In this document: one piece after another, positions 1-64,000 of the stretch
Numbering within the stretch: the first letter of the stretch is position 1
Layout of the letters: each line of letters opens with the position of its first letter
Program-made: the position numbers and the translations under genes
The notes under the pieces: model-generated
Told to the model about the DNA's origin: nothing
What the model saw: the letters and a program-made list of their open reading frames with translations, nothing else
Databases searched by the model: none
NCBI GenBank assembly: GCA_020849475.1
Contig: JADLGE010000009.1
Location: forward strand, 1-64,000
Reading direction: 5' to 3'
Length of the DNA: 64,000 bases
Source: Gammaproteobacteria bacterium
GTDB lineage: Bacteria > Pseudomonadota > Gammaproteobacteria > Ga0077536

Positions 1-488
1 CGGCCGTGAGTGCGCCGCTGGTGATGGCCGCGGCGCCGCCGGCCGCTGCGGTCGAGGTCGAGTCGCCAGTCATCGCGCCGGCCCCGGTCGCCGCACCCCG
101 CGTCGCGCTGCCGGCCCATTTCGACTGGGCGCAGGTGGTGGATGAACTGACGGTGGTTGGACTCGCGCGCGAATTGGCGCGCAACAGCGCCGTCGCCCAG
201 TTCGACGGTCGCCGTCTCGATCTCGTCATCGCGCCGCAATTTGAAAAGCTCGCCGCGCGTCGCCATGTCGATACCCTGCAGGCAGCGCTGGCCGACAAGT
301 ACAGCGGTGAGTTCGTCATCAATGTCACGGTCAGCAGTGAACCGGGCTTGAGCACGCCCTCCCAGCAGCAGTTGGCCGCCGCCGCCGAAAAGCAGCGGCG
401 CGCCGAGGCGGAAATCGACGCCGACCCCAATGTGCGCGCGCTGCGCGACGCTTTCGGCGCGACCATCGAAGACGTGTCCGGGCGCTGA
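1..488 (+). CDS. dnaX: DNA polymerase III subunit gamma/tau, C-terminal part (5' end outside window)
   Basis: Only the C-terminal part lies in the window; the reading frame is open to the left edge (first full codon at 3). The visible part has an Ala/Pro/Val-rich linker (first ~35 codons) and then a globular segment beginning HFDWAQVVDEL, with the pattern LVIAPQFEKLA and a terminal block ending DPNVRALRDAFGATIEDVS. This matches the C-terminal domain of the tau subunit, which in this family binds the polymerase alpha subunit at the replication fork. The identification rests mainly on that C-terminal pattern and on the following ybaB and recR genes, the classic dnaX-ybaB-recR order. The ATPase domain is not visible. 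Confidence 0.88.
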   Translation, partial: AVSAPLVMAAAPPAAAVEVESPVIAPAPVAAPRVALPAHFDWAQVVDELTVVGLARELARNSAVAQFDGRRLDLVIAPQFEKLAARRHVDTLQAALADKYSGEFVINVTVSSEPGLSTPSQQQLAAAAEKQRRAEAEIDADPNVRALRDAFGATIEDVSGR

Positions 489-526
489 GCGCGCCGGCTT
501 CCCATCCAATAGCGGAGTAGCAAACC

Positions 527-850
527 ATGCGTGGTGGAATTGGCGACCTCATGAAGCAGGCGCAGAAGATGCAGGCCGACATGGAAAAGGTGCAGGCTGA
601 AATCGCCGCGACCGAAGTCACCGGTGAAGCCGGTGGCGGCATGGTCAAGGTGGTGATGAACGGGCGTCACGATGTGCGCAAGGTCAGCATCGACGCCGAA
701 TTGTTCAAGGACGACAAGTCCATGGTCGAGGACCTGGTGGCGGCGGCCATGAACGATGCCAATCGCCGTGTCGAACTGCTGAGCCGCGACAAACTCTCGA
801 GCGTGACGGCCGGCATGAACCTGCCGCCCGGCGTCAAGCTGCCGTTCTGA
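527..850 (+). CDS. ybaB: YbaB/EbfC family nucleoid-associated protein
   Basis: A 107-residue protein, the usual length for the family. It starts [16 protein letters not shown] and has the conserved [20 protein letters not shown] core and a C-terminal [11 protein letters not shown] tail. YbaB proteins are small dimeric DNA-binding proteins of the nucleoid; their exact role is not settled, though the fixed linkage with dnaX and recR suggests a part in replication or repair. It lies 38 bp after dnaX and 31 bp before recR, probably in one transcript. Confidence 0.95.
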
Positions 851-881
851 GCGCGACCGGCGCCGCGCGGACTGTACCGAC

Positions 882-1478
882 ATGAATCCTTCGCCCCTGC
901 TCGCGGAACTCATCACCGTGCTGCAGTTCCTGCCCGGCATCGGTCCGAAGTCCGCGCAACGCATCGCCTTTCACCTGCTCGAACAACATCGCGACAAGGC
1001 CCGTCGGCTCGCCGACGTCATGCGTCGCGCCGCCGATCAGATTGGTCAGTGCGCGAGCTGTCGCACCTTCTGCGAAACCGAGGTGTGTTCGTTGTGCCGC
1101 AGCGAGAGTCGCGACGCCAGCCTCATCTGCGTGGTGGAAAGTCCGCTGGACGTGGCCTCGATCGAGGCTGCCTCGGATTTTCGTGGCAAGTATTTCGTGC
1201 TGCTCGGGCGCCTGTCGCCGATAGACGGCGTGACCCCCGACACCTTGGGCATGCCGCTGCTGGAACAGCGTCTGGCCGGCGGCGAAGTGCGCGAGATGAT
1301 CGTCGCCACCGGCACCACCATGGAAGGCGAGGCGACCGCCCATTACCTGCGCCAGCTAGCGCAGCGCGCCAACGTGCGCGCCACGCGCATTGCTTACGGC
1401 GTGCCGGTAGGCGGCGATCTGGAATTCGTCGATGGCTCGACCTTGTCCCACGCGCTGGCCAGTCGTCGCGATTATTGA
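882..1478 (+). CDS. recR: Recombination mediator protein RecR
   Basis: 198 residues, full length for RecR. Visible features are the N-terminal helix-hairpin-helix (LPGIGPKSAQRIAFHLL, about residues 17-33), a four-cysteine zinc finger (CASCRTFCETEVCSLC, about 57-72), and a Toprim domain with VVESPLDVASIE and the C-terminal GVPVGGDLEFVDGSTL motif. RecR works with RecF and RecO to load RecA on gapped single-stranded DNA. It is third in the dnaX-ybaB-recR group. Confidence 0.97.
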   Translation: MNPSPLLAELITVLQFLPGIGPKSAQRIAFHLLEQHRDKARRLADVMRRAADQIGQCASCRTFCETEVCSLCRSESRDASLICVVESPLDVASIEAASDFRGKYFVLLGRLSPIDGVTPDTLGMPLLEQRLAGGEVREMIVATGTTMEGEATAHYLRQLAQRANVRATRIAYGVPVGGDLEFVDGSTLSHALASRRDY

Positions 1479-1566
1479 ACGGCGCGCGCCGGCGTCGAGC
1501 ATGGTCGCCGACGCGCCCTTCCTCTAACATCGCTGCGCAACGCGCCTTCACTCCCGGAGCCAGCCC

Positions 1567-2121
1567 ATGCAGTTTGCCGCCAGCCATCTCATCTGGATCG
1601 ATCTCGAAATGACCGGCCTCGAGCCGGAACGCGATTGCATCATCGAGATCGCGACCATCATCACCGACGCCGATCTCAATGAGCAGGTCGAGGGGCCGGT
1701 GTTCGCCATCCATCAGAGCGATGAAGTGCTGGCCGGCATGGACGACTGGAATACCCGCCAGCATGGCCAGTCGGGTTTGTCCGCGCGGGTGCGCGCCAGC
1801 ACCACCAGCACCGCCATGGCCGAGCAGGCGACGCTGGATTTCCTGCGCCAGTACCTGCCACCTGCAACCTCGCCGATGTGCGGCAACAGCATCTGTCAGG
1901 ACCGTCGCTTCCTGTACAAATACATGCCGGCGCTGGCCGAGTACTTTCACTACCGCAATCTCGACGTCAGCACCTTGAAGGAACTGGCCAAGCGCTGGGC
2001 GCCGAGCCTGCCGTCGTTTCAGAAGCAGTCCAATCATCTGGCGCTGGCGGATATCCGCGATTCGATCGCGGAACTGCGTCATTACCGCACCCACTTTCTC
2101 AAGGTTCCGCCCACGCCATGA
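1567..2121 (+). CDS. orn: Oligoribonuclease
   Basis: 184 residues. A DEDDh 3'-5' exonuclease: [13 protein letters not shown] holds the first Asp/Glu pair (about residues 12-14), CQDRRFL the next Asp, and [11 protein letters not shown] the last acidic residue with the histidine before it. It degrades 2-5 nt RNAs and the pGpG made from cyclic di-GMP, and is essential in many gammaproteobacteria. The stop codon overlaps the start of nnr in an ATGA arrangement (2118-2121), so the two are translationally coupled. The sequence GAGCCAGCCC lies just before the ATG; no strong ribosome-binding site is seen. Confidence 0.97.
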
Positions 2122-3605
2122 GCCTGCCGGTCAGCGCGGCGCTATACGACGCGGCGGGCACGCGCGCGCTGGAGCATTACGCCATCGAGACCTTGGGCAT
2201 TGCCGGTTACACGCTCATGGAGCGCGCCGGCGCTGCAGTGTTCGAGGCCTTGCGCAGACATTGGCCGCGGGCGCGCCGGCCCCTCATCGTGTGCGGCGCC
2301 GGCAATAACGGCGGCGATGGCTATGTGGTGGCGCGACTCGCGCACGCCGCCGGCTTCGCACCGCGCGTGGTGATGTTGACTGACGAGTCGCGCTTGCGCG
2401 GCGATGGCGCGCTGGCCTTTCGGCACATGCGCGATGCCGGCCTCGCACCCTGCAGTGGCGATGACTGGTTCGAGGACGCCGACGTAGTCGTCGACGCCGT
2501 GCTCGGCACCGGCCTCCAACGTCAGGTGGAGGGCGCCTATGCCGACGCCATCGTGCGTATCAACGCCAGCGGACTGCCGGTGTTGAGTGTCGACCTGCCG
2601 TCGGGCATCGACGCCGACAACGGGCGTTGCCATGGCGTGGCGGTGCGCGCCTCGGTCACCGTCAGCCTGGTCAGTCTCAAGCAGGGCCTGGTGACCGGCG
2701 CAGCGCCCGATCATTGCGGCGTGCTCGAGTGGCACAGCATTGATTTGCCGGCGGCGGCCTTCGCGGCAGTGCCGGCCAGCGCCGGCGCCATTACCTGCGC
2801 CGGGCTGCGCGCCTTGTTCGCGCCGCGGCCGCGCACTGCGCACAAGGGCCAGCACGGCCATGTGCTGGTGATCGGCGGCGCACCGGGTTACGGCGGCGCG
2901 GCGCGCATGGCGGCCGAGGCGGCGGCACGGGTCGGCGCGGGCCTCGTATCCCTGGCCACGCATCCCGAGCATGCCGCCAGCCTCAGCGCGCAGCGGCCCG
3001 AGATCATGTGCCGCGGTGTCAGTTCCGCCTGCGATCTCGCACCCTTGCTGGCGCGCGCAACGGTGGTGGCGATAGGGCCTGGCCTCGGACAAGACCCGTG
3101 GGCGCAGCGCCTGTGGGCGGCGGTGCGTGACTGCCCGCAGCCGCAGGTGGTGGACGCCGACGGACTCAACCTGCTCGCCGCCGACCCCGACCAACGCACA
3201 ATGCGGGTGTTGACGCCCCATCCCGGCGAGGCCGCGCGCCTGGCAGGGGTCGACAATGAATCGATCAACAATGACCGCTACGGGGCGGCGGCCCGACTCG
3301 CGGCCCGCTATGGCGGCGTGGTGCTGCTGAAGGGCGCCGGCACCGTGATTGCCGCGGCGGGCGAGCAGCCCCTGGTGGTGCGCGACGGCAACCCTGGCAT
3401 GGCGAGCGGCGGCATGGGCGATGTACTCACCGGCGTCATCGCCGGCCTGCTCGCGCAGGGCATGACGCCGCACGCGGCGGCGGCGGCCGGTGCCTGCGTG
3501 CACGCCTTTGCTGCGGACCTTGCGGCGCGCGACGGCGAGCGCGGCCTGCTGGCGGCCGACCTCATGCCGTGGCTGCGCGCGGCGGTCAATCCGCAACATC
3601 CATGA
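2118..3605 (+). CDS. nnr: Bifunctional NAD(P)H-hydrate epimerase / ADP-dependent NAD(P)H-hydrate dehydratase
   Basis: 495 residues when started at the ATG overlapping the orn stop; a longer open frame upstream runs inside orn and is not used. The N-terminal half (about 1-215) is a YjeF_N epimerase domain with [14 protein letters not shown]. The C-terminal half (about 225-495) is a ribokinase-like dehydratase with [21 protein letters not shown] and [16 protein letters not shown]. It repairs hydrated NADH and NADPH. Its stop overlaps the tsaE start (ATGA, 3602-3605), the usual nnr-tsaE-amiC order. Confidence 0.96.
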
Positions 3606-4057
3606 CTACGCGGACCTTCACCATCCCCACGGCCGAGGCCATGGAGGAATTCGGCGCGCGCCTCGCCGCTGCCTGTGCGCCCGGTGTGCGCATCCATTTA
3701 TCGGGCGAACTGGCGGCCGGCAAGACCACCTTGGCGCGCGGCTATCTGCGTGCGCTCGGGCATGCGGGCGCGGTCAAGAGCCCGACCTTCACCCTGGTCG
3801 AGAGCTATACGTTGGCCTCGCGCAGCGTCCATCACTTCGATCTGTATCGCATGGCGGCCGGCGAACTCGAATTCATCGGCATCGAGGACTACTTCGATGC
3901 CGATGCCGATTGCCTCATCGAATGGGCCGAGCGCGGCGCGCCGCTGTTGCCCGCACCGGATCTCGCACTCCACCTGGCGGTTGTCGATGGTGGCCGCGAA
4001 GTGCGGCTGGAAAGCCATGGCGCTATCGGTGATGAAATCGTTTCGAGATTAGGTTAA
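3602..4057 (+). CDS. tsaE: tRNA threonylcarbamoyladenosine biosynthesis ATPase TsaE
   Basis: 151 residues from the ATG overlapping the nnr stop. It has the P-loop GELAAGKTTLARG (about residues 36-48), the SPTFTLVESY motif and the HHFDLYRM Walker-B-like segment typical of TsaE. TsaE works with TsaB, TsaC and TsaD to make the t6A modification at position 37 of ANN-decoding tRNAs. The start at 3602 is preferred over one at 3569 because of the overlap with nnr and the family's usual length. Confidence 0.96.
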   Translation: MTTRTFTIPTAEAMEEFGARLAAACAPGVRIHLSGELAAGKTTLARGYLRALGHAGAVKSPTFTLVESYTLASRSVHHFDLYRMAAGELEFIGIEDYFDADADCLIEWAERGAPLLPAPDLALHLAVVDGGREVRLESHGAIGDEIVSRLG

Positions 4058-4098
4058 TCAACAATTACAAATATTTATAAAAACAACATAAGACGAAC

Positions 4099-4128
4099 TT
4101 GAATTAGGAGGTGTAAGCCGTACAAAAT
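4099..4128 (+). promoter_or_regulatory. Candidate promoter ahead of amiC
   Basis: The gap between tsaE and amiC (4058-4161) is strongly A+T-rich in an otherwise G+C-rich region. It contains TTGAAT (4099-4104), a 16-bp spacer and TACAAAAT (4121-4128), a reasonable sigma-70 match. A perfect AGGAGGTG (4106-4113) lies between the two, but it is about 27 nt from the nearest usable ATG and is unlikely to act as a ribosome-binding site. This is inferred from sequence only. Confidence 0.35.
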
Positions 4129-4161
4129 ACGAGCCTGTCATGAGAAAAAAACTTTAAGCCA

Positions 4162-5628
4162 ATGCCCGGGCTGATCTTTCTCATCCTCATCCTGCTCTGT
4201 GGCGGCGCTGCCGCGACGGAAGTACAGGCTGTGCATGCCAACCGCACGCCGGGCGGATCGCGCCTGGTTTTCGACGTCGCGGGGCCGCTGCAATATTCCG
4301 TTTCCCGTCTCGACAACCCGCCGCGCGTGGTGCTGGATTTCAAAGGCGCCAAGGCGCGCCACCTGCTGACGCTCGACAGCCAGAGCAGCGGCATCAAGCA
4401 CATTCGCCAGTTCATGCAGAGCGACCTCGGATTGCGGGTGGTGATGGAACTCGCCCAGCCGAGCGAGGTGCAGACGCAACTGCTGCCGCCCGCCAATGGC
4501 GCCAGCCAGCGCCTGGTGCTGCAACTGCGCACCGACACGCCCAAGGCCGCCGTTGCCCAGAGCCGCGACAAGCTCGCGCCGGTGGTCAATGCCGAGGCCC
4601 TCGCCGCTGGCAAAGCGCCGCCCAAATCCGCCACGCCAGCGGCGAACCCCGACACCCGCGCTGTCAGCAGCGCAGCCAAAGCCGCCGCCAGCGCGCCGGC
4701 GCCGAGCGATATCACGCCCGTCGCCACGCCGGCCACGCGCAGCCGCGCCCAGCGCGAACTGGTGGTGGCGGTCGACGCCGGCCATGGCGGCCAGGACGTC
4801 GGCGCCATCGGGCCGAGCGGCACCTATGAGAAAGACATCGTGCTGGCGGTGGCCCGCGAACTCGCGCGCCTCATCGACCGTCAGCCCGGCATGCGCGCGG
4901 TGTTGACCCGCGACGGCGACTATTTCCTGCCGCTGCGCACGCGCATGGAGCGCGCCCGCGCCAAGCGCGCCGACCTGTTCGTGTCGGTGCATGCCGACGC
5001 CGTGCAGGATCGCCGTGTGCAGGGTTCGTCGGTGTACGTGCTGTCGCAGCGCGGCGCCAGCAGCGAAGCGGCCAAGTGGCTGGCGGCCAATGAGAACGCC
5101 GCCGACCTCGTCGGTGGCGTGAGCCTCGACGACAAGGACCGCATGCTCAAGACCGTGCTGCTGGATTTGTCCCAGACCGCGTCGCTCGATGCCAGTATCG
5201 ATCTTGGCAATTCCGTGCTGCGCGGCCTGCGCGGCGTGGGGCGCGTGCACCATGCACGCGTGCAGTCGGCCGGCTTCATGGTGCTGAAGTCGCCTGACAT
5301 TCCGTCCATCCTGGTCGAGACCGCGTTCATCTCCAACCCGGTGGAAGAAAAGCGGCTGCGCAGCGAAAGCTATCGCCAGAAACTGGCGCGCGCGATCTTC
5401 AACGGTGTGGTGAGTTTCAACGCTACCCGCAGCCGTCCGGCGCCGCGCGCCGTCGAGCGGGTGATGGCCGATGCCGGCAGCGCCGATACGCGCCGTCATC
5501 GCGTGTCGCCGGGCGAGACCTTGTCGACCATCGCCGACCGCTACGACGTCAGCGTCAACACCTTAAAACAAGCCAACGACATGGATTCGGAAATGGTGCG
5601 CGCCGGCTCACTGCTGCGCATTCCCTGA
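4162..5628 (+). CDS. amiC: N-acetylmuramoyl-L-alanine amidase with AMIN and LysM domains
   Basis: 488 residues from the ATG at 4162. In order: hydrophobic N-terminus PGLIFLILILLCGGAAA, an AMIN domain (about 22-115), an Ala/Pro-rich linker (about 125-195), an Amidase_3 domain (about 197-415) with zinc ligands in DAGHGG, the following Glu in YEKD, SVHAD and the catalytic LVETAFISN, then a LysM domain (about 443-488). It cleaves peptidoglycan stem peptides at the septum and is expected to be periplasmic. The signal sequence lacks positive charges with this start. An ATG at 4140 followed by AGA and seven A's would supply MRK and would join this frame if one A were missing, so the true N-terminus is in doubt. 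Confidence 0.92.
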   Translation: MPGLIFLILILLCGGAAATEVQAVHANRTPGGSRLVFDVAGPLQYSVSRLDNPPRVVLDFKGAKARHLLTLDSQSSGIKHIRQFMQSDLGLRVVMELAQPSEVQTQLLPPANGASQRLVLQLRTDTPKAAVAQSRDKLAPVVNAEALAAGKAPPKSATPAANPDTRAVSSAAKAAASAPAPSDITPVATPATRSRAQRELVVAVDAGHGGQDVGAIGPSGTYEKDIVLAVARELARLIDRQPGMRAVLTRDGDYFLPLRTRMERARAKRADLFVSVHADAVQDRRVQGSSVYVLSQRGASSEAAKWLAANENAADLVGGVSLDDKDRMLKTVLLDLSQTASLDASIDLGNSVLRGLRGVGRVHHARVQSAGFMVLKSPDIPSILVETAFISNPVEEKRLRSESYRQKLARAIFNGVVSFNATRSRPAPRAVERVMADAGSADTRRHRVSPGETLSTIADRYDVSVNTLKQANDMDSEMVRAGSLLRIP

Positions 5629-5689
5629 GTGACGGCGCCGCGCCGCCGCGCGCGCGAATAATTTCGGGTCCGGCCCTACACTACGGGCC

Positions 5690-7354
5690 ATGCAAGCGTT
5701 GCGTCCCATTCGTCCGCTCTCGGATCACCTCATCAACCAGATTGCCGCCGGCGAAGTGGTCGAACGACCGGCCTCGGTGGTCAAGGAACTGGTCGAAAAC
5801 AGCCTCGATGCCGGCGCCACGCGCATCGACATCGACGTCGGCGACGGCGGGCTCGCCTACATGACCGTCAGCGATGACGGTTCGGGTATGGCAGGCGAGG
5901 ACCTTGGCGCCGCGCTGCGCCGCCATTGGACCAGCAAGATTGCCGAGGTCAGCGATCTCGCGAGCTTGAGTTCGCTGGGCTTTCGCGGCGAAGCCCTGGC
6001 CAGTATCGCGTCGGTGGCGAACATCGAAATCGTGACGCGGCGGCGCAGCGACGCCCATGGCTGGCGGCTCACGGTCGCGCCCGGCCAGGCGCCCGCCGCG
6101 CCGCAGCCACACAAGGCCAACGTCGGCACGCGCATCACCGTCAGCGAACTGTTCCACAACGTGCCGGCGCGGCGTCGCTTTCTGAAGCGCGCGCGCACCG
6201 AGTTCCTGCATATCCAGCAATTGGTGCGGCAACTGGCTTTCGCGCGGCCGGACGTCGCGATGTCGCTCAGCCAGGCCGGCAGCCGTGGTTTGCGTCTGTC
6301 ACCCGCGGCATTGGGCGCCGATGCCGCGCGCTGGCGCAGCTTGTTCGGCAGCGCGTTTGCCGCCGCCGCGCATTACGTGACACTCGATGTCGAGGGCGTC
6401 AGCGTGCGCGGCTGGGTGGGCGGTGCGGCGCAGGCCGACAGTCAGTCCGACAGCCAGTTCCTGTCCTTGAACGGGCGCTATGTGCGCGATCGGCAACTGG
6501 CTCATGCGGTGCGTCTCGCCTACGGCGAAGCGATTCCCGCCGGCCGCTTTCCGGTCTACGCGCTGGCCGTGGCGGTGGCGCCGTCGGCGGTGGACGTGAA
6601 CGTGCATCCCGGCAAGCTCGAAGTGCGGTTTGCCGATGTGCGCGCGGTGCATGACGTGTTGTACGTGGCGGTGCGTCGTGCGCTCGAAGGCGAGCCCGCC
6701 GCGCAGCTGGCGGACAATATCGCCGAGACGGCACGCGACTATGCAGCGCCCCATGCGGCGCCCGCCATCGTCAGTCGCGCCGCGCCACCGGCGTCGGCCA
6801 CGGTGGCCGCGCAGCTCGGCACGCCACTGGCGCTGATCGATGACCTTCACCTGCTGTTTCGCGCGGGCGAACATGTATACGCGCTCGATCTGCGTCGCGC
6901 CTGGCGCCGGGTGCTGGCGTCGCGCCTGGCAGTGGACGGTGTGACGCCGGTCGCCACTCGCCCGCTCTTGATCCCCGAGCGCATCGCCAGCAACGCGACG
7001 CTGTGGCGTCGCTGCTCGCCGGCGATGCTGAGCGCGCAGGGGTTCGAACTGGATGACCTCGGGCCGGCCGGCCAGCTGTTGCGGGCGGTGCCGCGCGTGC
7101 TGCCGGAACTGTCGTGGTCGAAATTCTTCGAGGTGCTGTTCAATGGGCTGGCCGCGGCCGACACGCACGACCTGCGGGAATCGTGCGCGCACGCCGCCGC
7201 AATGGCGCTCGAACTCGGCAGCCACGGTCAGCCGTCGCGGCGCTTGCTAGAACAACTCGAGCAGGGCGCGGCGGCCGGCGGTGTCGCGCTGCTGGCGATG
7301 GCGAAGCGCGTGGATGGCGAGTTGCTCGCGCAGGCCGACGTACCTCATGACTGA
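5690..7354 (+). CDS. mutL: DNA mismatch repair protein MutL
   Basis: 554 residues. The N-terminal GHKL ATPase is clear: NQIAAGEVVERPASVVKELV, the NSLDAGA ATP-binding segment, DDGSGM, GFRGEALASI and FHNVPARRRFL, followed by the transducer domain ending VNVHPGKLEVRF (about residue 315). The C-terminal dimerisation domain starts near residue 380. The DQHA(X)2E(X)4E endonuclease motif is not visible; the corresponding segment reads VYALDLRRAWRRVL, as in MutH-using MutL proteins. The stop overlaps the miaA start by 8 nt. Confidence 0.97.
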   Translation: MQALRPIRPLSDHLINQIAAGEVVERPASVVKELVENSLDAGATRIDIDVGDGGLAYMTVSDDGSGMAGEDLGAALRRHWTSKIAEVSDLASLSSLGFRGEALASIASVANIEIVTRRRSDAHGWRLTVAPGQAPAAPQPHKANVGTRITVSELFHNVPARRRFLKRARTEFLHIQQLVRQLAFARPDVAMSLSQAGSRGLRLSPAALGADAARWRSLFGSAFAAAAHYVTLDVEGVSVRGWVGGAAQADSQSDSQFLSLNGRYVRDRQLAHAVRLAYGEAIPAGRFPVYALAVAVAPSAVDVNVHPGKLEVRFADVRAVHDVLYVAVRRALEGEPAAQLADNIAETARDYAAPHAAPAIVSRAAPPASATVAAQLGTPLALIDDLHLLFRAGEHVYALDLRRAWRRVLASRLAVDGVTPVATRPLLIPERIASNATLWRRCSPAMLSAQGFELDDLGPAGQLLRAVPRVLPELSWSKFFEVLFNGLAAADTHDLRESCAHAAAMALELGSHGQPSRRLLEQLEQGAAAGGVALLAMAKRVDGELLAQADVPHD

Positions 7355-8312
7355 GCACTCGCCGCCGCTGCTGTTCGTGATGGGGCCGACCGGCGCCGGC
7401 AAGAGCGCGCTGGCGCTGGCGCTGGCAGAACGCCTGCCGGTGGAACTCGTGAGTGTCGATTCGGCGCAGGTCTATCGCGGCTTCGATATCGGCACCGCCA
7501 AACCGAATCCGGCTGTACGCCGGCGTGTGCCTCATCACCTGCTAGATATCTGTGCGCCGACGGCAGCCTATTCGGCCGCCCAGTTCCGCAGCGACGCACA
7601 GGCGGTCATCGCCAGCATCCGCGCGCGCGGTCGCGTGCCGATGCTGGTCGGTGGCACGGGCCTGTATTTTCGCGCCCTGGAGCAAGGCCTGTCGGATCTG
7701 CCCGCGGCGGACCCGGTGGTTCGTGCGCGCTTGCAGGAAGAACTGGGCCGGCTCGGCGCGGCGGCATTGCATGCGCGGCTGGCGGGCATCGATCCACGTG
7801 CCGCCGAACGTATTCATCCGAATGACCCGCAGCGCCTGCTGCGCGCGCTTGAGGTGCACGCAGTGAGCGGCATCAGCCAGTCGGAAATGTGGGAGCGTGC
7901 GCGGCTTGCACCCCATGCGGGTCAGATCATCAAGCTCGTCATCGCGCCCGCCGATCGCGCGCTGCTGCATGCGCGGCTGGCATTGCGATTCAATCTCATG
8001 CTCGAACGTGGGCTCGTCAACGAAGTGCGTGCATTGCGCGACGGCGCTGCGCTCGATGCCGATGCGCCGGCCATGCGCACCGTCGGCTATCGTGAAGTAT
8101 GGCGCTACGTCGTAGGCGAATACGCACGCACCGACATGATCGAAAGGGGGATCATCGCCACCCGCCAGTTGGCGAAGCGGCAACTGACCTGGCTGCGACG
8201 TGAGCGCGATTGCACGTGGATGGACAGTAGCGATTCGAGACTGTTGGAGCGGGCCTTGGCGCTGTTACGCGCGCAGAACGTTTTCAAGCATGTCGTTTCT
8301 GATCTAGAGTAG
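7347..8312 (+). CDS. miaA: tRNA dimethylallyltransferase
   Basis: 321 residues from the ATG inside the end of mutL. P-loop GPTGAGKS (residues 13-20), the SVDSAQVYRGFDIGTAKP substrate motif, GGTGLYFRAL and the C-terminal TRQLAKRQLTWLRR are all present. MiaA adds the dimethylallyl group to A37 of tRNAs reading UNN codons. It lies between mutL and hfq as in most gammaproteobacteria. An upstream in-frame start at 7281 would lie deep in mutL and is rejected. Confidence 0.97.
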   Translation: MTEHSPPLLFVMGPTGAGKSALALALAERLPVELVSVDSAQVYRGFDIGTAKPNPAVRRRVPHHLLDICAPTAAYSAAQFRSDAQAVIASIRARGRVPMLVGGTGLYFRALEQGLSDLPAADPVVRARLQEELGRLGAAALHARLAGIDPRAAERIHPNDPQRLLRALEVHAVSGISQSEMWERARLAPHAGQIIKLVIAPADRALLHARLALRFNLMLERGLVNEVRALRDGAALDADAPAMRTVGYREVWRYVVGEYARTDMIERGIIATRQLAKRQLTWLRRERDCTWMDSSDSRLLERALALLRAQNVFKHVVSDLE

Positions 8313-8420
8313 CGCTGCAGCACGTAGATAAGAATTATTACGACCGACGAACTGCCCGCACACTGGGCGGCCTTCGTACGGTCCGCTCTCATCCGGCATA
8401 ACAACAACAAGGAGCATGCC

Positions 8421-8684
8421 ATGAGCAAGGGCCAATCACTTCAGGAACCTTACTTGAATGCGTTGCGCAAGGAGCGCGTACCCGTATCCATTTACCTGGT
8501 CAATGGCATCAAACTGCAGGGCCAGATCGAGTCTTTCGATCAGTTCGTCATCCTGCTGAAGAATTCAGTCAGCCAGATGGTCTACAAGCACGCCATCTCG
8601 ACCGTGGTGCCGGCACGCAATGTGCGACTGCCGCGCGCCGATCAGGGCGAGGACGGTGTGGACGGCGAAGGTGACGTCGCCTGA
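8421..8684 (+). CDS. hfq: RNA chaperone Hfq
   Basis: 87 residues. The Sm1 region ([20 protein letters not shown]) and Sm2 motif ([10 protein letters not shown]) are near-invariant Hfq sequence. The C-terminal tail is short and acidic ([14 protein letters not shown]), as in many non-enteric species. Hfq forms a hexamer that pairs small RNAs with mRNAs. AAGGAG just before the ATG is a good ribosome-binding site. The 108-bp gap after miaA shows no clear promoter or terminator to my reading. Confidence 0.98.
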
Positions 8685-8702
8685 TGACAGAGCAGCGCGC
8701 GC

Positions 8703-10082
8703 TTGTTTGAGCGACCGGCGGGCGGCGACCGCGCGGTCCTCGTCCATGTAGTGTTCGGCCAGACGCCGGAACACGACGACGATCTCAGCGAATTCCAGGA
8801 ACTGGTGGCGGGCGCCGATGCGACCGCGGTCAGTGTCATCACCGCGCCACGCGGCGCGGCCGATCCCAAGTTCTTCGTTGGCAGCGGCAAGGTCGAAGAG
8901 ATCGCCGCCGCCTGTCGCGCCGGTGAGGCCGACGTCGTCATCTTCAACCACGATCTGTCACCCGCCCAGGAGCGCAATCTGGAACGCGCGCTGGAATGCC
9001 GGGTCATCGATCGCACGCGTCTCATCCTCGACATCTTTGCCCAGCGCGCGCGTTCCTTCGAAGGCAAGCTGCAGGTCGAGCTGGCGCAATTGCGCCACAT
9101 GTCGACGCGCCTGGTGCGCGGCTGGACCCATCTGGAACGCCAGAAGGGCGGTATCGGTCTGCGCGGCCCGGGTGAAACCCAGCTCGAAACCGACCGGCGC
9201 CTGCTCGGTGCGCGCATCAAGCAAATCAATGAACGCCTCGAGCGGGTCAAGGCCCAGCGCCAGCAGAGCGCCCGCTCGCGGCGGCGCGCGCAGTTGTCGA
9301 CGGTGTCGATCGTCGGCTATACCAATGCCGGCAAATCGACCTTGTTCAATTACCTGACTGGCACGGACGTCTACGCCGCCGACCAGTTGTTCGCGACCCT
9401 CGACACCACGCTGCGCACACTGACCGTGGCCGGCGAGCATCCGATCATCCTGAGTGACACGGTGGGCTTCATCCGGCGTCTGCCGCCGGAACTGATCGCG
9501 GCCTTTCAGGCCACGCTCGACGAGACCCGCGACGCGCGTCTGCTGCTGCACGTGATCGATGCCAGCGCCGAAGACCGCGATGCGCGTATCGCCGACGTGG
9601 CGACCGTGCTCGAACGCATCGGCGCCGGGCAGGTGCCGCTCATCGAGGTCTACAACAAGATTGACCGCATGCCCGACCGCGCACCGCTGGTCGAGCGTGA
9701 TGGCGAGGGCCGGGTGCTGCGGGTATGGCTGTCGGCGCATACCGGCGCCGGCACCGATCTGCTGTTGGCGGCAATCTCCGAGCACCTCAATCAACACAAG
9801 GCGCGGCGCTGGCTGAGTGTCGCGCCGGCCGCCGGTCGTGTGCGCGCCCAACTTTTTGCGATGGGCGCGGTCGCAGATGAAGTGCAGATGCCACGCGGCG
9901 GCTGGCTGCTCGAGGTGACCTTGTCCGAGGCGCGCTGGCAACAACTGCTGCGCATGCCGGACATGGCCGAGCACGTCATCGAACTCGATGCCCATGGCCG
10001 CCTGGCGGAACTTGACCTGGAACGACTCAGCGCCGAACTCGATGAAACAGCCCTGGCCGGCATTCAGATTGAACAAGGGTAA
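8703..10082 (+). CDS. hflX: Ribosome-associated GTPase HflX
   Basis: 459 residues from a TTG start giving MFERPAGGDRAVLVHV, which lines up with the E. coli HflX N-terminus (MFDRY...). N-terminal HflX domain with HDLSPAQERNLERALECRVI and GKLQVELAQL, the GIGLRGPGETQLETDRR linker, then the GTPase domain with G1 GYTNAGKST, G3 DTVGF and G4 NKID. HflX rescues and splits stalled ribosomes. A short frame from the ATG at 8684 (MTEQRALV then stop) precedes it. It belongs to the hfq-hflX-hflK-hflC block. Confidence 0.96.
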   Translation: MFERPAGGDRAVLVHVVFGQTPEHDDDLSEFQELVAGADATAVSVITAPRGAADPKFFVGSGKVEEIAAACRAGEADVVIFNHDLSPAQERNLERALECRVIDRTRLILDIFAQRARSFEGKLQVELAQLRHMSTRLVRGWTHLERQKGGIGLRGPGETQLETDRRLLGARIKQINERLERVKAQRQQSARSRRRAQLSTVSIVGYTNAGKSTLFNYLTGTDVYAADQLFATLDTTLRTLTVAGEHPIILSDTVGFIRRLPPELIAAFQATLDETRDARLLLHVIDASAEDRDARIADVATVLERIGAGQVPLIEVYNKIDRMPDRAPLVERDGEGRVLRVWLSAHTGAGTDLLLAAISEHLNQHKARRWLSVAPAAGRVRAQLFAMGAVADEVQMPRGGWLLEVTLSEARWQQLLRMPDMAEHVIELDAHGRLAELDLERLSAELDETALAGIQIEQG

Positions 10083-10138
10083 ACCCCCCCGTACAATCCG
10101 GCCCTCACCAACACCCAGCACACTCAGACGGAAAATCA

Positions 10139-11275
10139 ATGGCCTGGAACGATCCGGACGGCAATGAGCGCGATCCGTGGGGCGGTCGACGTAAAGACCA
10201 GGGCCCCCCCGATCTCGACGAGGTCGTGCGCAAGATGCAGGAGAAGCTGTCCGGCCTGTTCGGCGGCAAGCAACGCCAGCCAACGTCGCAGGACAACGCC
10301 TTCGTGTGGGGCGTGATTGGCATCGTTGCGGTGTGCCTCCTGGCGTGGGAGATGGTCTATCGCATCGACCCGGCCGAGCGCGGCGTGGTGCTGCGCTTCG
10401 GCAAGTACGTGTCGGTGCTGCAACCCGGTCCCCATGTGCGCTTCCCGCGGCCCATCGAAGAAGTGCGCAAGATCAACGTTGAACGCATCGAAACCCTGAC
10501 CGCCAATTCGTCCATGCTGACCGGCGATGAGAACATCGTCGATGTCGAAGTGGCGGTGCAGTACCGTATCAAGGACGCTGAGGCCTACCTGTTCCGCATC
10601 GCTGATCCGGAAGTGTCGGTGCAGCGCGTCACCGAATCGGCCATCCGTGATGTCATCGGCCAGCGCACTCTCGACTTCGTCATCACCGAAGGCCGCGCCG
10701 AGATTGCCACCCAAGCCCAGACCCTCATCCAGCAGACCCTCGACAACTACCAGTCGGGCGTCATCATCACCAGCGTCAACATGCAGCCGGCCAAGCCGCC
10801 GGAAGAAGTGAAGGCGGCTTTCGACGACGCCATCAAGGCGCGCGAAGACAAGGAACGCAAGGTCAACGAGGGTGAAGCCTACCGTAATGAAGTGGTGGAA
10901 CGGGCGGCCGGTGAAGGCGCGCGCATCCGCCTCGATGCCGAAGCCTATAAAGAGCGTGTGATAGCGCAGGCTGAAGGTGAAACCAAACGTTTCTCGCAAC
11001 TGTTGACCGAGTATGACAAGGCCCCGGCCGTGACCCGCAATCGACTCTATCTCGAAGCCATGGAAGAAGTGCTGAGCAGCAGCAGCAAGGTGCTCATGGA
11101 TACCAGGAATGGCAGCAACGTCACCTACCTGCCGCTCGACAAGATCATGGGCAACGGCGGCGCGGCCACCGCGCCCGAGACCACCGAGGCGGCGCCTGAA
11201 CCGCAACCCTATGCGCCGGCCCTCGAAGACAGCCTGCGCGACCGTCGGGTCGGTCGTACCCGGGTGGTGCGCTGA
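10139..11275 (+). CDS. hflK: FtsH protease regulator subunit HflK
   Basis: 378 residues. Gly- and charge-rich cytoplasmic N-terminus (MAWNDPDGNERDPWGG), one membrane segment (about residues 58-78), then an SPFH/prohibitin domain starting at RIDPAERGVVLRFGKY and a long charged helix. It ends in a Pro/Ala-rich tail. With HflC it forms a large membrane cage around FtsH. The hflC start overlaps its stop (TGATG, 11273-11277). Confidence 0.97.
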   Translation: MAWNDPDGNERDPWGGRRKDQGPPDLDEVVRKMQEKLSGLFGGKQRQPTSQDNAFVWGVIGIVAVCLLAWEMVYRIDPAERGVVLRFGKYVSVLQPGPHVRFPRPIEEVRKINVERIETLTANSSMLTGDENIVDVEVAVQYRIKDAEAYLFRIADPEVSVQRVTESAIRDVIGQRTLDFVITEGRAEIATQAQTLIQQTLDNYQSGVIITSVNMQPAKPPEEVKAAFDDAIKAREDKERKVNEGEAYRNEVVERAAGEGARIRLDAEAYKERVIAQAEGETKRFSQLLTEYDKAPAVTRNRLYLEAMEEVLSSSSKVLMDTRNGSNVTYLPLDKIMGNGGAATAPETTEAAPEPQPYAPALEDSLRDRRVGRTRVVR

Positions 11276-12135
11276 TGGCTTCGCGTATCGCCCTGGTATT
11301 GGCGCTGACGCTGTCGGTGGTGCTGGCCTGCAGCTTCCGCGTCTATGAATATGAATTCGCCATCGTCACCCAGCTTGGCAAGATCAAGCGCGCCGATTAC
11401 GCGCCGGGCCTGCACTTCATGGTGCCGGTCTACCAGGAGGTCAGGACCTTCGACAAGCGTCTGCAGACGCTCGACGCCGAACCGCAGCGTTTCCTGACCG
11501 GTGAAAAGAAGGACGTCATCGTCGATTCCTTCGCCCGCTGGCGCATCAAGGACGTGGTCAAGTTCTACAAGTCCTCGGGCGGTGACGGCGCGCGCGCGGG
11601 TCTGCTCATTTACCAGATGATCAACGACAGCCTGCGCAGCGAGTTCGGCAAACGCACCGTGCAGGAAGTGGTGTCCGGCGGCCGCGGCGCGATCATGAAG
11701 GTCGTGACCCAGACCGCCGACGAGCGCGCCGAGCAGCTCGGCATGGAAATTGTCGACGTGCGCTTGAAGCGTATCGACCTGCCGACCGAGGTCAGCAGCA
11801 CGGTCTATGAGCGCATGCGTTCCGAGCGTTCGCGTGTCGCGCGCGAATTCCGTGCGCGCGGTGAGAAGGAAGCCATCACCATCCGCGCCGACGCCGACCG
11901 CCAGCGCACCATCATCGCCGCCGAAGCCTATCGTGATGCCGAAGTGCTGCGCGGCGAAGGTGATGCCAAATCGGCCGCCATCTATGCCGCGGCCTACGGC
12001 AAGAACCCGGAGTTCTTCCAGTTCTATCGCAGCCTCAACGCCTACAAGTCGAGCTTCAAAGGCAAGGAAGACGTGATGGTGTTACAGCCGGATTCGGAAT
12101 TCTTCAAGTATTTCCAGCGCCCTGGCGGTGGCTAG
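11275..12135 (+). CDS. hflC: FtsH protease regulator subunit HflC
   Basis: 286 residues. An N-terminal membrane segment (about 4-22), then the SPFH domain with VYEYEFAIVTQLGKIKRADY and DVRLKRIDLPTEVSSTVYERM, and the helical EAYRDAEVLRGEGDAKSA region typical of HflC. Translationally coupled to hflK by a 1-nt overlap. Acts in the inner membrane with HflK to modulate FtsH. Confidence 0.97.
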   Translation: MASRIALVLALTLSVVLACSFRVYEYEFAIVTQLGKIKRADYAPGLHFMVPVYQEVRTFDKRLQTLDAEPQRFLTGEKKDVIVDSFARWRIKDVVKFYKSSGGDGARAGLLIYQMINDSLRSEFGKRTVQEVVSGGRGAIMKVVTQTADERAEQLGMEIVDVRLKRIDLPTEVSSTVYERMRSERSRVAREFRARGEKEAITIRADADRQRTIIAAEAYRDAEVLRGEGDAKSAAIYAAAYGKNPEFFQFYRSLNAYKSSFKGKEDVMVLQPDSEFFKYFQRPGGG

Positions 12136-12170
12136 GAACAAGCGCCGCGACTGGCCGCGGCGCGTTTGGC

Positions 12171-12356
12171 ATGTGGCAGGATTTCTTTTCGGCGCTGGCA
12201 CTCATGCTGGTGTTTGAAGGCATCATGCCGTTTCTCAATCCCCAGCATTTTCGGCGTGGCCTGCTGCTGGCCGCGAACCTGAACGACTCCACCTTGCGCG
12301 GCCTGGGACTGGCCGGCATGGCAGTGGGCGTGGGCATTCTGTACGTATTGAGGTAG
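12171..12356 (+). CDS. DUF2065 (YjeT-type) small membrane protein
   Basis: 61 residues with two predicted membrane helices (about 4-24 and 43-60) separated by NPQHFRRGLLLAANLNDSTLR. The MPFLNP and GLGLAGMAVG motifs are typical of the DUF2065/YjeT family, which sits between hflC and purA in E. coli. Function unknown; the position suggests a link with the HflKC-FtsH complex, but this is only inferred from context. Confidence 0.9.
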   Translation: MWQDFFSALALMLVFEGIMPFLNPQHFRRGLLLAANLNDSTLRGLGLAGMAVGVGILYVLR

Positions 12357-12363
12357 GCAGGCA

Positions 12364-14864
<2,501 letters not shown>

Positions 14865-14885
14865 GGCACTGTCGGCCGCGCCGTC

Positions 14886-15479
14886 ATGAGCGTTTCCGCG
14901 CACGGCGCCTCGCCCATCGCGCAGATAGGCGAGTGGTTGAAGGAAGCCGAGAAGAAGGAAGCGCTGGAACCGGCGGCAATGTCGGTCGCGACCGTCGATG
15001 CCGACGGCCGGCCGAGCCTGCGCATGGTGCTGTTACGCGGCATCGATGAGCGCGGCCTGGTGTTCTACACCAACCTCGGCAGCCGCAAGGCGGCGGACAT
15101 CCGCGTCAATCCTTACGTGGCGCTGTGCCTGCACTGGAAGTCCATGACGCGCCAGGTGCGGGTCGAAGGCCGCGCCTCCCAGGTCAGCGATGCCGAGGCC
15201 GATGCCTATTTTGCCAGCCGGCCACGGGATTCCCAGATCGGCGCGTGGGCGTCGAAGCAGTCCCAGGTGCTTGAAGGTCGCTTTGCACTCGAAGCACGCG
15301 TGGCGAAATACGCGGCGCGCCATGCCATCGGCACGGTGCCGCGACCGGATTTCTGGTCAGGCTTCCGCGTCGTGCCAGAGCATGTCGAATTCTGGGAAGA
15401 CCGCCCGTTCCGCCTGCACGAGCGCACCGTGTGGGATCTTGTCGATGGGGTATGGCAGAGCCATAAGCTCTACCCTTGA
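14886..15479 (+). CDS. pdxH: Pyridoxamine 5'-phosphate oxidase
   Basis: 197 residues. It has the FMN- and substrate-binding segments AMSVATVDADGRPSLRMVLL, FYTNLGSRKA, and the conserved C-terminal VEFWEDRPFRLHER plus W and KLYP ending that mark PdxH. It oxidises pyridoxine or pyridoxamine phosphate to PLP. It follows purA by 21 bp and converges on the transglycosylase gene, ending 12 bp from it. Confidence 0.95.
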   Translation: MSVSAHGASPIAQIGEWLKEAEKKEALEPAAMSVATVDADGRPSLRMVLLRGIDERGLVFYTNLGSRKAADIRVNPYVALCLHWKSMTRQVRVEGRASQVSDAEADAYFASRPRDSQIGAWASKQSQVLEGRFALEARVAKYAARHAIGTVPRPDFWSGFRVVPEHVEFWEDRPFRLHERTVWDLVDGVWQSHKLYP

Positions 15480-15491
15480 TTGCCGACGCGC

Positions 15492-17324
15492 CTACGGCGC
15501 GTAACACTGCTTGACCGCCGCCACACCGCTGGCGCGCAGCGCCTGATATTTCTTCCAGAACGCAGCATCAATCTCGCGCAGGCTGCGTGATTCTTTCGGG
15601 TCGCGATAGCGGCGCAGATGGCCGGGGCCACCGTTGTAGACCGCATAGGTGGCACGCGCGAGGTTGTGCGGGTCGCCGGTCGCTTCGTGTTCTTTTTTCT
15701 TGATCGCGAAGTCCACCAGGTAGTGCACCAGGATCTCGTTGCCGGCGCGGGCGTTGTAGCCGATGTCGCCGGCCAGCTTGTTCAAGTCGTACACGCCGCG
15801 CCACACGTGCTGGTTGATCTGCATGAGTCCGACCGAGCCGGCCGATGAACGCAAGGGTTCGATGCGTCCCGCCTCTTTCACATACTGTCGCCAGCAGGTT
15901 TCCTGCCAGGCGGTGGCGCGCAGCAGTGTGCGATAGACCTCCATGAATGGCGCCTGCACCTTGCCGCGGCCCTGCTCCTGCTCGGCGATGTCGGCGAGCA
16001 TGCCGTCGAGGGTGTTGAGATAGGCATCGAGATCGCTGTCGCCCGGCAGCCATTGGTTGAGACGCGCGATGCTGGCGGCATCCACTTCAGTGGCCTGCGC
16101 GGCGGCTATCCACCCTGCCAGCCACGGCGAGTCGTGCGGCGCGGTGGCGGCGGGCGCGAGTTCGGGCGGCAAGCCCAACAGCTCACGCAGCGCCGGATCG
16201 GGGGCGTCGGAATAGCGCAGCGCCGCGTCATCGACCGCCGGCAGCAGCAGGCGTGCCAGTTGCCGCAGCGTCGCCTGATCGAAGCGCACGCCGAACTGTG
16301 CACCGGCGCTGTCGAGCGCGCGCAACGCGTCACCGGCGTTGATGAGCGCGAGATAGCGCAGCGCTGTGTCACCTGTGGCCGTCAACTGCATTTCATTCAG
16401 GAGCGGCGTCAGGCGCTGCCAGGCATGCACGAACAGCTTGCGCACCGGGTCGGCATCGAGGGCATCGTTGGCGAGCGCGTCGCGCAGGTCATAACGCGCT
16501 TCGAGCAGCGTCTCCGACAAGGCTTCGCGCAGCGCCGGACTCGCGCCTACCGCGACGGTCTTGATGAGCCAGGTCGCGAACGCGTCCCACGCCTGCCATT
16601 GCTGATCCCAGGCCATGAGTTCATTGGCGGTCAGCGGCGCGTGGGGCCGCGGCGGCAGCATCGCGGCGTTCACGTCCGGCATGTCGAAGGCGAGCGTGGC
16701 GACCAATGCGTCGTGACCGCCATCGGCATTGGCGATATGCAATGAATTGGCACTCAAGGTCGCGAAGTCCGGCGCGCCGGACAGCGCCTGGCTGAGCAGT
16801 TCACGGCTGCTGCCGAGCAGCGGCGCCAGTTCGAAGGTGAATGCCTCGATGCGCGGATGCACGTATTGCTTGACCCAGCCCCACATCACGCCGGGCACGG
16901 TTTCCTTCTTGCCGCTCTCATCGCGAATGTCGGAATCAACGATGCGAAACGCGATGGCTGTCGGTGAGTCGGCGACGCGCGCGCTTTCGCGCAGGATTAG
17001 CCGGCCGCTCCAGCTGAAAGGCAACAGGCAGGCGCCGCCCGGCACCGGGGTGCCGCCGCGCGCTTCGACCTGCATCGCCACCTGCATGCCGCCGGCTGCC
17101 GCGCCTTCGACTGTCGGCGCCGACAGTTTGAGCTTGTTGCAGCCGCTCGCATCGCTGAGCGCGTGCAGCGTTTCCTCGGGCTCGATGAAGACGCGCTCGG
17201 CGAGCTGCGCGCGCACCAGCGCATAGGGGATATTGAGCGGCACCTCGACCGTGGTCGGCGCGGCCTGGGTCGTCATGGCCACAGCGCAGAGCAGCCAGGC
17301 GATGGGGGCGCGAATGCCTTTCAT
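15492..17324 (-). CDS. Exported lytic transglycosylase (SLT domain), coupled to napH
   Basis: 610 residues from the ATG at 17324, which overlaps the stop of the napH-like gene (ATGA). Signal peptide MKGIRAPIAWLLCAVAMTTQA. Residues about 25-460 are a large helical region of unknown family. The C-terminus is an SLT transglycosylase domain: catalytic Glu in WQETCWR (about residue 475), GLMQINQHVW, and AVYNGGPGHLRRY. It should cleave peptidoglycan glycan strands in the periplasm. Its translational coupling to an electron-transfer protein is unusual. A start at 17504 would give a non-secretory leader and is rejected. Confidence 0.85.
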   Translation of the reverse strand: MKGIRAPIAWLLCAVAMTTQAAPTTVEVPLNIPYALVRAQLAERVFIEPEETLHALSDASGCNKLKLSAPTVEGAAAGGMQVAMQVEARGGTPVPGGACLLPFSWSGRLILRESARVADSPTAIAFRIVDSDIRDESGKKETVPGVMWGWVKQYVHPRIEAFTFELAPLLGSSRELLSQALSGAPDFATLSANSLHIANADGGHDALVATLAFDMPDVNAAMLPPRPHAPLTANELMAWDQQWQAWDAFATWLIKTVAVGASPALREALSETLLEARYDLRDALANDALDADPVRKLFVHAWQRLTPLLNEMQLTATGDTALRYLALINAGDALRALDSAGAQFGVRFDQATLRQLARLLLPAVDDAALRYSDAPDPALRELLGLPPELAPAATAPHDSPWLAGWIAAAQATEVDAASIARLNQWLPGDSDLDAYLNTLDGMLADIAEQEQGRGKVQAPFMEVYRTLLRATAWQETCWRQYVKEAGRIEPLRSSAGSVGLMQINQHVWRGVYDLNKLAGDIGYNARAGNEILVHYLVDFAIKKKEHEATGDPHNLARATYAVYNGGPGHLRRYRDPKESRSLREIDAAFWKKYQALRASGVAAVKQCYAP

Positions 17325-18196
17325 GACGGCGTCGTGCTGCGCGGCGCATCGCCCTGGTAGCGCGGGCGCAGCGTGAATTTGAAGACATCGTCGGCGCATA
17401 CATCGATGCAGCGCCCGCAGTTGGTGCAGGCACTGTCCAGCACCAGGCGCGTGGCACTGCCGGTGCCGCGCAGCGCCGGCGTGATGACCTGTGGCTCGGG
17501 ACACACCGCGAAGCAGTCGCCGCAGTCGGTGCAGGCTTCGCGTTCATGGGCGGCCACGCGCACCGCCGCACGCTGACCAAGCACGGCGTAGAACGCGCCC
17601 ACCGGACACAGATGACCGCACCAGCCGCGGCGGCTCACCAACAGGTCGAACAGGAATACCGCCGCCACGATCGCCCACGCAGCCCCCATGCCGAACACCA
17701 GCGCGCGTTGCACCATGGTGACCGGATTGACCAGTTCCCAGGCGATGCCACCAGACAGCGCCGACACCACCAGCGACATGCCCAGCAGCCAATGGCGGAG
17801 CGCGCGCTGCGGTCGCCAGCCAGGCGGCAGATGCAGGCGCTCACGGCACCAGTGGGCGACGTCAGTGATGACATTGACCGGGCACACCCACGAGCAATAC
17901 ACGCGGCCGCCGACCACGCCATAGAACAGCGCCACCAGCGCCGCGCCGATGAGTGCCGTGCGCGTCAGGTGATGGGTGGCGGCCAGCGATTGCAGGGCGA
18001 AGTAGGGATCTTCGAGCGGGATGACATCGAACCACAGGCTGGCGGCAAGATTGCCCTTCACCCACCACACGCCGAACCACGGGCCGAGCAGGAACAGGCC
18101 GAGCAGACCGAACTGGCACAGGCGTCTGAACAGCAGCCAGCGTTGGCGCTTGAAAAAACCGCGCGTGGCGGCGCGGGCGGCGACCGCTTCGTTCAT
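17321..18196 (-). CDS. napH: NapH-type membrane iron-sulfur quinol dehydrogenase
   Basis: About 291 residues. The start is set at the ATG at 18196 because GAGG (18206-18209) sits 9 nt upstream, overlapping the napG stop; a GTG at 18202 is possible. Four to five membrane segments, two membrane-proximal cysteine motifs (YCSWVCPVN and WCGHLCPVG), then two cytoplasmic 4Fe-4S sites (CTDCGDCFAVCP and CTNCGRCIDVCA). In known systems NapGH passes quinol electrons to periplasmic nitrate reductase. No napA, napB, napC or napD is in the window, so the acceptor is unknown; the symbol reflects homology only. Confidence 0.8.
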   Translation of the reverse strand: MNEAVAARAATRGFFKRQRWLLFRRLCQFGLLGLFLLGPWFGVWWVKGNLAASLWFDVIPLEDPYFALQSLAATHHLTRTALIGAALVALFYGVVGGRVYCSWVCPVNVITDVAHWCRERLHLPPGWRPQRALRHWLLGMSLVVSALSGGIAWELVNPVTMVQRALVFGMGAAWAIVAAVFLFDLLVSRRGWCGHLCPVGAFYAVLGQRAAVRVAAHEREACTDCGDCFAVCPEPQVITPALRGTGSATRLVLDSACTNCGRCIDVCADDVFKFTLRPRYQGDAPRSTTPS

Positions 18197-18206
18197 GGCC
18201 ACGGCC

Positions 18207-18878
18207 TCAAGCCGAATGCAGGCCGAGGTCGTGTCGCACCAGGGCGCGCGGCAGCACCTTGATGGCGGCCTCCATCACCACGCAGTCTTTCTCGCACTTG
18301 CCGCAGCCGGTGCATTGCTCGCGATGCACGGTCGGTTCGAAATACACGCGCTTGCCGTCCTGCTTCATTTCCATGGTGATGGCCTCGTCCTTGATCGGAC
18401 AGGCGAGGTAGCAGGCCTGGCAATGGGCAATGCCGTTGATGCTGTAACAGGTGTCGGTGCCGACCACCACCGCCACGCCCATGTCGGCGTTGCGGATGTC
18501 GGTGAGCTGTTTCGACAGCGCGTCGGTCGGACACGCAGCCACGCAGGGAATGTCCTTGCACATGTAGCAGGGCACGTCGCGCGCAACGAAGTAGGGGGTG
18601 CCGGTGGCGAGCGAGGCGCCGAAAGGCGCGAGCTTCAAGGTGTCGTAGGGGCAGTCCCGCACGCACAGACCACAGCGTACGCAGGCGCCGAGGAAATCAT
18701 CTTCCGCCAACGCGCCCGGTGGACGCAGTGCGCCGATGGGGCGCGAGGCCGCCTGTTCACCATAACTGCCAAGCAACAGGCCGACCAGGCTGACGGCGCC
18801 GGCGGCCTGTGCACCACGCATCAACGCGCGCCGGCGATCCGGGTCGTGAATTGGCTTGCTTTCGTTGTGGTTGGCCAT
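18207..18878 (-). CDS. napG: NapG-type periplasmic ferredoxin (Tat-exported)
   Basis: 223 residues from the ATG at 18878. A twin-arginine signal (DPDRRRALMRGAQAAGAVSL) is followed by four 4Fe-4S motifs: CVRCGLCVRDCP, CYMCKDIPCVAACP, CYSINGIAHCQACYLACP and CTGCGKCEKDCV. This is the MauM/NapG layout. It lies 10 bp before the napH-like start and forms one operon with it and the transglycosylase. Without napA nearby the pair may feed another periplasmic reductase. Confidence 0.82.
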   Translation of the reverse strand: MANHNESKPIHDPDRRRALMRGAQAAGAVSLVGLLLGSYGEQAASRPIGALRPPGALAEDDFLGACVRCGLCVRDCPYDTLKLAPFGASLATGTPYFVARDVPCYMCKDIPCVAACPTDALSKQLTDIRNADMGVAVVVGTDTCYSINGIAHCQACYLACPIKDEAITMEMKQDGKRVYFEPTVHREQCTGCGKCEKDCVVMEAAIKVLPRALVRHDLGLHSA

Positions 18879-18977
18879 CGCTTCGCGCCTCGCCTGCACG
18901 CGGCGCGCCAACGGCGCGAAGACGGCAGGCCGGTATAGTGCGCTCTCATGCCGCGCACTGCCAAGCCGCGCGCCCGG

Positions 18978-19220
18978 CTATATGGCGTATTGCGCCCGGA
19001 ATTGCGCGATTTCCGCCGCGACCTCGGCGCTCATTTTTAATGCGTCGGCGCGCGCGAAGATGGCGCGCAAGGCGCGGCGTTCATCGTCATCGATTTCACC
19101 ATCATCGAGGGCCACGCGTTCCAGAAAGTGCAGCTCGTCGGCGTCGATGACGCCATCGTTGGCGAACATCACCAGAAACGAATATCCGATGAGGTCGGCG
19201 GCGCGCGAGTCGTGGCTCAT
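18978..19220 (-). CDS. Small acidic TerB/EF-hand-like hypothetical protein
   Basis: 80 residues from the ATG at 19220 (MSHDSRAADLIGYSFL). Two similar acidic turns, NDGVIDADEL and DDGEIDDDER, each followed by a helix, resemble EF-hand loops or the helical turns of TerB-like proteins. No signal peptide. It starts 11 bp after the stop of the 87-residue gene upstream and is probably co-transcribed with it. Function not known. Confidence 0.65.
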   Translation of the reverse strand: MSHDSRAADLIGYSFLVMFANDGVIDADELHFLERVALDDGEIDDDERRALRAIFARADALKMSAEVAAEIAQFRAQYAI

Positions 19221-19230
19221 GGGTGTTCCG

Positions 19231-19494
19231 TCAGGGTCTTTCGGGATGGGTGGCGACAAAATGTTTCAGCACCGCGCTCAGGTGTTGCACACGCTCCGCG
19301 TGGCCATTGACGCTGGCATGCATGATGTCGTCGATGATCATGCGTTTGATCATGCGCTCGCCATCCGGTGCTTCGACAAGATAGGAGGCGAGCTCGGTCG
19401 CGACCATCGCCGACACATGTTCGTGTTCGGCAATGGCATCGACTTCCTCGGGCGTGAGATGCAGAAATGCGATGCAATCGTCCAAGGTGATCAT
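19231..19494 (-). CDS. Small hypothetical protein
   Basis: 87 residues from the ATG at 19494 (MITLDDCIAFLHLTPEEVDA). Predicted all-helical, with a likely metal-binding or acidic patch in AEHEHV and a His-rich second half (HASVNGHAERVQHL, HFVATHP). Not recognised as a known family. It forms a bicistron with the 80-residue protein that follows. The longer open frame to 19653 has no support. Confidence 0.6.
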   Translation of the reverse strand: MITLDDCIAFLHLTPEEVDAIAEHEHVSAMVATELASYLVEAPDGERMIKRMIIDDIMHASVNGHAERVQHLSAVLKHFVATHPERP

Positions 19495-19670
19495 GGCGCA
19501 GCCCTCCCGCGGCGTGTGGCGTCGATGATTCGCCGACCGTGGCCGAAAGGCCTTGATCCGTGTCATTCTGCGCGGCGGTCGTGACGCGCGACGCGCGCAG
19601 GCCGTGGCCGAGGGGAGCGGTCTTCCCGGGCATCCACGCCCGCCATCGAACAAACCCAGGAGTCCACTCC

Positions 19671-20453
19671 ATGTTGAAAGATAAGGTCGCCCTCGTCACC
19701 GGTTCGACCAGCGGCATCGGCCTCGGCATCGCCGAGCAATTGGCCGGCGCCGGCGCGCACGTCACCTTGAACGGCTTTGCCGATGAGCCGCTGGTGGCGA
19801 GCCTCAAGAGCCGCCTCGGCGCCTTGGGCGGCAGCCGCATCGACTACGACGGCGCCGATATGCGCGATGCCGCCGCGGTGCGCGCCATGGTGAGCGCTGT
19901 CATCGAACGCCATGGCCGCCTCGACATCCTGGTCAACAACGCCGGCATCCAGCATGTCGCGCCGGTGGAAGACTTCCCCGTCGACAAGTGGAACGACATC
20001 ATCGCCATCAATTTGTCGTCGGCCTTCCATGCCAGCGCCGCCGCGATCCCGGCCATGAAAGCCGCCAGGAGCGGGCGCATCATCATGATGGCCTCGGCCC
20101 ACGCGCTGGCGGCCTCGCCGTTCAAGGCCGCCTACGTGGCGGCCAAGCACGGCATCGCCGGATTGACCAAGACCATCGCGCTCGAACTCGCCGAGTTCGG
20201 CGTGACCTGCAACGCCATCTGCCCGGGCTACGTGTTGACGCCCTTGGTCGAGCGTCAGATCCCCGATACCGCCAAGGCGCGCGGCATCACCGAGGACGAA
20301 GTCAAACGCGACGTGTTGCTGGCCGCGCAGCCGACCAAGGACTTTGTCACCATCGCCCAGGTCGCGAGCCTGGCGCTGTATCTGTGCCGCCCGGAAGCGG
20401 CGCAGATCACCGGTACGACCTTGTCCATGGACGGCGGCTGGACGGCCAAGTAA
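19671..20453 (+). CDS. bdhA: 3-hydroxybutyrate dehydrogenase (SDR family)
   Basis: 260 residues from the ATG at 19671. Short-chain dehydrogenase with GSTSGIGLGIA cofactor loop (about 10-20), NNAGIQH, the catalytic YVAAKHG and a Ser upstream, and the C-terminal GTTLSMDGGWTAK. The overall pattern, including VLTPLVERQIPDTAKARGI, matches D-3-hydroxybutyrate dehydrogenases, which interconvert 3-hydroxybutyrate and acetoacetate with NAD. Other SDR activities cannot be excluded. Confidence 0.85.
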   Translation: MLKDKVALVTGSTSGIGLGIAEQLAGAGAHVTLNGFADEPLVASLKSRLGALGGSRIDYDGADMRDAAAVRAMVSAVIERHGRLDILVNNAGIQHVAPVEDFPVDKWNDIIAINLSSAFHASAAAIPAMKAARSGRIIMMASAHALAASPFKAAYVAAKHGIAGLTKTIALELAEFGVTCNAICPGYVLTPLVERQIPDTAKARGITEDEVKRDVLLAAQPTKDFVTIAQVASLALYLCRPEAAQITGTTLSMDGGWTAK

Positions 20454-20708
20454 AACGCCCACGAGCGGCCCTGTCGCGGTGCATGGCGCACCGCGCCGGG
20501 GCTGGTGGGCAAGCTCGCGTAAACGAGACCTGGCCGCTGAAAATCGGCGCGCGGCGACCTAGCCTTAGTGTGGCCTTCGGGGCATACTTCGGACGTTCGG
20601 GCAGGGAGGCCAGGGACGTCATTCCGTTTGCCCACATCGCCCTCGGCGATGGCGGTCCTGCCACGGAGGGTGGCGTTAAGAAGACGCAATTTCGACGATC
20701 TGCAATTC
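20454..20708. other. Intergenic region with a nested inverted-repeat element
   Basis: No gene is seen here. Just after the bdhA stop, GCCCAC (20457-20462) can pair with GTGGGC (20505-20510), and inside it GCGGTGC (20476-20482) pairs with GCACCGC (20488-20494) across a 5-nt loop. No T-run follows, so it is not a standard terminator. The rest holds no feature I can support. Confidence 0.4.
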
Positions 20709-21248
20709 ATGAGTCCTATTGAAACCGCCGACGAAGCACCGAAGGTCACGGACTATCGCGACGATGTCCAGGCCGCGAGTGCGGCGTTACGCAACACCAT
20801 TGCCGAGACCGAGGGACCGCTGCCGCCGGCGTGGGTGGTGGAGTTCATGCTGCGTAGCTGGCGCCGCTACCTGGTGCTGGTGCACCACGACAGCGGGCCG
20901 GGCAGCGCGGCGTGGGCGCGTGCCATCGATTGCACGCGCCGCCTGTTGCAAAGCATCGTGCCGACCGAATCACCGGAGAAACGCGCGGCGCTGATCCGCG
21001 AACTGCCGCGTCTCGTCACCGATGTCAAAATCGCCATCGACAAGGCCCAGGTCGATCCGCAGGAGCGCGACACTTTTCTCGATCAGCTGCGCCAGTTGCA
21101 CATGGGCCTGCTCAAGCTCGAGCAGATGCCGTCAGGTCCGGGCACGGACTTTTCCGATACCGTGACCATGGACGTCCGCGATCCGCGCTACCGCGCGCTG
21201 CTCGACAAGCTCGACGGCGCCGAGGGCATGGAACACATCGAGATGTAA
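20709..21248 (+). CDS. DUF1631 family protein, short C-terminal-like form
   Basis: 179 residues from the ATG at 20709. The segment PPAWVVEFMLRSWRRYLVLV followed by WARAIDCTRRLLQSIVP and LPRLVTDVKIAI matches the C-terminal third of DUF1631 proteins, which usually run to 700 residues or more. The rest of the family domain is absent. Upstream 255 bp show no in-frame DUF1631 coding sequence. It may be a stand-alone domain or the remnant of a longer gene. Function unknown. Confidence 0.65.
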   Translation: MSPIETADEAPKVTDYRDDVQAASAALRNTIAETEGPLPPAWVVEFMLRSWRRYLVLVHHDSGPGSAAWARAIDCTRRLLQSIVPTESPEKRAALIRELPRLVTDVKIAIDKAQVDPQERDTFLDQLRQLHMGLLKLEQMPSGPGTDFSDTVTMDVRDPRYRALLDKLDGAEGMEHIEM

Positions 21249-21275
21249 GGAAATCGGGGACAGGTCTAATTTTTA

Positions 21276-21307
21276 CTTGTGAGTCAGACTGAAGTCTGAC
21301 TCACAAG
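21276..21307. repeat. Perfect extended copy of the GTCAGACTGAAGTCTGAC palindromic repeat
   Basis: Two 15-bp arms, CTTGTGAGTCAGACT and AGTCTGACTCACAAG, flank a 2-nt centre (GA). It lies between the converging DUF1631 and VWA genes, so it could end transcription from both sides, though no long T-run follows. The core is shared with nine other copies in the window. The sequence GGGGACAGGTCTAATTTTTAC lies immediately to the left (21255-21275). Confidence 0.85.
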
Positions 21308-21322
21308 GAATCCTGGTTTTTC

Positions 21323-22699
21323 TCAAATCGCCGTCCGCGCGATTTCGCTCACCACTCTCTCCAGATGCTTCAAGCTGCGGCAGCTTTCTACCTTGTCGCA
21401 GGCCGCGCCGAGTTTCTGCATTTCCGAATCGCCTGAGTTCCAGAACGCCATCGGCTCCGGGTTCAGCCATAGCACGCGGCGGGCGCGTTCGTGGATGCGG
21501 CGCAATGAGCGTTCGCCGGCGTCGCCGTAATTGGAGCGCGCATCGCCCAGGATGATGACGGTGGTGCGCTGATCGATGTCAGCAAGGGTCAGGCGTTCCA
21601 GTTCCGCGAGCGCGCCGCCGTAATCGGTGGAACCCATGCCATAGGTGTTGACCGTTTCGATCACGGCGTCTTCCACCGGCTTGGTTTCGAACAGCTGGGT
21701 CACTTCGCCCAGGTGGCTCGAGAACGCAAACGCGCGCACCTTGGGCAGCACTTCGGCGACGCTGTAGAGGAACAAGAGCAGAAAGCGCGCGACCTGCGCC
21801 ACCGAGCCCGACACGTCGCACACGGCGATGACCTTGGGGCGGTCGACGCGCACGCGCTTCCACACCGTTTCGAACAACAGGCCGTCGTACTCGATGTTCT
21901 TGCGGATGGTGTGGCGCACGTCGAGCTGGCCGCGCTTGGAGACATGGCGGCGGCGCGAATGCAGCGATACCAGGCGCTTGGCGAGCTTGCGCACCAGTTC
22001 CTGCATGACCTTGAAGTCACGCATCTCGATGCGTGCCAAAGGCGTCTTCTGCAACACTTCCTCGCGCAGTTTCGGCCACGCATTGGCGGTGTACATCAGC
22101 ATCTGGCGATCGACCAGTTCGGCGACATTCTCGATGAGGCGCGCCTTCTGTTCTTTGAGCTTCAAGGCGCGCGGGTCGTCGTCGTTGGCTTTAAGCAGCG
22201 CGAACAGGAAGTCGTCCAGGGGCTCGATGCCCATGTCTTCGAGGATGCGGCGGATGTACATGCCGCGCTGGGTGAAGAGGCGGATGTTCTGCAGCTGCAC
22301 GTTGCGCGCGGCGCTGGCCAGGGCCTGCTGCAGGGCTGCGCCATCGCCGCGTTCCAGCATCGCGGCGAGACCGCCCGCGCCGCCGCCACCGCTGCCGCCC
22401 TGGCCGGCGTCGTCACCGGCCGCGCCCTCGCGCTGCGCATCGTCGCCGCCCTGCTCGCCGGCCAGCGCGTCGTCACCGCTCAGCGCTTCAAACGTGAAGA
22501 AGCGCTCGAAGCAATCATTGAAGCGCGATTTGTCGTCGGGGGTCTTGGCCAGCACCTGACCGAGCGCTTCCTTGATCAACGTGCGATGTTCAAAGCCGAC
22601 CAGTTCGAGCGCGGCTGCCGCATCGATGCTTTCGGCGGTCGACACGCGCACATCGCTGGCGCGCAGCGCCTTGATGAAATTGGAGAGGACCTGGGTCAC
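21323..22699 (-). CDS. VWA domain-containing CoxE-like protein
   Basis: 458 residues. The N-terminal helical part includes a Gly/Ala-rich acidic stretch (about 85-125). The C-terminal von Willebrand A domain (about 275-440) has the MIDAS motif CDVSGSV. This is the CoxE/YehP-type architecture that partners MoxR AAA ATPases. The start overlaps the end of the moxR-like gene by 4 nt. Such pairs usually remodel or insert cofactors into a client enzyme; no obvious client lies next to it here. Confidence 0.85.
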   Translation of the reverse strand: MTQVLSNFIKALRASDVRVSTAESIDAAAALELVGFEHRTLIKEALGQVLAKTPDDKSRFNDCFERFFTFEALSGDDALAGEQGGDDAQREGAAGDDAGQGGSGGGGAGGLAAMLERGDGAALQQALASAARNVQLQNIRLFTQRGMYIRRILEDMGIEPLDDFLFALLKANDDDPRALKLKEQKARLIENVAELVDRQMLMYTANAWPKLREEVLQKTPLARIEMRDFKVMQELVRKLAKRLVSLHSRRRHVSKRGQLDVRHTIRKNIEYDGLLFETVWKRVRVDRPKVIAVCDVSGSVAQVARFLLLFLYSVAEVLPKVRAFAFSSHLGEVTQLFETKPVEDAVIETVNTYGMGSTDYGGALAELERLTLADIDQRTTVIILGDARSNYGDAGERSLRRIHERARRVLWLNPEPMAFWNSGDSEMQKLGAACDKVESCRSLKHLERVVSEIARTAI

Positions 22700-23643
22700 G
22701 CGTTCTTCGCCGCCTGACGGGTCAGCGCCGGTACTTCGGCATCGACATGCTCGATGTCATCCTGGAATTTCAGCAGCACGTTCAGGGTCTGGCGCACCAG
22801 CGTCGGTTCGAGTTCGGCGGCGTGCAGCAGCAACAGGGTGCGCGCCCAGTCGATGGTCTCGCTGACCGCCGGCACTTTCTTGAGATCGAGTCCGCGCAGG
22901 CTCTGCACGAACGCCACCAGCTGCGTGCGCAGACCCGCTTCCAGCGCCGGCACGCGCGATTCGATGATGCGCTGTTCGAGCTTGGCATCGGGAAACGGAA
23001 TGTAGAGATGCAGACAGCGACGCTTCAAGGCATCGCCGATTTCACGGGTATTGTTGGAAGTCAGGAACACCACCGGCGGGTGCTTGGCCTTGACGGTGCC
23101 AATCTCGGGAATCGAGATCTGATAGTCCTGCAGCAGTTCGAGCAGGAAGGCTTCGAATTCCTGATCCGACTTGTCGATTTCGTCTATCAGCAGCACCGCG
23201 CCCTGCGGCGCCCACAGCGCTTTCAACAGCGGTCGCGGCTCGAGGAATTCCTCGTTGAAGAAGGTGTCGTCGAATTCATGCAGGCGCGCGATGGATTCCT
23301 TCAAGCCCTGCGCGCCCTGCATGAGGTCACCGAGCTTTTCCTTCAGCACCTGGGTGTAGAGCAGCTGCTTGCCGTATTTCCATTCGTACAAGGCCTTCGA
23401 TTCATCGAGACCTTCGTAGCACTGCAGGCGGATGAGCGGCTTGTCGAGCAGCTTGGCGGTGGCGTTGGCGAGTTCGGTCTTGCCCACACCGGGCGGGCCT
23501 TCCACCAGGATGGGCTTGGCCAGCGCCTGGGCAATGTACACGCAGGTCGCGATGGCGTCGCTGGCGATATAGCCCGAGCTCTGGAAGCCGCGCTGGATGT
23601 CGGCAAGGGCCGCGAGGGCGGCGTTGGGGGTGGCGGTGGTCAC
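22696..23643 (-). CDS. MoxR family AAA+ ATPase
   Basis: 315 residues. Walker A GPPGVGKTE (about residues 41-49), Walker B VLLIDEIDKSD, sensor-1 FLTSNNTRE and the arginine region RRCLHLYIPFPD are all clear. MoxR ATPases act as chaperone-like factors with VWA partners. Gene order moxR-VWA with a 4-nt overlap (22696-22699) means coupled translation. Client protein unknown. Confidence 0.93.
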   Translation of the reverse strand: MTTATPNAALAALADIQRGFQSSGYIASDAIATCVYIAQALAKPILVEGPPGVGKTELANATAKLLDKPLIRLQCYEGLDESKALYEWKYGKQLLYTQVLKEKLGDLMQGAQGLKESIARLHEFDDTFFNEEFLEPRPLLKALWAPQGAVLLIDEIDKSDQEFEAFLLELLQDYQISIPEIGTVKAKHPPVVFLTSNNTREIGDALKRRCLHLYIPFPDAKLEQRIIESRVPALEAGLRTQLVAFVQSLRGLDLKKVPAVSETIDWARTLLLLHAAELEPTLVRQTLNVLLKFQDDIEHVDAEVPALTRQAAKNA

Positions 23644-23682
23644 GTGGTCAATCCTGTGTCTTTTAATTCTGAGAATTCGAAT

Positions 23683-24357
23683 TCATGTGTGGCGCAGCAG
23701 CCAGGCGAGGCGGTTGCGCAATTTCTTCAGCCACTCGGCGCCCAGTACTTCCATGCCGGCCAGGCGTTCGAGGCGCGCCAGCGGTGGCCGTGCCTCGCGC
23801 AGCGTGGCGTGAAATTCCGCGAGGCTTAACGCCTCGTGCTCGCGCTCGAGCAAGGCGAGACTGGCGCCCGCGCGCACGCGGCCGCCCTCGAGCACCCGGT
23901 AGTACCAGCCACAGCAGCCCTGCTGCTGCATGTAGCGCGCGAGCCCGTCGGCGCCGTAACGGCGGTCTATCTTGCCGCAGGGACTGCGTGGCTGGGTGAG
24001 CTGGATGCGCGCCGCGCCGAAGCTGTACACGTCGCCGAGACAGACCGTGGCTTCGGTCATGCCGAGGCTGGACATATTCTCGCCGATGGAGCCTGGCGCC
24101 AGCAGTTCCCCAATCGCGGGGAATGCCTGGGCAAGCCGTGGGTAGTGTTCGCTCGGAAACTGGTGCAGGGCTTTGTCCGGCCCGCCGTGCAGGCGCCGGT
24201 CAGCCTGGGCATCGCCGGCCAGGCCGAGGGCGCTCAAGGCGACTTCGCCGCTCAAAGCGCGCTTGACGATGGCGCTCGGCCGTCCGCCACCGAGAGGCGC
24301 GACACCACCGGCATAGAGGCCAAGCACGGCAGTGGGCAGGTCGGACATCGCAGGCAT
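23683..24357 (-). CDS. MOSC domain-containing protein (YiiM type)
   Basis: 224 residues, start at 24357 or three codons later (24348). The MOSC core is present: HGGPDKALHQFPSEHY, GSIGENMSSLG, and the cysteine in SPCGKIDRRYG (about residue 127) expected to bind the molybdenum cofactor's sulfur. Followed by the YiiM-type helical tail. Homologues reduce N-hydroxylated compounds or relate to molybdenum-cofactor handling. Divergent from the HAD gene at 24426. Confidence 0.85.
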   Translation of the reverse strand: MPAMSDLPTAVLGLYAGGVAPLGGGRPSAIVKRALSGEVALSALGLAGDAQADRRLHGGPDKALHQFPSEHYPRLAQAFPAIGELLAPGSIGENMSSLGMTEATVCLGDVYSFGAARIQLTQPRSPCGKIDRRYGADGLARYMQQQGCCGWYYRVLEGGRVRAGASLALLEREHEALSLAEFHATLREARPPLARLERLAGMEVLGAEWLKKLRNRLAWLLRHT

Positions 24358-24425
24358 ACGACAGCATACCTGTTAGCTCCCGATCTGCGAAAATGCCGGG
24401 CTCCCTTCCAGGCATCGAGGTCACC

Positions 24426-25073
24426 ATGGGTTTCAAGGCAGTGTTATGGGATTTTGGCGGCGTCATCACCACCTCGCCGTTCGACAATTTCAATCGTTAC
24501 GAGGCCGCGCGCGGCCTGCCTCTCAATTTCATCCGCGGTGTCAACGCCATCAATCCTCACGACAACGCGTGGGCGAAGTTCGAATCGAGCCGCTGCACGG
24601 TCGAGGAGTTCGACCACCTGTTCGCGGCCGAGACCGCCGCCGCCGGCCACGAGATTCGCGGCAACGAAGTGATAGGCCTGTTGGGTGGCGATGTGCGGCC
24701 GCGCATGGTGAAAGTGCTGACGCGCTGCAAGCAGGATTACCGCGTCGCCTGCCTCACCAACAATGCCAATGCCGGCCAGGGCACCGGCATGTCCAGCACC
24801 GATCAGCAGGCCGAGGACGTCAAGGCGGTGATGAAATTGTTCGACATCGTCATCGAGTCGAGCAAGGAGGGCATACGCAAACCCGATCCGCGTATCTACC
24901 GGATGGCCTGCGAGCGCATCGGCGTGGCGCCGGAGGCGGTGGTGTATCTCGACGACCTCGGCATCAATCTCAAACCCGCGCGCGATATGGGCATGACCAC
25001 CATCAAGGTCACCTCGGAGCAGCAGGCCATCGACGATTTGAGCCGCATTCTCGGCATCGATTTCGGCGTGTGA
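24426..25073 (+). CDS. HAD-family hydrolase (epoxide hydrolase N-terminal / ACAD10-like)
   Basis: 215 residues from the ATG at 24426. Motif I is WDFGGVI (nucleophile Asp, with Gly where many HADs have the second Asp, as usual in this subfamily), motif II CLTNNANAG, motif III Lys in IRKPDPRIY, motif IV YLDDLGINLKPA. The pattern matches HAD-IA proteins related to the N-terminal domain of epoxide hydrolase and ACAD10. Substrate unknown. A start at 24393 is possible but lacks support. Confidence 0.85.
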   Translation: MGFKAVLWDFGGVITTSPFDNFNRYEAARGLPLNFIRGVNAINPHDNAWAKFESSRCTVEEFDHLFAAETAAAGHEIRGNEVIGLLGGDVRPRMVKVLTRCKQDYRVACLTNNANAGQGTGMSSTDQQAEDVKAVMKLFDIVIESSKEGIRKPDPRIYRMACERIGVAPEAVVYLDDLGINLKPARDMGMTTIKVTSEQQAIDDLSRILGIDFGV

Positions 25074-25091
25074 AGCCTTGCGGTCCGGCGC

Positions 25092-25313
25092 TCAGTCCGG
25101 GCCGCTTTGATTCTTGCCGAGCTGCTGACGGGCATTGGCCACGCAGCGATCGCAGATATTGCCCTTGGGCGCCGACACCAGCTGCCGGTATTCGCCCTTG
25201 CCGCGCCCGCAAAACGAACACAGCGGCGGCTCGCCTTTGAAGATCGAAAGCGCCGGGGTGGTTTCGAGGCGCTGCGTGCCTGGCGGCGGGTCGCTGTGAT
25301 CATCCTGACTCAT
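25092..25313 (-). CDS. ClpX-type C4 zinc finger protein
   Basis: 73 residues from the ATG at 25313 (MSQDDHSDPPPGTQ). The C-terminal two-thirds match the ClpX zinc-binding domain: LCSFCGRGKGEYRQLVSAPK then ICDRCV, giving four cysteines in two CxxC pairs. There is no ATPase domain, so it is a stand-alone zinc-binding domain. It may bind proteins or adaptors as the ClpX domain does; that is inferred. It follows the TPR gene by 20 bp. Confidence 0.75.
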   Translation of the reverse strand: MSQDDHSDPPPGTQRLETTPALSIFKGEPPLCSFCGRGKGEYRQLVSAPKGNICDRCVANARQQLGKNQSGPD

Positions 25314-25333
25314 CGACGGGATCTCCGGCCGGC

Positions 25334-26071
25334 TCAGGCCTGCGCCTCGCGGCGCGCCTGTGCCACCCACTTCTGATAAAGGTTGTTGTAGTGCTTGCCG
25401 GCGGTCTTGCTGCGCGCCACCACGCTTTCATACAGCGCGCGTGCTTCGTCGGCGCGACCCTGGGCTTGCAACAGCATGGCCAGCCTGCAGCTCGCTTCGG
25501 GCCCGGCACTGTAGTCCGCAAGCGCGCGGTATTCGTCCATGGCCTCGTCGATGCGGCCGCTTTCTTCGAGCGCGCGCGCGTAGAGCAGATGGCCGTCCTG
25601 CGAGGTCTTGCCCTGGTTGGCGCGCTTGAAGTCATCGAGGGCGCGCAGCGTTTCGGCGAATTCGGCAAGACCGAAATGGGCATGGGCGAGGCCCAGCAGC
25701 AAATCGGGATCGTCGCTGTGCACGCCGCTCAGCGAGCGTTGGAACAGTTCTTTCGCCTCGGCGAAATTCCCTTTGGCGAGATGCAGCTCGGCGAGCGCCA
25801 GCGCGTTCTGCGCGGTGCGCGCCAAGGCGTATTGCTCGGTCGCCTCGCGCATCGCTTTGTCAGGGTCGACGGCGTGGGCAATGCTGCGCTGGGCGGACTT
25901 CGCAGCGTTGGTATTGGTCAGCTCCGGCAGCAGCTCGATGATGAAATAGGCGAGCGTGCCTATGAGCGGAAAGAACAGCACGATGAACACCCAGGTGGTG
26001 TTGCGTCCGGTCTTGATGATGTGCACGACCAGCGCCAGTTGCACGATGATGGAAATGACTAGCAACGGCAC
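25334..26071 (-). CDS. Membrane-anchored TPR protein with PLDc_N-like segment
   Basis: About 245 residues from a GTG at 26071, with GAGG eight bases upstream; an upstream frame to 26173 looks non-coding. Two N-terminal membrane helices, VISIIVQLALVVHII and TTWVFIVLFFPLIGTLAYFI, match the PLD-nuclease N-terminal (PLDc_N) membrane segment. Then tetratricopeptide-type repeats from about residue 80, including YALARTAQNALALAELHLAK and AEAKELFQRSL. It is a probable inner-membrane scaffold with a cytoplasmic TPR domain. Partner unknown. Confidence 0.75.
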   Translation of the reverse strand: MPLLVISIIVQLALVVHIIKTGRNTTWVFIVLFFPLIGTLAYFIIELLPELTNTNAAKSAQRSIAHAVDPDKAMREATEQYALARTAQNALALAELHLAKGNFAEAKELFQRSLSGVHSDDPDLLLGLAHAHFGLAEFAETLRALDDFKRANQGKTSQDGHLLYARALEESGRIDEAMDEYRALADYSAGPEASCRLAMLLQAQGRADEARALYESVVARSKTAGKHYNNLYQKWVAQARREAQA

Positions 26072-26169
26072 GCGGCTGACCTCGACGGCAAGGAGACAGA
26101 GTGGACGGCGGCCAGCCTGGCCGCGCGTTCTGTACAAGTATACGGGGCAAGCGCTCCCACGGAATCCTG

Positions 26170-26838
26170 TCACGAGGGTTTTGCGTCATGCCTGAAAGCG
26201 CCGGTAGCGAGGAAATGCAGCACTTCCGCAATCACGAGTCCGTTGCGCATGATGAATGGATGGGCGACCGGCAGGCTCAAGAAATCGTGCATGCCTTCGA
26301 CCTGGGTGGCGGTCAGCGACACCTTGCCGTCGTCGGGTGAGGGCAGGGCGGTGGACAGAATGGGATTGACGCTGCGCGTGCCGGCAATCACGCCCACCGG
26401 GTAATCCACCGCGCCGAGATGGCGCGGCACGCTGTCGTCACGCGTGCCGAGTTCGAAGCCTGCCGGTCCGTTGATGAAGGCATAGCCCGGCACGCGACGG
26501 AAAGCGTCCACCACTTCACTGCCCTGGTTGGGCGGTGCGAGCATCACCACGCGACCGAGATTGGCGGGGCGCTGCATCTTCAGGTAATGGCGCACCAGGA
26601 TGCCGCCCAGCGAATGGGTGACGAAGTGCAGCCTGGCGCAGCGCGCGAGATTTTCGCGCGCCAGCGTCTGGCCAATGCTGAGCGTGGCCAAGGTCGCGAT
26701 GTCGTACTTGCGCGACGGGTAATCGACATTGACGACGCGATAGCCCGCGTCACGCAGGGCGGCGGCCAGCCTCGCCATGGAGCGCGCGGTGCGCGCGAGG
26801 CCGTGCAGCAGGATGACGCACTCGTCGTATGAATTCAT
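26170..26838 (-). CDS. Alpha/beta hydrolase (lipase/acyltransferase-like)
   Basis: 222 residues from the ATG at 26838 (MNSYDECVILLHGLART). The oxyanion HG motif is ILLHG (about residue 12), the nucleophile elbow is FVTHSLGGILVR (Ser near residue 79), and a late His lies in VEGMHDFL. No signal peptide. It resembles small bacterial triacylglycerol-lipase-like or acetyltransferase-like hydrolases. It diverges from the integron integrase; substrate unknown. Confidence 0.8.
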   Translation of the reverse strand: MNSYDECVILLHGLARTARSMARLAAALRDAGYRVVNVDYPSRKYDIATLATLSIGQTLARENLARCARLHFVTHSLGGILVRHYLKMQRPANLGRVVMLAPPNQGSEVVDAFRRVPGYAFINGPAGFELGTRDDSVPRHLGAVDYPVGVIAGTRSVNPILSTALPSPDDGKVSLTATQVEGMHDFLSLPVAHPFIMRNGLVIAEVLHFLATGAFRHDAKPS

Positions 26839-27041
26839 GAATGACGGCGAGCGCGGCCGGCAGAGGCGGTTCTGGAGTCCATGCCGCAGGCCATCGTCCT
26901 GGTGCGAGTGTTGCCGCCCATGATCCGTCGACGGGAGGGCAAGCGCAATGCTGCACTCGATGCCCCATGCGTGCGCGATTGCACAGGCGCCGCGCCATCG
27001 GTTAGCGTGCGCGCTGGACATCCAACCGGAGACACAAGGAC
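26839..27041. other. Divergent spacer between hydrolase and integron integrase
   Basis: 203 bp between two divergent genes, the place where attI would sit in an integron. One match to the core site appears: on the minus strand 27026-27020 reads GTTGGAT (GTTRRRY), close to the integrase start. A match of this degeneracy is expected by chance in a region this size, so it is weak. No attC-like array was found on either side. Confidence 0.3.
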
Positions 27042-28034
27042 GTGGCTTCATCCTCCGCTTTTCTTGAGCGCGTGCGCGCCGCGGTGCGCGTGCGTCATTA
27101 CAGTGTGCGCACCGAACAGGCCTATGTGTACTGGGTGCGACGCTTCATCCATTTCCACGAGCGTCGGCATCCCGAGCGCATGGGCGAGCGCGAGGTGGCG
27201 GTCTTCCTGTCGGATCTCGCGCTGCGCGGCCAGGTGGCGCCCGCCACCCAGAACCAGGCCTTGAACGCGCTGGTGTTCCTCTACAGCGTGGTGCTCGAAC
27301 GGCCGCTCGCGGATCTGCCCGGCGTGGTGCGGGCCAAGGACAAAATCCACCTGCCGGTGGTGCTGTCGGTGGAAGAGGTGGCGCGCGTGCTGGCGCAACT
27401 GCCGGAACGCGTGTGGCTACCGGCCTGCCTGCAATATGGCTCGGGCCTGCGCCTCATGGAAAGTGTGCGTCTGCGCGTCAAGGATCTCGATTTCGAGCAC
27501 CGCGCGCTGCTGGTCAGGGACGGCAAGGGCGGCAAGGATCGTGTGGTGACCTTGCCCGACGAATTGATTGAGCCGTTGCAGCGCCATCTTGCCGCACGCA
27601 GGACGGTGTTCGAACGCGACTGCGGCGAAGGCCACGGCGCGGTGTGGCTGCCCCATGCCTTGCAGCGCAAGTATCCCGCCGCGCCGCTCGACTGGGGCTG
27701 GCAGTACGTGTTCGCCGCTGACAAGGTCACCACCGATCCGCGCAGCGGCCGGCGCCATCGTCATCACCTCGATGAGCAACGGGTGCAGCGCGCGGTGCGC
27801 CAGGCGGTGGTGCGTGCCAACATCGCCAAGCCGGCCAGCTGTCACAGCCTGCGTCATTCCTTCGCCACCCATCTGCTGGAACGCGGCGCCGATATCCGCA
27901 CCGTGCAGGAACAGCTCGGGCACCGCGACATCCGCACCACGCAGATTTACACCCATGTGCTGAAACGCGGCGGGCTGGCGGTCAAGAGTCCGCTGGCGGC
28001 GGTGTTGGCGCTGCGCGTGGATGGCACGCAGTAG
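27042..28034 (+). CDS. intI: Integron integrase (tyrosine recombinase)
   Basis: 330 residues from a GTG at 27042 with GGAG and AAGGA upstream. Catalytic residues are visible: Arg in GSGLRLMES (residue 137), His268-x-x-Arg271 in [13 protein letters not shown], His294 in [10 protein letters not shown] and nucleophile Tyr303 in IYTHV. The IntI-specific insertion between the two arms is present ([20 protein letters not shown]), which separates IntI from ordinary XerC/D recombinases. IntI captures gene cassettes at attI. No cassette array is visible nearby, so it may be an orphan. Confidence 0.85.
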
Positions 28035-28090
28035 CTGTGTCAACGTTCCGGGCCGCACCCGAGGTGCGATAGGATGCTCGCTCTCTACAG

Positions 28091-28110
28091 ACGGCGTGTG
28101 CTCACGCCGT
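28091..28110. terminator. Hairpin after intI
   Basis: A perfect 8-bp stem (ACGGCGTG/CACGCCGT) with loop TGCT, 57 bp past the intI stop and 43 bp before the next gene. No T-run follows, so it is only a possible terminator. Confidence 0.3.
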
Positions 28111-28152
28111 GGCGCGGGCCGCGCCCCTGTTCGAACACCAGCGGAGTGAATG

Positions 28153-29169
28153 ATGAAAATCGATACTTTCATGGCGCCCGGCGCGCCCGCCAAAATTGCG
28201 GCGCTGGCCAAGGAATACGACGCCCTCGGCTTCGACTGCATCTGGACCTTCGAAGCGATGAGCGATGCTTTCATTCCTCTGGCCCACGCCGCCGCCGCGG
28301 CGCCGCGCATCGAAATCGGCACCAATATCGCGGTCGCCTTTGCCCGCTCGCCGTTCTCGATGGCGCAGATTGCCTGGGATCTGCAGCGCGACTCGGGCGG
28401 CCGTTTTCATCTCGGCCTCGGCACCCAGGTGCGCGCCCATGTCGAGAAGCGCTTCTCCATGCCTTTCGATCATCCGGCCGCGCGTGTCACCGATTACATC
28501 CGCTGCGTGCGCGCCATCTGGGATACCTTCCAGACCGGTGCGCGTCCGAATTACGAAGGGCCGTTCTATCGCTTCAAGCTCATCAACGCTTTCTTCACGC
28601 CCGGGGCCATCGAGCATCCGCAGATTCCGGTGTATCTGGCCGGCGTGAATACCGGCATGTGTCGCGCGGCCGGTGAAGTGGCGGACGGTTTTCATGTGCA
28701 CCCGGTGCACACGGTCGATTACCTGCGCGAAGTGGTGTGCCCGACCATCGCCGAGGGCGCGAAATCCGCCGGTCGCGACGCATCGAAAATCCAGCTCTAC
28801 GCGCCGGTATTCATCATCACCGGCGAGAGCCAGGCCGAGACCGATGCCATGGAGCAACTGGTGCGCCGCCAGATCTCGTTCTATGGCGCGACCCCGACCT
28901 ATGCCAGCGTGTTCGAACACCACGGCTACAACGAGCTCGGACGGCAGTTGAACGGTCTGTTACGCGAGGGCAAGCTCGACGAAATGGCGGCCGCCATCCC
29001 GGCCGCGCTGCTGGAGAAGATCTGCATCATCGACGCGCCGGGCAACATCGGCAAACGCATCCGCGAGCGCTACGACGGCCTGCTGGACCGCGTCGCCCTC
29101 TACCGTTCCATGGGCGGCGATGGCGAATTCAACCGCTGGCGCGAGCTCATCGACGCGGTGCACGCCTGA
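28153..29169 (+). CDS. LLM-class (F420/flavin-dependent) oxidoreductase
   Basis: 338 residues; the second of two adjacent ATGs (28150 and 28153) is better spaced from GGAG at 28143-28146. Luciferase-like fold: KIDTFMAPGAPAKIAALAKE at the start, GFDCIWTFEA, EIGTNIAVAFARSPFSMA and LGLGTQVRAHVEKRFSMP. It resembles the TIGR03617-type LLM oxidoreductases, often F420-dependent in actinobacteria; whether this organism makes F420 cannot be told. Substrate unknown. Confidence 0.83.
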   Translation: MKIDTFMAPGAPAKIAALAKEYDALGFDCIWTFEAMSDAFIPLAHAAAAAPRIEIGTNIAVAFARSPFSMAQIAWDLQRDSGGRFHLGLGTQVRAHVEKRFSMPFDHPAARVTDYIRCVRAIWDTFQTGARPNYEGPFYRFKLINAFFTPGAIEHPQIPVYLAGVNTGMCRAAGEVADGFHVHPVHTVDYLREVVCPTIAEGAKSAGRDASKIQLYAPVFIITGESQAETDAMEQLVRRQISFYGATPTYASVFEHHGYNELGRQLNGLLREGKLDEMAAAIPAALLEKICIIDAPGNIGKRIRERYDGLLDRVALYRSMGGDGEFNRWRELIDAVHA

Positions 29170-29267
29170 GACAGGTGGCCGTCGCTTCAGGCGGTGGGCG
29201 CCAGACGGGCGCCCACCCCCAAGATATGGTCTATCCTGACAGAAGTTCCACAGCATGGCGGGTGGCT

Positions 29268-29281
29268 TTGACCCTGATCAA
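29268..29281 (+). promoter_or_regulatory. FNR/ANR-like box upstream of hemN
   Basis: TTGACCCTGATCAA matches the FNR/ANR consensus TTGAT-N4-ATCAA with one mismatch. Its centre is about 39 bp before the hemN ATG, so a classic -41.5 activator position would start transcription almost at the ATG. It fits oxygen control of an oxygen-independent enzyme, but the spacing leaves its mode unclear. Confidence 0.6.
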
Positions 29282-29313
29282 GCCCACCGCCGCGGTCGGT
29301 AGCAAAGTGAGCC

Positions 29314-30714
29314 ATGAGCAGCGTTGCCTCAAGTCATTCCCGGGAGTTGTTCTCGCCTGAGTTGATCGCCAAATACGATCGCAGCGGGCCGCGCTATACC
29401 TCCTATCCCACCGCCGCACAGTTCCACGATTACACGGTCGCCGATTACGAGCGCGCCGCGCGCGCCAGCAACGTGGCCGGCGCCGAGCTCTCGCTGTACG
29501 TACACATCCCGTTCTGTGCGACGGTGTGTTTCTACTGTGGTTGCAACAAGGTCATCACCAAGAACCGCGCCCATGCCGTGACCTATCTCGAAGGACTGGC
29601 GCAAGAGATTCGCATGCAGGCGGCGCTCTACGACGGCCAGCGCCGGGTGCGCCAGATGCACTGGGGCGGCGGTACGCCGACCTTCCTCGATGCCACGCAG
29701 ATTGCCCATCTCATGGGCCTGCTGAAAGACAATTTCCGCTGCGAAGTCGGCCCCGACAGCGAGTATTCCATCGAAATCGACCCGCGCGCCTGCGCGCCCG
29801 GCACCTTGGGCCAGCTACGCGAACTGGGCTTCAACCGTGTCAGCTTCGGCGTACAGGATTTCGATCCCGATGTGCAGGTGGCGGTCAATCGCATCCAGAG
29901 CCAGGCCGTGACGCTCGGCGCGATTGAGGAAGCGCGCAATGCCGGCTTCGGCTCCGTCAGTCTCGATTTGATCTATGGTCTGCCGCGCCAGACGCGTGCC
30001 AGCTTCGCGCGTACGCTGGCGGAAGTGATTGCTATTCGCCCGGAGCGCCTGTCCATCTTCAATTACGCGCACATGCCGCACCTGTTCAAGAGCCAGAACC
30101 GAATCGATGCCTCGACCTTGCCGCCGCCGGCGGAGAAGCTCGCGATACTGCATCACACTATCGACGTGCTGACCGAGGCCGGCTATCAGTACATCGGCAT
30201 GGATCATTTCGCTTTGCCCCATGACGAATTGGCACGCGCACAGCGCGCCGGCACCTTGCATCGCAACTTCCAGGGCTATTCCACCCATGCCGGTTGCGAT
30301 CTGGTCGGCCTCGGCGTGAGTTCCATCGGCATGCTGGAAGGCAGCTACCATCAAAATCGCAAGGCTTTGCCCGACTACTACGCAGCGCTGGAAGGGGGAC
30401 AACTGTGCGTGACGCGCGGCGTGGTGCTCGATGACGACGACCGCTTGCGCCGTCACGTGATCATGCGCCTGGTGTGCGCGCAGGATCTCGACATCGCCGC
30501 CACCGAGGCACGCTTTGGCATTTCGTTCAAGGATTATTTTGCCGACGAACTCACCGCCCTGGCTGCCATGGTCGAGGACGGACTGGTCGAGATTGAACCT
30601 GCCGTGATCCGCGTTCGCGAAGCCGGACGCATGTTTCTGCGACAGATCTGCATGTGCTTCGACCGCTACGTGAACCGCGTCGATCACACTCACCGATATT
30701 CGCGCGCGATCTGA
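29314..30714 (+). CDS. hemN: Oxygen-independent coproporphyrinogen III oxidase
   Basis: 466 residues. Radical SAM protein with the CxxxCxxCxC cluster motif in PFCATVCFYCGCN (Cys68, 72, 75, 77), GGGTPTFLD, and the HemN-specific N-terminus SPELIAKYDRSGPRYTSYPT. Further family motifs include SFGVQDFDPDVQ and GMDHFALPHDELA. It decarboxylates coproporphyrinogen III without oxygen. It appears to lead an operon with nrdJa and nrdJb, preceded by an FNR-like box. No strong ribosome-binding site precedes the ATG. Confidence 0.96.
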   Translation: MSSVASSHSRELFSPELIAKYDRSGPRYTSYPTAAQFHDYTVADYERAARASNVAGAELSLYVHIPFCATVCFYCGCNKVITKNRAHAVTYLEGLAQEIRMQAALYDGQRRVRQMHWGGGTPTFLDATQIAHLMGLLKDNFRCEVGPDSEYSIEIDPRACAPGTLGQLRELGFNRVSFGVQDFDPDVQVAVNRIQSQAVTLGAIEEARNAGFGSVSLDLIYGLPRQTRASFARTLAEVIAIRPERLSIFNYAHMPHLFKSQNRIDASTLPPPAEKLAILHHTIDVLTEAGYQYIGMDHFALPHDELARAQRAGTLHRNFQGYSTHAGCDLVGLGVSSIGMLEGSYHQNRKALPDYYAALEGGQLCVTRGVVLDDDDRLRRHVIMRLVCAQDLDIAATEARFGISFKDYFADELTALAAMVEDGLVEIEPAVIRVREAGRMFLRQICMCFDRYVNRVDHTHRYSRAI

Positions 30715-30765
30715 CCGGACGGCGCGAGTACACTAGCCGGCCGTAGGCCCTGGAGAGCGCAGCAC

Positions 30766-32919
30766 ATGCTGCAACACAATCGCAGTGTCGCCACCGACGA
30801 CACCTTGAACCTGCCGCTGCAACCCGTCGCCCATGACATCTGGGCGAGCAAATACCGCCTGCGTGCCGCCGATGGCACGGCGCTGGACGCGACGCCCGAT
30901 GCGACACTCGAACGCATCGCCACCGCGCTGGCGTCGGTCGAGCAGACTGCCGCCGACATTCGCCACTGGCAACAGGAATTCCTGTGGGCGCTGCGGCGTG
31001 GCGCCTTGCCCGCCGGGCGTATCCTCGCCAACGCCGGCGCCGCCGAGCACAAGCCCTCGACCTCGACCATCAACTGCACGGTGTCTGGCACCGTGCATGA
31101 TTCGATGGAAGACATCCTCGCCAAACTCTACGAAGCGGGGCTCACGCTCAAGGCTGGCTGCGGCATCGGTTACGAATTTTCAACCTTGCGGCCGCGCGAC
31201 GCCTTCGTCGCCGGCGCTGGCGCCTACACCTCGGGGCCCTTGTCGTTCATGGATGTGTACGACCGCATGTGTCTCACCATCTCTTCGGCCGGTGGTCGCC
31301 GCGGCGCGCAGATGGCGACCTTCGACATCGGTCATCCCGACGTCATGGATTTCATTCGCGCCAAGCGCGAAGACGGCCGCCTGCGCCAGTTCAATCTGTC
31401 GTTGCTGGTGACGCGCGAATTCATGGAAGCGGTGCGCAACGACGGCGAATGGGTGCTGGCCTTCCCGGCCACTGAACACGAATTCAAGGTCGGCAATCTC
31501 GACGCCAGCGATCCGGCGCAGGTGGTGTGGCGCAACTGGCCGAGCCACGACAATTACCGCGTCGATGCGCAAGGGCGCGTGGCGTGCAAAATCTACCGGC
31601 GCATGCCGGCACGCGAATTGTGGGATGCGGTCATGCATGCCACCTACGACTACGCCGAGCCCGGCTTCATCTTGATTGACCGCTACAACGAGATGAACAA
31701 CAACTGGTTCTGCGAAAACATTCGCGCCACCAATCCCTGTGGCGAGCAGGGCCTGCCGCCCTATGGCGCCTGTTTGCTGGGCTCAATCAATCTGACGTGT
31801 TTCGTGCGCGATCCGTGCTCCAGCGGCGCGGCGTTTGATTGGGACGCCTATCGGCGCGTGGTGGCGATTTTCACGCGCATGCTCGACAACGTGGTGGAAC
31901 TGCACGGCCTGCCCTTGTCGCGCCAGCGCGACGAGATCGTGCGCAAGCGTCGCCACGGCATGGGCTTCCTGGGGCTTGGTTCGTCGCTGGCCTTGCTGGG
32001 GCTGCGCTATGGCTCGAAAGAGGCGGTGGCCTTCACCGAGCAGGTCAGTCGCGAACTCGCTTTGACGGGCTGGCGCACCGGCCTGGAACTTGCCCGCGAG
32101 AAAGGCCCCGCGCCGATCATGAACGAGGATTTCACCGTGACCTCGGCGATGCTGGCCGAACGTCCGGAAATGACGCGCGACGGCATGCGTGTCGGCGACG
32201 TGGTGAAGGGCCGCGTGCTGTTTGCGCGTTACAGCCGCTACATGCAGCAGCTGGCCGATGTCGATCCGAGTCTGGTCGACGAGCTGGCCGAGCAGGGCGC
32301 GCGCTTCACCCATCACAGCTCGATTGCGCCTACCGGCACCATCGCGCTATCGCTCGGCAATAACGCCAGCAATGGCATCGAGCCGAGCTTTGCCCATCGC
32401 TACGTGCGCAATGTCATCACCGCCGGGCGCAAGACCAAGGACAAGGTCGAGGTGTGTTCCTACGAACTGCTGGCGTGGCGCGCGCTGATCAATCCCAAGG
32501 CCATGCCGGATGCGAGCGACCCGACCGAGCGTCTGCCCGACACTTTCGTCACCGCCGACGACATCACGCCCAGTGAACACATCGCGATGCAGGCCGCCGC
32601 CCAGCGTTGGATAGATTCGTCGATCTCGAAGACCGTCAACGTGCCGTCGGACATTCCCTTCGAGTCGTTCAAGAGCCTGTACTTCGAGGCCTACGAACGC
32701 GGTCTGAAAGGCTGCACCACGTTCCGCTTCAATCCCTCCGCCTTTCAGGGCGTGCTGGTCAAGCATGCGGATCTGGCACGCACCACCTATCGCTTCACCC
32801 TTGCCGACGGCACCGTGATCGAAGCGCGTGGTGATGAGGAAATCGAATACGAAGGCGAGACCCACTCGGCCGCCAATCTGTATGACGCGATCAAGGAAGG
32901 CTATTACGGTGTCTATTGA
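30766..32919 (+). CDS. nrdJa: Adenosylcobalamin-dependent (class II) ribonucleotide reductase, catalytic part
   Basis: 717 residues. Catalytic-core motifs: TSTINCTVSGTVHDSM, GCGIGYEFSTLRP, SSAGGRRGAQMATF, NPCGEQGLPPYGACLLGSIN and TGTIALSLGNNASNGIEPSF. Class II enzymes make deoxynucleotides with vitamin B12 and need no oxygen. The C-terminal cysteine-rich tail is on the next gene, as in the split NrdJa/NrdJb enzyme of Pseudomonas aeruginosa. No cobalamin riboswitch fits in the 51-bp gap after hemN. Confidence 0.93.
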   Translation: MLQHNRSVATDDTLNLPLQPVAHDIWASKYRLRAADGTALDATPDATLERIATALASVEQTAADIRHWQQEFLWALRRGALPAGRILANAGAAEHKPSTSTINCTVSGTVHDSMEDILAKLYEAGLTLKAGCGIGYEFSTLRPRDAFVAGAGAYTSGPLSFMDVYDRMCLTISSAGGRRGAQMATFDIGHPDVMDFIRAKREDGRLRQFNLSLLVTREFMEAVRNDGEWVLAFPATEHEFKVGNLDASDPAQVVWRNWPSHDNYRVDAQGRVACKIYRRMPARELWDAVMHATYDYAEPGFILIDRYNEMNNNWFCENIRATNPCGEQGLPPYGACLLGSINLTCFVRDPCSSGAAFDWDAYRRVVAIFTRMLDNVVELHGLPLSRQRDEIVRKRRHGMGFLGLGSSLALLGLRYGSKEAVAFTEQVSRELALTGWRTGLELAREKGPAPIMNEDFTVTSAMLAERPEMTRDGMRVGDVVKGRVLFARYSRYMQQLADVDPSLVDELAEQGARFTHHSSIAPTGTIALSLGNNASNGIEPSFAHRYVRNVITAGRKTKDKVEVCSYELLAWRALINPKAMPDASDPTERLPDTFVTADDITPSEHIAMQAAAQRWIDSSISKTVNVPSDIPFESFKSLYFEAYERGLKGCTTFRFNPSAFQGVLVKHADLARTTYRFTLADGTVIEARGDEEIEYEGETHSAANLYDAIKEGYYGVY

Positions 32920-32947
32920 GCGCGTTGAAAGTCAGGAGAAGTCAGCC

Positions 32948-33610
32948 ATGGTGAAAAAGATTGAGCAGCCGATCACCGGCGTCGAAGTGGTGGCCGATGC
33001 GCCGCCGGTGGAAGAGCCGACGGCCGAAATCATCCACATGCACGAGAAGGTCGAGCGTCCCGAGATGCTGCTCGGCTCGACCTACAAGATTAAAACGCCG
33101 CTGTCGGCCCATGCGCTGTACGTGACCATCAACGACATCGTGCTCAATGCCGGCACACAGCACGAATTGCGCCGTCCGTTCGAAGTGTTCATCAACTCCA
33201 AGAACATGGACCACTTCCAGTGGATAGTGGCGCTCACCCGCATCATCTCGGCGGTGTTCCGCAAGGGCGGTGACGTGACTTTCCTCGTCGATGAAATGCG
33301 CAGCGTGTTCGACCCGCGCGGCGGTTACTTCAAAAAGGGCGGCCGTTACACGCCGTCACTGGTGGCCGAGATTGGCGATGTCATCGAAACCCATCTGCGC
33401 TCCATCGGCCTGCTGGGCCCGGCGCGACCACGCACCGAGATCAACGTGGCCCACGAGCCCAAGGCCAAGCTCAAGGAAGTGCAGGTGGATGAAGACGATA
33501 GCGGCATCCCGGGCGATGCCCTGCATTGCAGCAAGTGCTTTGCCAAGGCGGTGGTTGCGCTCGACAACTGCCTGACCTGTCTCAATTGCGGCGAGTCAAA
33601 GTGTGGTTGA
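32948..33610 (+). CDS. nrdJb: Class II ribonucleotide reductase, C-terminal subunit
   Basis: 220 residues from the ATG at 32948, with AGGAG eight bases upstream. It carries the TSCPD-type domain (about 55-165: LSAHALYVTINDIV, FEVFINSKNMDHFQWIVAL) and ends in a redox/zinc cysteine block, CSKCFAKAVVALDNC then CLNCGESKC. This completes the class II reductase begun by nrdJa and is expected to hold the cysteines that re-reduce the active site. It lies 28 bp after nrdJa. Confidence 0.9.
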   Translation: MVKKIEQPITGVEVVADAPPVEEPTAEIIHMHEKVERPEMLLGSTYKIKTPLSAHALYVTINDIVLNAGTQHELRRPFEVFINSKNMDHFQWIVALTRIISAVFRKGGDVTFLVDEMRSVFDPRGGYFKKGGRYTPSLVAEIGDVIETHLRSIGLLGPARPRTEINVAHEPKAKLKEVQVDEDDSGIPGDALHCSKCFAKAVVALDNCLTCLNCGESKCG

Positions 33611-33633
33611 GAAGGGAGTGCACGCAGCCTCCG

Positions 33634-33668
33634 CAAAATTCATGCGCCGACCTCGCGGCCGGCGCATG
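33634..33668 (-). terminator. Rho-independent terminator of the cyclic-nucleotide/rhodanese gene
   Basis: CATGCGCCG (33641-33649) pairs with CGGCGCATG (33660-33668) over a 10-nt loop. Read on the minus strand it is followed by AATTTTG, giving a short T-run just past the gene ending at 33686. Also a hairpin GAGCTT/AAGCTC at 33671-33687 overlaps that gene's stop. Confidence 0.55.
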
Positions 33669-33685
33669 ACGAGCTTGGGGGAAGC

Positions 33686-35545
33686 TCAGAGAGTGATCAA
33701 TTGGGGGATGTCTTCCAGCGCCTGCTCGTTCATGTAGACAATCTGGTCTGACAGCAGGTTGCGCATTTCTTCTACCTCGCGATACAGCTGGTTGGCTGAC
33801 GCGAGTTTGACTTCGAACTGTTTCTTGGCTTCCTGAAGCTGGGCTTTCTGGCGGCTGATCTTGTTGGCCAGCGCAATCAGCTTCTTGTAGTAGACCCGCA
33901 CGAGCTGTTCTTTATCCTGGTACTCAGCGGCGTAGGTCTCGCGAATCTTGGCCTCTTTCTGGCGCATTTCCTCGTTGGACTGCTCGCGCATGCGTGCCAG
34001 CTTGGTCTGGTATTCGACCGCCACCAAGGCCGATTTGGCATCGACCGCCTTGGCCACTTCGCGGCGCAGGCGCGTCTCCATTTCGGCCAGCAGGATGCTG
34101 ATGGCATCGCGCGGCGCATCGTTGCGCGCATGGCCGGCGGCGCGACCGTCGCGGTCCATTTCCAGCGGCGCCAGCGTGGAAGGCGCGCTGTCTGCCGGGT
34201 CGAGTTCGTCGTGCTGCTGTTCCAGTTCTTCGATGATGTCGGCCAGGCTGCGGCCGGAGGCGGTGTCGGTGAATTTGTCGACAGGGGTGGTGTCATGCAT
34301 CGCTTCTTGTGCCTCCGCGTAGGTCGATAGCCCGGCAATTCTGCTGAGAGTGTTATCCAACGGGGTGTTGCTGCGGCCATCCAGGGCGGCGTCGCCGTCC
34401 GCAAAGTCCGGCAGGCTCATTTCAGTGCCAGGGAAGGTGATAACCGTGACATTTGCCGCTTCATCCGCCACCGGCGGCTGCGTGATCAAAGACGGATCGC
34501 GCTCGCCGATGGTGGCTATCGTCTCGGTGACATAGGCGACGTCGAAGCCGCGCTCGGCGAGCAGGAATGCGCCGATGGCGCATTGCTCGATGTCATCACC
34601 GCATACGAAGTACTGAAAATCCTTGCGCAGCCGGTTGCTCTGTAGACGCAGCATGTTGACCGGGATGTTTTCGCTGCCGGCCAGCGCGCCTGCGCTGTGC
34701 TCTTCCGGATAGCGGATATCGAGCCACACGCCGCCATCGCCGATCTGGGGCCGCGCGGCGGCAAAACTGGTCGGGCGCAGCACCTTGGAAAGAATGAGCT
34801 CGACGAAATCCTGTTTGCCGAGGCGCATGAGCTGGCCGTCGGACAGCATGGTGACGGTGGCGTTGCGCGCACGGTTGGCGATCAGGGCTTCTTCGCCAAA
34901 GGCCATGCCGGGGCCGAGGTCGGCGAGATGAATCTGGCCGCGTCCGGCGGCGATGGAGCGCGATACTTCGCAGTAGCCGCTTTCGATCACGTAGTAGTAA
35001 TCGCCCGGCGCGCCTTGTTGTATGACGACCTGGTCGGCCTTGTAACTGACCTGCTCCATGTGCGCGAAGATGCGCTGGATATTGGTCGCCGGAAGCACCG
35101 AGAACAGTTCCGACTGCAGCATGCGAATCATCCAGTCGGACGAACGCGCGGTGGCAATCTCGCTCACTTCCAGCTCGTCGCTGACGTGCTGTCCGTCGAG
35201 GTCGGCCTCGCTGACCAGGCGGTCGAGCATGTTGCGACGGAAGACCACCAGCTTGGCGTTGTCCACCGCGCGCACGCTGTAGCGTTTGCGGCCGGGGGGA
35301 TCGAGTGGGCGCAGGGCCGCCTTATGGGTGGCGGACAGGGTGCGGGTGATTTTGCCGTGGTAGATGAGTTCGATGGTGCCGGCCAGCAAGTAGTAGACGA
35401 GGTCATCGATGTGGCCCTGGGGATAGACCACCTGGCCGCGCGCGTAGCTGCGAACTTCCGCCAGTTGCACGGCGCGGTCCTGCAGTGGCTTGGGCAGCCT
35501 TTGCAGGGGTACGAAGGCGCGGATGTGCGTATCGATATCCATCAT
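33686..35545 (-). CDS. Protein with two cyclic-nucleotide-binding domains, rhodanese domain and C-terminal coiled coil
   Basis: 619 residues; ATG at 35545 or the adjacent one at 35542. Domain order: a first cNMP-binding-like domain (about 10-130, degenerate cassette), a second with a good phosphate-binding cassette (FGEEALIANRARNATV, about 216-231; Arg227), a rhodanese domain (about 265-345) with WLDIRYPEEHSAGALAGSENIP and a putative active Cys315 in YFVCGDD, an acidic linker (about 350-480), then a long coiled coil (about 480-605). No signal peptide or membrane helix. It may sense cAMP or cGMP and be cytoplasmic; output unknown. Confidence 0.85.
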   Translation of the reverse strand: MMDIDTHIRAFVPLQRLPKPLQDRAVQLAEVRSYARGQVVYPQGHIDDLVYYLLAGTIELIYHGKITRTLSATHKAALRPLDPPGRKRYSVRAVDNAKLVVFRRNMLDRLVSEADLDGQHVSDELEVSEIATARSSDWMIRMLQSELFSVLPATNIQRIFAHMEQVSYKADQVVIQQGAPGDYYYVIESGYCEVSRSIAAGRGQIHLADLGPGMAFGEEALIANRARNATVTMLSDGQLMRLGKQDFVELILSKVLRPTSFAAARPQIGDGGVWLDIRYPEEHSAGALAGSENIPVNMLRLQSNRLRKDFQYFVCGDDIEQCAIGAFLLAERGFDVAYVTETIATIGERDPSLITQPPVADEAANVTVITFPGTEMSLPDFADGDAALDGRSNTPLDNTLSRIAGLSTYAEAQEAMHDTTPVDKFTDTASGRSLADIIEELEQQHDELDPADSAPSTLAPLEMDRDGRAAGHARNDAPRDAISILLAEMETRLRREVAKAVDAKSALVAVEYQTKLARMREQSNEEMRQKEAKIRETYAAEYQDKEQLVRVYYKKLIALANKISRQKAQLQEAKKQFEVKLASANQLYREVEEMRNLLSDQIVYMNEQALEDIPQLITL

Positions 35546-35589
35546 TCCCTGTCCGTTGACATCCTGTCGAACTCTTCTGAATCTGATAG

Positions 35590-35607
35590 TTACGTCACGT
35601 AATTATA
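35590..35607 (-). promoter_or_regulatory. Promoter and operator-like palindrome for the cyclic-nucleotide/rhodanese gene
   Basis: The minus strand carries TATAAT (35607-35602) immediately followed by the 13-bp palindrome TTACGTGACGTAA (35602-35590), so the palindrome would cover the transcription start about 45 bp upstream of the ATG. This arrangement suits a repressor operator. No convincing -35 was found. Confidence 0.4.
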
Positions 35608-35835
35608 TTGAATTATTAGAAAAGGGAAAGGCTGGCCGTGAGGCGCCCGCGGCGCTTTTGCAGGGCCCGGTGCTGACCGATAATGCCGTGAAGTCCGCAC
35701 ACTCGGGCGGCGTTCGCGGGGACGGACGCCAGCGCCCCAGGGGCGGGCGAGCGTGGGGGAGCGCTGCTGGCGCGGCGTGGGGAATTGGCAGCGGGCCGGC
35801 ATTGCCGCGCACGCCCGGGGACGCATCAGCCAACT

Positions 35836-36636
35836 ATGTGCAATTCGTATCGTGCCGGCCGCGCGCTGCTGCTGGCTTGTCTCGTGATTAGGTGGGCCGC
35901 CGCGCACAGCGCCACCGAGGATCATCACAATAACGTCGGGCAAAGCGTTGCCCACCCGGTCTCGCGCTTCGATCTGCGTGTGCGCTACATGGCCTTCGAA
36001 GGCGACAGTGAGGCGCAAGTGCTGGAAGCGCGTCTCGAACATCCTTTCGATCTGGCAGGCGGCTGGAAACTCAACACACGGGCGGTGATGAGCGGCGGGG
36101 TGACGGATTTTCCGAGCCGCGATAATCGCGCCGGTGATTACAGCGCCGGCACGGGCGATCTGTACACGCAGTTGTTCTTCATCGCGCCCAGCATCGGCGA
36201 CACCTCCATCGGCTTCGGCTGGCGCAATTATTTTCCGACCGCTGGTGAAGACCAGTTCGGCAAGGGCAAGTACCGTTTCGCGCCGCTGGTGGTCGTGCAG
36301 CGCATGGCGAACTGGCTGAGTCCCGGCAGCTTCTACGGGCTTGGCATACGCAATGATTTCAGCGTGGCCGGCGACCGTGCCCATCGCGACGTCAACGAAC
36401 TGCAGGTGGTGCCGGTAGTGACCGTGATGTTGCCGCAGCAGAGCTTCGTCACGCTGTTTCCGGAAATCGTCATCGACTGGCAGCAGGACAACCGGGTGTT
36501 CGTGCCCTTCGATCTCGAAATCGGCCGAAAGTACGCCGCCCACCAGGTCGGCAGCGTGCGCGTGCAGCTACCACTCATCAACGAACTGCACACCTATGAG
36601 TGGACGATGGAGTTGCGCTGGTCGTTGTTTTTTTGA
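35836..36636 (+). CDS. Putative outer-membrane beta-barrel protein
   Basis: 266 residues from the ATG at 35836 (MCNSYRAGRALLLACLVIRW). N-terminal hydrophobic stretch, then alternating amphipathic strands rich in aromatic residues (RFDLRVRYMAFEG, LYTQLFFIAPSIG, SFYGLGIRNDFSV) ending in WTMELRWSLFF, the C-terminal Phe typical of outer-membrane barrels. Not assigned to a named family. A cyclic-nucleotide gene lies divergently upstream. Confidence 0.65.
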   Translation: MCNSYRAGRALLLACLVIRWAAAHSATEDHHNNVGQSVAHPVSRFDLRVRYMAFEGDSEAQVLEARLEHPFDLAGGWKLNTRAVMSGGVTDFPSRDNRAGDYSAGTGDLYTQLFFIAPSIGDTSIGFGWRNYFPTAGEDQFGKGKYRFAPLVVVQRMANWLSPGSFYGLGIRNDFSVAGDRAHRDVNELQVVPVVTVMLPQQSFVTLFPEIVIDWQQDNRVFVPFDLEIGRKYAAHQVGSVRVQLPLINELHTYEWTMELRWSLFF

Positions 36637-36643
36637 ATGCGAT

Positions 36644-36673
36644 TTGAATGCGCGATTTCATTCGCACATTCAA
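36644..36673. terminator. Hairpin between converging genes
   Basis: TTGAATG (36644-36650) pairs with CATTCAA (36667-36673), with three more inner pairs past one mismatch and an 8-nt loop. It lies between the converging barrel-protein and crotonase genes. No clear T-run on either side. Confidence 0.35.
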
Positions 36674-36686
36674 GCTATAACCGCGG

Positions 36687-37475
36687 TCAATCCCGATAAT
36701 CCGCCGGCCGCTTCTCCAGGAACGCATTGATGCCTTCCTCGAAAAAGCCCGCGCTGGCGCACAGGATCTGACCGCGGTCTTCCATGGCGATGGCGGCATC
36801 GAGGCTGGGTGCATCGATGGAGAGATTCAAGCCCTCCTTGGTCAGACGCAGGCCCAAGGGCGAGGTCTTGAGCATGTCTTGTGCGATGCCGCGCGCGGTT
36901 GCTTCGAGTTCTTCGAACGGCACCACCGCCGACACCAGGCCGAGGCGCTCGGCGCGCTCGGCCGGGATCATGCGGCCGGTCATCATCAATTCGGCCGCCA
37001 CCGACTGCCCGACTGCGCGCGGCAGGAAATAGCTGATACCGACGTCGCAGCCGGTCAGACCGATTTTGACCATGGCCACGTTCATCTTGACGTCGGGAGT
37101 GACCACGCGCACGTCCGAGGCCAGTACGAAGGCGAAGCCACCGCCGGTGGCCGCGCCGTGGGCAAGACAGATGATGGGCTGTGGGCAGCGGCGCATGCGC
37201 TGATAGACCTCGGCCACCTGGCGCTGAAAGCGCATGCCGATGACCGGACCGCCGCTGACGCCGTCGGCGGCATGCAAGTCATAGCCCGCGCACAGACCGC
37301 GACCGGCGCCGCGCAGCATCACCACCCGCACCTCGTGATTGAACTGCAGGCCGCCGAAGTAGTGCTGCAATTCATCGCACATCTCGGGCGTGATGGCGTT
37401 CAAGCGGTCCGGGCGGTTCAAGGTCAGCCAGTCGATGGCGCCTTCTTTCTCTATCGCAATGGTCTGGTAGTTCAT
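36687..37475 (-). CDS. Enoyl-CoA hydratase/isomerase family protein
   Basis: 262 residues. Crotonase fold with oxyanion-hole segments RGLCAGYDLHA (about 60-70) and HGAATGGGFAFVLASD. The two catalytic Glu of true enoyl-CoA hydratases appear replaced: the GGGCE position reads GGGFA, and the second Glu position reads non-acidic (NVAMVKIGL). An Asp in GCDVGISYFLPRAVG is kept, as in dienoyl-CoA isomerases. So isomerase or another crotonase activity is more likely than hydration. Confidence 0.85.
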   Translation of the reverse strand: MNYQTIAIEKEGAIDWLTLNRPDRLNAITPEMCDELQHYFGGLQFNHEVRVVMLRGAGRGLCAGYDLHAADGVSGGPVIGMRFQRQVAEVYQRMRRCPQPIICLAHGAATGGGFAFVLASDVRVVTPDVKMNVAMVKIGLTGCDVGISYFLPRAVGQSVAAELMMTGRMIPAERAERLGLVSAVVPFEELEATARGIAQDMLKTSPLGLRLTKEGLNLSIDAPSLDAAIAMEDRGQILCASAGFFEEGINAFLEKRPADYRD

Positions 37476-37532
37476 GGTCGGTCCTCAGGATGCAGGCTAT
37501 CAGCGCTGAATGTCATGGCGGACTGCCGCGCC

Positions 37533-38720
37533 TTACGCAACGCGCAGCAGCAGGCCCTTCAGGTACTCGCCTTCCGGAAAGGCGAGCGCAATCGGATGAT
37601 CGGGCGTGGCATGCAACTGCCGCAGCAACTGCGCATCGACACCAGCGTCGAGGGCCGCACCGGCGACGATTTTGCGGAACAGATCGGCGTTCACGCCGCC
37701 CGAGCAGGAGAAGGTCGCCAGCACACCGCCCGGCCGCAGCAGCTTCAGGGCCAGCAGGTTGATGTCTTTATAGCCGCGTGCGGCGCGCTCGGCGGTGGCG
37801 GCGGTCGGCGCAAATTTCGGCGGATCGAGCACGATGAGGTCGAAGCTCTTGTTCTGGTCGCGCAGTTTGCGCAATTGCTTGAACACATCGTCTTCGATGA
37901 GCGTGCAGCGATCGCCCGGCAGGTGATTCAATTCCAGATGACGCTGCACCTGGCTGAGTGCGGTGGCCGAGGAGTCGATGGCCGTGACACTGCGCGCGCC
38001 GTGGGCGAGGGCCTGCAGGGCGAAGCCGCCGCAGTAGCAAAACGCATCAAGCACATCGGCGTCTCTGGCCAGCGTGCCGACCAGTTGGCGGTTTTCGCGC
38101 TGATCGAGATAGTGGCCGGTCTTGTGGCCATGGGCGAGATCGATTTCGACCTTCAGATCGTTCTCCACGCAGGTGATGCGCGGCTCATCGAGCTGGCCGC
38201 GCAGCAGGCCGCTCGCCACTTCGAGGCCTTCCACTTCCAGCACGTCGGCGTCGGAGCGCTCATACACCGCGCGCGCGCCGGTGAGGCGCATGAGGCTGTC
38301 GGCAATCGCATCGCGCCAGCGTCGTGCGCCGGCGCTGGTGGTCTGCATGACCAGCACGTCGCCGAAGCGGTCGACGATGAGACCCGGCAGTCCGTCGGAT
38401 TCGGCGTGCACCAGGCGCACGCCGCCTTCGGGCGCGGTGGGCAGCAGCCGTTCGCGCATGGCGATGGCGGCCGCCAGACGCGCTTCGAAGAACGTCGCGT
38501 CGATGACGGCGTCTTCCTGCCAGGCCCAGATGCGCACGCGGATGTTGGATACGGGGTTCCACGCACCGTGGCCGAGGAAGCGGCCGTCCTGGGCAAACAC
38601 GCTGACGGTGTCGCCCACTTGCGGGTCGCCCAGCACCTTGTCGATGGCGCCGGAAAATACCCAGGGATGACGGCGCAGCAAGGAGCGTTCGCGGTCGCGT
38701 TTGAGAGTGATTTTGAGCAT
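37533..38720 (-). CDS. rlmI: 23S rRNA m5C methyltransferase RlmI
   Basis: 395 residues from the ATG at 38720. N-terminal PUA domain (MLKITLKRDRERSLLRRHPW, about 1-80), then the methyltransferase with DAFCYCGGFALQALA (SAM loop), LDPPKFAPT motif IV and ATFSCSGGV with the second cysteine. Expected to modify C1962 of 23S rRNA. A longer frame to 38813 has no conserved N-terminus. Confidence 0.92.
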   Translation of the reverse strand: MLKITLKRDRERSLLRRHPWVFSGAIDKVLGDPQVGDTVSVFAQDGRFLGHGAWNPVSNIRVRIWAWQEDAVIDATFFEARLAAAIAMRERLLPTAPEGGVRLVHAESDGLPGLIVDRFGDVLVMQTTSAGARRWRDAIADSLMRLTGARAVYERSDADVLEVEGLEVASGLLRGQLDEPRITCVENDLKVEIDLAHGHKTGHYLDQRENRQLVGTLARDADVLDAFCYCGGFALQALAHGARSVTAIDSSATALSQVQRHLELNHLPGDRCTLIEDDVFKQLRKLRDQNKSFDLIVLDPPKFAPTAATAERAARGYKDINLLALKLLRPGGVLATFSCSGGVNADLFRKIVAGAALDAGVDAQLLRQLHATPDHPIALAFPEGEYLKGLLLRVA

Positions 38721-39039
38721 GGGGGGCGACCTTGTGTCGAACTGGAGGAAGTCGGGGCGCGGGTGAATGCCTGTTGCGCAGTGCACCGGGCGCCGACGGC
38801 GTGAAAGGCGCACATGCTAGCGGTATGCCCCACTTATTTCACGCGCGGCGCACCGTTATGCACGCCAGACCAAGTTCTGCGTGGGTGGCCGAGCGTTCTC
38901 GTGGGCGTGACGCAATTCGCCTTCGCCAGACTTTCCAATTCGATCACGCTCGCTAAAATCGAACCCCGCTCTGCATCGACAATGGCGCTGCGATTGGCGG
39001 CAGGGCAATTGACCGCGACGAAAACAAGGACAGGAAGAT
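38721..39039. other. 319-bp intergenic region; possible promoter
   Basis: No gene is supported here. A weak sigma-70-like site is TTTCCA (38932-38937), 16 bp, TAAAAT (38954-38959), about 80 bp before the exported-protein gene. No strong terminator, repeat or RNA gene was seen. Confidence 0.35.
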
Positions 39040-39957
39040 ATGCTTCGATTGAATGCGGCACGCGATCAGGGACGCGTGCGCAGCGGACTCGTGCTTGCAC
39101 TGTGCCTGCTGGGTATGGGCGCGCCTCGCGCCAGCTCCGCTGATTATTCGGCGGAAGTCCGCGGCACAGCGCGCAATGGCAACGCGAACATCAACACCAA
39201 TATCGAGGACCGCTTCGATGTCGGTGGCAACAATGTGCTGCAGGCTTCGGACTTGGCCGTGACCGGCATCACCACGGTTACCCAGTTTGGCGACACCATA
39301 GGCGGCTCATTCGCGAGCGCCAGCGCAAGTCTCGCGCGCGGCGAGCTGAAGGCATTCGCGTCCGGATCCGCTGTCCGTCCACCCTTCGATCAGTACTACA
39401 CCAATGAGGCTGAAGCCCATGCGATCCTGCGTGATCGGGTCACTGTCGAAGGCGATATACCTTCAGGCAGCGTGCTGCGCATCGTGGTCTCCGTTCATGG
39501 CTCGATTGCGCCTGACTTCGGCGACAACCCATTCAGCGATAATTCCAACGGCACTTTCGGCCGTCTCGATTTCGGCTCGGATGTCATCAACGGCAGTGGT
39601 GCGCAGCGCTCCTTCATCCACAGCTTTCAGTCCGGCCCCTGCGTGGGGTTTGGCGGCCGGGCGGGTTGCACCCAGGGTCTGGATTTCAACCAGACCTTCA
39701 GCGTCGAAATGCCGATCAGCAACGATGCGCGCACGGCCTTTTTCACCATCGGCCTGAATGCCTTCTCACGGGGCGCGGCGCAGGCCAATTTCGGCAACAC
39801 GGCTCATGTAGGTTTTGAACTACCTGCGGGCCTGAGCTTCACCTCCCAATCGGGCGTATTGCTCAGTCAAGCGGTGCCGCTGCCGGCCCCTTTACCGCTG
39901 CTGGGTGTGACACTGGCGGGGCTGGCCCTCGCGCGTCGTCGGCGTAACACCAGCTGA
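39040..39957 (+). CDS. VPLPA/PEP-CTERM-type exported protein
   Basis: 305 residues. N-terminal signal (SGLVLALCLLGMGAPRASS), a Ser/Thr/Asn-rich beta-type body, and a C-terminal sorting signal: VPLPAPLPLL, a hydrophobic stretch GVTLAGLALA, and RRRR before the end. This tripartite end is the VPLPA form of the PEP-CTERM signal processed by exosortases. Two or three Cys in the body (GPCVGFGGRAGCTQG) may form disulfides. No exosortase is in the window; function of the body unknown. Confidence 0.75.
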   Translation: MLRLNAARDQGRVRSGLVLALCLLGMGAPRASSADYSAEVRGTARNGNANINTNIEDRFDVGGNNVLQASDLAVTGITTVTQFGDTIGGSFASASASLARGELKAFASGSAVRPPFDQYYTNEAEAHAILRDRVTVEGDIPSGSVLRIVVSVHGSIAPDFGDNPFSDNSNGTFGRLDFGSDVINGSGAQRSFIHSFQSGPCVGFGGRAGCTQGLDFNQTFSVEMPISNDARTAFFTIGLNAFSRGAAQANFGNTAHVGFELPAGLSFTSQSGVLLSQAVPLPAPLPLLGVTLAGLALARRRRNTS

Positions 39958-40036
39958 CAGGCGCGCCGCGCCTAGCCGCTCTGTAGCGAGCGCCCCCGGC
40001 TGCCGCCATAGTGCTTGGGCCGCGCGCCTCAGGCCG

Positions 40037-40074
40037 CGCTGCAGGCGAGATCAAGTACCATCTCGCCTGCAGCG
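40037..40074. repeat. Long perfect inverted repeat, 15-bp stem
   Basis: CGCTGCAGGCGAGAT (40037-40051) pairs without mismatch with ATCTCGCCTGCAGCG (40060-40074) across an 8-nt loop. It lies between the exported-protein gene and the SDR gene, 50 bp before the latter's ATG. No T-run follows, so its role as a terminator is unsure. Confidence 0.7.
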
Positions 40075-40123
40075 GATGACCGCGATGGCCGGTCTTCGCC
40101 AAGTCAGCACAGAGGGCAGCACG

Positions 40124-40888
40124 ATGGCACGAGAACAATTCAATCTGACGGGCAAGATTGCGGTGGTGGCCGGCGCGAGTCGCGGCATCGGGCAGGAGGT
40201 TGCCAAGATTCTGGGTGAGTACGGCGCCCATGTGGTGTGCCTCTCGCGCGGCGCCGACGGTTGCGCCGAAACCGTGGCGGCCATCGAAGCGCTGGGCGGC
40301 ACGGCCGAAATGCGCGCTTGCCATATTGGCCGCGTCGAGCAGATCGACGAGTTCTATAAATACATGGATGAACGCCACGGTCGCGTCGACATCCTCATCA
40401 ACAATGCCGCCGCCAATCCCTATTACGGTCACATTCTCGATACCGACGTGGCGTCGTTCGACAAAACGGTGGAAGTGAACCTGCGCGGCTATTTCTTCAT
40501 GGCCATCGGCGCGGGGCGCCGCATGCGCGCGCAGGGCGGCGGCGCTATCGTCAACGTTGCCTCGGCCAACGCTTTGTCGCCGGGCGACAAGCAGGGTGTG
40601 TATTCGATGACCAAGGCAGGCATCCACAATATGAGCAAGGCGCTGGCGCGCGAATGCGGGCAGTTCGGCATCCGCGTCAACACCCTGGTGCCAGGCCTGA
40701 CCCGCACCAAGTTTGCGATGGCCCTGCATGACGATGAAGAATTCATGGCCAAGCAGATGCCGCACACGCCACTGGCCCGCGGCGCCGATCCGAGCGAAAT
40801 GGCGGGCGCGGTGTTGTACCTGGTGTCGGACGCGGCGTCCTATACCACCGGCAGTTCCATCGTCATCGACGGCGGTTATCTCGCCTGA
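40124..40888 (+). CDS. Short-chain dehydrogenase/reductase
   Basis: 254 residues from the ATG at 40124 (MAREQFNLTGKIAVVAGASR). Cofactor loop GASRGIGQEVA, NNAAANPYYG, catalytic YSMTKAG with a Ser in VASANALSP, and C-terminal SSIVIDGGYLA. A classical SDR; the 'LVPGLTRTKFAMAL' segment is typical of FabG-like dehydrogenases. Its place before acyl-CoA genes suggests a fatty-acid or related substrate, by inference. Confidence 0.87.
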   Translation: MAREQFNLTGKIAVVAGASRGIGQEVAKILGEYGAHVVCLSRGADGCAETVAAIEALGGTAEMRACHIGRVEQIDEFYKYMDERHGRVDILINNAAANPYYGHILDTDVASFDKTVEVNLRGYFFMAIGAGRRMRAQGGGAIVNVASANALSPGDKQGVYSMTKAGIHNMSKALARECGQFGIRVNTLVPGLTRTKFAMALHDDEEFMAKQMPHTPLARGADPSEMAGAVLYLVSDAASYTTGSSIVIDGGYLA

Positions 40889-40916
40889 GGCGCGCAACGC
40901 ACAGGGAGAGCAGGAA

Positions 40917-41609
40917 ATGGCAGAGCAACTTTTCGCGATCGTGTTCAAGGGCCAGTTGCGCGCCGGCGCCGACGGCGGCCAGGTGCGCGCCAACTTCGCC
41001 AAGCTGTTCAACATCGACGCGGCGCGCGTCGAGCAGATGTTCAGTGGCCAGGCCGTCATCATCAAGAAGGGCCTGGATCTGTTGGCCGCCGACAAGTACA
41101 AGGCGGCGCTGGCCAAGGCCGGCGCCGAAGTCGAGGTCATCGACATGCCGGTGGCCGCGGCGCCGGCGGCTGCACCGCCGCCTGTCGCCGCCGTGGCAGT
41201 GCCGCAACCCGCAGCGCCCAGCGTTGCCAGCGCCGCGCCCGTGCGCGCCGCGACGGCGACGCCGGTCGCGCCAGCAATAACGCCGGCCAACGCAGCGGCG
41301 TTCGCGCGCAACGCGCCGCCGGCCGCCTTGCGCGGCACGCCGGCCGCGCTCGACACCACCATGGCCGAGCCCGGTGTGGTGCTGGTGGAAGCGGTGCACG
41401 TCGCCGCGCCAAGCATTGCCACCGAGCATTTGTCGATGGCCGAGGCGGGGGTGACCCTCGTTGATTACACGCCGCCGCCGGCCGCGCATTACGACCTCGA
41501 CGAACTCACGCTGGCCGAGCCCGGCGTGACCCTCGTCGAAGCACGCAAGAATGTCGCGCCCGAATTCGATTTGAGCGGTTTGTCGCTGGACGAATCGGCG
41601 CGCCCCTGA
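40917..41609 (+). CDS. Hypothetical protein with 25-residue repeats
   Basis: 230 residues from the ATG at 40917. N-terminal domain (about 1-75, QLFAIVFKGQLRAGADGGQV ... VEQMFSGQAVIIKKGLDLLA) resembles a small alpha/beta module I recall from several proteobacterial membrane proteins, without a known function. An Ala/Pro-rich linker (80-145) follows. Then three copies of a motif at an exact 25-residue spacing: MAEPGVVLVEA (149), MAEAGVTLVDY (174), LAEPGVTLVEA (199), plus a shortened fourth (FDLSGLSLDESARP). No signal peptide. It follows the SDR by 28 bp. Confidence 0.7.
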   Translation: MAEQLFAIVFKGQLRAGADGGQVRANFAKLFNIDAARVEQMFSGQAVIIKKGLDLLAADKYKAALAKAGAEVEVIDMPVAAAPAAAPPPVAAVAVPQPAAPSVASAAPVRAATATPVAPAITPANAAAFARNAPPAALRGTPAALDTTMAEPGVVLVEAVHVAAPSIATEHLSMAEAGVTLVDYTPPPAAHYDLDELTLAEPGVTLVEARKNVAPEFDLSGLSLDESARP

Positions 41610-41721
41610 GCGTTGCGCGGCGGCCCGTCGCGGTCGGCGGGCGCGGCGTTCTGTGATTCAATAGCGGGCCCGGCAACGGGCCCCATTAGTTCTGCAATTC
41701 CGACCTTACATTCGAGACATC

Positions 41722-43521
41722 ATGAGTCTGCTCCTCAATTCGCGTGACATCGATTTCAATCTTTACGAACTGCTCGATACCGAAGCCCTGACCCGCCAGC
41801 CGCGCTACGCGGAACACGACCGCGCGGTGTTCGACGCCGTCATCGAAGCGGCACGGGTGCTGGCGGAACAAGAGTTCGCGCCGCACGCCGCCAAGCTTGA
41901 CGCCAACGAGCCGACCTTCGATGGCAAGCGCGTGACCTTGCCGGCTGAACTAGAGCAGACACTCGATGCCTACATCGCCGGTGGTTTCATGGGCATCGCC
42001 GCCGAGGCCGAGCACGGCGGCATGCAGTTGCCGTGGGTGGTGGGGCAGGCCGCCTGTGCGTGGTTCGCGGCCGCCGATGTGTCGGCCAATTCCTATCCGC
42101 TCATCACCCATTCGGCCGTCAATCTCCTGACGGAATTCGGCAATGATGATCAGAAGCGGCGCTATCTCGAACCGATGGTGGCCGGACGTTTCTTCGGCAC
42201 CATGTGTCTGTCGGAACCGCAGGCCGGCTCGTCCCTGTCGGACATCCAGCTGCGCGCCGAGCCCACCACAGACGGCCACTATCTGATCAAGGGCACCAAG
42301 ATGTGGATCTCGGGCGGCGAGCACGAGCTGTCGGAGAACATCGTGCACCTGGTGCTGGCCAAGATCCCGGGCGGCCCGCCCGGCGTGAAAGGCATTTCGC
42401 TGTTCGTGGTGCCGAAGATTCGCGTCAACGACGACGGCACGCTGGGCGCGCGCAACAACGTGCAACTCGTGAGCCTGAATCACAAGATGGGCTTTCGCGG
42501 CATCACCAACACCGTGCTCAACTTCGGTGAAGGCGGCGAATGCCACGGCTGGCTGGTCGGGCCCATGCACCAGGGCCTGTTCTGCATGTTCCGCATGATG
42601 AACGAGATGCGCATAGGCATCGGCATGGCGGCCTGCGTGCTGGGCTATACGGCTTATCTGCATTCACTGAAGTACGCGCGCGAGCGGCCGCAGGGCCGTC
42701 ATCCGCTGGAAAAGAATCCGGCCTCGCCGCAGGTGCCGATCATCCAGCACGCCGACATAAAGCGCCTGCTGCTGGCGCAGAAGAGCGCTGCCGAAGGGGC
42801 TTTCACCTTGCTTCTGCACTGCGCGTGGCTGATCGATCGCCAACGCACCGAGACCGATGACGCCGAGCGCACCCGCATCGGCCTGTTGCTCGACATCCTC
42901 ACGCCGATAGCGAAATCCTGGCCGTCGGAATTCTGCCTCGAGGGCAACAAGCACGCCATCCAGATCCTGGGCGGCTATGGCTACACGCGCGAGTTTCCGC
43001 TCGAGCGCCTGTATCGCGATGCGCGCCTGAATCCCATTCACGAAGGCACGCACGGCATCCAGGGCATCGATCTGTTGGGGCGCAAGGTCACCATCCAGGA
43101 CGGCGCCGCGTTCAAGGTGCTGCTGGAGGAATATCGCAAGACCCTGGCCGCGGCCGCGCCGGTCACGGAACTGGCGGAATACCACGCCGCGCTGGCGGCG
43201 GCCGTCACCACCATCATCGACACCACCGCCGCGCTCGATGCCTTGCGCGCGAGCGGCGATGTCAATCGCGCGCTCGCCAACGCCACGCTCTATCTCGATG
43301 CTTTCGGGCATGTGGTGCTGGCCTGGGTGTGGCTGCGTCAGGCCTTGGTCGCGCAGCGTGCGCTGGCGAAGGCGACGGGGTCGGATCTCGACTTCTATCG
43401 CGGCAAGCTCAATGCCTGCCAATATTTCTATCGTTACGAATTGCCCAAGGTGGCGGAACGCTGCGCGCTGCTCGCGCGCTTTGACGACACTTGTCTTGCC
43501 ACCGACGAAAACTGGTTCTGA
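41722..43521 (+). CDS. Acyl-CoA dehydrogenase, long form with C-terminal extension
   Basis: 599 residues, longer than the usual ~380. FAD/acyl-CoA motifs: MCLSEPQAGSSLSDIQLRAE, MWISGGEHELSENIVHL, LNHKMGFRGITNTVLNF, and the catalytic Glu in NPIHEGTHGIQGIDL. The C-terminal ~130 residues form the extra helical domain of AcdA/DmdC-type enzymes. It oxidises a CoA thioester to the enoyl-CoA. The synthetase gene follows 15 bp later. Confidence 0.92.
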   Translation: MSLLLNSRDIDFNLYELLDTEALTRQPRYAEHDRAVFDAVIEAARVLAEQEFAPHAAKLDANEPTFDGKRVTLPAELEQTLDAYIAGGFMGIAAEAEHGGMQLPWVVGQAACAWFAAADVSANSYPLITHSAVNLLTEFGNDDQKRRYLEPMVAGRFFGTMCLSEPQAGSSLSDIQLRAEPTTDGHYLIKGTKMWISGGEHELSENIVHLVLAKIPGGPPGVKGISLFVVPKIRVNDDGTLGARNNVQLVSLNHKMGFRGITNTVLNFGEGGECHGWLVGPMHQGLFCMFRMMNEMRIGIGMAACVLGYTAYLHSLKYARERPQGRHPLEKNPASPQVPIIQHADIKRLLLAQKSAAEGAFTLLLHCAWLIDRQRTETDDAERTRIGLLLDILTPIAKSWPSEFCLEGNKHAIQILGGYGYTREFPLERLYRDARLNPIHEGTHGIQGIDLLGRKVTIQDGAAFKVLLEEYRKTLAAAAPVTELAEYHAALAAAVTTIIDTTAALDALRASGDVNRALANATLYLDAFGHVVLAWVWLRQALVAQRALAKATGSDLDFYRGKLNACQYFYRYELPKVAERCALLARFDDTCLATDENWF

Positions 43522-43536
43522 TTGGAGCGCCTACCC

Positions 43537-45171
43537 ATGAGCAACGCCACGTCCACCGTCCAGAGTTACGAGCAAGCGCGCGCCAGCTTCCAGTGGTCGC
43601 CACCGGCGCGCTTCAATTTCGCACGCGATGTCGTCGACCAGTGGGCGGCCAAGGATGCCGCCAAGCTCGCGCTGTGGTGGGTGGATGACGACGGTCATGA
43701 ATTCAAACGCACGTTCGCCCAAGTGCGCGACCGCTCTTGCCAGCTCGCCAATGCGCTCACCCAGGCCGGCATCAAACGCGGCGACACCATCGTGCTCATG
43801 CTCGGGCGCAATCTCGAATGGTGGGAAATCGTCACGGCCGGCATCCGCATGGGCGTCATTCTGTCACCGGGCACCACGCAGCTGTCGCCCAAGGACATCG
43901 CCTATCGCATGAACGCCGCGCAGGCCACCGCCTTCATTACCGACCAAGCGAACGCCGCCAAGCTCGACGAGGTCGCGGCACAGTGTCCGACCCTGCGCGC
44001 GCGCATCCTGGTCGACGGTGAGCGCAGCGGCTGGCAGAGCTACGACAGCCTCATGCACGGCCAGAGCACGCAATTCGACACCGCCGACACCGCCTTCGAT
44101 GAAGACGCGCTGTGCTATTTCACATCCGGCACCACCGGCTATCCGAAGATGACCATCCACGGTCATGGCTATGGCCTCGCCCATCAGATCACCGGCCGTT
44201 ACTGGCTGGATCTTTCGCCCGACGATGTGCACTGGAATATCAGCGACACCGGCTGGGCCAAGGCTGCCTACAGCAGCTACTTCGGACCCTGGAACATGGG
44301 CGCGACGGTGTTCGTGCATCACTCGCCGGTGTTCGATGCAAAGAAGTCTCTGGACTTGCTTGCGCAATACCCCATCACCACGCTGTGCGGCGCGCCGACG
44401 GTGTATCGCATGGTGGTGTTGCAGGATCTTTCGGCCTACAAGTTCCCGCATCTGCGCCATTGCGTCGGCGCCGGCGAGCCCTTGAATCCGGAAGTCATCG
44501 AAACCTGGAAGCGCGCCACCGGGCTCGTCATCCGCGATGGCTACGGCCAGACCGAAACCGTGCTGGTGTGCGGCAACCATCCGTCCATCACGCCGCGCTT
44601 CGGCTCCATGGGCAAGCCCATGCCGGGTATAGAGATGGCCATCATCGACGCTGAGGGCCAGCCCTTAGGTCCGCAGCAGGAAGGTGACATCGCGATCCGC
44701 GTCAAGCCGCTGCGCGCGCCGGGCCTGTTCCGCGACTATCGTGGCGACCCGGATCGCTTCAATGCCTGCTTCATCGGCGACTGGTACCTGACCGGCGATC
44801 GCGGCTACATCGATGAAGACGGTTACTTCTGGTTCGTGAGTCGCGCCGACGATGTGATCCTGTCGGCCGGTTACCGCATCGGACCGTTCGAAGTGGAAAG
44901 CGCCTTGATTGAGCATCCGGCGGTCGCCGAGTCGGCGGTGGTCGCAAGTCCCGATGCGCTGCGCGGCGACGTGGTGAAAGCGTTCGTGGTGCTGGCGCCC
45001 GGCTACACCGGCAGCGACGCACTGGTCACGGAACTGCAGGAACATGTGAAGCGCGTGACGGCGCCCTACAAGTATCCGCGACGCATCGAATTCGTCGACA
45101 GTCTGCCCAAGACCGTCAGCGGCAAGATTCGCCGCGTCGAGCTGCGCGCGCGGGAAGCGGGCGCGGGTTGA
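43537..45171 (+). CDS. Acyl-CoA synthetase (medium-chain / ACSM-like)
   Basis: 544 residues from the ATG at 43537, GGAG eight bases upstream. AMP-binding motif YFTSGTTGYPKMTIH (about residue 195), DGYGQTETVLVC, the hinge TGDRGYIDEDGYFWF and the C-terminal catalytic Lys in KTVSGKIRRVEL. It activates a carboxylic acid to the CoA ester, feeding the dehydrogenase just upstream. The ACSM/BCL-like pattern suggests medium-chain or aromatic acids. Confidence 0.9.
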   Translation: MSNATSTVQSYEQARASFQWSPPARFNFARDVVDQWAAKDAAKLALWWVDDDGHEFKRTFAQVRDRSCQLANALTQAGIKRGDTIVLMLGRNLEWWEIVTAGIRMGVILSPGTTQLSPKDIAYRMNAAQATAFITDQANAAKLDEVAAQCPTLRARILVDGERSGWQSYDSLMHGQSTQFDTADTAFDEDALCYFTSGTTGYPKMTIHGHGYGLAHQITGRYWLDLSPDDVHWNISDTGWAKAAYSSYFGPWNMGATVFVHHSPVFDAKKSLDLLAQYPITTLCGAPTVYRMVVLQDLSAYKFPHLRHCVGAGEPLNPEVIETWKRATGLVIRDGYGQTETVLVCGNHPSITPRFGSMGKPMPGIEMAIIDAEGQPLGPQQEGDIAIRVKPLRAPGLFRDYRGDPDRFNACFIGDWYLTGDRGYIDEDGYFWFVSRADDVILSAGYRIGPFEVESALIEHPAVAESAVVASPDALRGDVVKAFVVLAPGYTGSDALVTELQEHVKRVTAPYKYPRRIEFVDSLPKTVSGKIRRVELRAREAGAG

Positions 45172-45201
45172 GCGGCTTGCAGGTTTGCGCATCCCGCTCG
45201 A

Positions 45202-45280
45202 GTGTCAGACTGAAGTCTGACCCACAGGCCCGCTTATCAGCGGCATCGAAGCATTGTGGGTCGGACTTCAGTCTGACACT
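45202..45280. repeat. Inverted pair of GTCAGACTGAAGTCTGAC repeats
   Basis: Cores at 45204-45221 and 45260-45277 (the latter GTCGGACTTCAGTCTGAC) in opposite orientations, with outer arms matching over about 25 bp. The spacer GCGGCATCGAAGCATTGTGG resembles the one in the pair near 61.6 kb. It sits between the acyl-CoA synthetase and the MFS gene, ending 13 bp before the latter. Confidence 0.85.
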
Positions 45281-45292
45281 CCCGTCCATCAC

Positions 45293-46702
45293 ATGATCAC
45301 GCCATCGCCCGAGGAGATCTCCCCCGGCACGCGCCGCGCCGCGATCGTCATGATCATGCTGAGCTCGGTGGCGACCGCCATGATGCTGTCGACAGTCAAC
45401 GTCGCGCTGCCCTTCATCGCCAGCGCGCTCAACATCGACGCGGTGATGCTGAGCTGGGTGCCGATGGCCTATCTGCTCGCCAGCGCCGCCTGTGTGTTGA
45501 CGCTCGCGCGCCTCGCCGACATGTACGGTCGCCGTCGCATCTTCCTGTGGGGCACGATTGGCGTGGTGCTGGCGTCGCTGATTGCGGCCAGCGCCAACAG
45601 CGCCGCCGTGCTGTTGGCGGCGCGTGCCCTGCAGGGCATGTCGGCCGCGGCGCTGTTCGCGACCCAGATAGCCATCATCTCCTCGGTCTACCCGCCGGCC
45701 AAACGCGGCGCCGCCATCGGCGCGACCATCTCGGCGGTGTACATCGGTCTGTCTCTCGGCCCATTGATGGGCGGCCACGTGATCGAAATGTCATCCTGGC
45801 GCGCGGCCTTCCTGCCGCATCTGCCCTTGACGCTGGTGGTGCTGTACCTGTGCCTCGTGCACATGCGCTTCGAATGGCGTGCCGAAGAGCGCGGTGAGTT
45901 CGATGCCATCGGCGCAGTGTTGTATGCCGCCGGCATCATGATCCTCATGATAGGCCTGTCGAGCCTGCCGGCCGTGCGTGGTCTCGCGATGGTGGCGGGC
46001 GGCAGCGCGGTGCTGTGGCTGTTCTTCCGTCACGAGCGCGGCCATGCGCATCCGATCTTCGACGTCGAACTGTTCTACACCAACCGCGTGTTCACGCTGT
46101 CCTGCCTCGCTTCGCTGGTGATGTACACCACGACCTTCGCTAACGTGATGCTGGTCAGCCTCTATCTGCAGCTCCTGAAGGGCGTGCCACCGTCGCAGGC
46201 TGGCATCATCATGATGACCCAGCCGCTGGTGATGGCCATCTTCTCGCCGATGGCCGGGCGCCTGTCGGATCGCGTCGAGCCGCGCGTGATCGCATCGCTC
46301 GGCATGGCGCTGACCGGCTTGGGCCTGCTCGGCTTCGCCTTGCTCGATGAACACAGCGCGCTGCAATCGACCGTGTTGTGTCTGGCGGTGTGTGGCTTTG
46401 GTTTCAGTCTGTTCAGTTCGCCCAACGTCAATGCCATCATGGGCGCGGTGCCGCCCAAGGATTATTCGCGCGCATCGGGCGCGATGTCGGTGATGCGCGT
46501 GGTCGGGCAGTTGTGCAGCATGGCGCTGGTGGCGGTGGTGATGGCGCTGTGGCTGGGGCCGGTGGCCATCGAGCCGGCGGTCTATCCGCAGCTTGGTCAT
46601 GCCATCGCCACCTGCTTTGCCTGTGGCGCGATGTTGTCCTGCGTCGGCATTGCCCTGTCGCTGGCGCGTGGTCGCATGCACGGCGCCACCCGCGCCACGT
46701 GA
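45293..46702 (+). CDS. MFS transporter (DHA2-type)
   Basis: 469 residues from the ATG at 45293, with no strong ribosome-binding site. Many membrane helices; the motif-A signature LARLADMYGRRRIFLWG follows helix 2, and helices 4-5 hold GLSLGPLMGGHV. The overall pattern is that of DHA2 multidrug exporters (EmrB/QacA type). Substrate unknown. A palindromic repeat pair lies just before the gene. Confidence 0.87.
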   Translation: MITPSPEEISPGTRRAAIVMIMLSSVATAMMLSTVNVALPFIASALNIDAVMLSWVPMAYLLASAACVLTLARLADMYGRRRIFLWGTIGVVLASLIAASANSAAVLLAARALQGMSAAALFATQIAIISSVYPPAKRGAAIGATISAVYIGLSLGPLMGGHVIEMSSWRAAFLPHLPLTLVVLYLCLVHMRFEWRAEERGEFDAIGAVLYAAGIMILMIGLSSLPAVRGLAMVAGGSAVLWLFFRHERGHAHPIFDVELFYTNRVFTLSCLASLVMYTTTFANVMLVSLYLQLLKGVPPSQAGIIMMTQPLVMAIFSPMAGRLSDRVEPRVIASLGMALTGLGLLGFALLDEHSALQSTVLCLAVCGFGFSLFSSPNVNAIMGAVPPKDYSRASGAMSVMRVVGQLCSMALVAVVMALWLGPVAIEPAVYPQLGHAIATCFACGAMLSCVGIALSLARGRMHGATRAT

Positions 46703-46809
46703 GCGTCCATCGCAGAGTCTTCCTGGCGCTGTCCCTGCCGGCTGGCCGGCTCGCCGCGCTCGGGAGTATCGTGGTGTACAGGTTTGGCGAGGAGACGCGC
46801 AAGCTGTGA
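46699..46809 (+). pseudogene. Possible remnant of an RNA 2',3'-cyclic phosphodiesterase gene (thpR-like N-terminus)
   Basis: A 36-codon frame from a GTG overlapping the MFS stop (GTGA). RRVFLALSLPAGRLAAL resembles the N-terminus of ThpR/LigT proteins (R-L-F-x-A-L-x-L-P). It stops after 36 codons, a few bases before a palindromic repeat pair, and no other ThpR motif follows. Support is weak; chance similarity is possible. Confidence 0.25.
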
Positions 46810-46816
46810 CTCGCGC

Positions 46817-46890
46817 TGTGTGGGTCAGGCTTCAGCCTGACAGTGGCGGCGCGCCACTTGGTTCGAATGTCAGACTGAAGTCTGACCCAC
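46817..46890. repeat. Inverted pair of GTCAGACTGAAGTCTGAC repeats, with a compensated variant
   Basis: Core 46824-46841 reads GTCAGGCTTCAGCCTGAC: an A-to-G change in one arm is matched by a T-to-C change in the other, keeping base pairing. The second core, 46869-46886, is standard. They lie between the MFS gene and the NUDIX gene. Confidence 0.85.
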
Positions 46891-46912
46891 GAGGGGACCA
46901 GGCCGCGCGCAT

Positions 46913-47563
46913 TTACGCATCGATGACATTCCGTCGTCCCCAATTGAAGAACAGCCGCTGCGCCGGTACGTCGCGGCCGGCGAGGCGTTGCACCAGGGTC
47001 TCCAGCACCAGCTTCTGGACTTCCATCATGTCGAGGCTGGCGGTGTCTTCGATGCGTATCCAGCGCAGGTCTTCGAGTTCGCCGTCACCCGCCAGCTCAC
47101 CACTGAACAGCTCCGCCGGCGCGGCGAAGAAGCGTGCGTGGTAGCGAATGGGTTGATGACTGGGGGTGATGGCGCGCCCGAGAAATTGCAGTTCACCGAG
47201 ATCGGGCGCTCGCGCCGCGCGCCGGAAGGCATCCCAGCTGGCGTGGTCGACGGCGCCAACGCTGCCCGGCACGCCGAACATGAGACCGGCTTCCTCGTGG
47301 GCCTCGCGCACCGCCGCCATGGCCAGCGCATTGGCCTTACTGTGGGAATGGGCGACGGCCAGCTGCGAGACCAGATCCGCCGCCAGCGGCCGCGCCGGTT
47401 GCGCGCGATAGTCGGCGCGGTCGAGGCCGCCCCCCGGGAATACGTAGACGCCGGGCTTGAAGCGCGCCTTGTTGCCGCGTCGGCCCATCAGCACTTCGTG
47501 ATGGGTAGTGCGGCGACGGTGGATGACCAGGCTGGCGGCATCGCGGGGACGGACAGGGGGCAT
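46913..47563 (-). CDS. NUDIX hydrolase
   Basis: 216 residues from the ATG at 47563. NUDIX pattern with VYVFPGGGLD and the AAVREAHEEAGLMFG helix. The long insertion between the two parts and the later LGRAITPSHQPIRYHARFF are typical of the NUDT19/CoA-like pyrophosphohydrolases of about this length. Substrate not assignable. Divergent from the MscS gene. Confidence 0.83.
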   Translation of the reverse strand: MPPVRPRDAASLVIHRRRTTHHEVLMGRRGNKARFKPGVYVFPGGGLDRADYRAQPARPLAADLVSQLAVAHSHSKANALAMAAVREAHEEAGLMFGVPGSVGAVDHASWDAFRRAARAPDLGELQFLGRAITPSHQPIRYHARFFAAPAELFSGELAGDGELEDLRWIRIEDTASLDMMEVQKLVLETLVQRLAGRDVPAQRLFFNWGRRNVIDA

Positions 47564-47648
47564 GGTGCTCGCGCATCTCCAAGACATGGACCGGGCCGGA
47601 CTTTATCACAGCCGCCGCCACGCGCTGGGCGGGCGGCCGCCACGCGTC

Positions 47649-47654
47649 TATACT
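47649..47654 (+). promoter_or_regulatory. Candidate -10 element very close to the mscS-family start
   Basis: TATACT lies only 8 nt before the ATG at 47663; the transcript could be almost leaderless, or translation may begin at the next ATG (47705). No -35 match was found, so this is tentative. Confidence 0.25.
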
Positions 47655-47662
47655 GCGCCGCG

Positions 47663-49852
47663 ATGATTGCCTGCCTCCGTCTCTCTGCGTTCAACGCGCC
47701 CCTCATGCGTCTGTCCCTGTTGCTGCTGTGGCTGGCGGCCTGCGTGCCGGTCATGGCCGTGCCGACGCTGCCCGGCACCGACAGTGTCGACGCAAGCCTG
47801 GCCGCCGCGCCGAGCGTGCCCGACCCACGCAATCTCGACCCCGAATGGTGGAATTACTTCGTGGTCGGTGAAGACCCCGAGGGCAAGCTGCTCGCCACGC
47901 GCTATGCGGCCTTCACCAAGCAACTCGACAGCATCGCCGTCAGCCTGACCGGCGAAGCGCACGAAGACGTGGTGCAGCTGCGCGCCAGCATCGAACGCCA
48001 TTTCGGTCGCTACAAGCGCACCCTGCAGGCGCCCAGCGCGCCGGCCGCGCCGATGCCGACCATGAAAGAAGCCTATCCGCTCGACGACGTGCTCGAACTC
48101 GGGCGCGAGAACGAGCAATTGCGCCGCGCCGCTGATCTCGAGGCGCAGGAGATCACCCTCATCGAGCGTTCGCTGGCGCTCGGCCGCAACGAGCAGGATG
48201 CCGCCAAGCTGCGCTACCGCGATCTGGCGACCGACAGCGCCGAGCGCACGGTCGAAGGCGTGCGCCTCATTCGCGACCGCTTGCGCATCGAAACCCTCAA
48301 CCAGGAACTGCGCTGGCGGCGCGCGAACCAGACGGCCCTGCAGGCCGAACTCGACCAGCACCTGAAATTGCTCGACACCGCCGGCGAGCGCATCGAGTGC
48401 ACCAGCAGCGCGCTGGCGGAATGGCAGCGCATAGAAAAAGACGCGACCAAGGCCGCGCAGAACGCCGGCGCCGATCTCATGAAGCTGCAGCTGACCAGCT
48501 CCATGGCGCTGGCCACCAGCCCCGATGAACGCGCCCAGGCGCGCTATCACGAGGTCAAATCGCAGCGGCGCAGCGTCGAGATTGCGATTGCCGAAGCGCG
48601 GCGCGCCACCGCGGTGCTGGCGCAGCGCCTGTTGCAGCGCGTGGCCGAACGCAACACCGCCGAGCCCGCCGCCGATCGCACGCTGCTGCGCAAGCAGCAG
48701 GCCTTGCTCGACAAGCAGGCGCGCCTTGCCACCGAACAGCGCGCACGCGCCAACCAGTTGCGCAGCGCCATCACCATCGAACGCGAAGCCTCGGACGAGC
48801 CTTCGGTCAATGCGCTGTACGAGCGCGCCCGCAATGAACTGGCCGGCGTCGAGACCGCGCTCGAAGACTTGTCCGCGCAGTTGCGCAGCGGCGCGCAGCT
48901 GGTCGACATGCTCGATGCGCGCCTGCGCGAGCGCGAAGGGCGCATGGGGCAAAGCGTGCGTCTGCTGAAGGATGCGGTGCGCGGCAGTGTGGCCGAAGCC
49001 CATTCGCTGCTGGGCACGCCCTTGTTCGAAGTCAACGAGACACCGGTCACCACCCTGGGCCTGTTGCGCCTGGGCCTGATACTCACCATCGCCTGGTGGG
49101 TGTCGGCCTTGATGCGCGGCGGCTTGCAGCGCCTGGGGCCCAGCTACTCAGCGTTCAACGCGGCCTCGCTCTACACCGTCGGCCGCGTGCTGCATTACCT
49201 GTTGCTGACCATCGGCATCGTCGTCGGCCTGTCGTCGATAGGCGTGGATCTGACCAAGTTCGCGCTGTTCGCCAGCGCCCTCGGTATCGGTGTCGGTTTT
49301 GGCCTGCAGACCCTGATCAGCAATTTCGTGGCAGGCCTCATCATCCTGTTCGAGAAGAGCCTCAATGTCGGCGACTTGATTGAACTGCAGTCCGGCGTGA
49401 CCGGCATGGTCAGGGAAATCAACATGCGCGCGACGCGCATCACCACCGGTGACAATGTCGACATCCTGGTGCCGAATGCCGAATTCATGAGTAGCAAGGT
49501 CATGAACTGGACACTGGAGGACGCCTGCCGGCGTCTGCATGTGCCGTTCACCGTGACCTACGACACCGACAAGGATGAAGTGCGCAAGGCTGCGTTGGCC
49601 GCGGCCCACGATGTTGAACACACCTTGCTGCACAATCCGGCGCGCGAGCCGCAGGTATGGCTGGTGCGTTTTGGTGACACCGGCCTCGATTTCGAACTCG
49701 TGATCTGGATGAACCTGCGCGCCGCCAGGAAACCGGGTTCAGTGATGGGTGATTACTGCTGGGCGCTGGATACGCGCCTGCGTGAAGCGGGCATCGAGAT
49801 TCCTCATCCCGCGTCGCCACCGCCAAAGGCCGCCAAGCCCGCCGAAGCGTAG
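47663..49852 (+). CDS. Mechanosensitive channel of the MscS family with long periplasmic coiled coil
   Basis: 729 residues from 47663; an ATG at 47705 would give a more compact signal peptide (MRLSLLLLWLAACVPVMA). After the signal, about 400 residues of charged helix rich in Glu, Arg and Ala suggest a periplasmic coiled coil. Two or three membrane helices follow (about 455-570), ending in the pore helix FASALGIGVGFGLQTLISNF, then the beta domain EKSLNVGDLIELQSGVTGMV and the C-terminal domain. The layout resembles MscK/MscM-type channels but shorter. Likely osmotic-shock protection. Confidence 0.87.
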   Translation: MIACLRLSAFNAPLMRLSLLLLWLAACVPVMAVPTLPGTDSVDASLAAAPSVPDPRNLDPEWWNYFVVGEDPEGKLLATRYAAFTKQLDSIAVSLTGEAHEDVVQLRASIERHFGRYKRTLQAPSAPAAPMPTMKEAYPLDDVLELGRENEQLRRAADLEAQEITLIERSLALGRNEQDAAKLRYRDLATDSAERTVEGVRLIRDRLRIETLNQELRWRRANQTALQAELDQHLKLLDTAGERIECTSSALAEWQRIEKDATKAAQNAGADLMKLQLTSSMALATSPDERAQARYHEVKSQRRSVEIAIAEARRATAVLAQRLLQRVAERNTAEPAADRTLLRKQQALLDKQARLATEQRARANQLRSAITIEREASDEPSVNALYERARNELAGVETALEDLSAQLRSGAQLVDMLDARLREREGRMGQSVRLLKDAVRGSVAEAHSLLGTPLFEVNETPVTTLGLLRLGLILTIAWWVSALMRGGLQRLGPSYSAFNAASLYTVGRVLHYLLLTIGIVVGLSSIGVDLTKFALFASALGIGVGFGLQTLISNFVAGLIILFEKSLNVGDLIELQSGVTGMVREINMRATRITTGDNVDILVPNAEFMSSKVMNWTLEDACRRLHVPFTVTYDTDKDEVRKAALAAAHDVEHTLLHNPAREPQVWLVRFGDTGLDFELVIWMNLRAARKPGSVMGDYCWALDTRLREAGIEIPHPASPPPKAAKPAEA

Positions 49853-49879
49853 CTAGAGTTCGCTACCCGTCCTGTGAAG

Positions 49880-49897
49880 GTCAGACTTCAGTCTGAC
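49880..49897. repeat. Single GTCAGACTGAAGTCTGAC-family repeat
   Basis: GTCAGACTTCAGTCTGAC (the reverse orientation of the core), 27 bp after the mscS-family stop. Its flank GACATTCGAGCGG resembles the flank of the copy at 61624. No inverted partner is seen nearby. Confidence 0.85.
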
Positions 49898-50003
49898 ATT
49901 CGAGCGGTCGCGAACGAATTTCCACCTACAAATTCTCCGCTAGCGGTCGCTAACCTCCGTTTGAACGCATCACCGCGGGATTGCGCCGCACGGAGGATCA
50001 CCC

Positions 50004-50771
50004 ATGGACCATTCACGAATTTCATTCAAGGCCGGCAGTCTCGTCGCCGGTCTGCTCATCGCCGGCAGCGCCGGCGCCGAGGAAGCGGCGGACGCCGCGG
50101 CCTCGCCCCATACTTTCAGCGCCAATGTCGGACTCTTTTCCGAATACGTATTCCGCGGCATCACCAACTCCAACGAAGGGCCGGCCATCCAGGGCGGCTT
50201 CGATTACGCGCACGAGTCGGGCTTTTATCTCGGCGTGTGGGCCTCGAACATCGAGTTCGGCGCCGGCACCAGTGACACAGCGTCGATAGAAACCGATTTC
50301 TACGGCGGCTTTGCCGGCAAGTTCGCCAATGGCATCGGCTGGGACGTCGGCATGATCTACTACGCCTATCCCGACCAGAACGAAGATTTCGCGGCCGATT
50401 ACAACTACTTCGAAGGCTACGGCAAGCTCAACTACACATGGGCCGGCCTGCAATTCTCACCATCGCTGGAAGTGGGCCTGTATTACTCGCCCGATTACTT
50501 CGGTGAAGACGGCGACGGCGTCTACACCTACGGCACCTTCGGCGCGACCTTGCCCTATGACTTCAGTCCCTATGTGACGGTCGGCTATCAATACGTCGAC
50601 GGTGACCAGACTTCGGGGCCGGCCGGCTACGACTACGTGCATTACGCGGTTGGCGTCAACAAGACCCTGGGCCATTTCACCGCCGACCTGTCGTGGCAGG
50701 ACGCGCGCGATCTGTCCGGTTGCAACGACAACTGCGAAGCGGTGGTGTTCTCGGTATCGAGCAGCTGGTAG
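50004..50771 (+). CDS. TorF family putative porin
   Basis: 255 residues. Signal peptide (SLVAGLLIAGSAGAEE), then the family start FSANVGLFSEYVFRGITNSN and repeated aromatic-rich strands (DVGMIYYAYPDQ, GYGKLNYTWAGL), ending VVFSVSSSW. This is the TIGR02001/TorF pattern of small outer-membrane barrels of unknown substrate. GGAGG lies eight bases before the ATG. Confidence 0.88.
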   Translation: MDHSRISFKAGSLVAGLLIAGSAGAEEAADAAASPHTFSANVGLFSEYVFRGITNSNEGPAIQGGFDYAHESGFYLGVWASNIEFGAGTSDTASIETDFYGGFAGKFANGIGWDVGMIYYAYPDQNEDFAADYNYFEGYGKLNYTWAGLQFSPSLEVGLYYSPDYFGEDGDGVYTYGTFGATLPYDFSPYVTVGYQYVDGDQTSGPAGYDYVHYAVGVNKTLGHFTADLSWQDARDLSGCNDNCEAVVFSVSSSW

Positions 50772-50791
50772 ATGCGCGCGGCGCACAGCAT

Positions 50792-51751
50792 TCAGTGCCG
50801 GCCTGCGCCCTCGAGCAGGGTGCAGGCGTGGCCTGCCACGCCGGTTTCGACCTGGAAGGTGGCGTGATGAATCGCGTATTCATCACGCAGCGCATGCGCC
50901 AGTTCGTCCAGGAAGTCGTCGCCCGGGTGTCCAAGCGGCATGACGAGGTGAGCGGTCAAGGCGACCTCGGTGGTGCTGAGCGCCCAGATGTGAAGGTCGT
51001 GCACTCCGCTTACGCCCTGCTGGGCTTCCAGAAATCGCGCGACCGGCGCGCTGCTCAAGTGCGCCGGCACCGCGTGCAGTGACAATAGGGCGCTGTCGCG
51101 TAACAAGCGCCAGGTGCTGAGCAACACCACCGTCATGATCGCGAACGACACCAGCGGGTCCAGCCACACCCAGCCGGTGCGCAGGATGAGATAACCACTG
51201 ACGGCGACGCCCAAGGAAATCAGCGCGTCGGCCAGCATGTGCATGAAGGCCGCGTTGAGGTTCAAGTCGTGGCGGCGATCGCGCAGGAAGAACAGCGCCG
51301 TGACGGCGTTCACCCCCACCCCCACCAGCGCCACCACCATCACCGTCGCGCCGGCCACGCTGCTCGGTGTCATGAGCTTTTGCAGCGCTTCGAGCGCAAG
51401 ACCACCGCAGGCCAGCAGCAGCATCACCGCATTGGCCAGCGCCGCGAGGATGGTTGAACTGCGCAAGCCATAGGTGAAACGCGGGCCCGGCGCGCGCCGC
51501 GCCAGCCAGGCCGCGAACCACGCCAGCGCGAGGCCGGCCACGTCGCCGAGATTATGGATGGCGTCCGCCACGAGGGCGGTTGAATGCGAAGCGATGCCAT
51601 AGCCGAATTCGACCGCCACGAAGGCGCTGTTCAAGGCGATGCCGGTGGCAAAGGCGACATCATGCCGGCCGCCCGCCGCGGCGTGGCCGTGGCCGTGGCC
51701 ATGGGCGTGGCCATGGGCGTGGCCATGGGCGTGGTGCGCGTGGCCGTGCAT
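50792..51751 (-). CDS. Cation diffusion facilitator (zinc transporter) with His-rich N-terminus
   Basis: 319 residues from the ATG at 51751. N-terminus is a His/Gly/Ala tract (HGHAHHAHGHAHGHAHGHGH). Six membrane helices; metal sites VADAIHNLGDVAG in helix 2 (with the usual HxxxD) and HMLADALISLGV in helix 5 (HxxxD). The C-terminal cytoplasmic domain includes VSGVHDLHIWALS. It is a CDF exporter, likely for zinc or cobalt. It follows the glutamine-synthetase-like gene by 55 bp. Confidence 0.92.
   Translation of the reverse strand: MHGHAHHAHGHAHGHAHGHGHGHAAAGGRHDVAFATGIALNSAFVAVEFGYGIASHSTALVADAIHNLGDVAGLALAWFAAWLARRAPGPRFTYGLRSSTILAALANAVMLLLACGGLALEALQKLMTPSSVAGATVMVVALVGVGVNAVTALFFLRDRRHDLNLNAAFMHMLADALISLGVAVSGYLILRTGWVWLDPLVSFAIMTVVLLSTWRLLRDSALLSLHAVPAHLSSAPVARFLEAQQGVSGVHDLHIWALSTTEVALTAHLVMPLGHPGDDFLDELAHALRDEYAIHHATFQVETGVAGHACTLLEGAGRH
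51695..51730. repeat. Three tandem 12-bp units in the His-rich N-terminus of the CDF gene
   Basis: GTGGCCATGGGC repeats exactly three times (51695-51706, 51707-51718, 51719-51730), encoding AHGH units on the minus strand. Slippage here would change the length of the His tract without breaking the frame. Confidence 0.8.
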
Positions 51752-51806
51752 CAGCGTGTGCTCGCGCCGGTCTCGTCGCCGCTCACCATGTTGATGCGCT
51801 GCGTGC

Positions 51807-53168
51807 TCACAGCGTATGCAGATACCAGTCGTAATCCTGCTGCGGTATTTCACCGAAGTAGCGGCCGCTCTCGGTGCGCTTGATGCCGCAATAGACTTCG
51901 ACGAAGCGCTGGCCGAAGTATTCGCGCGCGAATTGCGACTCTGCGAAGCGGTCGATGGCCGACAGCCAGTCGCGCGGCAGCGGCGCGTGACTTTTCTGTT
52001 GGTAGGCATCACCGCTGACCGCCGGCCCGGGGTCGATGCCGTGCTTGAGACCGTGATGCACGCCGGCCAGCACTGCCGCCGCCACCGCGTAGGGATTGGC
52101 GTCGGCGCCGCAGATGCGATGTTCGACATGGCGTGAGTCGGCCGGCCCGGTCGGAATGCGCAGCGCCACGGTGCGATTGTTGACGCCCCAGTTCGCCACC
52201 AGCGGCGCGCAGTTATAGGCCTGGTAGCGCCGATAGGAATTACCGAAAGGCGCGAACAGCGCCATCATGTCGCCGGCGCTGGCGGCCATGCCGCCGATGG
52301 CGTGCCTGAGCAATTCGTTGCCGTCGGCCGCGTCGCTGGCGAACACATTGCGCCCTTGCGCATCGTTCAGGCTCAAATGCAGATGCAGGCCCGAGCCCGG
52401 CAGCACCGGGAAGGGCTTGGCCATGAATGAGGCCCACAGGCCGTGACGCTGCGCCACGCCGCGCACCGCGCGCTTGTACATCACGCCTTCATCGAGCGCG
52501 CGCAAGGCGTTGGCGCGATGCTTCAGGGTGATCTCGAACTGGCCCGGTCCGAATTCCGAAATGGTGGTCGAGACCGGCAGCCCCTGCGTTTCACAGCAGG
52601 CGTAAAGGTCGTCGAGAAATTCCGCGCGCGATTCGATTTCCTCGACGCTGTACACATGAGGATGCTTGCCGCGGGTGGCCGCTGCCTGCGCGCGCCCCTC
52701 GCGCACCGCGTCGGCGTCGAGCAGGTAGAACTCGAGCTCGACCGCCATCACCGGTGTGTAGCCGTCCTGCTCGAGGAGACTGATCACACGCTGCGCGGCG
52801 AGGCGCGGATCAGCGGCGGCCGCTGGCCCGCCCAGCACCGGGTCGAACATCATCAACACCTGAGCGGTCGGCGTCTTCAGCCACGGCGTTGGCACGAGGG
52901 TGCCGGGCAGCGGCCACGCCAGGCAGTCCATGTCGCCGATGTCCCACAACAGGCCGGTGTTCTCGGCGTCGTCACCGTCGGCGGTCAGGGCGGCGATGGA
53001 GCTTGGCAGCGGCAGGCCTTCGGTATAGATGCGCTCGAGTTCCGCGCGTTGCACGGACTTGCCGCGCAGGATGCCGTTCAGGTCGGTCTGCATGAGCTGC
53101 ACATGACGCAACTCGGGATGGCGGGCGAGAAACTCGCGGGCCTGGTCCGGATGGGAGCCGGTGCTCAT
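51807..53168 (-). CDS. puuA: Glutamine synthetase family protein, likely gamma-glutamylpolyamine synthetase
   Basis: 453 residues from the ATG at 53168. GS fold with VELEFYLLD, SEFGPGQFEITL, GSGLHLHLSLND, RVEHRI-like segment (RHVEHRICGADANPY) and the C-terminal catalytic loop. The pattern is of the GS III / PuuA type rather than true GlnA. Its neighbours are agmatine deiminase, polyamine transport and amine-oxidase genes, which supports gamma-glutamylation of putrescine. The symbol is by context. Confidence 0.8.
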   Translation of the reverse strand: MSTGSHPDQAREFLARHPELRHVQLMQTDLNGILRGKSVQRAELERIYTEGLPLPSSIAALTADGDDAENTGLLWDIGDMDCLAWPLPGTLVPTPWLKTPTAQVLMMFDPVLGGPAAAADPRLAAQRVISLLEQDGYTPVMAVELEFYLLDADAVREGRAQAAATRGKHPHVYSVEEIESRAEFLDDLYACCETQGLPVSTTISEFGPGQFEITLKHRANALRALDEGVMYKRAVRGVAQRHGLWASFMAKPFPVLPGSGLHLHLSLNDAQGRNVFASDAADGNELLRHAIGGMAASAGDMMALFAPFGNSYRRYQAYNCAPLVANWGVNNRTVALRIPTGPADSRHVEHRICGADANPYAVAAAVLAGVHHGLKHGIDPGPAVSGDAYQQKSHAPLPRDWLSAIDRFAESQFAREYFGQRFVEVYCGIKRTESGRYFGEIPQQDYDWYLHTL

Positions 53169-53273
53169 AGGGGAATCCTCGTCGTGACGCTGGAATGCCC
53201 GGCGCCGGTTTTGACATGATCGCCTGAGCATTAGCGGCCGCGCAACGCAGCGATGGATGCGGGACGTCGCTAC

Positions 53274-53350
53274 TGTGTGGGTCAGACTTCAGTCTGACAC
53301 CGCCACTCACCCGAGCTACTCACTCCTGATGTCAGACTGAAGTCTGACCG
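53274..53350. repeat. Inverted pair of GTCAGACTGAAGTCTGAC repeats in a divergent promoter region
   Basis: Cores at 53281-53298 and 53331-53348 in opposite orientations. They lie between the divergent glutamine-synthetase-like and agmatine deiminase genes; the second ends 18 bp before the latter's ATG, so it would affect that gene's leader. Confidence 0.85.
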
Positions 53351-53366
53351 GCAATACAATGGCGCC

Positions 53367-54461
53367 ATGAGTGACATCTTGACGAGCACCCCGCGCGCCG
53401 ACGGTTACGCCATGCCGGCCGAATGGGCGGCGCAAGCACGCTGCTGGATGATGTGGCCGACGCGTCCCGACACCTGGCGGGCCGCCGCCGCACCGGCGCA
53501 GGCGACGTTTGCCACGGTCGCCAATGCCATCGCCGAATTCGAGCCGGTGGTCATAGGCGTCGATGCCGCGCATTACCGCCATGCCCGCCAGCTGCTCAGC
53601 GCCGCCGTCGACCTCCAGCTCATCGACAGCAACGACGCCTGGATGCGTGACATCGGTCCGACCTTCGTGCGCAACGGTGAAAACAAGTTGCGCGCCGTCG
53701 ATTGGGTCTTCAACGCCTGGGGCGGCTTCGATGGCGGTCTCTATCAGCCCTGGGATGCCGACGACGCGGTGGCCGCGCGAGTGGCCGAGCTTGCCGGCGT
53801 GCCGCGTTATCGCGCACCGCTGGTGCTGGAAGGCGGCGCCATTCATGTCGATGGTGAAGGCAGCTGCCTCACCACCGAACAATGCCTGCTCAACCGCAAT
53901 CGCAATCCAGCGCTCACACGCGCCGACATCGAACAGCAGCTGCGCGAATATCTTGGCGTTGACAGCGTGCTGTGGCTGGGGCAGGGCGTGTACCAGGACG
54001 AGACCGACGGTCATGTCGACAACCTCGCCTGCTTCCTGCGGCCGGGCGTGGTGGCCTTGAGCTGGTGCGATGACCGTGACGATCCGCAGCATGCCATTTC
54101 CGCCGACGCGCTGGCGCGTCTGCGTGGCTTTCGCGATGCGCGCGGCCGCAGGCTCGAAGTGGTGAAGATTCCGCAGCCGCGACACATGCCGCGCATGAGC
54201 GCGGCGGAGGCGGCCGGGCTTACGCCAACAGCCGGCAGTCATCCGCGCCCGGCGGGCGCGCGCCTCGCGGCGTCCTATGTGAATTTCCTGCTGGTGAACG
54301 GCGCGCTGATCCTGCCTGCCTTCGATGACGATCACGACGCGCGCGCTGCCGCCATCCTCGCCGAGCAGTTTCCTACGCGGGAAATTCGCCAGGTGCCGGG
54401 ACGCGAGATCCTGCTTGGCGGTGGCTGCGTGCATTGCATTACCCAGCAGCAGCCCGCCTGA
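53367..54461 (+). CDS. aguA: Agmatine deiminase
   Basis: 364 residues. Porphyromonas-type peptidyl-arginine deiminase fold: MPAEWAAQARCWMMWP at the start, DAWMRDIGPTFV, DETDGHVDNLACF with the catalytic Asp/His, and the nucleophile Cys357 in GGGCVHCITQQ. It turns agmatine into N-carbamoylputrescine and ammonia. The N-carbamoylputrescine amidase aguB is not in the window. It converges on the polyamine transporter genes, ending 9 bp from potI. Confidence 0.93.
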   Translation: MSDILTSTPRADGYAMPAEWAAQARCWMMWPTRPDTWRAAAAPAQATFATVANAIAEFEPVVIGVDAAHYRHARQLLSAAVDLQLIDSNDAWMRDIGPTFVRNGENKLRAVDWVFNAWGGFDGGLYQPWDADDAVAARVAELAGVPRYRAPLVLEGGAIHVDGEGSCLTTEQCLLNRNRNPALTRADIEQQLREYLGVDSVLWLGQGVYQDETDGHVDNLACFLRPGVVALSWCDDRDDPQHAISADALARLRGFRDARGRRLEVVKIPQPRHMPRMSAAEAAGLTPTAGSHPRPAGARLAASYVNFLLVNGALILPAFDDDHDARAAAILAEQFPTREIRQVPGREILLGGGCVHCITQQQPA

Positions 54462-54470
54462 AAGATCGCG

Positions 54471-55310
54471 TCAGTCGGGCGCGTTGACCGCCATCTGTGC
54501 GTCGCGCTGCTGCTGGCGTTCCTGGCGCGTCATGACCACGCCAGCCACGATCATCGCCACCGACACCACCAGCACCATCAAGGTCGCGAGGGCGTTGATC
54601 TCGGGCGAGAGTCCGAGCCTGACCTTGGAATAGATCACCATCGGCAGGGTGCTGGCGCCGGGGCCGGACACGAAACTCGAGACCACGAGGTCGTCCAGCG
54701 ACAAGGTGAAGGCCAGCAGCCAGCCCGACACCAGCGCCGGTGCGATGATGGGTAAGGTCACGACCAGAAAGACCTTGGCCGGACGCGCACCCAAATCCAT
54801 CGCCGCTTCTTCGATGGAGGGATCCATGCCGATAAGGCGTGATTGCACGACCACCGTGACATAGGCCATGGCAAACGTTGCATGGGCGATGACTATGGTC
54901 AGCGTGCCGCGTCCGGCGGGCCAGCCGATGGCCTGTTCCAGCGCCACGAACAACAGCAGCAGTGACAGACCGGTGATCACTTCCGGCATCACCAGCGGCG
55001 CAGTGACGAGTCCGCTGAACAGGGCGCGGCCGCGAAACGGACCAAAGCGCGTCAGGCACAGCGCCGCCAGTGTGCCAAGCACGGTGGCGAGGCAGGCAGT
55101 CATGCTCGCAATCTTGAGACTCAGCAGCGCCGCCTCGAGAATCTGCTGGTTGTGCAGCAGCGCGCCATACCACTTGGTGGAAAAGCCCGCCCACACCGTC
55201 ACGAGCTTTGATTCGTTGAACGAAAAAATGATCAGCGAGGCGATGGGCAGGTAGAGAAAGGCGAGGCCCGCCAGCAACCAGCCCGACAGCCAGCGCGGCG
55301 TGCGCTTCAT
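54471..55310 (-). CDS. potI: Polyamine ABC transporter permease, PotI type
   Basis: 279 residues from the ATG at 55310, overlapping the potH stop (ATGA). Six membrane helices with the permease EAA loop EEAAMDLGARPAKVFLVVTLP. Begins WLLAGLAFLYLPIASLIIFSFNESK, typical of PotC/PotI. Forms the membrane channel with PotH. Confidence 0.92.
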   Translation of the reverse strand: MKRTPRWLSGWLLAGLAFLYLPIASLIIFSFNESKLVTVWAGFSTKWYGALLHNQQILEAALLSLKIASMTACLATVLGTLAALCLTRFGPFRGRALFSGLVTAPLVMPEVITGLSLLLLFVALEQAIGWPAGRGTLTIVIAHATFAMAYVTVVVQSRLIGMDPSIEEAAMDLGARPAKVFLVVTLPIIAPALVSGWLLAFTLSLDDLVVSSFVSGPGASTLPMVIYSKVRLGLSPEINALATLMVLVVSVAMIVAGVVMTRQERQQQRDAQMAVNAPD

Positions 55311-56308
55311 GCCGAGGCCTCGCTGCGCCGCTGCAGCCAGCCCTGCAGCACCATGATCACCACCACCAGCGACAGCATTGCGATTGCCACGGCCGACGCC
55401 ACTGGCCACGCGCGGTTGGCGAAGAATTCTTCCCACAGCACTTTGCCGATCATGAGGGTGTCGGTGCCGCCCAGCAGATCGGGGATCACGAATTCACCCA
55501 GGGCCGGAATGAACACCAGCGAAAAGCCGGCGATGATGCCGGGCGCCGACAAGGGCAGGGTGATGGCGAGAAATGCTTTCCATGGCCGGCTGCCGAGATC
55601 GGCGGCGGCTTCGAGCAGCGTATCGTCGAGTTTTTCCAGGGTCGCGTAGAGCGGCAGGATCATGAACGGCAGGTAGGAATAGACGATGCCGACGTAGACC
55701 GCGAAGTTGGTGCGCATCATGACGATGGGACTGTCGATGAGGCCGAGCGCGATGAGCACGTTGTTGATCACACCGTTGTTGTTCAAGAGACCTATCCAAG
55801 CGTAGACGCGCAGCAGAAAGGAAGTCCAGAACGGCAGCACCACCAGCATCAGCAGCACATTGCGCCACGCGCTCGGTGCACGCGCCATGGCATAGGCCAT
55901 CGGGTAACCGATGATGAGACAGATAAGCGCCGAGAAGAACGCCACTTCCACCGAGCGCAGATAGGTTTTGAAATAAAGCGCGTCTTCGAGCAGGAAGCGG
56001 TAATTGCTCAAATGCAGCTTGAGCGTGAGGCCGCCCTCGGCGGTGCGTTCAATGAGAGAGCTGTAGGGCGGTTGCGCAATCAACTGCTCGGCGAAGGAAA
56101 TCTTCAGCACGATCAGGAACGGCACCAAAAAGAACAGAGCCAGCCAGGCATAGGGCAGGGCGATGACGCCGCGCTGCCCGGCGAGGCCCAGCGCGCCGAA
56201 CAGATTCAATATCCAGCGCAGTGGCGCGATGCGCATCAGCGCGCGCACCAGCGGTTCCGAGCCCTTGGCCAGGCGGTCGCCGAGCGGCAGATAGCCGACG
56301 CGGCTCAC
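55307..56308 (-). CDS. potH: Polyamine ABC transporter permease, PotH type
   Basis: 333 residues from a GTG at 56308 that overlaps the potG stop (GTGA). Membrane permease with the EAA loop LEAAADLGSRPWKAFLAITLP. The first ~45 residues before the first helix are longer than in E. coli PotH. Pairs with PotI. Confidence 0.9.
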   Translation of the reverse strand: MSRVGYLPLGDRLAKGSEPLVRALMRIAPLRWILNLFGALGLAGQRGVIALPYAWLALFFLVPFLIVLKISFAEQLIAQPPYSSLIERTAEGGLTLKLHLSNYRFLLEDALYFKTYLRSVEVAFFSALICLIIGYPMAYAMARAPSAWRNVLLMLVVLPFWTSFLLRVYAWIGLLNNNGVINNVLIALGLIDSPIVMMRTNFAVYVGIVYSYLPFMILPLYATLEKLDDTLLEAAADLGSRPWKAFLAITLPLSAPGIIAGFSLVFIPALGEFVIPDLLGGTDTLMIGKVLWEEFFANRAWPVASAVAIAMLSLVVVIMVLQGWLQRRSEASA

Positions 56309-57450
56309 GAGGTCAGCACCACACCACTGGCGGCGTGCCACGACAGCCACACGGCATCGTCCCAGTCGATGCGGTCCTCGGCGTGGCGGATGAGATTCGG
56401 TTGTGTGACTTTGACCGACATGCCCGAGGCGAGCTTGACCTTGAACACCGAGATGTCGCCCATGTAGGCAATACCCTCGACCGTGCCCTGCACGCAGTTT
56501 TCACCGGTGCTGGCCGGCGGCTCGCGGCTGATGAGTATTTTCTCCGGCCGCAGTGCCACCCAGATGGCGCCGCCCGGCGAGGCGGCCACGCCGTGGTTGA
56601 TGAACAGCGTGCAGTCGGCGCTGGTCGAGCGGATGCGCACGTAGTCATTGTCTTCGTCAATGATGTGGCCTTCGAAGATGTTCACCGAGCCGATGAAATC
56701 GGCGACGAAGCGGCTGTTCGGGAACTCGTAGATCTCGCTCGGCGTGCCGGTCTGTACGATGCGGCCGTGATCCATCACACCGATGCGCGAGGCGAGCGTC
56801 ATGGCCTCTTCCTGGTCATGGGTGACGATGATGAACGTCACGCCGAGGGTGTCCTGGATGTTCATCAACTCGAACTGGGTCGATTCACGCAGCTTTTTGT
56901 CGAGCGCCGCCAGCGGTTCGTCGAGCAGCAAGAGCTTGGGCTGCTTGACCAGCGAGCGGGCCAGCGCCACGCGTTGGCGCTGACCGCCGGACAACTGGTG
57001 CGGCTTGCGGCGCGCGAACGCCGACAGCTTGACCAGTTCCAGCATCGCTTCGACCTTGTCACGGATCTCCTGGCGCGAACGGCTCTCCTGCTTCAGGCCG
57101 AAAGCGACGTTGTCCAGCACCGTCATGTGCGGGAACAGCGCGTAGGACTGGAACATCATGTTGACCGGCCGCTGATAGGGCGGGATGTCGGTCATGTCGA
57201 CATCATCGATGTAAATGCGCCCGGCACTCGGCTCCTCGAAACCCGCCAGCATGCGCAACAGCGTGCTCTTGCCGCAGCCCGAGCCACCCAGCAGGCAGAA
57301 CAGTTCCTTGTGGTAGATGTCGAGCGAGAGATCATTGACCGCCACGAAATCGCCGAAGCGCTTGCTGACATGCTCGATGCGCACGTAGGGCCGCGCGCCG
57401 GCATCGGTCCACGGCGTCGGCGCGCTGCGCTCGCTGCTGGCGTCGGTCAT
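56305..57450 (-). CDS. potG: Polyamine ABC transporter ATP-binding protein, PotG type
   Basis: 381 residues. Walker A GGSGCGKSTLLRM (about 55-67), Q-loop MMFQSYALFPHM, ABC signature LSGGQRQRVALARSL, Walker B LLLLDEP and H-loop IVTHDQEEAM. A C-terminal TOBE-like regulatory region follows from about residue 280. Powers the PotFGHI system. It lies 15 bp after potF. Confidence 0.93.
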   Translation of the reverse strand: MTDASSERSAPTPWTDAGARPYVRIEHVSKRFGDFVAVNDLSLDIYHKELFCLLGGSGCGKSTLLRMLAGFEEPSAGRIYIDDVDMTDIPPYQRPVNMMFQSYALFPHMTVLDNVAFGLKQESRSRQEIRDKVEAMLELVKLSAFARRKPHQLSGGQRQRVALARSLVKQPKLLLLDEPLAALDKKLRESTQFELMNIQDTLGVTFIIVTHDQEEAMTLASRIGVMDHGRIVQTGTPSEIYEFPNSRFVADFIGSVNIFEGHIIDEDNDYVRIRSTSADCTLFINHGVAASPGGAIWVALRPEKILISREPPASTGENCVQGTVEGIAYMGDISVFKVKLASGMSVKVTQPNLIRHAEDRIDWDDAVWLSWHAASGVVLTS

Positions 57451-57465
57451 GGGGACGGGCGCCGG

Positions 57466-58653
57466 CTATTGATTGGTTTTGACGCGGGTCCAGGCGCGCG
57501 TCACGAGTCGGTCATAGTCGGGCGGATTGACGACATTCGGAAACAGGGTCGCGCGGGTCGCTGCATCGGGATAAATCGCCGGGTCGTGTACGACCTCGGG
57601 ATCCATCTTGGCGGTGGCGGCGACATTGGCATTGGCGTACTGCACTTCGTTGCTGATGGCGGCGGTAACCTCGGCGCGCAGGATGTAGTCCATGAACTTG
57701 TAAGCGTTCTCGACGTGCGGCGCGTCCTTGGGGATGGCCATGGTGTCGAACCACATGAGCGTGCCTTCCTTGGGGATGACGTAGGCGATGTCATTGCCGT
57801 TCTTGGCTTCCTTGGCGCGCGCGCGCGCCTGGAAAATATCGCCGCTCCAGCCCATCACCAGGCACAGCTCGCCGTTGGCCAGATCGTTGATGTACTGCGA
57901 TGAATGGAAATACTTGATGTGCGGCCGCACCTGCATCAGCGCTGCTTCGACCTTGGCCAAGTCTTCGGCGGTCTGGCTGCCGGTGGGCAGGTTGAGATAG
58001 CGCAGCATCAGAGGCACGACTTCGCTGGGGGTGTCGAGCATGCTCACGCCGCAATCCTTGAAGCGCGCGACGATTTCAGGCTTGAACAGCATGTCCCAAC
58101 TGGTGATGGGCGCATCGTTCATGCGTTCCTTGATCTTGGCGACGTTGTAACCGATGCCGTCGGTGCCCCACAGGTAGGGCAGCACATAGGCATTGTCCGG
58201 GTCGTACCCCGCCAGGGACTTCATGATCTCCGGATCGAGGTTCTTGTAGTTGCTGAGCTTGCTCTTGTTGAGGCGCTGGAAGATGCCGGCCTTGATCTGG
58301 CGGGCGACGAAGTTGGCCGACGGCACCACGATGTCGTAACCGGTGTTGCCGGCCAACAGCTTGGCCTCCAGCACTTCGTTGCTGTCGAACACGTCGTAAC
58401 GCACCTTGATGCCGGTTTCCTTTTCGAAATTGGCAACGGTGTCAGGCCCGATGTAGTCCGACCAGTTGTAGATGTTCAAGACTTTTTCTTCGGCCTGCGC
58501 CTCGGGCGCCGCGGCGGGCGCCGCACTTTCAGCGGGCGCGGGCGTTGGCGCGGCGGCGCTGCCCGCGGTGCTGGCGCTGTCGCCGCCGCCGCAGGCGCTG
58601 AGTAACAGGGTGAGGGCGGCCGGGACGACGACGCGCAGGCGCATGCAGGACAT
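57466..58653 (-). CDS. potF: Polyamine ABC transporter substrate-binding lipoprotein, PotF type
   Basis: 395 residues from the ATG at 58653, chosen because AAGGAA lies six bases upstream; a longer frame to 58695 lacks this. Lipobox LLLSACGG puts the lipid on Cys21, so the protein is membrane-anchored. An Ala/Pro linker follows, then the PotD/PotF fold beginning VLNIYNWSDYIGPDT and GYDIVVPSANFVARQI. Putrescine or other polyamines are the expected ligands. Confidence 0.92.
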   Translation of the reverse strand: MSCMRLRVVVPAALTLLLSACGGGDSASTAGSAAAPTPAPAESAAPAAAPEAQAEEKVLNIYNWSDYIGPDTVANFEKETGIKVRYDVFDSNEVLEAKLLAGNTGYDIVVPSANFVARQIKAGIFQRLNKSKLSNYKNLDPEIMKSLAGYDPDNAYVLPYLWGTDGIGYNVAKIKERMNDAPITSWDMLFKPEIVARFKDCGVSMLDTPSEVVPLMLRYLNLPTGSQTAEDLAKVEAALMQVRPHIKYFHSSQYINDLANGELCLVMGWSGDIFQARARAKEAKNGNDIAYVIPKEGTLMWFDTMAIPKDAPHVENAYKFMDYILRAEVTAAISNEVQYANANVAATAKMDPEVVHDPAIYPDAATRATLFPNVVNPPDYDRLVTRAWTRVKTNQ

Positions 58654-58687
58654 TTTTTGTTCCTTGGGAAAAGCAGCAGAGTTGAAA

Positions 58688-60070
58688 TCAGGCATGACCG
58701 TTGACGGCAGCCAGTGTCAGGTCCAGGCAGCGGCGTGCGAGCGTCAGCAATTCGTCGATTTCGCCGCGACTCATGACCAGCGCCGGCGCGATGATCATGG
58801 TGTCACCCACCGCGCGCATGATGAGACCTTGTTCAAAACAGAAATCGCGGCAGACCGTACCGACTTCGCCGACCGGCGTGAAACGCTGGCGACGGGCCTT
58901 GTCGCGCACCAGTTCCAGCGCGGCCATGAAGCCGACGCCGCGTACTTCACCGACCAGTGGATGGTCGGCGAGCTCCGCCAGGCGTGCCTGCAGATAGGGG
59001 CCGGTGTCGTCGTGCACGCGTTCGACGATGCGCTCGTCGCGCAGGATGCGCACGTTGCGTTCGGCCACCGCGCAGCAGGTCGGATGGCCGGAATAGGTAT
59101 AGCCATGGTTGAACTCGCCACCGCGTTCGATGAGCACGCGTGACACCTCATCGCTGACCATCACGCCGCCGATGGGCAGATAGCCGGACGACAGGCCCTT
59201 GGCGATCACCATGAGGTCCGGCGTATAGCCGAAATGCTCGCAGCCGAACCAGCGGCCGAGACGGCCGAAGCCGCAGATCACTTCGTCGCTGACCAGCAGA
59301 ATGCCGTACTTGCGACAGATGCGTTCGATTTCCGGCCAGTAGCTGGCCGGCGGCACGATCACCCCGCCGGCGCCCTGGATGGGTTCGCCGATGAAAGCCG
59401 CGACCCGGTCGGCGCCGATGGCGAGGATGCGTTCTTCCAGGCGTCGCGCGGCAAGTAGTCCAAATGCCTCAGGGTCGAGTTCGCCGCCCTGCTCGAACCA
59501 GTAGGGCGGCTCGATGTGTTCGATGCCCGGTATCGGCAGGTCGCCCTGCTCGTGCATGTAACGCATGCCGCCCAGGCTCGCACCCGCCATGGTGCTGCCG
59601 TGATAGGCGAGCCAGCGGCTGATGATGACCTTGCGCTGCGGTTGGCCCTGCACCTGCCAGTAATGGCGCACCAGGCGCACCACGGTGTCGTTGGCTTCCG
59701 AGCCGGAGGAAGTGAAGAACACGTGGTTGAGATGGGCGGGCGTGACTTCGGCGAGCAGCGCCGCGAGGGCCAGGGTCGGTGGCGTCGCGGTCTTGAAAAA
59801 ACTGTTGTAGAACGGCAGCTCCAGCATCTGCGCGCTGGCCGCGTCGGCCAATTCGCGGCGGCCATAGCCGACGTTCACGCACCATAGGCCCGCCATGCCA
59901 TCGAGGATGCGCGCGCCGTCCGAATCCCACAGGTAAACCCCTTCAGCACGCGTGATGATGCGTGCGCCGCGGGCATGCAGCGCACGGCTGTCGGTGAACG
60001 GATGCAGGTAGTGACGGCGGTCGAGATCCTGCCAGGCAAGCGTGTCTTGTGATGGGGCTGGCGTGCTCAT
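58688..60070 (-). CDS. spuC: Class III aminotransferase, likely putrescine/polyamine:pyruvate aminotransferase
   Basis: 460 residues from the ATG at 60070. PLP motifs: FTSSGSEANDTVVRL, YHGSTMAGASLGG, SDEVICGFGRLGRWFG and the PLP Lys291 in VIAKGLSSGYLPIGG. The pattern fits omega-amine/putrescine aminotransferases such as SpuC. It starts the minus-strand operon spuC-potF-potG-potH-potI. An upstream start at 60139 is possible. Confidence 0.87.
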   Translation of the reverse strand: MSTPAPSQDTLAWQDLDRRHYLHPFTDSRALHARGARIITRAEGVYLWDSDGARILDGMAGLWCVNVGYGRRELADAASAQMLELPFYNSFFKTATPPTLALAALLAEVTPAHLNHVFFTSSGSEANDTVVRLVRHYWQVQGQPQRKVIISRWLAYHGSTMAGASLGGMRYMHEQGDLPIPGIEHIEPPYWFEQGGELDPEAFGLLAARRLEERILAIGADRVAAFIGEPIQGAGGVIVPPASYWPEIERICRKYGILLVSDEVICGFGRLGRWFGCEHFGYTPDLMVIAKGLSSGYLPIGGVMVSDEVSRVLIERGGEFNHGYTYSGHPTCCAVAERNVRILRDERIVERVHDDTGPYLQARLAELADHPLVGEVRGVGFMAALELVRDKARRQRFTPVGEVGTVCRDFCFEQGLIMRAVGDTMIIAPALVMSRGEIDELLTLARRCLDLTLAAVNGHA

Positions 60071-60128
60071 GCGGTGGCGGGATCTCTGCTTGCATTCGCG
60101 GCCAGGTGACCGCTCTGGCGCATCATTA

Positions 60129-60141
60129 ACATGTTTCATGT
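60129..60141. promoter_or_regulatory. Operator-like palindrome in the divergent spuC/oxidase region
   Basis: ACATGTTTCATGT (5-bp arms around TTT) lies 59 bp before the aminotransferase start and 115 bp before the oxidase start. A dimeric regulator of both divergent genes could bind here. Single site, no match to a known operator, so speculative. Confidence 0.25.
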
Positions 60142-60256
60142 GGAGCGTCGAGCCAGTGTACTGTGAGGCGTCGGCATGCGCCTTGCGGCCTTGCACAGGC
60201 TGTGCGCATCATGCCCTTTCAGTGTGCACATCGCGCTTCGACAGCGGCCCCTCATC

Positions 60257-61531
60257 ATGCCCCACAACCCCTCATCCTATTATCAGCGCAGCGCCGCGCC
60301 GCGTCCGCAGTGCACGGCGCTGCACGGCGATGTGAGTTGCGATGTGGCGGTGGTCGGCGCCGGCATCACGGGCTTGTCGGCGGCGCTGCATCTGCGTGAG
60401 CGCGGCTATCAGGTGGTGGTGCTGGAGGGCGCTGAAATCGGCGCGGGCGCCTCGGGGCGCAGCGGCGGCCAGGTGCTGGCCGGCTTTGCCTGCGGTGTGG
60501 CGACGCTCAGGCAGCACCTGGCAGGCAGCGATGTACGGCGTCTGTGGGAGATGTCGCGCGAGGCGGTGCAACTGACCCGCGACTTGATTGCGCGCCACGC
60601 CATCGCCTGTGATTGGCGCGATGGTCATGTCGATGTCGCGGTCAAGCCGCGTCAGCGCCGCGAACTCGCTGACATGGCCGACACCCTGGCACGCGAATGC
60701 GGCGACCGCAGCCTTGAACTGCTCGATGGCGCAGCGCTGGCGCGCGAAGTGTCGAGCCGCCGTTACTGCGCCGGTCTTTACGACCGCGACAGCGGTCATG
60801 TGCATCCTCTGAACTACACCTTGGGCCTGGGCCATGCCGCGTTGGCGGCCGGCGCGAGCATCCATGAGCACACACCGGTGCTGGCCATGGAAGTCGGCAA
60901 GGATGTGAGCCTGGTCACCGCCGGCGGCCGCGTGCGCGCGGCGCATGTCATTCTGGCGCAGAACACCGGGCGCCCGGTGCTGGACGCGCGCCTGCGCGCC
61001 AAGATCATGCCGGTAGGCACCTATATCGCCGCCACCGAACCCCTCGGCGCCGCACGCGCGCGGAGCCTGGTGCCTGGCGATGCTTCTGTGTGCGACATCA
61101 ATTTCGTGCTGGATTACTTCCGCCTGTCGGCCGACCACCGCTTGCTGTTTGGCGGCCGCGTCAGCTATTCCGGCATGACGCCGCCCAATCTTGCCGCGTC
61201 GATGCGCGCGCGCATGCTGCGTGTGTTTCCCTCGCTCGACGACGTCGCCATCGATTCGGTGTGGGGCGGTGAGGTCGACATCACCATGAATCGCGCGCCC
61301 CATTTCGGCACGCGTGATGGGCGCGTGCTGTTCGCGCAAGGCTTCTCCGGGCATGGCATGGCGCTGACCGCACTGGCGGGCAAGCTCATGGCGGAAGCCG
61401 TGGCCGGGCAGTCAGAGCGTTTCGATGTGTTCAGCCGCATCACCCACCGCGATTTCCCGGGCGGACCGTGGCTGCGCACACCCGCGCTGGTGATGGCGAT
61501 GCTGTATTACCGACTGCGCGATTTTCTGTAG
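60257..61531 (+). CDS. puuB: FAD-dependent oxidoreductase, likely gamma-glutamylputrescine oxidase
   Basis: 424 residues from the ATG at 60257. Dinucleotide-binding motif VVGAGITGLSAALHL (about 33-47), GASGRSGGQVLAGFA, and the DAO-type C-terminal FAQGFSGHGMALTALAGK. Matches PuuB/OrdL amine oxidases. Together with the GS-like gene it would give the gamma-glutamylated putrescine pathway. Diverges from spuC. Confidence 0.85.
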   Translation: MPHNPSSYYQRSAAPRPQCTALHGDVSCDVAVVGAGITGLSAALHLRERGYQVVVLEGAEIGAGASGRSGGQVLAGFACGVATLRQHLAGSDVRRLWEMSREAVQLTRDLIARHAIACDWRDGHVDVAVKPRQRRELADMADTLARECGDRSLELLDGAALAREVSSRRYCAGLYDRDSGHVHPLNYTLGLGHAALAAGASIHEHTPVLAMEVGKDVSLVTAGGRVRAAHVILAQNTGRPVLDARLRAKIMPVGTYIAATEPLGAARARSLVPGDASVCDINFVLDYFRLSADHRLLFGGRVSYSGMTPPNLAASMRARMLRVFPSLDDVAIDSVWGGEVDITMNRAPHFGTRDGRVLFAQGFSGHGMALTALAGKLMAEAVAGQSERFDVFSRITHRDFPGGPWLRTPALVMAMLYYRLRDFL

Positions 61532-61573
61532 CTGTGAATTCATGCGCACATAGGCGCCGAGCATGCCGGCGAA

Positions 61574-61643
61574 TGTCAGACTGAAGTCCGACCCACAGAA
61601 AGAGCGGCTCGATGCATTGTGGATGAGACGTCAGTCTGACATT
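61574..61643. repeat. Inverted pair of GTCAGACTGAAGTCTGAC repeats, partly decayed
   Basis: Cores at 61576-61593 (GTCAGACTGAAGTCCGAC, one mismatch) and 61624-61641 (ATGAGACGTCAGTCTGAC, several mismatches). The spacer GCGGCTCGATGCATTGTGG matches the spacer of the 45.2 kb pair, showing a common longer unit. Lies between the converging oxidase and CAP/RTX genes. Confidence 0.8.
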
Positions 61644-61693
61644 CAAACGCGAGATGGAATTCGCGCGGACGAACAGATTTCTCGCGGGGCTCT

Positions 61694-63076
61694 CTACAGA
61701 ATGAAGTCGCTCGCCGTGAAGCCAATCAAGCCTGTCAAATCAATCTGAAAATCGGCCACTGCATCACCGTTGACATCGCCTTCGACCACGGTGTGATCGA
61801 GGCTGGTGCCGGCCGGGTTGAACTGCACCACGTGCAACTGGCCAGCGACGTGGCTGAAGCTCGCGCGACCCAGAAATGTAAAGGCGTTGTTGCTGCCGCC
61901 GGTCACGGCGTCGATGGTGGAAAGGTCGATGCGGTCCGAGCCGTGGAAAAAATCCTTGATCACATCCCGTGCGCTGGCAGTAGCCGGGCTTTCATTGCTG
62001 GCGTTGTAATCGAAAACATCGCGACCCGCGCCGCCGCGCAGCTGGTCGCGGCCCTTGCCGCCGGTGAGGATGTCGTTGCCCGCACCGCCCAGCAGGTTGT
62101 CGTTGCCGAGCACGCCGAGCAGTTTGTCATTGCCGTCGAGACCGCTCAGCTGATTGGCGCCACTGTTGCCGATCAGTGAGTTGGCGCTGCTGTTGCCGGT
62201 GGCGTTGATATTGGCGATGCCGAGCAGAGTGGCGATGGTCGCGCCCGTGCCAAGCGTCACGCTGGAGGAGCACAGGATCTCGTTGCCATTGACCACATCG
62301 ACCTTGACGTTGTCATTGGCGGTGACCGAGCAGTTGACGAGATGGGTGAGATCGCCGCCATGGAATTGCACCTGGAAGCTGCCGCTGGTGACGCCGATGC
62401 TGTAGCCGCCGGCGGTGCCGGTGCTGTCGCTCGCCACCAGCGCGCCGTTCTGGCGCGCATCGATGACGACGCCGGCGCGCTGCTCGCCGATGTCGTAGAA
62501 GTTGTCACCGTCCTTGTCGTTGATGGCGACGCCGGTGATGAACACCTTGCTGCCGGAGCGTGCGAAATTCTGGGTGGCGTCGACTGAATCGAACGGCACG
62601 CTCTGATTCTCGAACAAGAACGCGCCGCGCTTGATGCCGATGCCCAGCTCGCGAAAGTGGGTGCTGAGAATGTTCAGGCGATGGGGCGCGCTTTCGAACA
62701 GGCCTTGGTGGTTGGCGATGGTGAAGGCGGTTTCGTTGGCGGTGCCCGAGGTGCCGTTGATGGCGATGTTTTCACCCAGCGAGCCGCCATTGGGAAAGGT
62801 GTAGCCGGCCGCCTGGATACGCGTGGTGGGGGTGCCGTCACCGATGCCTTCGTGCTCGAAGAGATCACGGTCGAGCATGAACTGGCTGTGGCCGCGGGCG
62901 GCGTCGACCAGCTTGTCGTTGGGCGCCAGCGGCGCCTTGGCCGTGCCATTCAAGGTGCCCGGCGCAAGATTCTTGTTGAGGTCGATACCGAAACGCCGGG
63001 CTTCAGCGAGCGGGTCCAGCCGCGCGCGGTTGACGAGTTCGAGCATCAGTTGTTCGTTGAGAGAAAATTGCGCCAT
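61694..63076 (-). CDS. CAP/SCP-domain protein with RTX calcium-binding repeats
   Basis: About 460 residues from the ATG at 63076 (MAQFSLNEQLMLELVNRARL). N-terminal CAP domain (about 8-165) with FMLDRDLFEHEG and GSLGENIAINGT. A middle beta region (about 170-280) follows, then RTX nonapeptides (GNDKLLGVLGNDNLLGGAGN, GGKGRDQLRGGAGRDVF, about 310-355) and a C-terminal region ending GFTASDFIL. No N-terminal signal peptide: RTX proteins go out by type I secretion, whose genes are not in the window. Function of the CAP domain unknown. Confidence 0.83.
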   Translation of the reverse strand: MAQFSLNEQLMLELVNRARLDPLAEARRFGIDLNKNLAPGTLNGTAKAPLAPNDKLVDAARGHSQFMLDRDLFEHEGIGDGTPTTRIQAAGYTFPNGGSLGENIAINGTSGTANETAFTIANHQGLFESAPHRLNILSTHFRELGIGIKRGAFLFENQSVPFDSVDATQNFARSGSKVFITGVAINDKDGDNFYDIGEQRAGVVIDARQNGALVASDSTGTAGGYSIGVTSGSFQVQFHGGDLTHLVNCSVTANDNVKVDVVNGNEILCSSSVTLGTGATIATLLGIANINATGNSSANSLIGNSGANQLSGLDGNDKLLGVLGNDNLLGGAGNDILTGGKGRDQLRGGAGRDVFDYNASNESPATASARDVIKDFFHGSDRIDLSTIDAVTGGSNNAFTFLGRASFSHVAGQLHVVQFNPAGTSLDHTVVEGDVNGDAVADFQIDLTGLIGFTASDFIL

Positions 63077-63328
63077 GGTTCTCACTTATTCTGTCGTACG
63101 CCGCGCACTGTCAAGGCTGCGGCGAGTCTAGGACGAGCTTGGTCGAGCGACGGTCAATTAATGTAATTTTCTGAACGGAGCGCACACATTCGACCGCGCG
63201 TGTTCGCCCGTGCCGGGTTAGCGGCCGCGGCCGGACATTTTGCCGGACGGCACTTTGACTGCCTGCGTGCTGTGGCGCGGTGCGCGGCGGGCTAGACTTG
63301 AGACTATGGCCTCGAGACGCAGGGCGAC

Positions 63329-63820
63329 ATGGGAAAACACGATAGTCACAGAAGCTTGATGACGGCCGCTGCCTTGCTGCTGCTGCTCGGCGCTCGCGCG
63401 AGTTTCGCGGTGACGGTTCACACCTGGGTGGACGCCGACGGCGTGCGTCATTTCGCCGATGCGCCGCCGAGCGACCAAAGCGCGGCGGCGAGCAGCGAAA
63501 TCACCATCGACGGTGGCGCCGCGGCGGTGGCCGAGGACGTCGACTATTACTCGATTTCCAATCAGTGGCAGCGACTGCGCCAGGAGCGTGACGCGCAAAA
63601 CGCCGTGGAACTCGAGCGCCAGCGCATTGAAGCGGCACAAGATGAATCGCCGCCGCCGCTGCCCGAAGAGCCGTCGCAGCCGGCCTACTATCCCAACTAC
63701 TACAACCTGCCGCCGCGTTTCGGACCGCTCTATCCACACGGCGAACCGGAACGCGGCCAGCCTTCGCCGCGCAACGCCAAGGTCAACACGCCGCCACCGG
63801 TGTGGCCGCGCGAACGGTGA
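63329..63820 (+). CDS. DUF4124 domain-containing exported protein
   Basis: 163 residues. Signal peptide (SLMTAAALLLLLGARASFA), then the DUF4124 pattern VHTWVDADGVRHFADAPP. A charged helix (about 80-110) and a Pro/Tyr-rich tail follow (YYPNYYNLPPRFGP). Family role unknown; likely periplasmic. Converges on the TusA-like gene. Confidence 0.82.
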   Translation: MGKHDSHRSLMTAAALLLLLGARASFAVTVHTWVDADGVRHFADAPPSDQSAAASSEITIDGGAAAVAEDVDYYSISNQWQRLRQERDAQNAVELERQRIEAAQDESPPPLPEEPSQPAYYPNYYNLPPRFGPLYPHGEPERGQPSPRNAKVNTPPPVWPRER

Positions 63821-63833
63821 TGCGTGACGCGCG

Positions 63834-64000
63834 CTACCTGGCGCGCTGGATCACGAAGCGGTAGACGCCGTCGCTGACGCTGGCTTCCAGCAGCGGGTGA
63901 CCGCTGTTATGGCAGAAAGCGCGGAAATCAGTGTCGGAGGCGGGGTCGGTGGCCAGCACTTCCAGAGTCTCGCCGACCGCGATGTCGCGCAGGGTCTTCT
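63834..64000 (-). CDS. TusA-family sulfurtransferase, C-terminal part (5' end outside window)
   Basis: The reading frame is open to the right edge and ends in TAG at 63836-63834. The visible 55 codons give LRDIAVGETLEVLATDPASD, then DFRAFCHNSGHPLLEA and GVYRFVIQR, the C-terminal half of the TusA/SirA fold. The catalytic CPxP segment would lie outside the window. Too short to say which TusA role it has. Confidence 0.8.
   Translation of the reverse strand, partial: KTLRDIAVGETLEVLATDPASDTDFRAFCHNSGHPLLEASVSDGVYRFVIQRAR

Follow-up and report, generated by a model that had tools for sequence, protein, structure and literature searches.

Dispersed intergenic palindromes in a gammaproteobacterial genome very probably form a REP family with a cognate RAYT on another contig

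The 64,000-nucleotide stretch of gammaproteobacterial DNA analyzed here (the window) carries a set of near-identical palindromes, and the locus raised the question of what these palindromes are and what spreads them. The first-pass annotation had reported ten copies, all outside genes, had described them as REP/BIME-like, and had offered three roles: setting mRNA ends, being mobilized in trans, or serving as sites for a DNA-binding protein. When the window was searched with the 18-mer core and at most 3 mismatches, matches were found at ten places (18 strand-wise matches); 100 dinucleotide shuffles of the window yielded a mean of 0.02 matches and a maximum of 1. The number of copies was therefore upheld, and, as reported, the first 21 kb contained none at this threshold. 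Eight of the reported coordinates were exact, and two (61576 and 61624) were off by one and should read 61575 and 61623. All ten copies were located in gaps between script-called genes. Ten of the 11 genes bordering REP gaps were scanned, and all ten scored above the cut-off of a Pfam family; the gene at 61694-63076 was outside the scan. An ORF read from its first possible start, the TTG at 45254, would cover the core at 45260; the script places the start at 45293.

The consensus of these palindromes (family A) consisted of a GTGG head, a 7-bp stem, a TTCA loop, a 7-bp stem, and an ATTC tail, with the stem sequence GTCAGAC/GTCTGAC. The reported TTCA or TGAA loop was present in every copy but the degenerate one at 61623 (3 mismatches), which has GTCA/TGAC. 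The four inverted pairs that had been claimed were found, in two arrangements. In 45204/45260 and 61575/61623 the heads face inward, whereas in 46824/46869 and 53281/53331 they face outward; the copies at 21283 and 49880 were single. A sibling family (family B), which has a different stem and the loop, tail, and head style of family A, was also represented. The inverted pairs were able to fold as one hairpin, and the fold z scores of the four pairs in the window ranged from -2.3 to -10.0. The elements were as follows.

21278-21305 (core 21283-21300): single family-A REP, mirror-symmetric, arms TGTGA/TCACA, head on both sides; convergent gap; as single-strand DNA, 21270-21313 forms a hairpin whose main stem is 14 bp (z -7.19).
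36646-36671 (core 36650-36667), plus strand: single family-B copy, 2 mismatches; convergent gap.
45199-45282 (cores 45204-45221, minus strand, and 45260-45277, plus strand): family-A inverted pair, GTGG heads inward; tandem gap; 45190-45290 forms a single hairpin (z -10.00).
46819-46891 (cores 46824-46841, plus strand, and 46869-46886, minus strand): family-A inverted pair, heads outward (the REPIN arrangement); convergent gap; fold of 46810-46900, z -4.69.
49875-49902 (core 49880-49897): single family-A REP of the symmetric tail type, arms TGAAG/ATTCG; tandem gap; followed by a decayed family-B core at 49908-49925 (5 mismatches); fold of 49870-49935, z -1.70.
53276-53353 (cores 53281-53298, plus strand, and 53331-53348, minus strand): family-A inverted pair, heads outward, with the head of the minus-strand core decayed to TGCCG; divergent gap; fold of 53264-53360, z -5.84.
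61528-61670: A/B composite in a convergent gap, made up of a family-A pair with heads inward (61575-61592, minus strand, and 61623-61640, plus strand), a family-B core at 61532-61549 (plus strand, 3 mismatches), and a decayed family-B core at 61649-61666 (minus strand, 5 mismatches); fold of 61528-61672, z -2.32.

Across the 5.4-Mb genome, the 18-mer gave 298 forward and 285 reverse matches at up to 2 mismatches, and a reversed-pattern control gave none on either strand. Because a perfect site is counted on both strands, the number of family-A sites is at least 298, and it would be about 370 if the ratio in our sample (137 sites to 214 matches) applied genome-wide. This copy number exceeds the 100 per genome taken here as the mark of a high-copy REP. 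The sample consisted of ten contigs (1.23 Mb) that were picked as carriers of listed copies or of the RAYT gene described below, so the copy density in it does not represent the genome. Five cores near piece ends were dropped, which left 148 of 153 cores at up to 4 mismatches; with a limit of 3 mismatches, 143 of 148 remained. The reversed pattern matched the sample 0 times at up to 2 mismatches, 9 times at 3, and 91 times at 4; 97 of these 100 matches were within 30 bases of a family-A core, as shifted matches to the elements themselves, and the other three had 4 mismatches.

The intergenic bias seen in the window held in the sample: 138 of the 143 cores were clear of called genes, compared to 7.4% of 20,000 random 18-mers. 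Four of the other five overlapped the 3' end of a gene by 10 to 17 bases, and one was contained in a called gene at a distance of 3 bases from the gene start, which perhaps reflects a start-codon error. The two outcomes that the first-pass annotation had named as refuting its claim, frequent copies in coding genes and a lack of enrichment, were thus not observed. For annotation, the sites of family A and the sites of family B (at least 244 in the genome) mark intergenic space. Single copies accounted for 52 of 100 family-A groups, and 45 of the 47 two-core groups were inverted (24 with heads inward and 21 with heads outward). A GTAG-type tetranucleotide preceded the palindrome in both families. 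Specifically, the commonest arms of 72 perfect family-A cores were TGTGG (40), TGAAT (7), and TGTCG (4), which led us to reject a CGTC-tagged REP, and TGTAG was found at 14 of 38 perfect family-B cores. The stem was preserved by paired changes, both in the window (GTCAGGC/GCCTGAC in core 46824-46841) and between species, since the commonest version in the related genome G002 was GTCGGAC/GTCCGAC.

RAYTs (TnpA-REP proteins) are Y1 HUH nucleases of the IS200/IS605 superfamily. The window contained no REP-associated transposase, in agreement with the first reading, and the genome contained one Y1_Tnp match, on contig 79. The encoded 149-aa protein scored 147.8 bits against the REP_Tyr_transpos model NF047646 (cut-off 80) and 31.3 bits against the IS200 model (cut-off 55). 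An IS200/IS605 element was rejected on this score and because the single match in the genome is not that of a multicopy IS. In a PDB search, the sole match up to an E value of 0.001 was 4er8, named TnpArep (E 4e-08), and the HLH and YIVANPV segments of the RAYT aligned with its HUH motif and catalytic tyrosine region (H-hydrophobic-H and Y-x-x-x-N-P-V). The gene was located between copies of the family-A palindrome, with a pair 90 bases upstream of the ORF and a copy 10 bases downstream; the nearest upstream core was on the plus strand and the downstream core on the minus strand, with heads outward. The flanking copies and the 147.8-bit match together indicated that the palindromes are a REP/REPIN family and have a cognate RAYT, and the contig 79 RAYT is likely to be the partner enzyme of family A. 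Since the assembly is 95.8% complete, a second RAYT could be missing from it.

Among the 40 genomes searched, family A was confined to this genus: G001 and G002 gave 181 and 122 forward matches, respectively, and the other 37 genomes gave 0 or 1 per strand. In G002, where a single place was read, the head was GTAG (TGTAG) and the tail began with ATT. The RAYT relative in G001 was an 81% identical protein with the same neighbors on both sides; it had a REP downstream only, with none in 320 bases upstream. The relative in G002 was 54% identical, with the same neighbors on the one side present, and a third stem downstream only, the upstream contig being 173 bases. We also examined the best 80 of 426 RAYT relatives. 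After a loose look at 30 of these loci, a strict two-sided flank test was applied to 78, two having been dropped for a short flank. One and the same GTRG-tagged hairpin was found on both flanks in 26 of the 78 (13 with a TTCA loop), compared to 1 of 111 controls, and the best pairs were direct rather than inverted in 17 of the 26. One of the 80 contigs was recorded as "Klebsiella pneumoniae," which we took as a mislabel and did not use otherwise.

Taken together, extragenic placement, high copy number, inverted pairs, and a RAYT between copies sustain the REP/BIME comparison, and the palindromes very probably are a REP family in which about half of the groups are inverted pairs (REPINs, from which BIMEs are built) and whose one cognate RAYT is encoded elsewhere in the genome. 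We regard the nature of the repeats as settled and the likely enzyme as located. Mobilization in trans fits a RAYT that is on another contig and flanked by the same palindrome, and we infer that this RAYT mobilizes the elements, given the copies themselves and what has been published about other RAYTs. A REP would fold when its DNA is single stranded, for instance in the lagging-strand template, and the RAYT would read the head and hairpin, nick a dinucleotide beside the element, and move or copy the pair to another place. Surviving copies would be those that harm no gene, chiefly those between convergent genes.

In the available text of the published accounts, GTAG-tagged REPs and REPINs, such as P. 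fluorescens GI GTGGGAGGGGGCTTGC and Thioalkalivibrio HL-EbGR7 GTAGGTCGGCCTTCAGGCCGAC (Nunvar 2010, PMC2817692; Bertels and Rainey 2011, PMC3116915), share with these elements a GTRG head, a short stem, extragenic location, many copies, inverted pairs, and a cognate RAYT. The Thioalkalivibrio REP described there (PMC2817692) also has the TTCA loop of family A. GTAG is the commoner head in the REPs described, but GTGG variants are in print. Unlike those REPs, family A has a stem, GTCAGAC, that was limited to this genus among the 40 genomes, and many single copies. Family A is thus new by sequence only, and the class of intergenic repeats to which it belongs is well known.

The first alternative is that the palindromes are retained because they function at transcript ends (mRNA 3' protection or termination), with mobility past or minor. 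REPs occupied 41 of 76 convergent gaps of at least 60 bases, compared to 35 of 293 tandem and 13 of 173 divergent gaps; of the 57 cores in tandem gaps, 44 were closer to the upstream stop; and 14 of 16 REP-bearing orthologous gaps also held a REP in G001. However, removal of insertions from promoters predicts the same gap pattern, and 13 of 93 occupied gaps were divergent, without a 3' end. The consensus tail ATTC has no T run, and the 17 terminator-like sites in 44500-64000 did not include any of the nine copies there, so a terminator was rejected. The mRNA-end role first suggested was thus less supported than mobilization, with the convergent-gap enrichment leaving room for a secondary 3'-end role, and we consider the alternative as a whole rather unlikely. 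A known RNA family was rejected with zero Rfam matches in the window.

The single copies bear on how the REP family changes. Mirror symmetry was found in 28 of 45 single-A groups and in 1 of 92 family-A members of multi-A groups (P = 2e-16). In these arm counts, cores with more than 2 mismatches were left out and one base off TGTGG, TGTAG, or TGAAT was allowed; 4-mismatch cores without recognizable arms and overlapping duplicates were also left out of the groups. Family B was alongside 7 of 12 tail-tail singles and 0 of 16 head-head singles (P = 0.0007), and alongside 13 of 26 heads-inward pairs and 3 of 22 heads-outward pairs (P = 0.013). The predominance of symmetric singles fits what the collapse of inverted pairs would leave: deletion between two near-identical cores would produce one mirror-symmetric hairpin. 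According to the available text of PMC6006769, "double foot" REPs begin with GTRG and end with the complement of that tag, with central deletion of an inverted dimer proposed as the origin, and PMC3116915 mentions such a deletion as unpublished data. Compared to those REPs, head-head and tail-tail products are both present here and are sorted by context. Correction of an imperfect palindrome by template switching would likewise yield perfect 12-bp arms, but it should also affect paired copies, among which symmetry was nearly absent, and the family-B context of each type of single resembles that of its supposed parent pair. We therefore consider template switching improbable and favor pair collapse.

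That the palindromes are sites for a host DNA-binding protein (gyrase, a nucleoid protein, or a regulator) and owe their spread to selection rather than to a transposase is very unlikely. Conservation was high, with 71 of 148 sampled cores perfect, and 25 of 39 tail-to-tail spacings were at 55-58 and 6 at 44-46, about one helical turn apart, but the RAYT is flanked by the same sequence, families A and B are limited to one genus with stem changes, the GTRG head is common to RAYT-linked REPs, and the periodicity was weak (best Rayleigh R of 0.64 for the 39 tail-to-tail and 0.39 for 46 head-to-head spacings, from a scan of periods 8-14 without a null), which makes helical phasing suggestive only. 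Separately, a GGGGACAGGTC motif next to the single REP at 21283, which resembles a terminal-repeat consensus quoted in the available text for other Y1 transposases, was dropped as a terminal repeat, since the 12-mer occurred once in the window and its 25-base stretch once in the genome.

This genus has two REP families that differ in the stem and agree in loop, tail, and head style, in a genome in which one RAYT was found. Where the two meet, A was on the inner side of B, and the head of B pointed outward (left B on the plus strand in 29 of 30 cases and right B on the minus strand in 29 of 34). Hybrid REP dimers that join different GTAG families in one composite are described for S. maltophilia in the available text of Di Nocera 2013 (PMC3733652); unlike those, the composites here have near-fixed polarity. 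In the "orthoswitch" of Pseudomonas and Stenotrophomonas, as presented in the available text of Nunvar 2013 (PMC3686654), orthologous RAYTs are flanked by different REP classes and the older class remains. That account used copy numbers and a model, whereas two families were compared here at orthologous gaps, and comparing related species allows one to test, at individual sites, whether one REP family has replaced another. Both the symmetric singles and the family swapping fit these published "double foot" and "orthoswitch" processes. Stem variants would arise together with a lineage of RAYTs and take the place of the older family.

We tentatively suggest, as a doubtful but conceivable reading, that family A enters and converts or displaces B hairpins in place by way of the GTRG head, TTCA loop, and ATTC tail that both families have, with the result that occupied intergenic sites would persist and the stem would be swapped; this was drawn from the inner position and near-fixed polarity of A relative to B and from the presence of B in G001 at A gaps. 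If true, it would supply a mechanism for the unexplained "orthoswitch." An attempt to show that A had replaced B to the exact base at orthologous sites did not succeed; positions agreed within tens of bases, so independent insertion into permissive gaps could also account for them. Where a gap here bears a REP, the orthologous gap of the sister species mostly had one as well, in many cases from the other family. Across 81 orthologous gaps, a REP was present only in this genome in 2 and only in G001 in 2, a difference that does not demonstrate movement. In nine gaps with A alone in this genome, G001 had B alone in five (one of these B matches lacking recognizable arms), both families in two, and A alone in two. 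One gap with both A and B in this genome was empty in G001.

The palindrome of the window, hereafter family A (stem GTCAGAC/GTCTGAC, loop TTCA), had been reported in ten copies. Allowing up to 3 mismatches, its 18-mer hairpin core was matched at ten sites in the window, compared to 0.02 expected, and the core coordinates first assigned were exact for eight copies and off by one for two. The source genome, G000 (5.40 Mb, 137 contigs, 95.8% complete), gave 298 forward and 285 reverse matches with up to 2 mismatches, and the reversed-pattern control gave none. Because perfect sites match both strands, the genome contained at least 298 sites.

Placement was analyzed in a 1.23-Mb sample of G000 (ten contigs, whole or in part, picked for bearing copies or the transposase gene described below), with genes called by our own hexamer-based script. 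The proposed intergenic bias was borne out: 138 of 143 sampled cores were clear of called genes, compared to 7.4% of random 18-mers. Four of the 143 overlapped the 3' end of a gene and one was within a gene, 3 bases from its called start. Eleven genes border the window copies; Pfam scans of ten of them gave families above the cut-off in every case. Among gaps of at least 60 bases, family A occupied 41 of the 76 between convergent genes, 35 of the 293 between tandem genes, and 13 of the 173 between divergent genes.

Aligned copies gave the consensus TGTGG - GTCAGAC - TTCA - GTCTGAC - ATTC(A/G), and the element was directional because of its GTGG head and ATTC tail. The sample held 100 family A groups (cores with up to 4 mismatches): 52 with a single core, 47 with two, and one with three. 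Among the 47 groups of two cores, 45 were inverted, the heads facing inward in 24 and outward in 21. All four pairs in the window were predicted to fold into single-strand hairpins (z, -2.3 to -10.0). Tail-to-tail spacings in the sample and in G001, a relative of the same genus, bunched around two values, 44-46 and 55-58 bases, which differ by about one helical turn.

The first-pass annotation had suggested looking for a REP-associated tyrosine transposase (RAYT) gene flanked by the same palindrome. The G000 genome contained one match to a Y1 transposase, and it was such a gene:

Contig 79 of G000 (locus L009), 1444-1893: RAYT gene, between copies of the family A palindrome

The 149-aa product scored 147.8 bits against the NCBI REP-associated tyrosine transposase model (cut-off, 80), and its sole PDB match at E values up to 0.001 was 4er8, named TnpArep. 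It scored below the threshold of the IS200 model (31.3 bits; cut-off, 55). The open reading frame was preceded at 90 bases by an inverted family A pair and followed at 10 bases by a single core; the nearest cores on both sides had their heads outward. A search of G000 for a second RAYT found none. Thus, the inverted pairs, extragenic copies, and cognate RAYT upheld the REP/BIME-like assignment, and the palindromes are a REP/REPIN family. Judged from sequence, the family is ordinary in kind and its sequence is new; five 18- to 22-mers of family A and a sibling family, B, had no occurrence in the literature searched, which excluded most subscription journals. We infer that the RAYT mobilizes these elements, based on their association and on published work on other RAYTs.

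The RAYT relative in G001 was 81% identical, with the same neighbors on both sides and family A found downstream only. In G002, another relative of the genus, it was 54% identical, with the same neighbors on the one side that its contig covers. The downstream flank of the G002 gene carried a third stem, GTAG-GGCCGAT-TTCA-ATCGGCC (upstream sequence amounted to just 173 bases), and this stem had 107 forward matches in G002, 1 in G000, and 0 in G001. We also examined the flanks of more distant RAYT relatives: among the best 80 of 426, flanks of 60 bases or longer were available for 78. A matching GTRG-tagged hairpin was present on both sides within 300 bases in 26 of the 78, compared to 1 of 111 random stretches from the same loci. 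The best-matching hairpin pair was direct in 17 of the 26 and inverted in nine, and the loop was TTCA in 13 and TTTA in five. This conserved loop fits the loop intolerance described in part of PMC8266576, in which certain loop positions were unchangeable for two RAYTs of perfect-stem REPs. Two side observations concerned individual loci. A second, distant Y1 transposase gene was located near 734-1144 of G002 contig 134 (L146), close to long GGTCTGTCCCCGTTTA-type inverted repeats that are unlike the GTAG REPs; this arrangement resembles the TIRYT of the literature. In addition, a public MAG labeled Klebsiella pneumoniae (L010, CAMCBY010000487.1) bore the 81% RAYT relative on a 3,352-base contig, equal in length to contig 487 of G001, and the species label looks wrong.

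Family B (TGTAG - GTGCGAA - TTCA - TTCGCAC - ATTC) resembles family A in loop, tail, and head style but differs in its stem. It had 91 matches with up to 2 mismatches in the G000 sample (control, 0). Forward matches numbered 244 in G000, 324 in G001, and 0 in G002, and the other 37 relatives had 0 to 3 matches per strand. The exact stem was found at four RAYT relatives (L012, L015, L018, and L035), one of them Thiopseudomonas denitrificans. The window contained the following:

36650-36667: family B copy
61532-61549: family B copy
31710, 49908, and 61649: decayed family B copies

Within 110 bases of a family A core, left-hand B copies were on the plus strand in 29 of 30 cases and right-hand copies on the minus strand in 29 of 34. 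Therefore, B copies have outward-pointing heads, with A on their inner side, as in the A/B composite cluster at 61.5 kb. Two families in a genome with one RAYT found would fit the "orthoswitch" described in sections of PMC3686654, where one orthologous RAYT has several REP classes, the older without a RAYT; there, the authors left the molecular mechanism to speculation.

Within 1.00 Mb of G001, we matched 81 of the 622 G000 gaps of at least 40 bases. REPs occupied 14 of the 81 in both genomes, two in G000 only, two in G001 only, and 63 in neither (p 7e-12 for shared occupancy, with gap length uncontrolled). Where G000 had A alone (nine gaps), G001 had B alone in five, A and B in two, and A alone in two. 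Where G000 had B alone (six gaps), G001 had B in five and no REP in one, and the one gap with A and B in G000 was REP-free in G001. The sites were therefore more persistent than the stems. A may take over B in place; gene conversion was reportedly proposed for REP evolution by Higgins et al. in 1988. Repeated insertion into permissive gaps may give the same occupancy pattern. Distances to conserved flanks differed by no more than tens of bases in some of the 14 shared gaps, with an exact one-sided match in two (B versus B in each), but by up to 149 bases in others, so this mixed agreement fits in-place takeover and repeated insertion alike.

Mirror symmetry was found in 28 of 45 single-A groups (16 head-head and 12 tail-tail), compared to 1 of 92 A members of multi-A groups. 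Deletion between the two cores of an inverted pair would leave such singles: a heads-outward pair would yield a head-head single, and a heads-inward pair would yield a tail-tail single. The family B context of the singles agreed with that of the presumed parent pairs, as B accompanied 13 of 26 heads-inward pairs and 7 of 12 tail-tail singles, compared to 3 of 22 heads-outward pairs and 0 of 16 head-head singles. Singles were no more decayed than multi-A members (29 of 45 versus 47 of 92 perfect cores). An origin of such "double foot" REPs by central deletion has already been put forward in PMC6006769 and PMC3116915. In G001, symmetric singles were few (one of five single-A groups).
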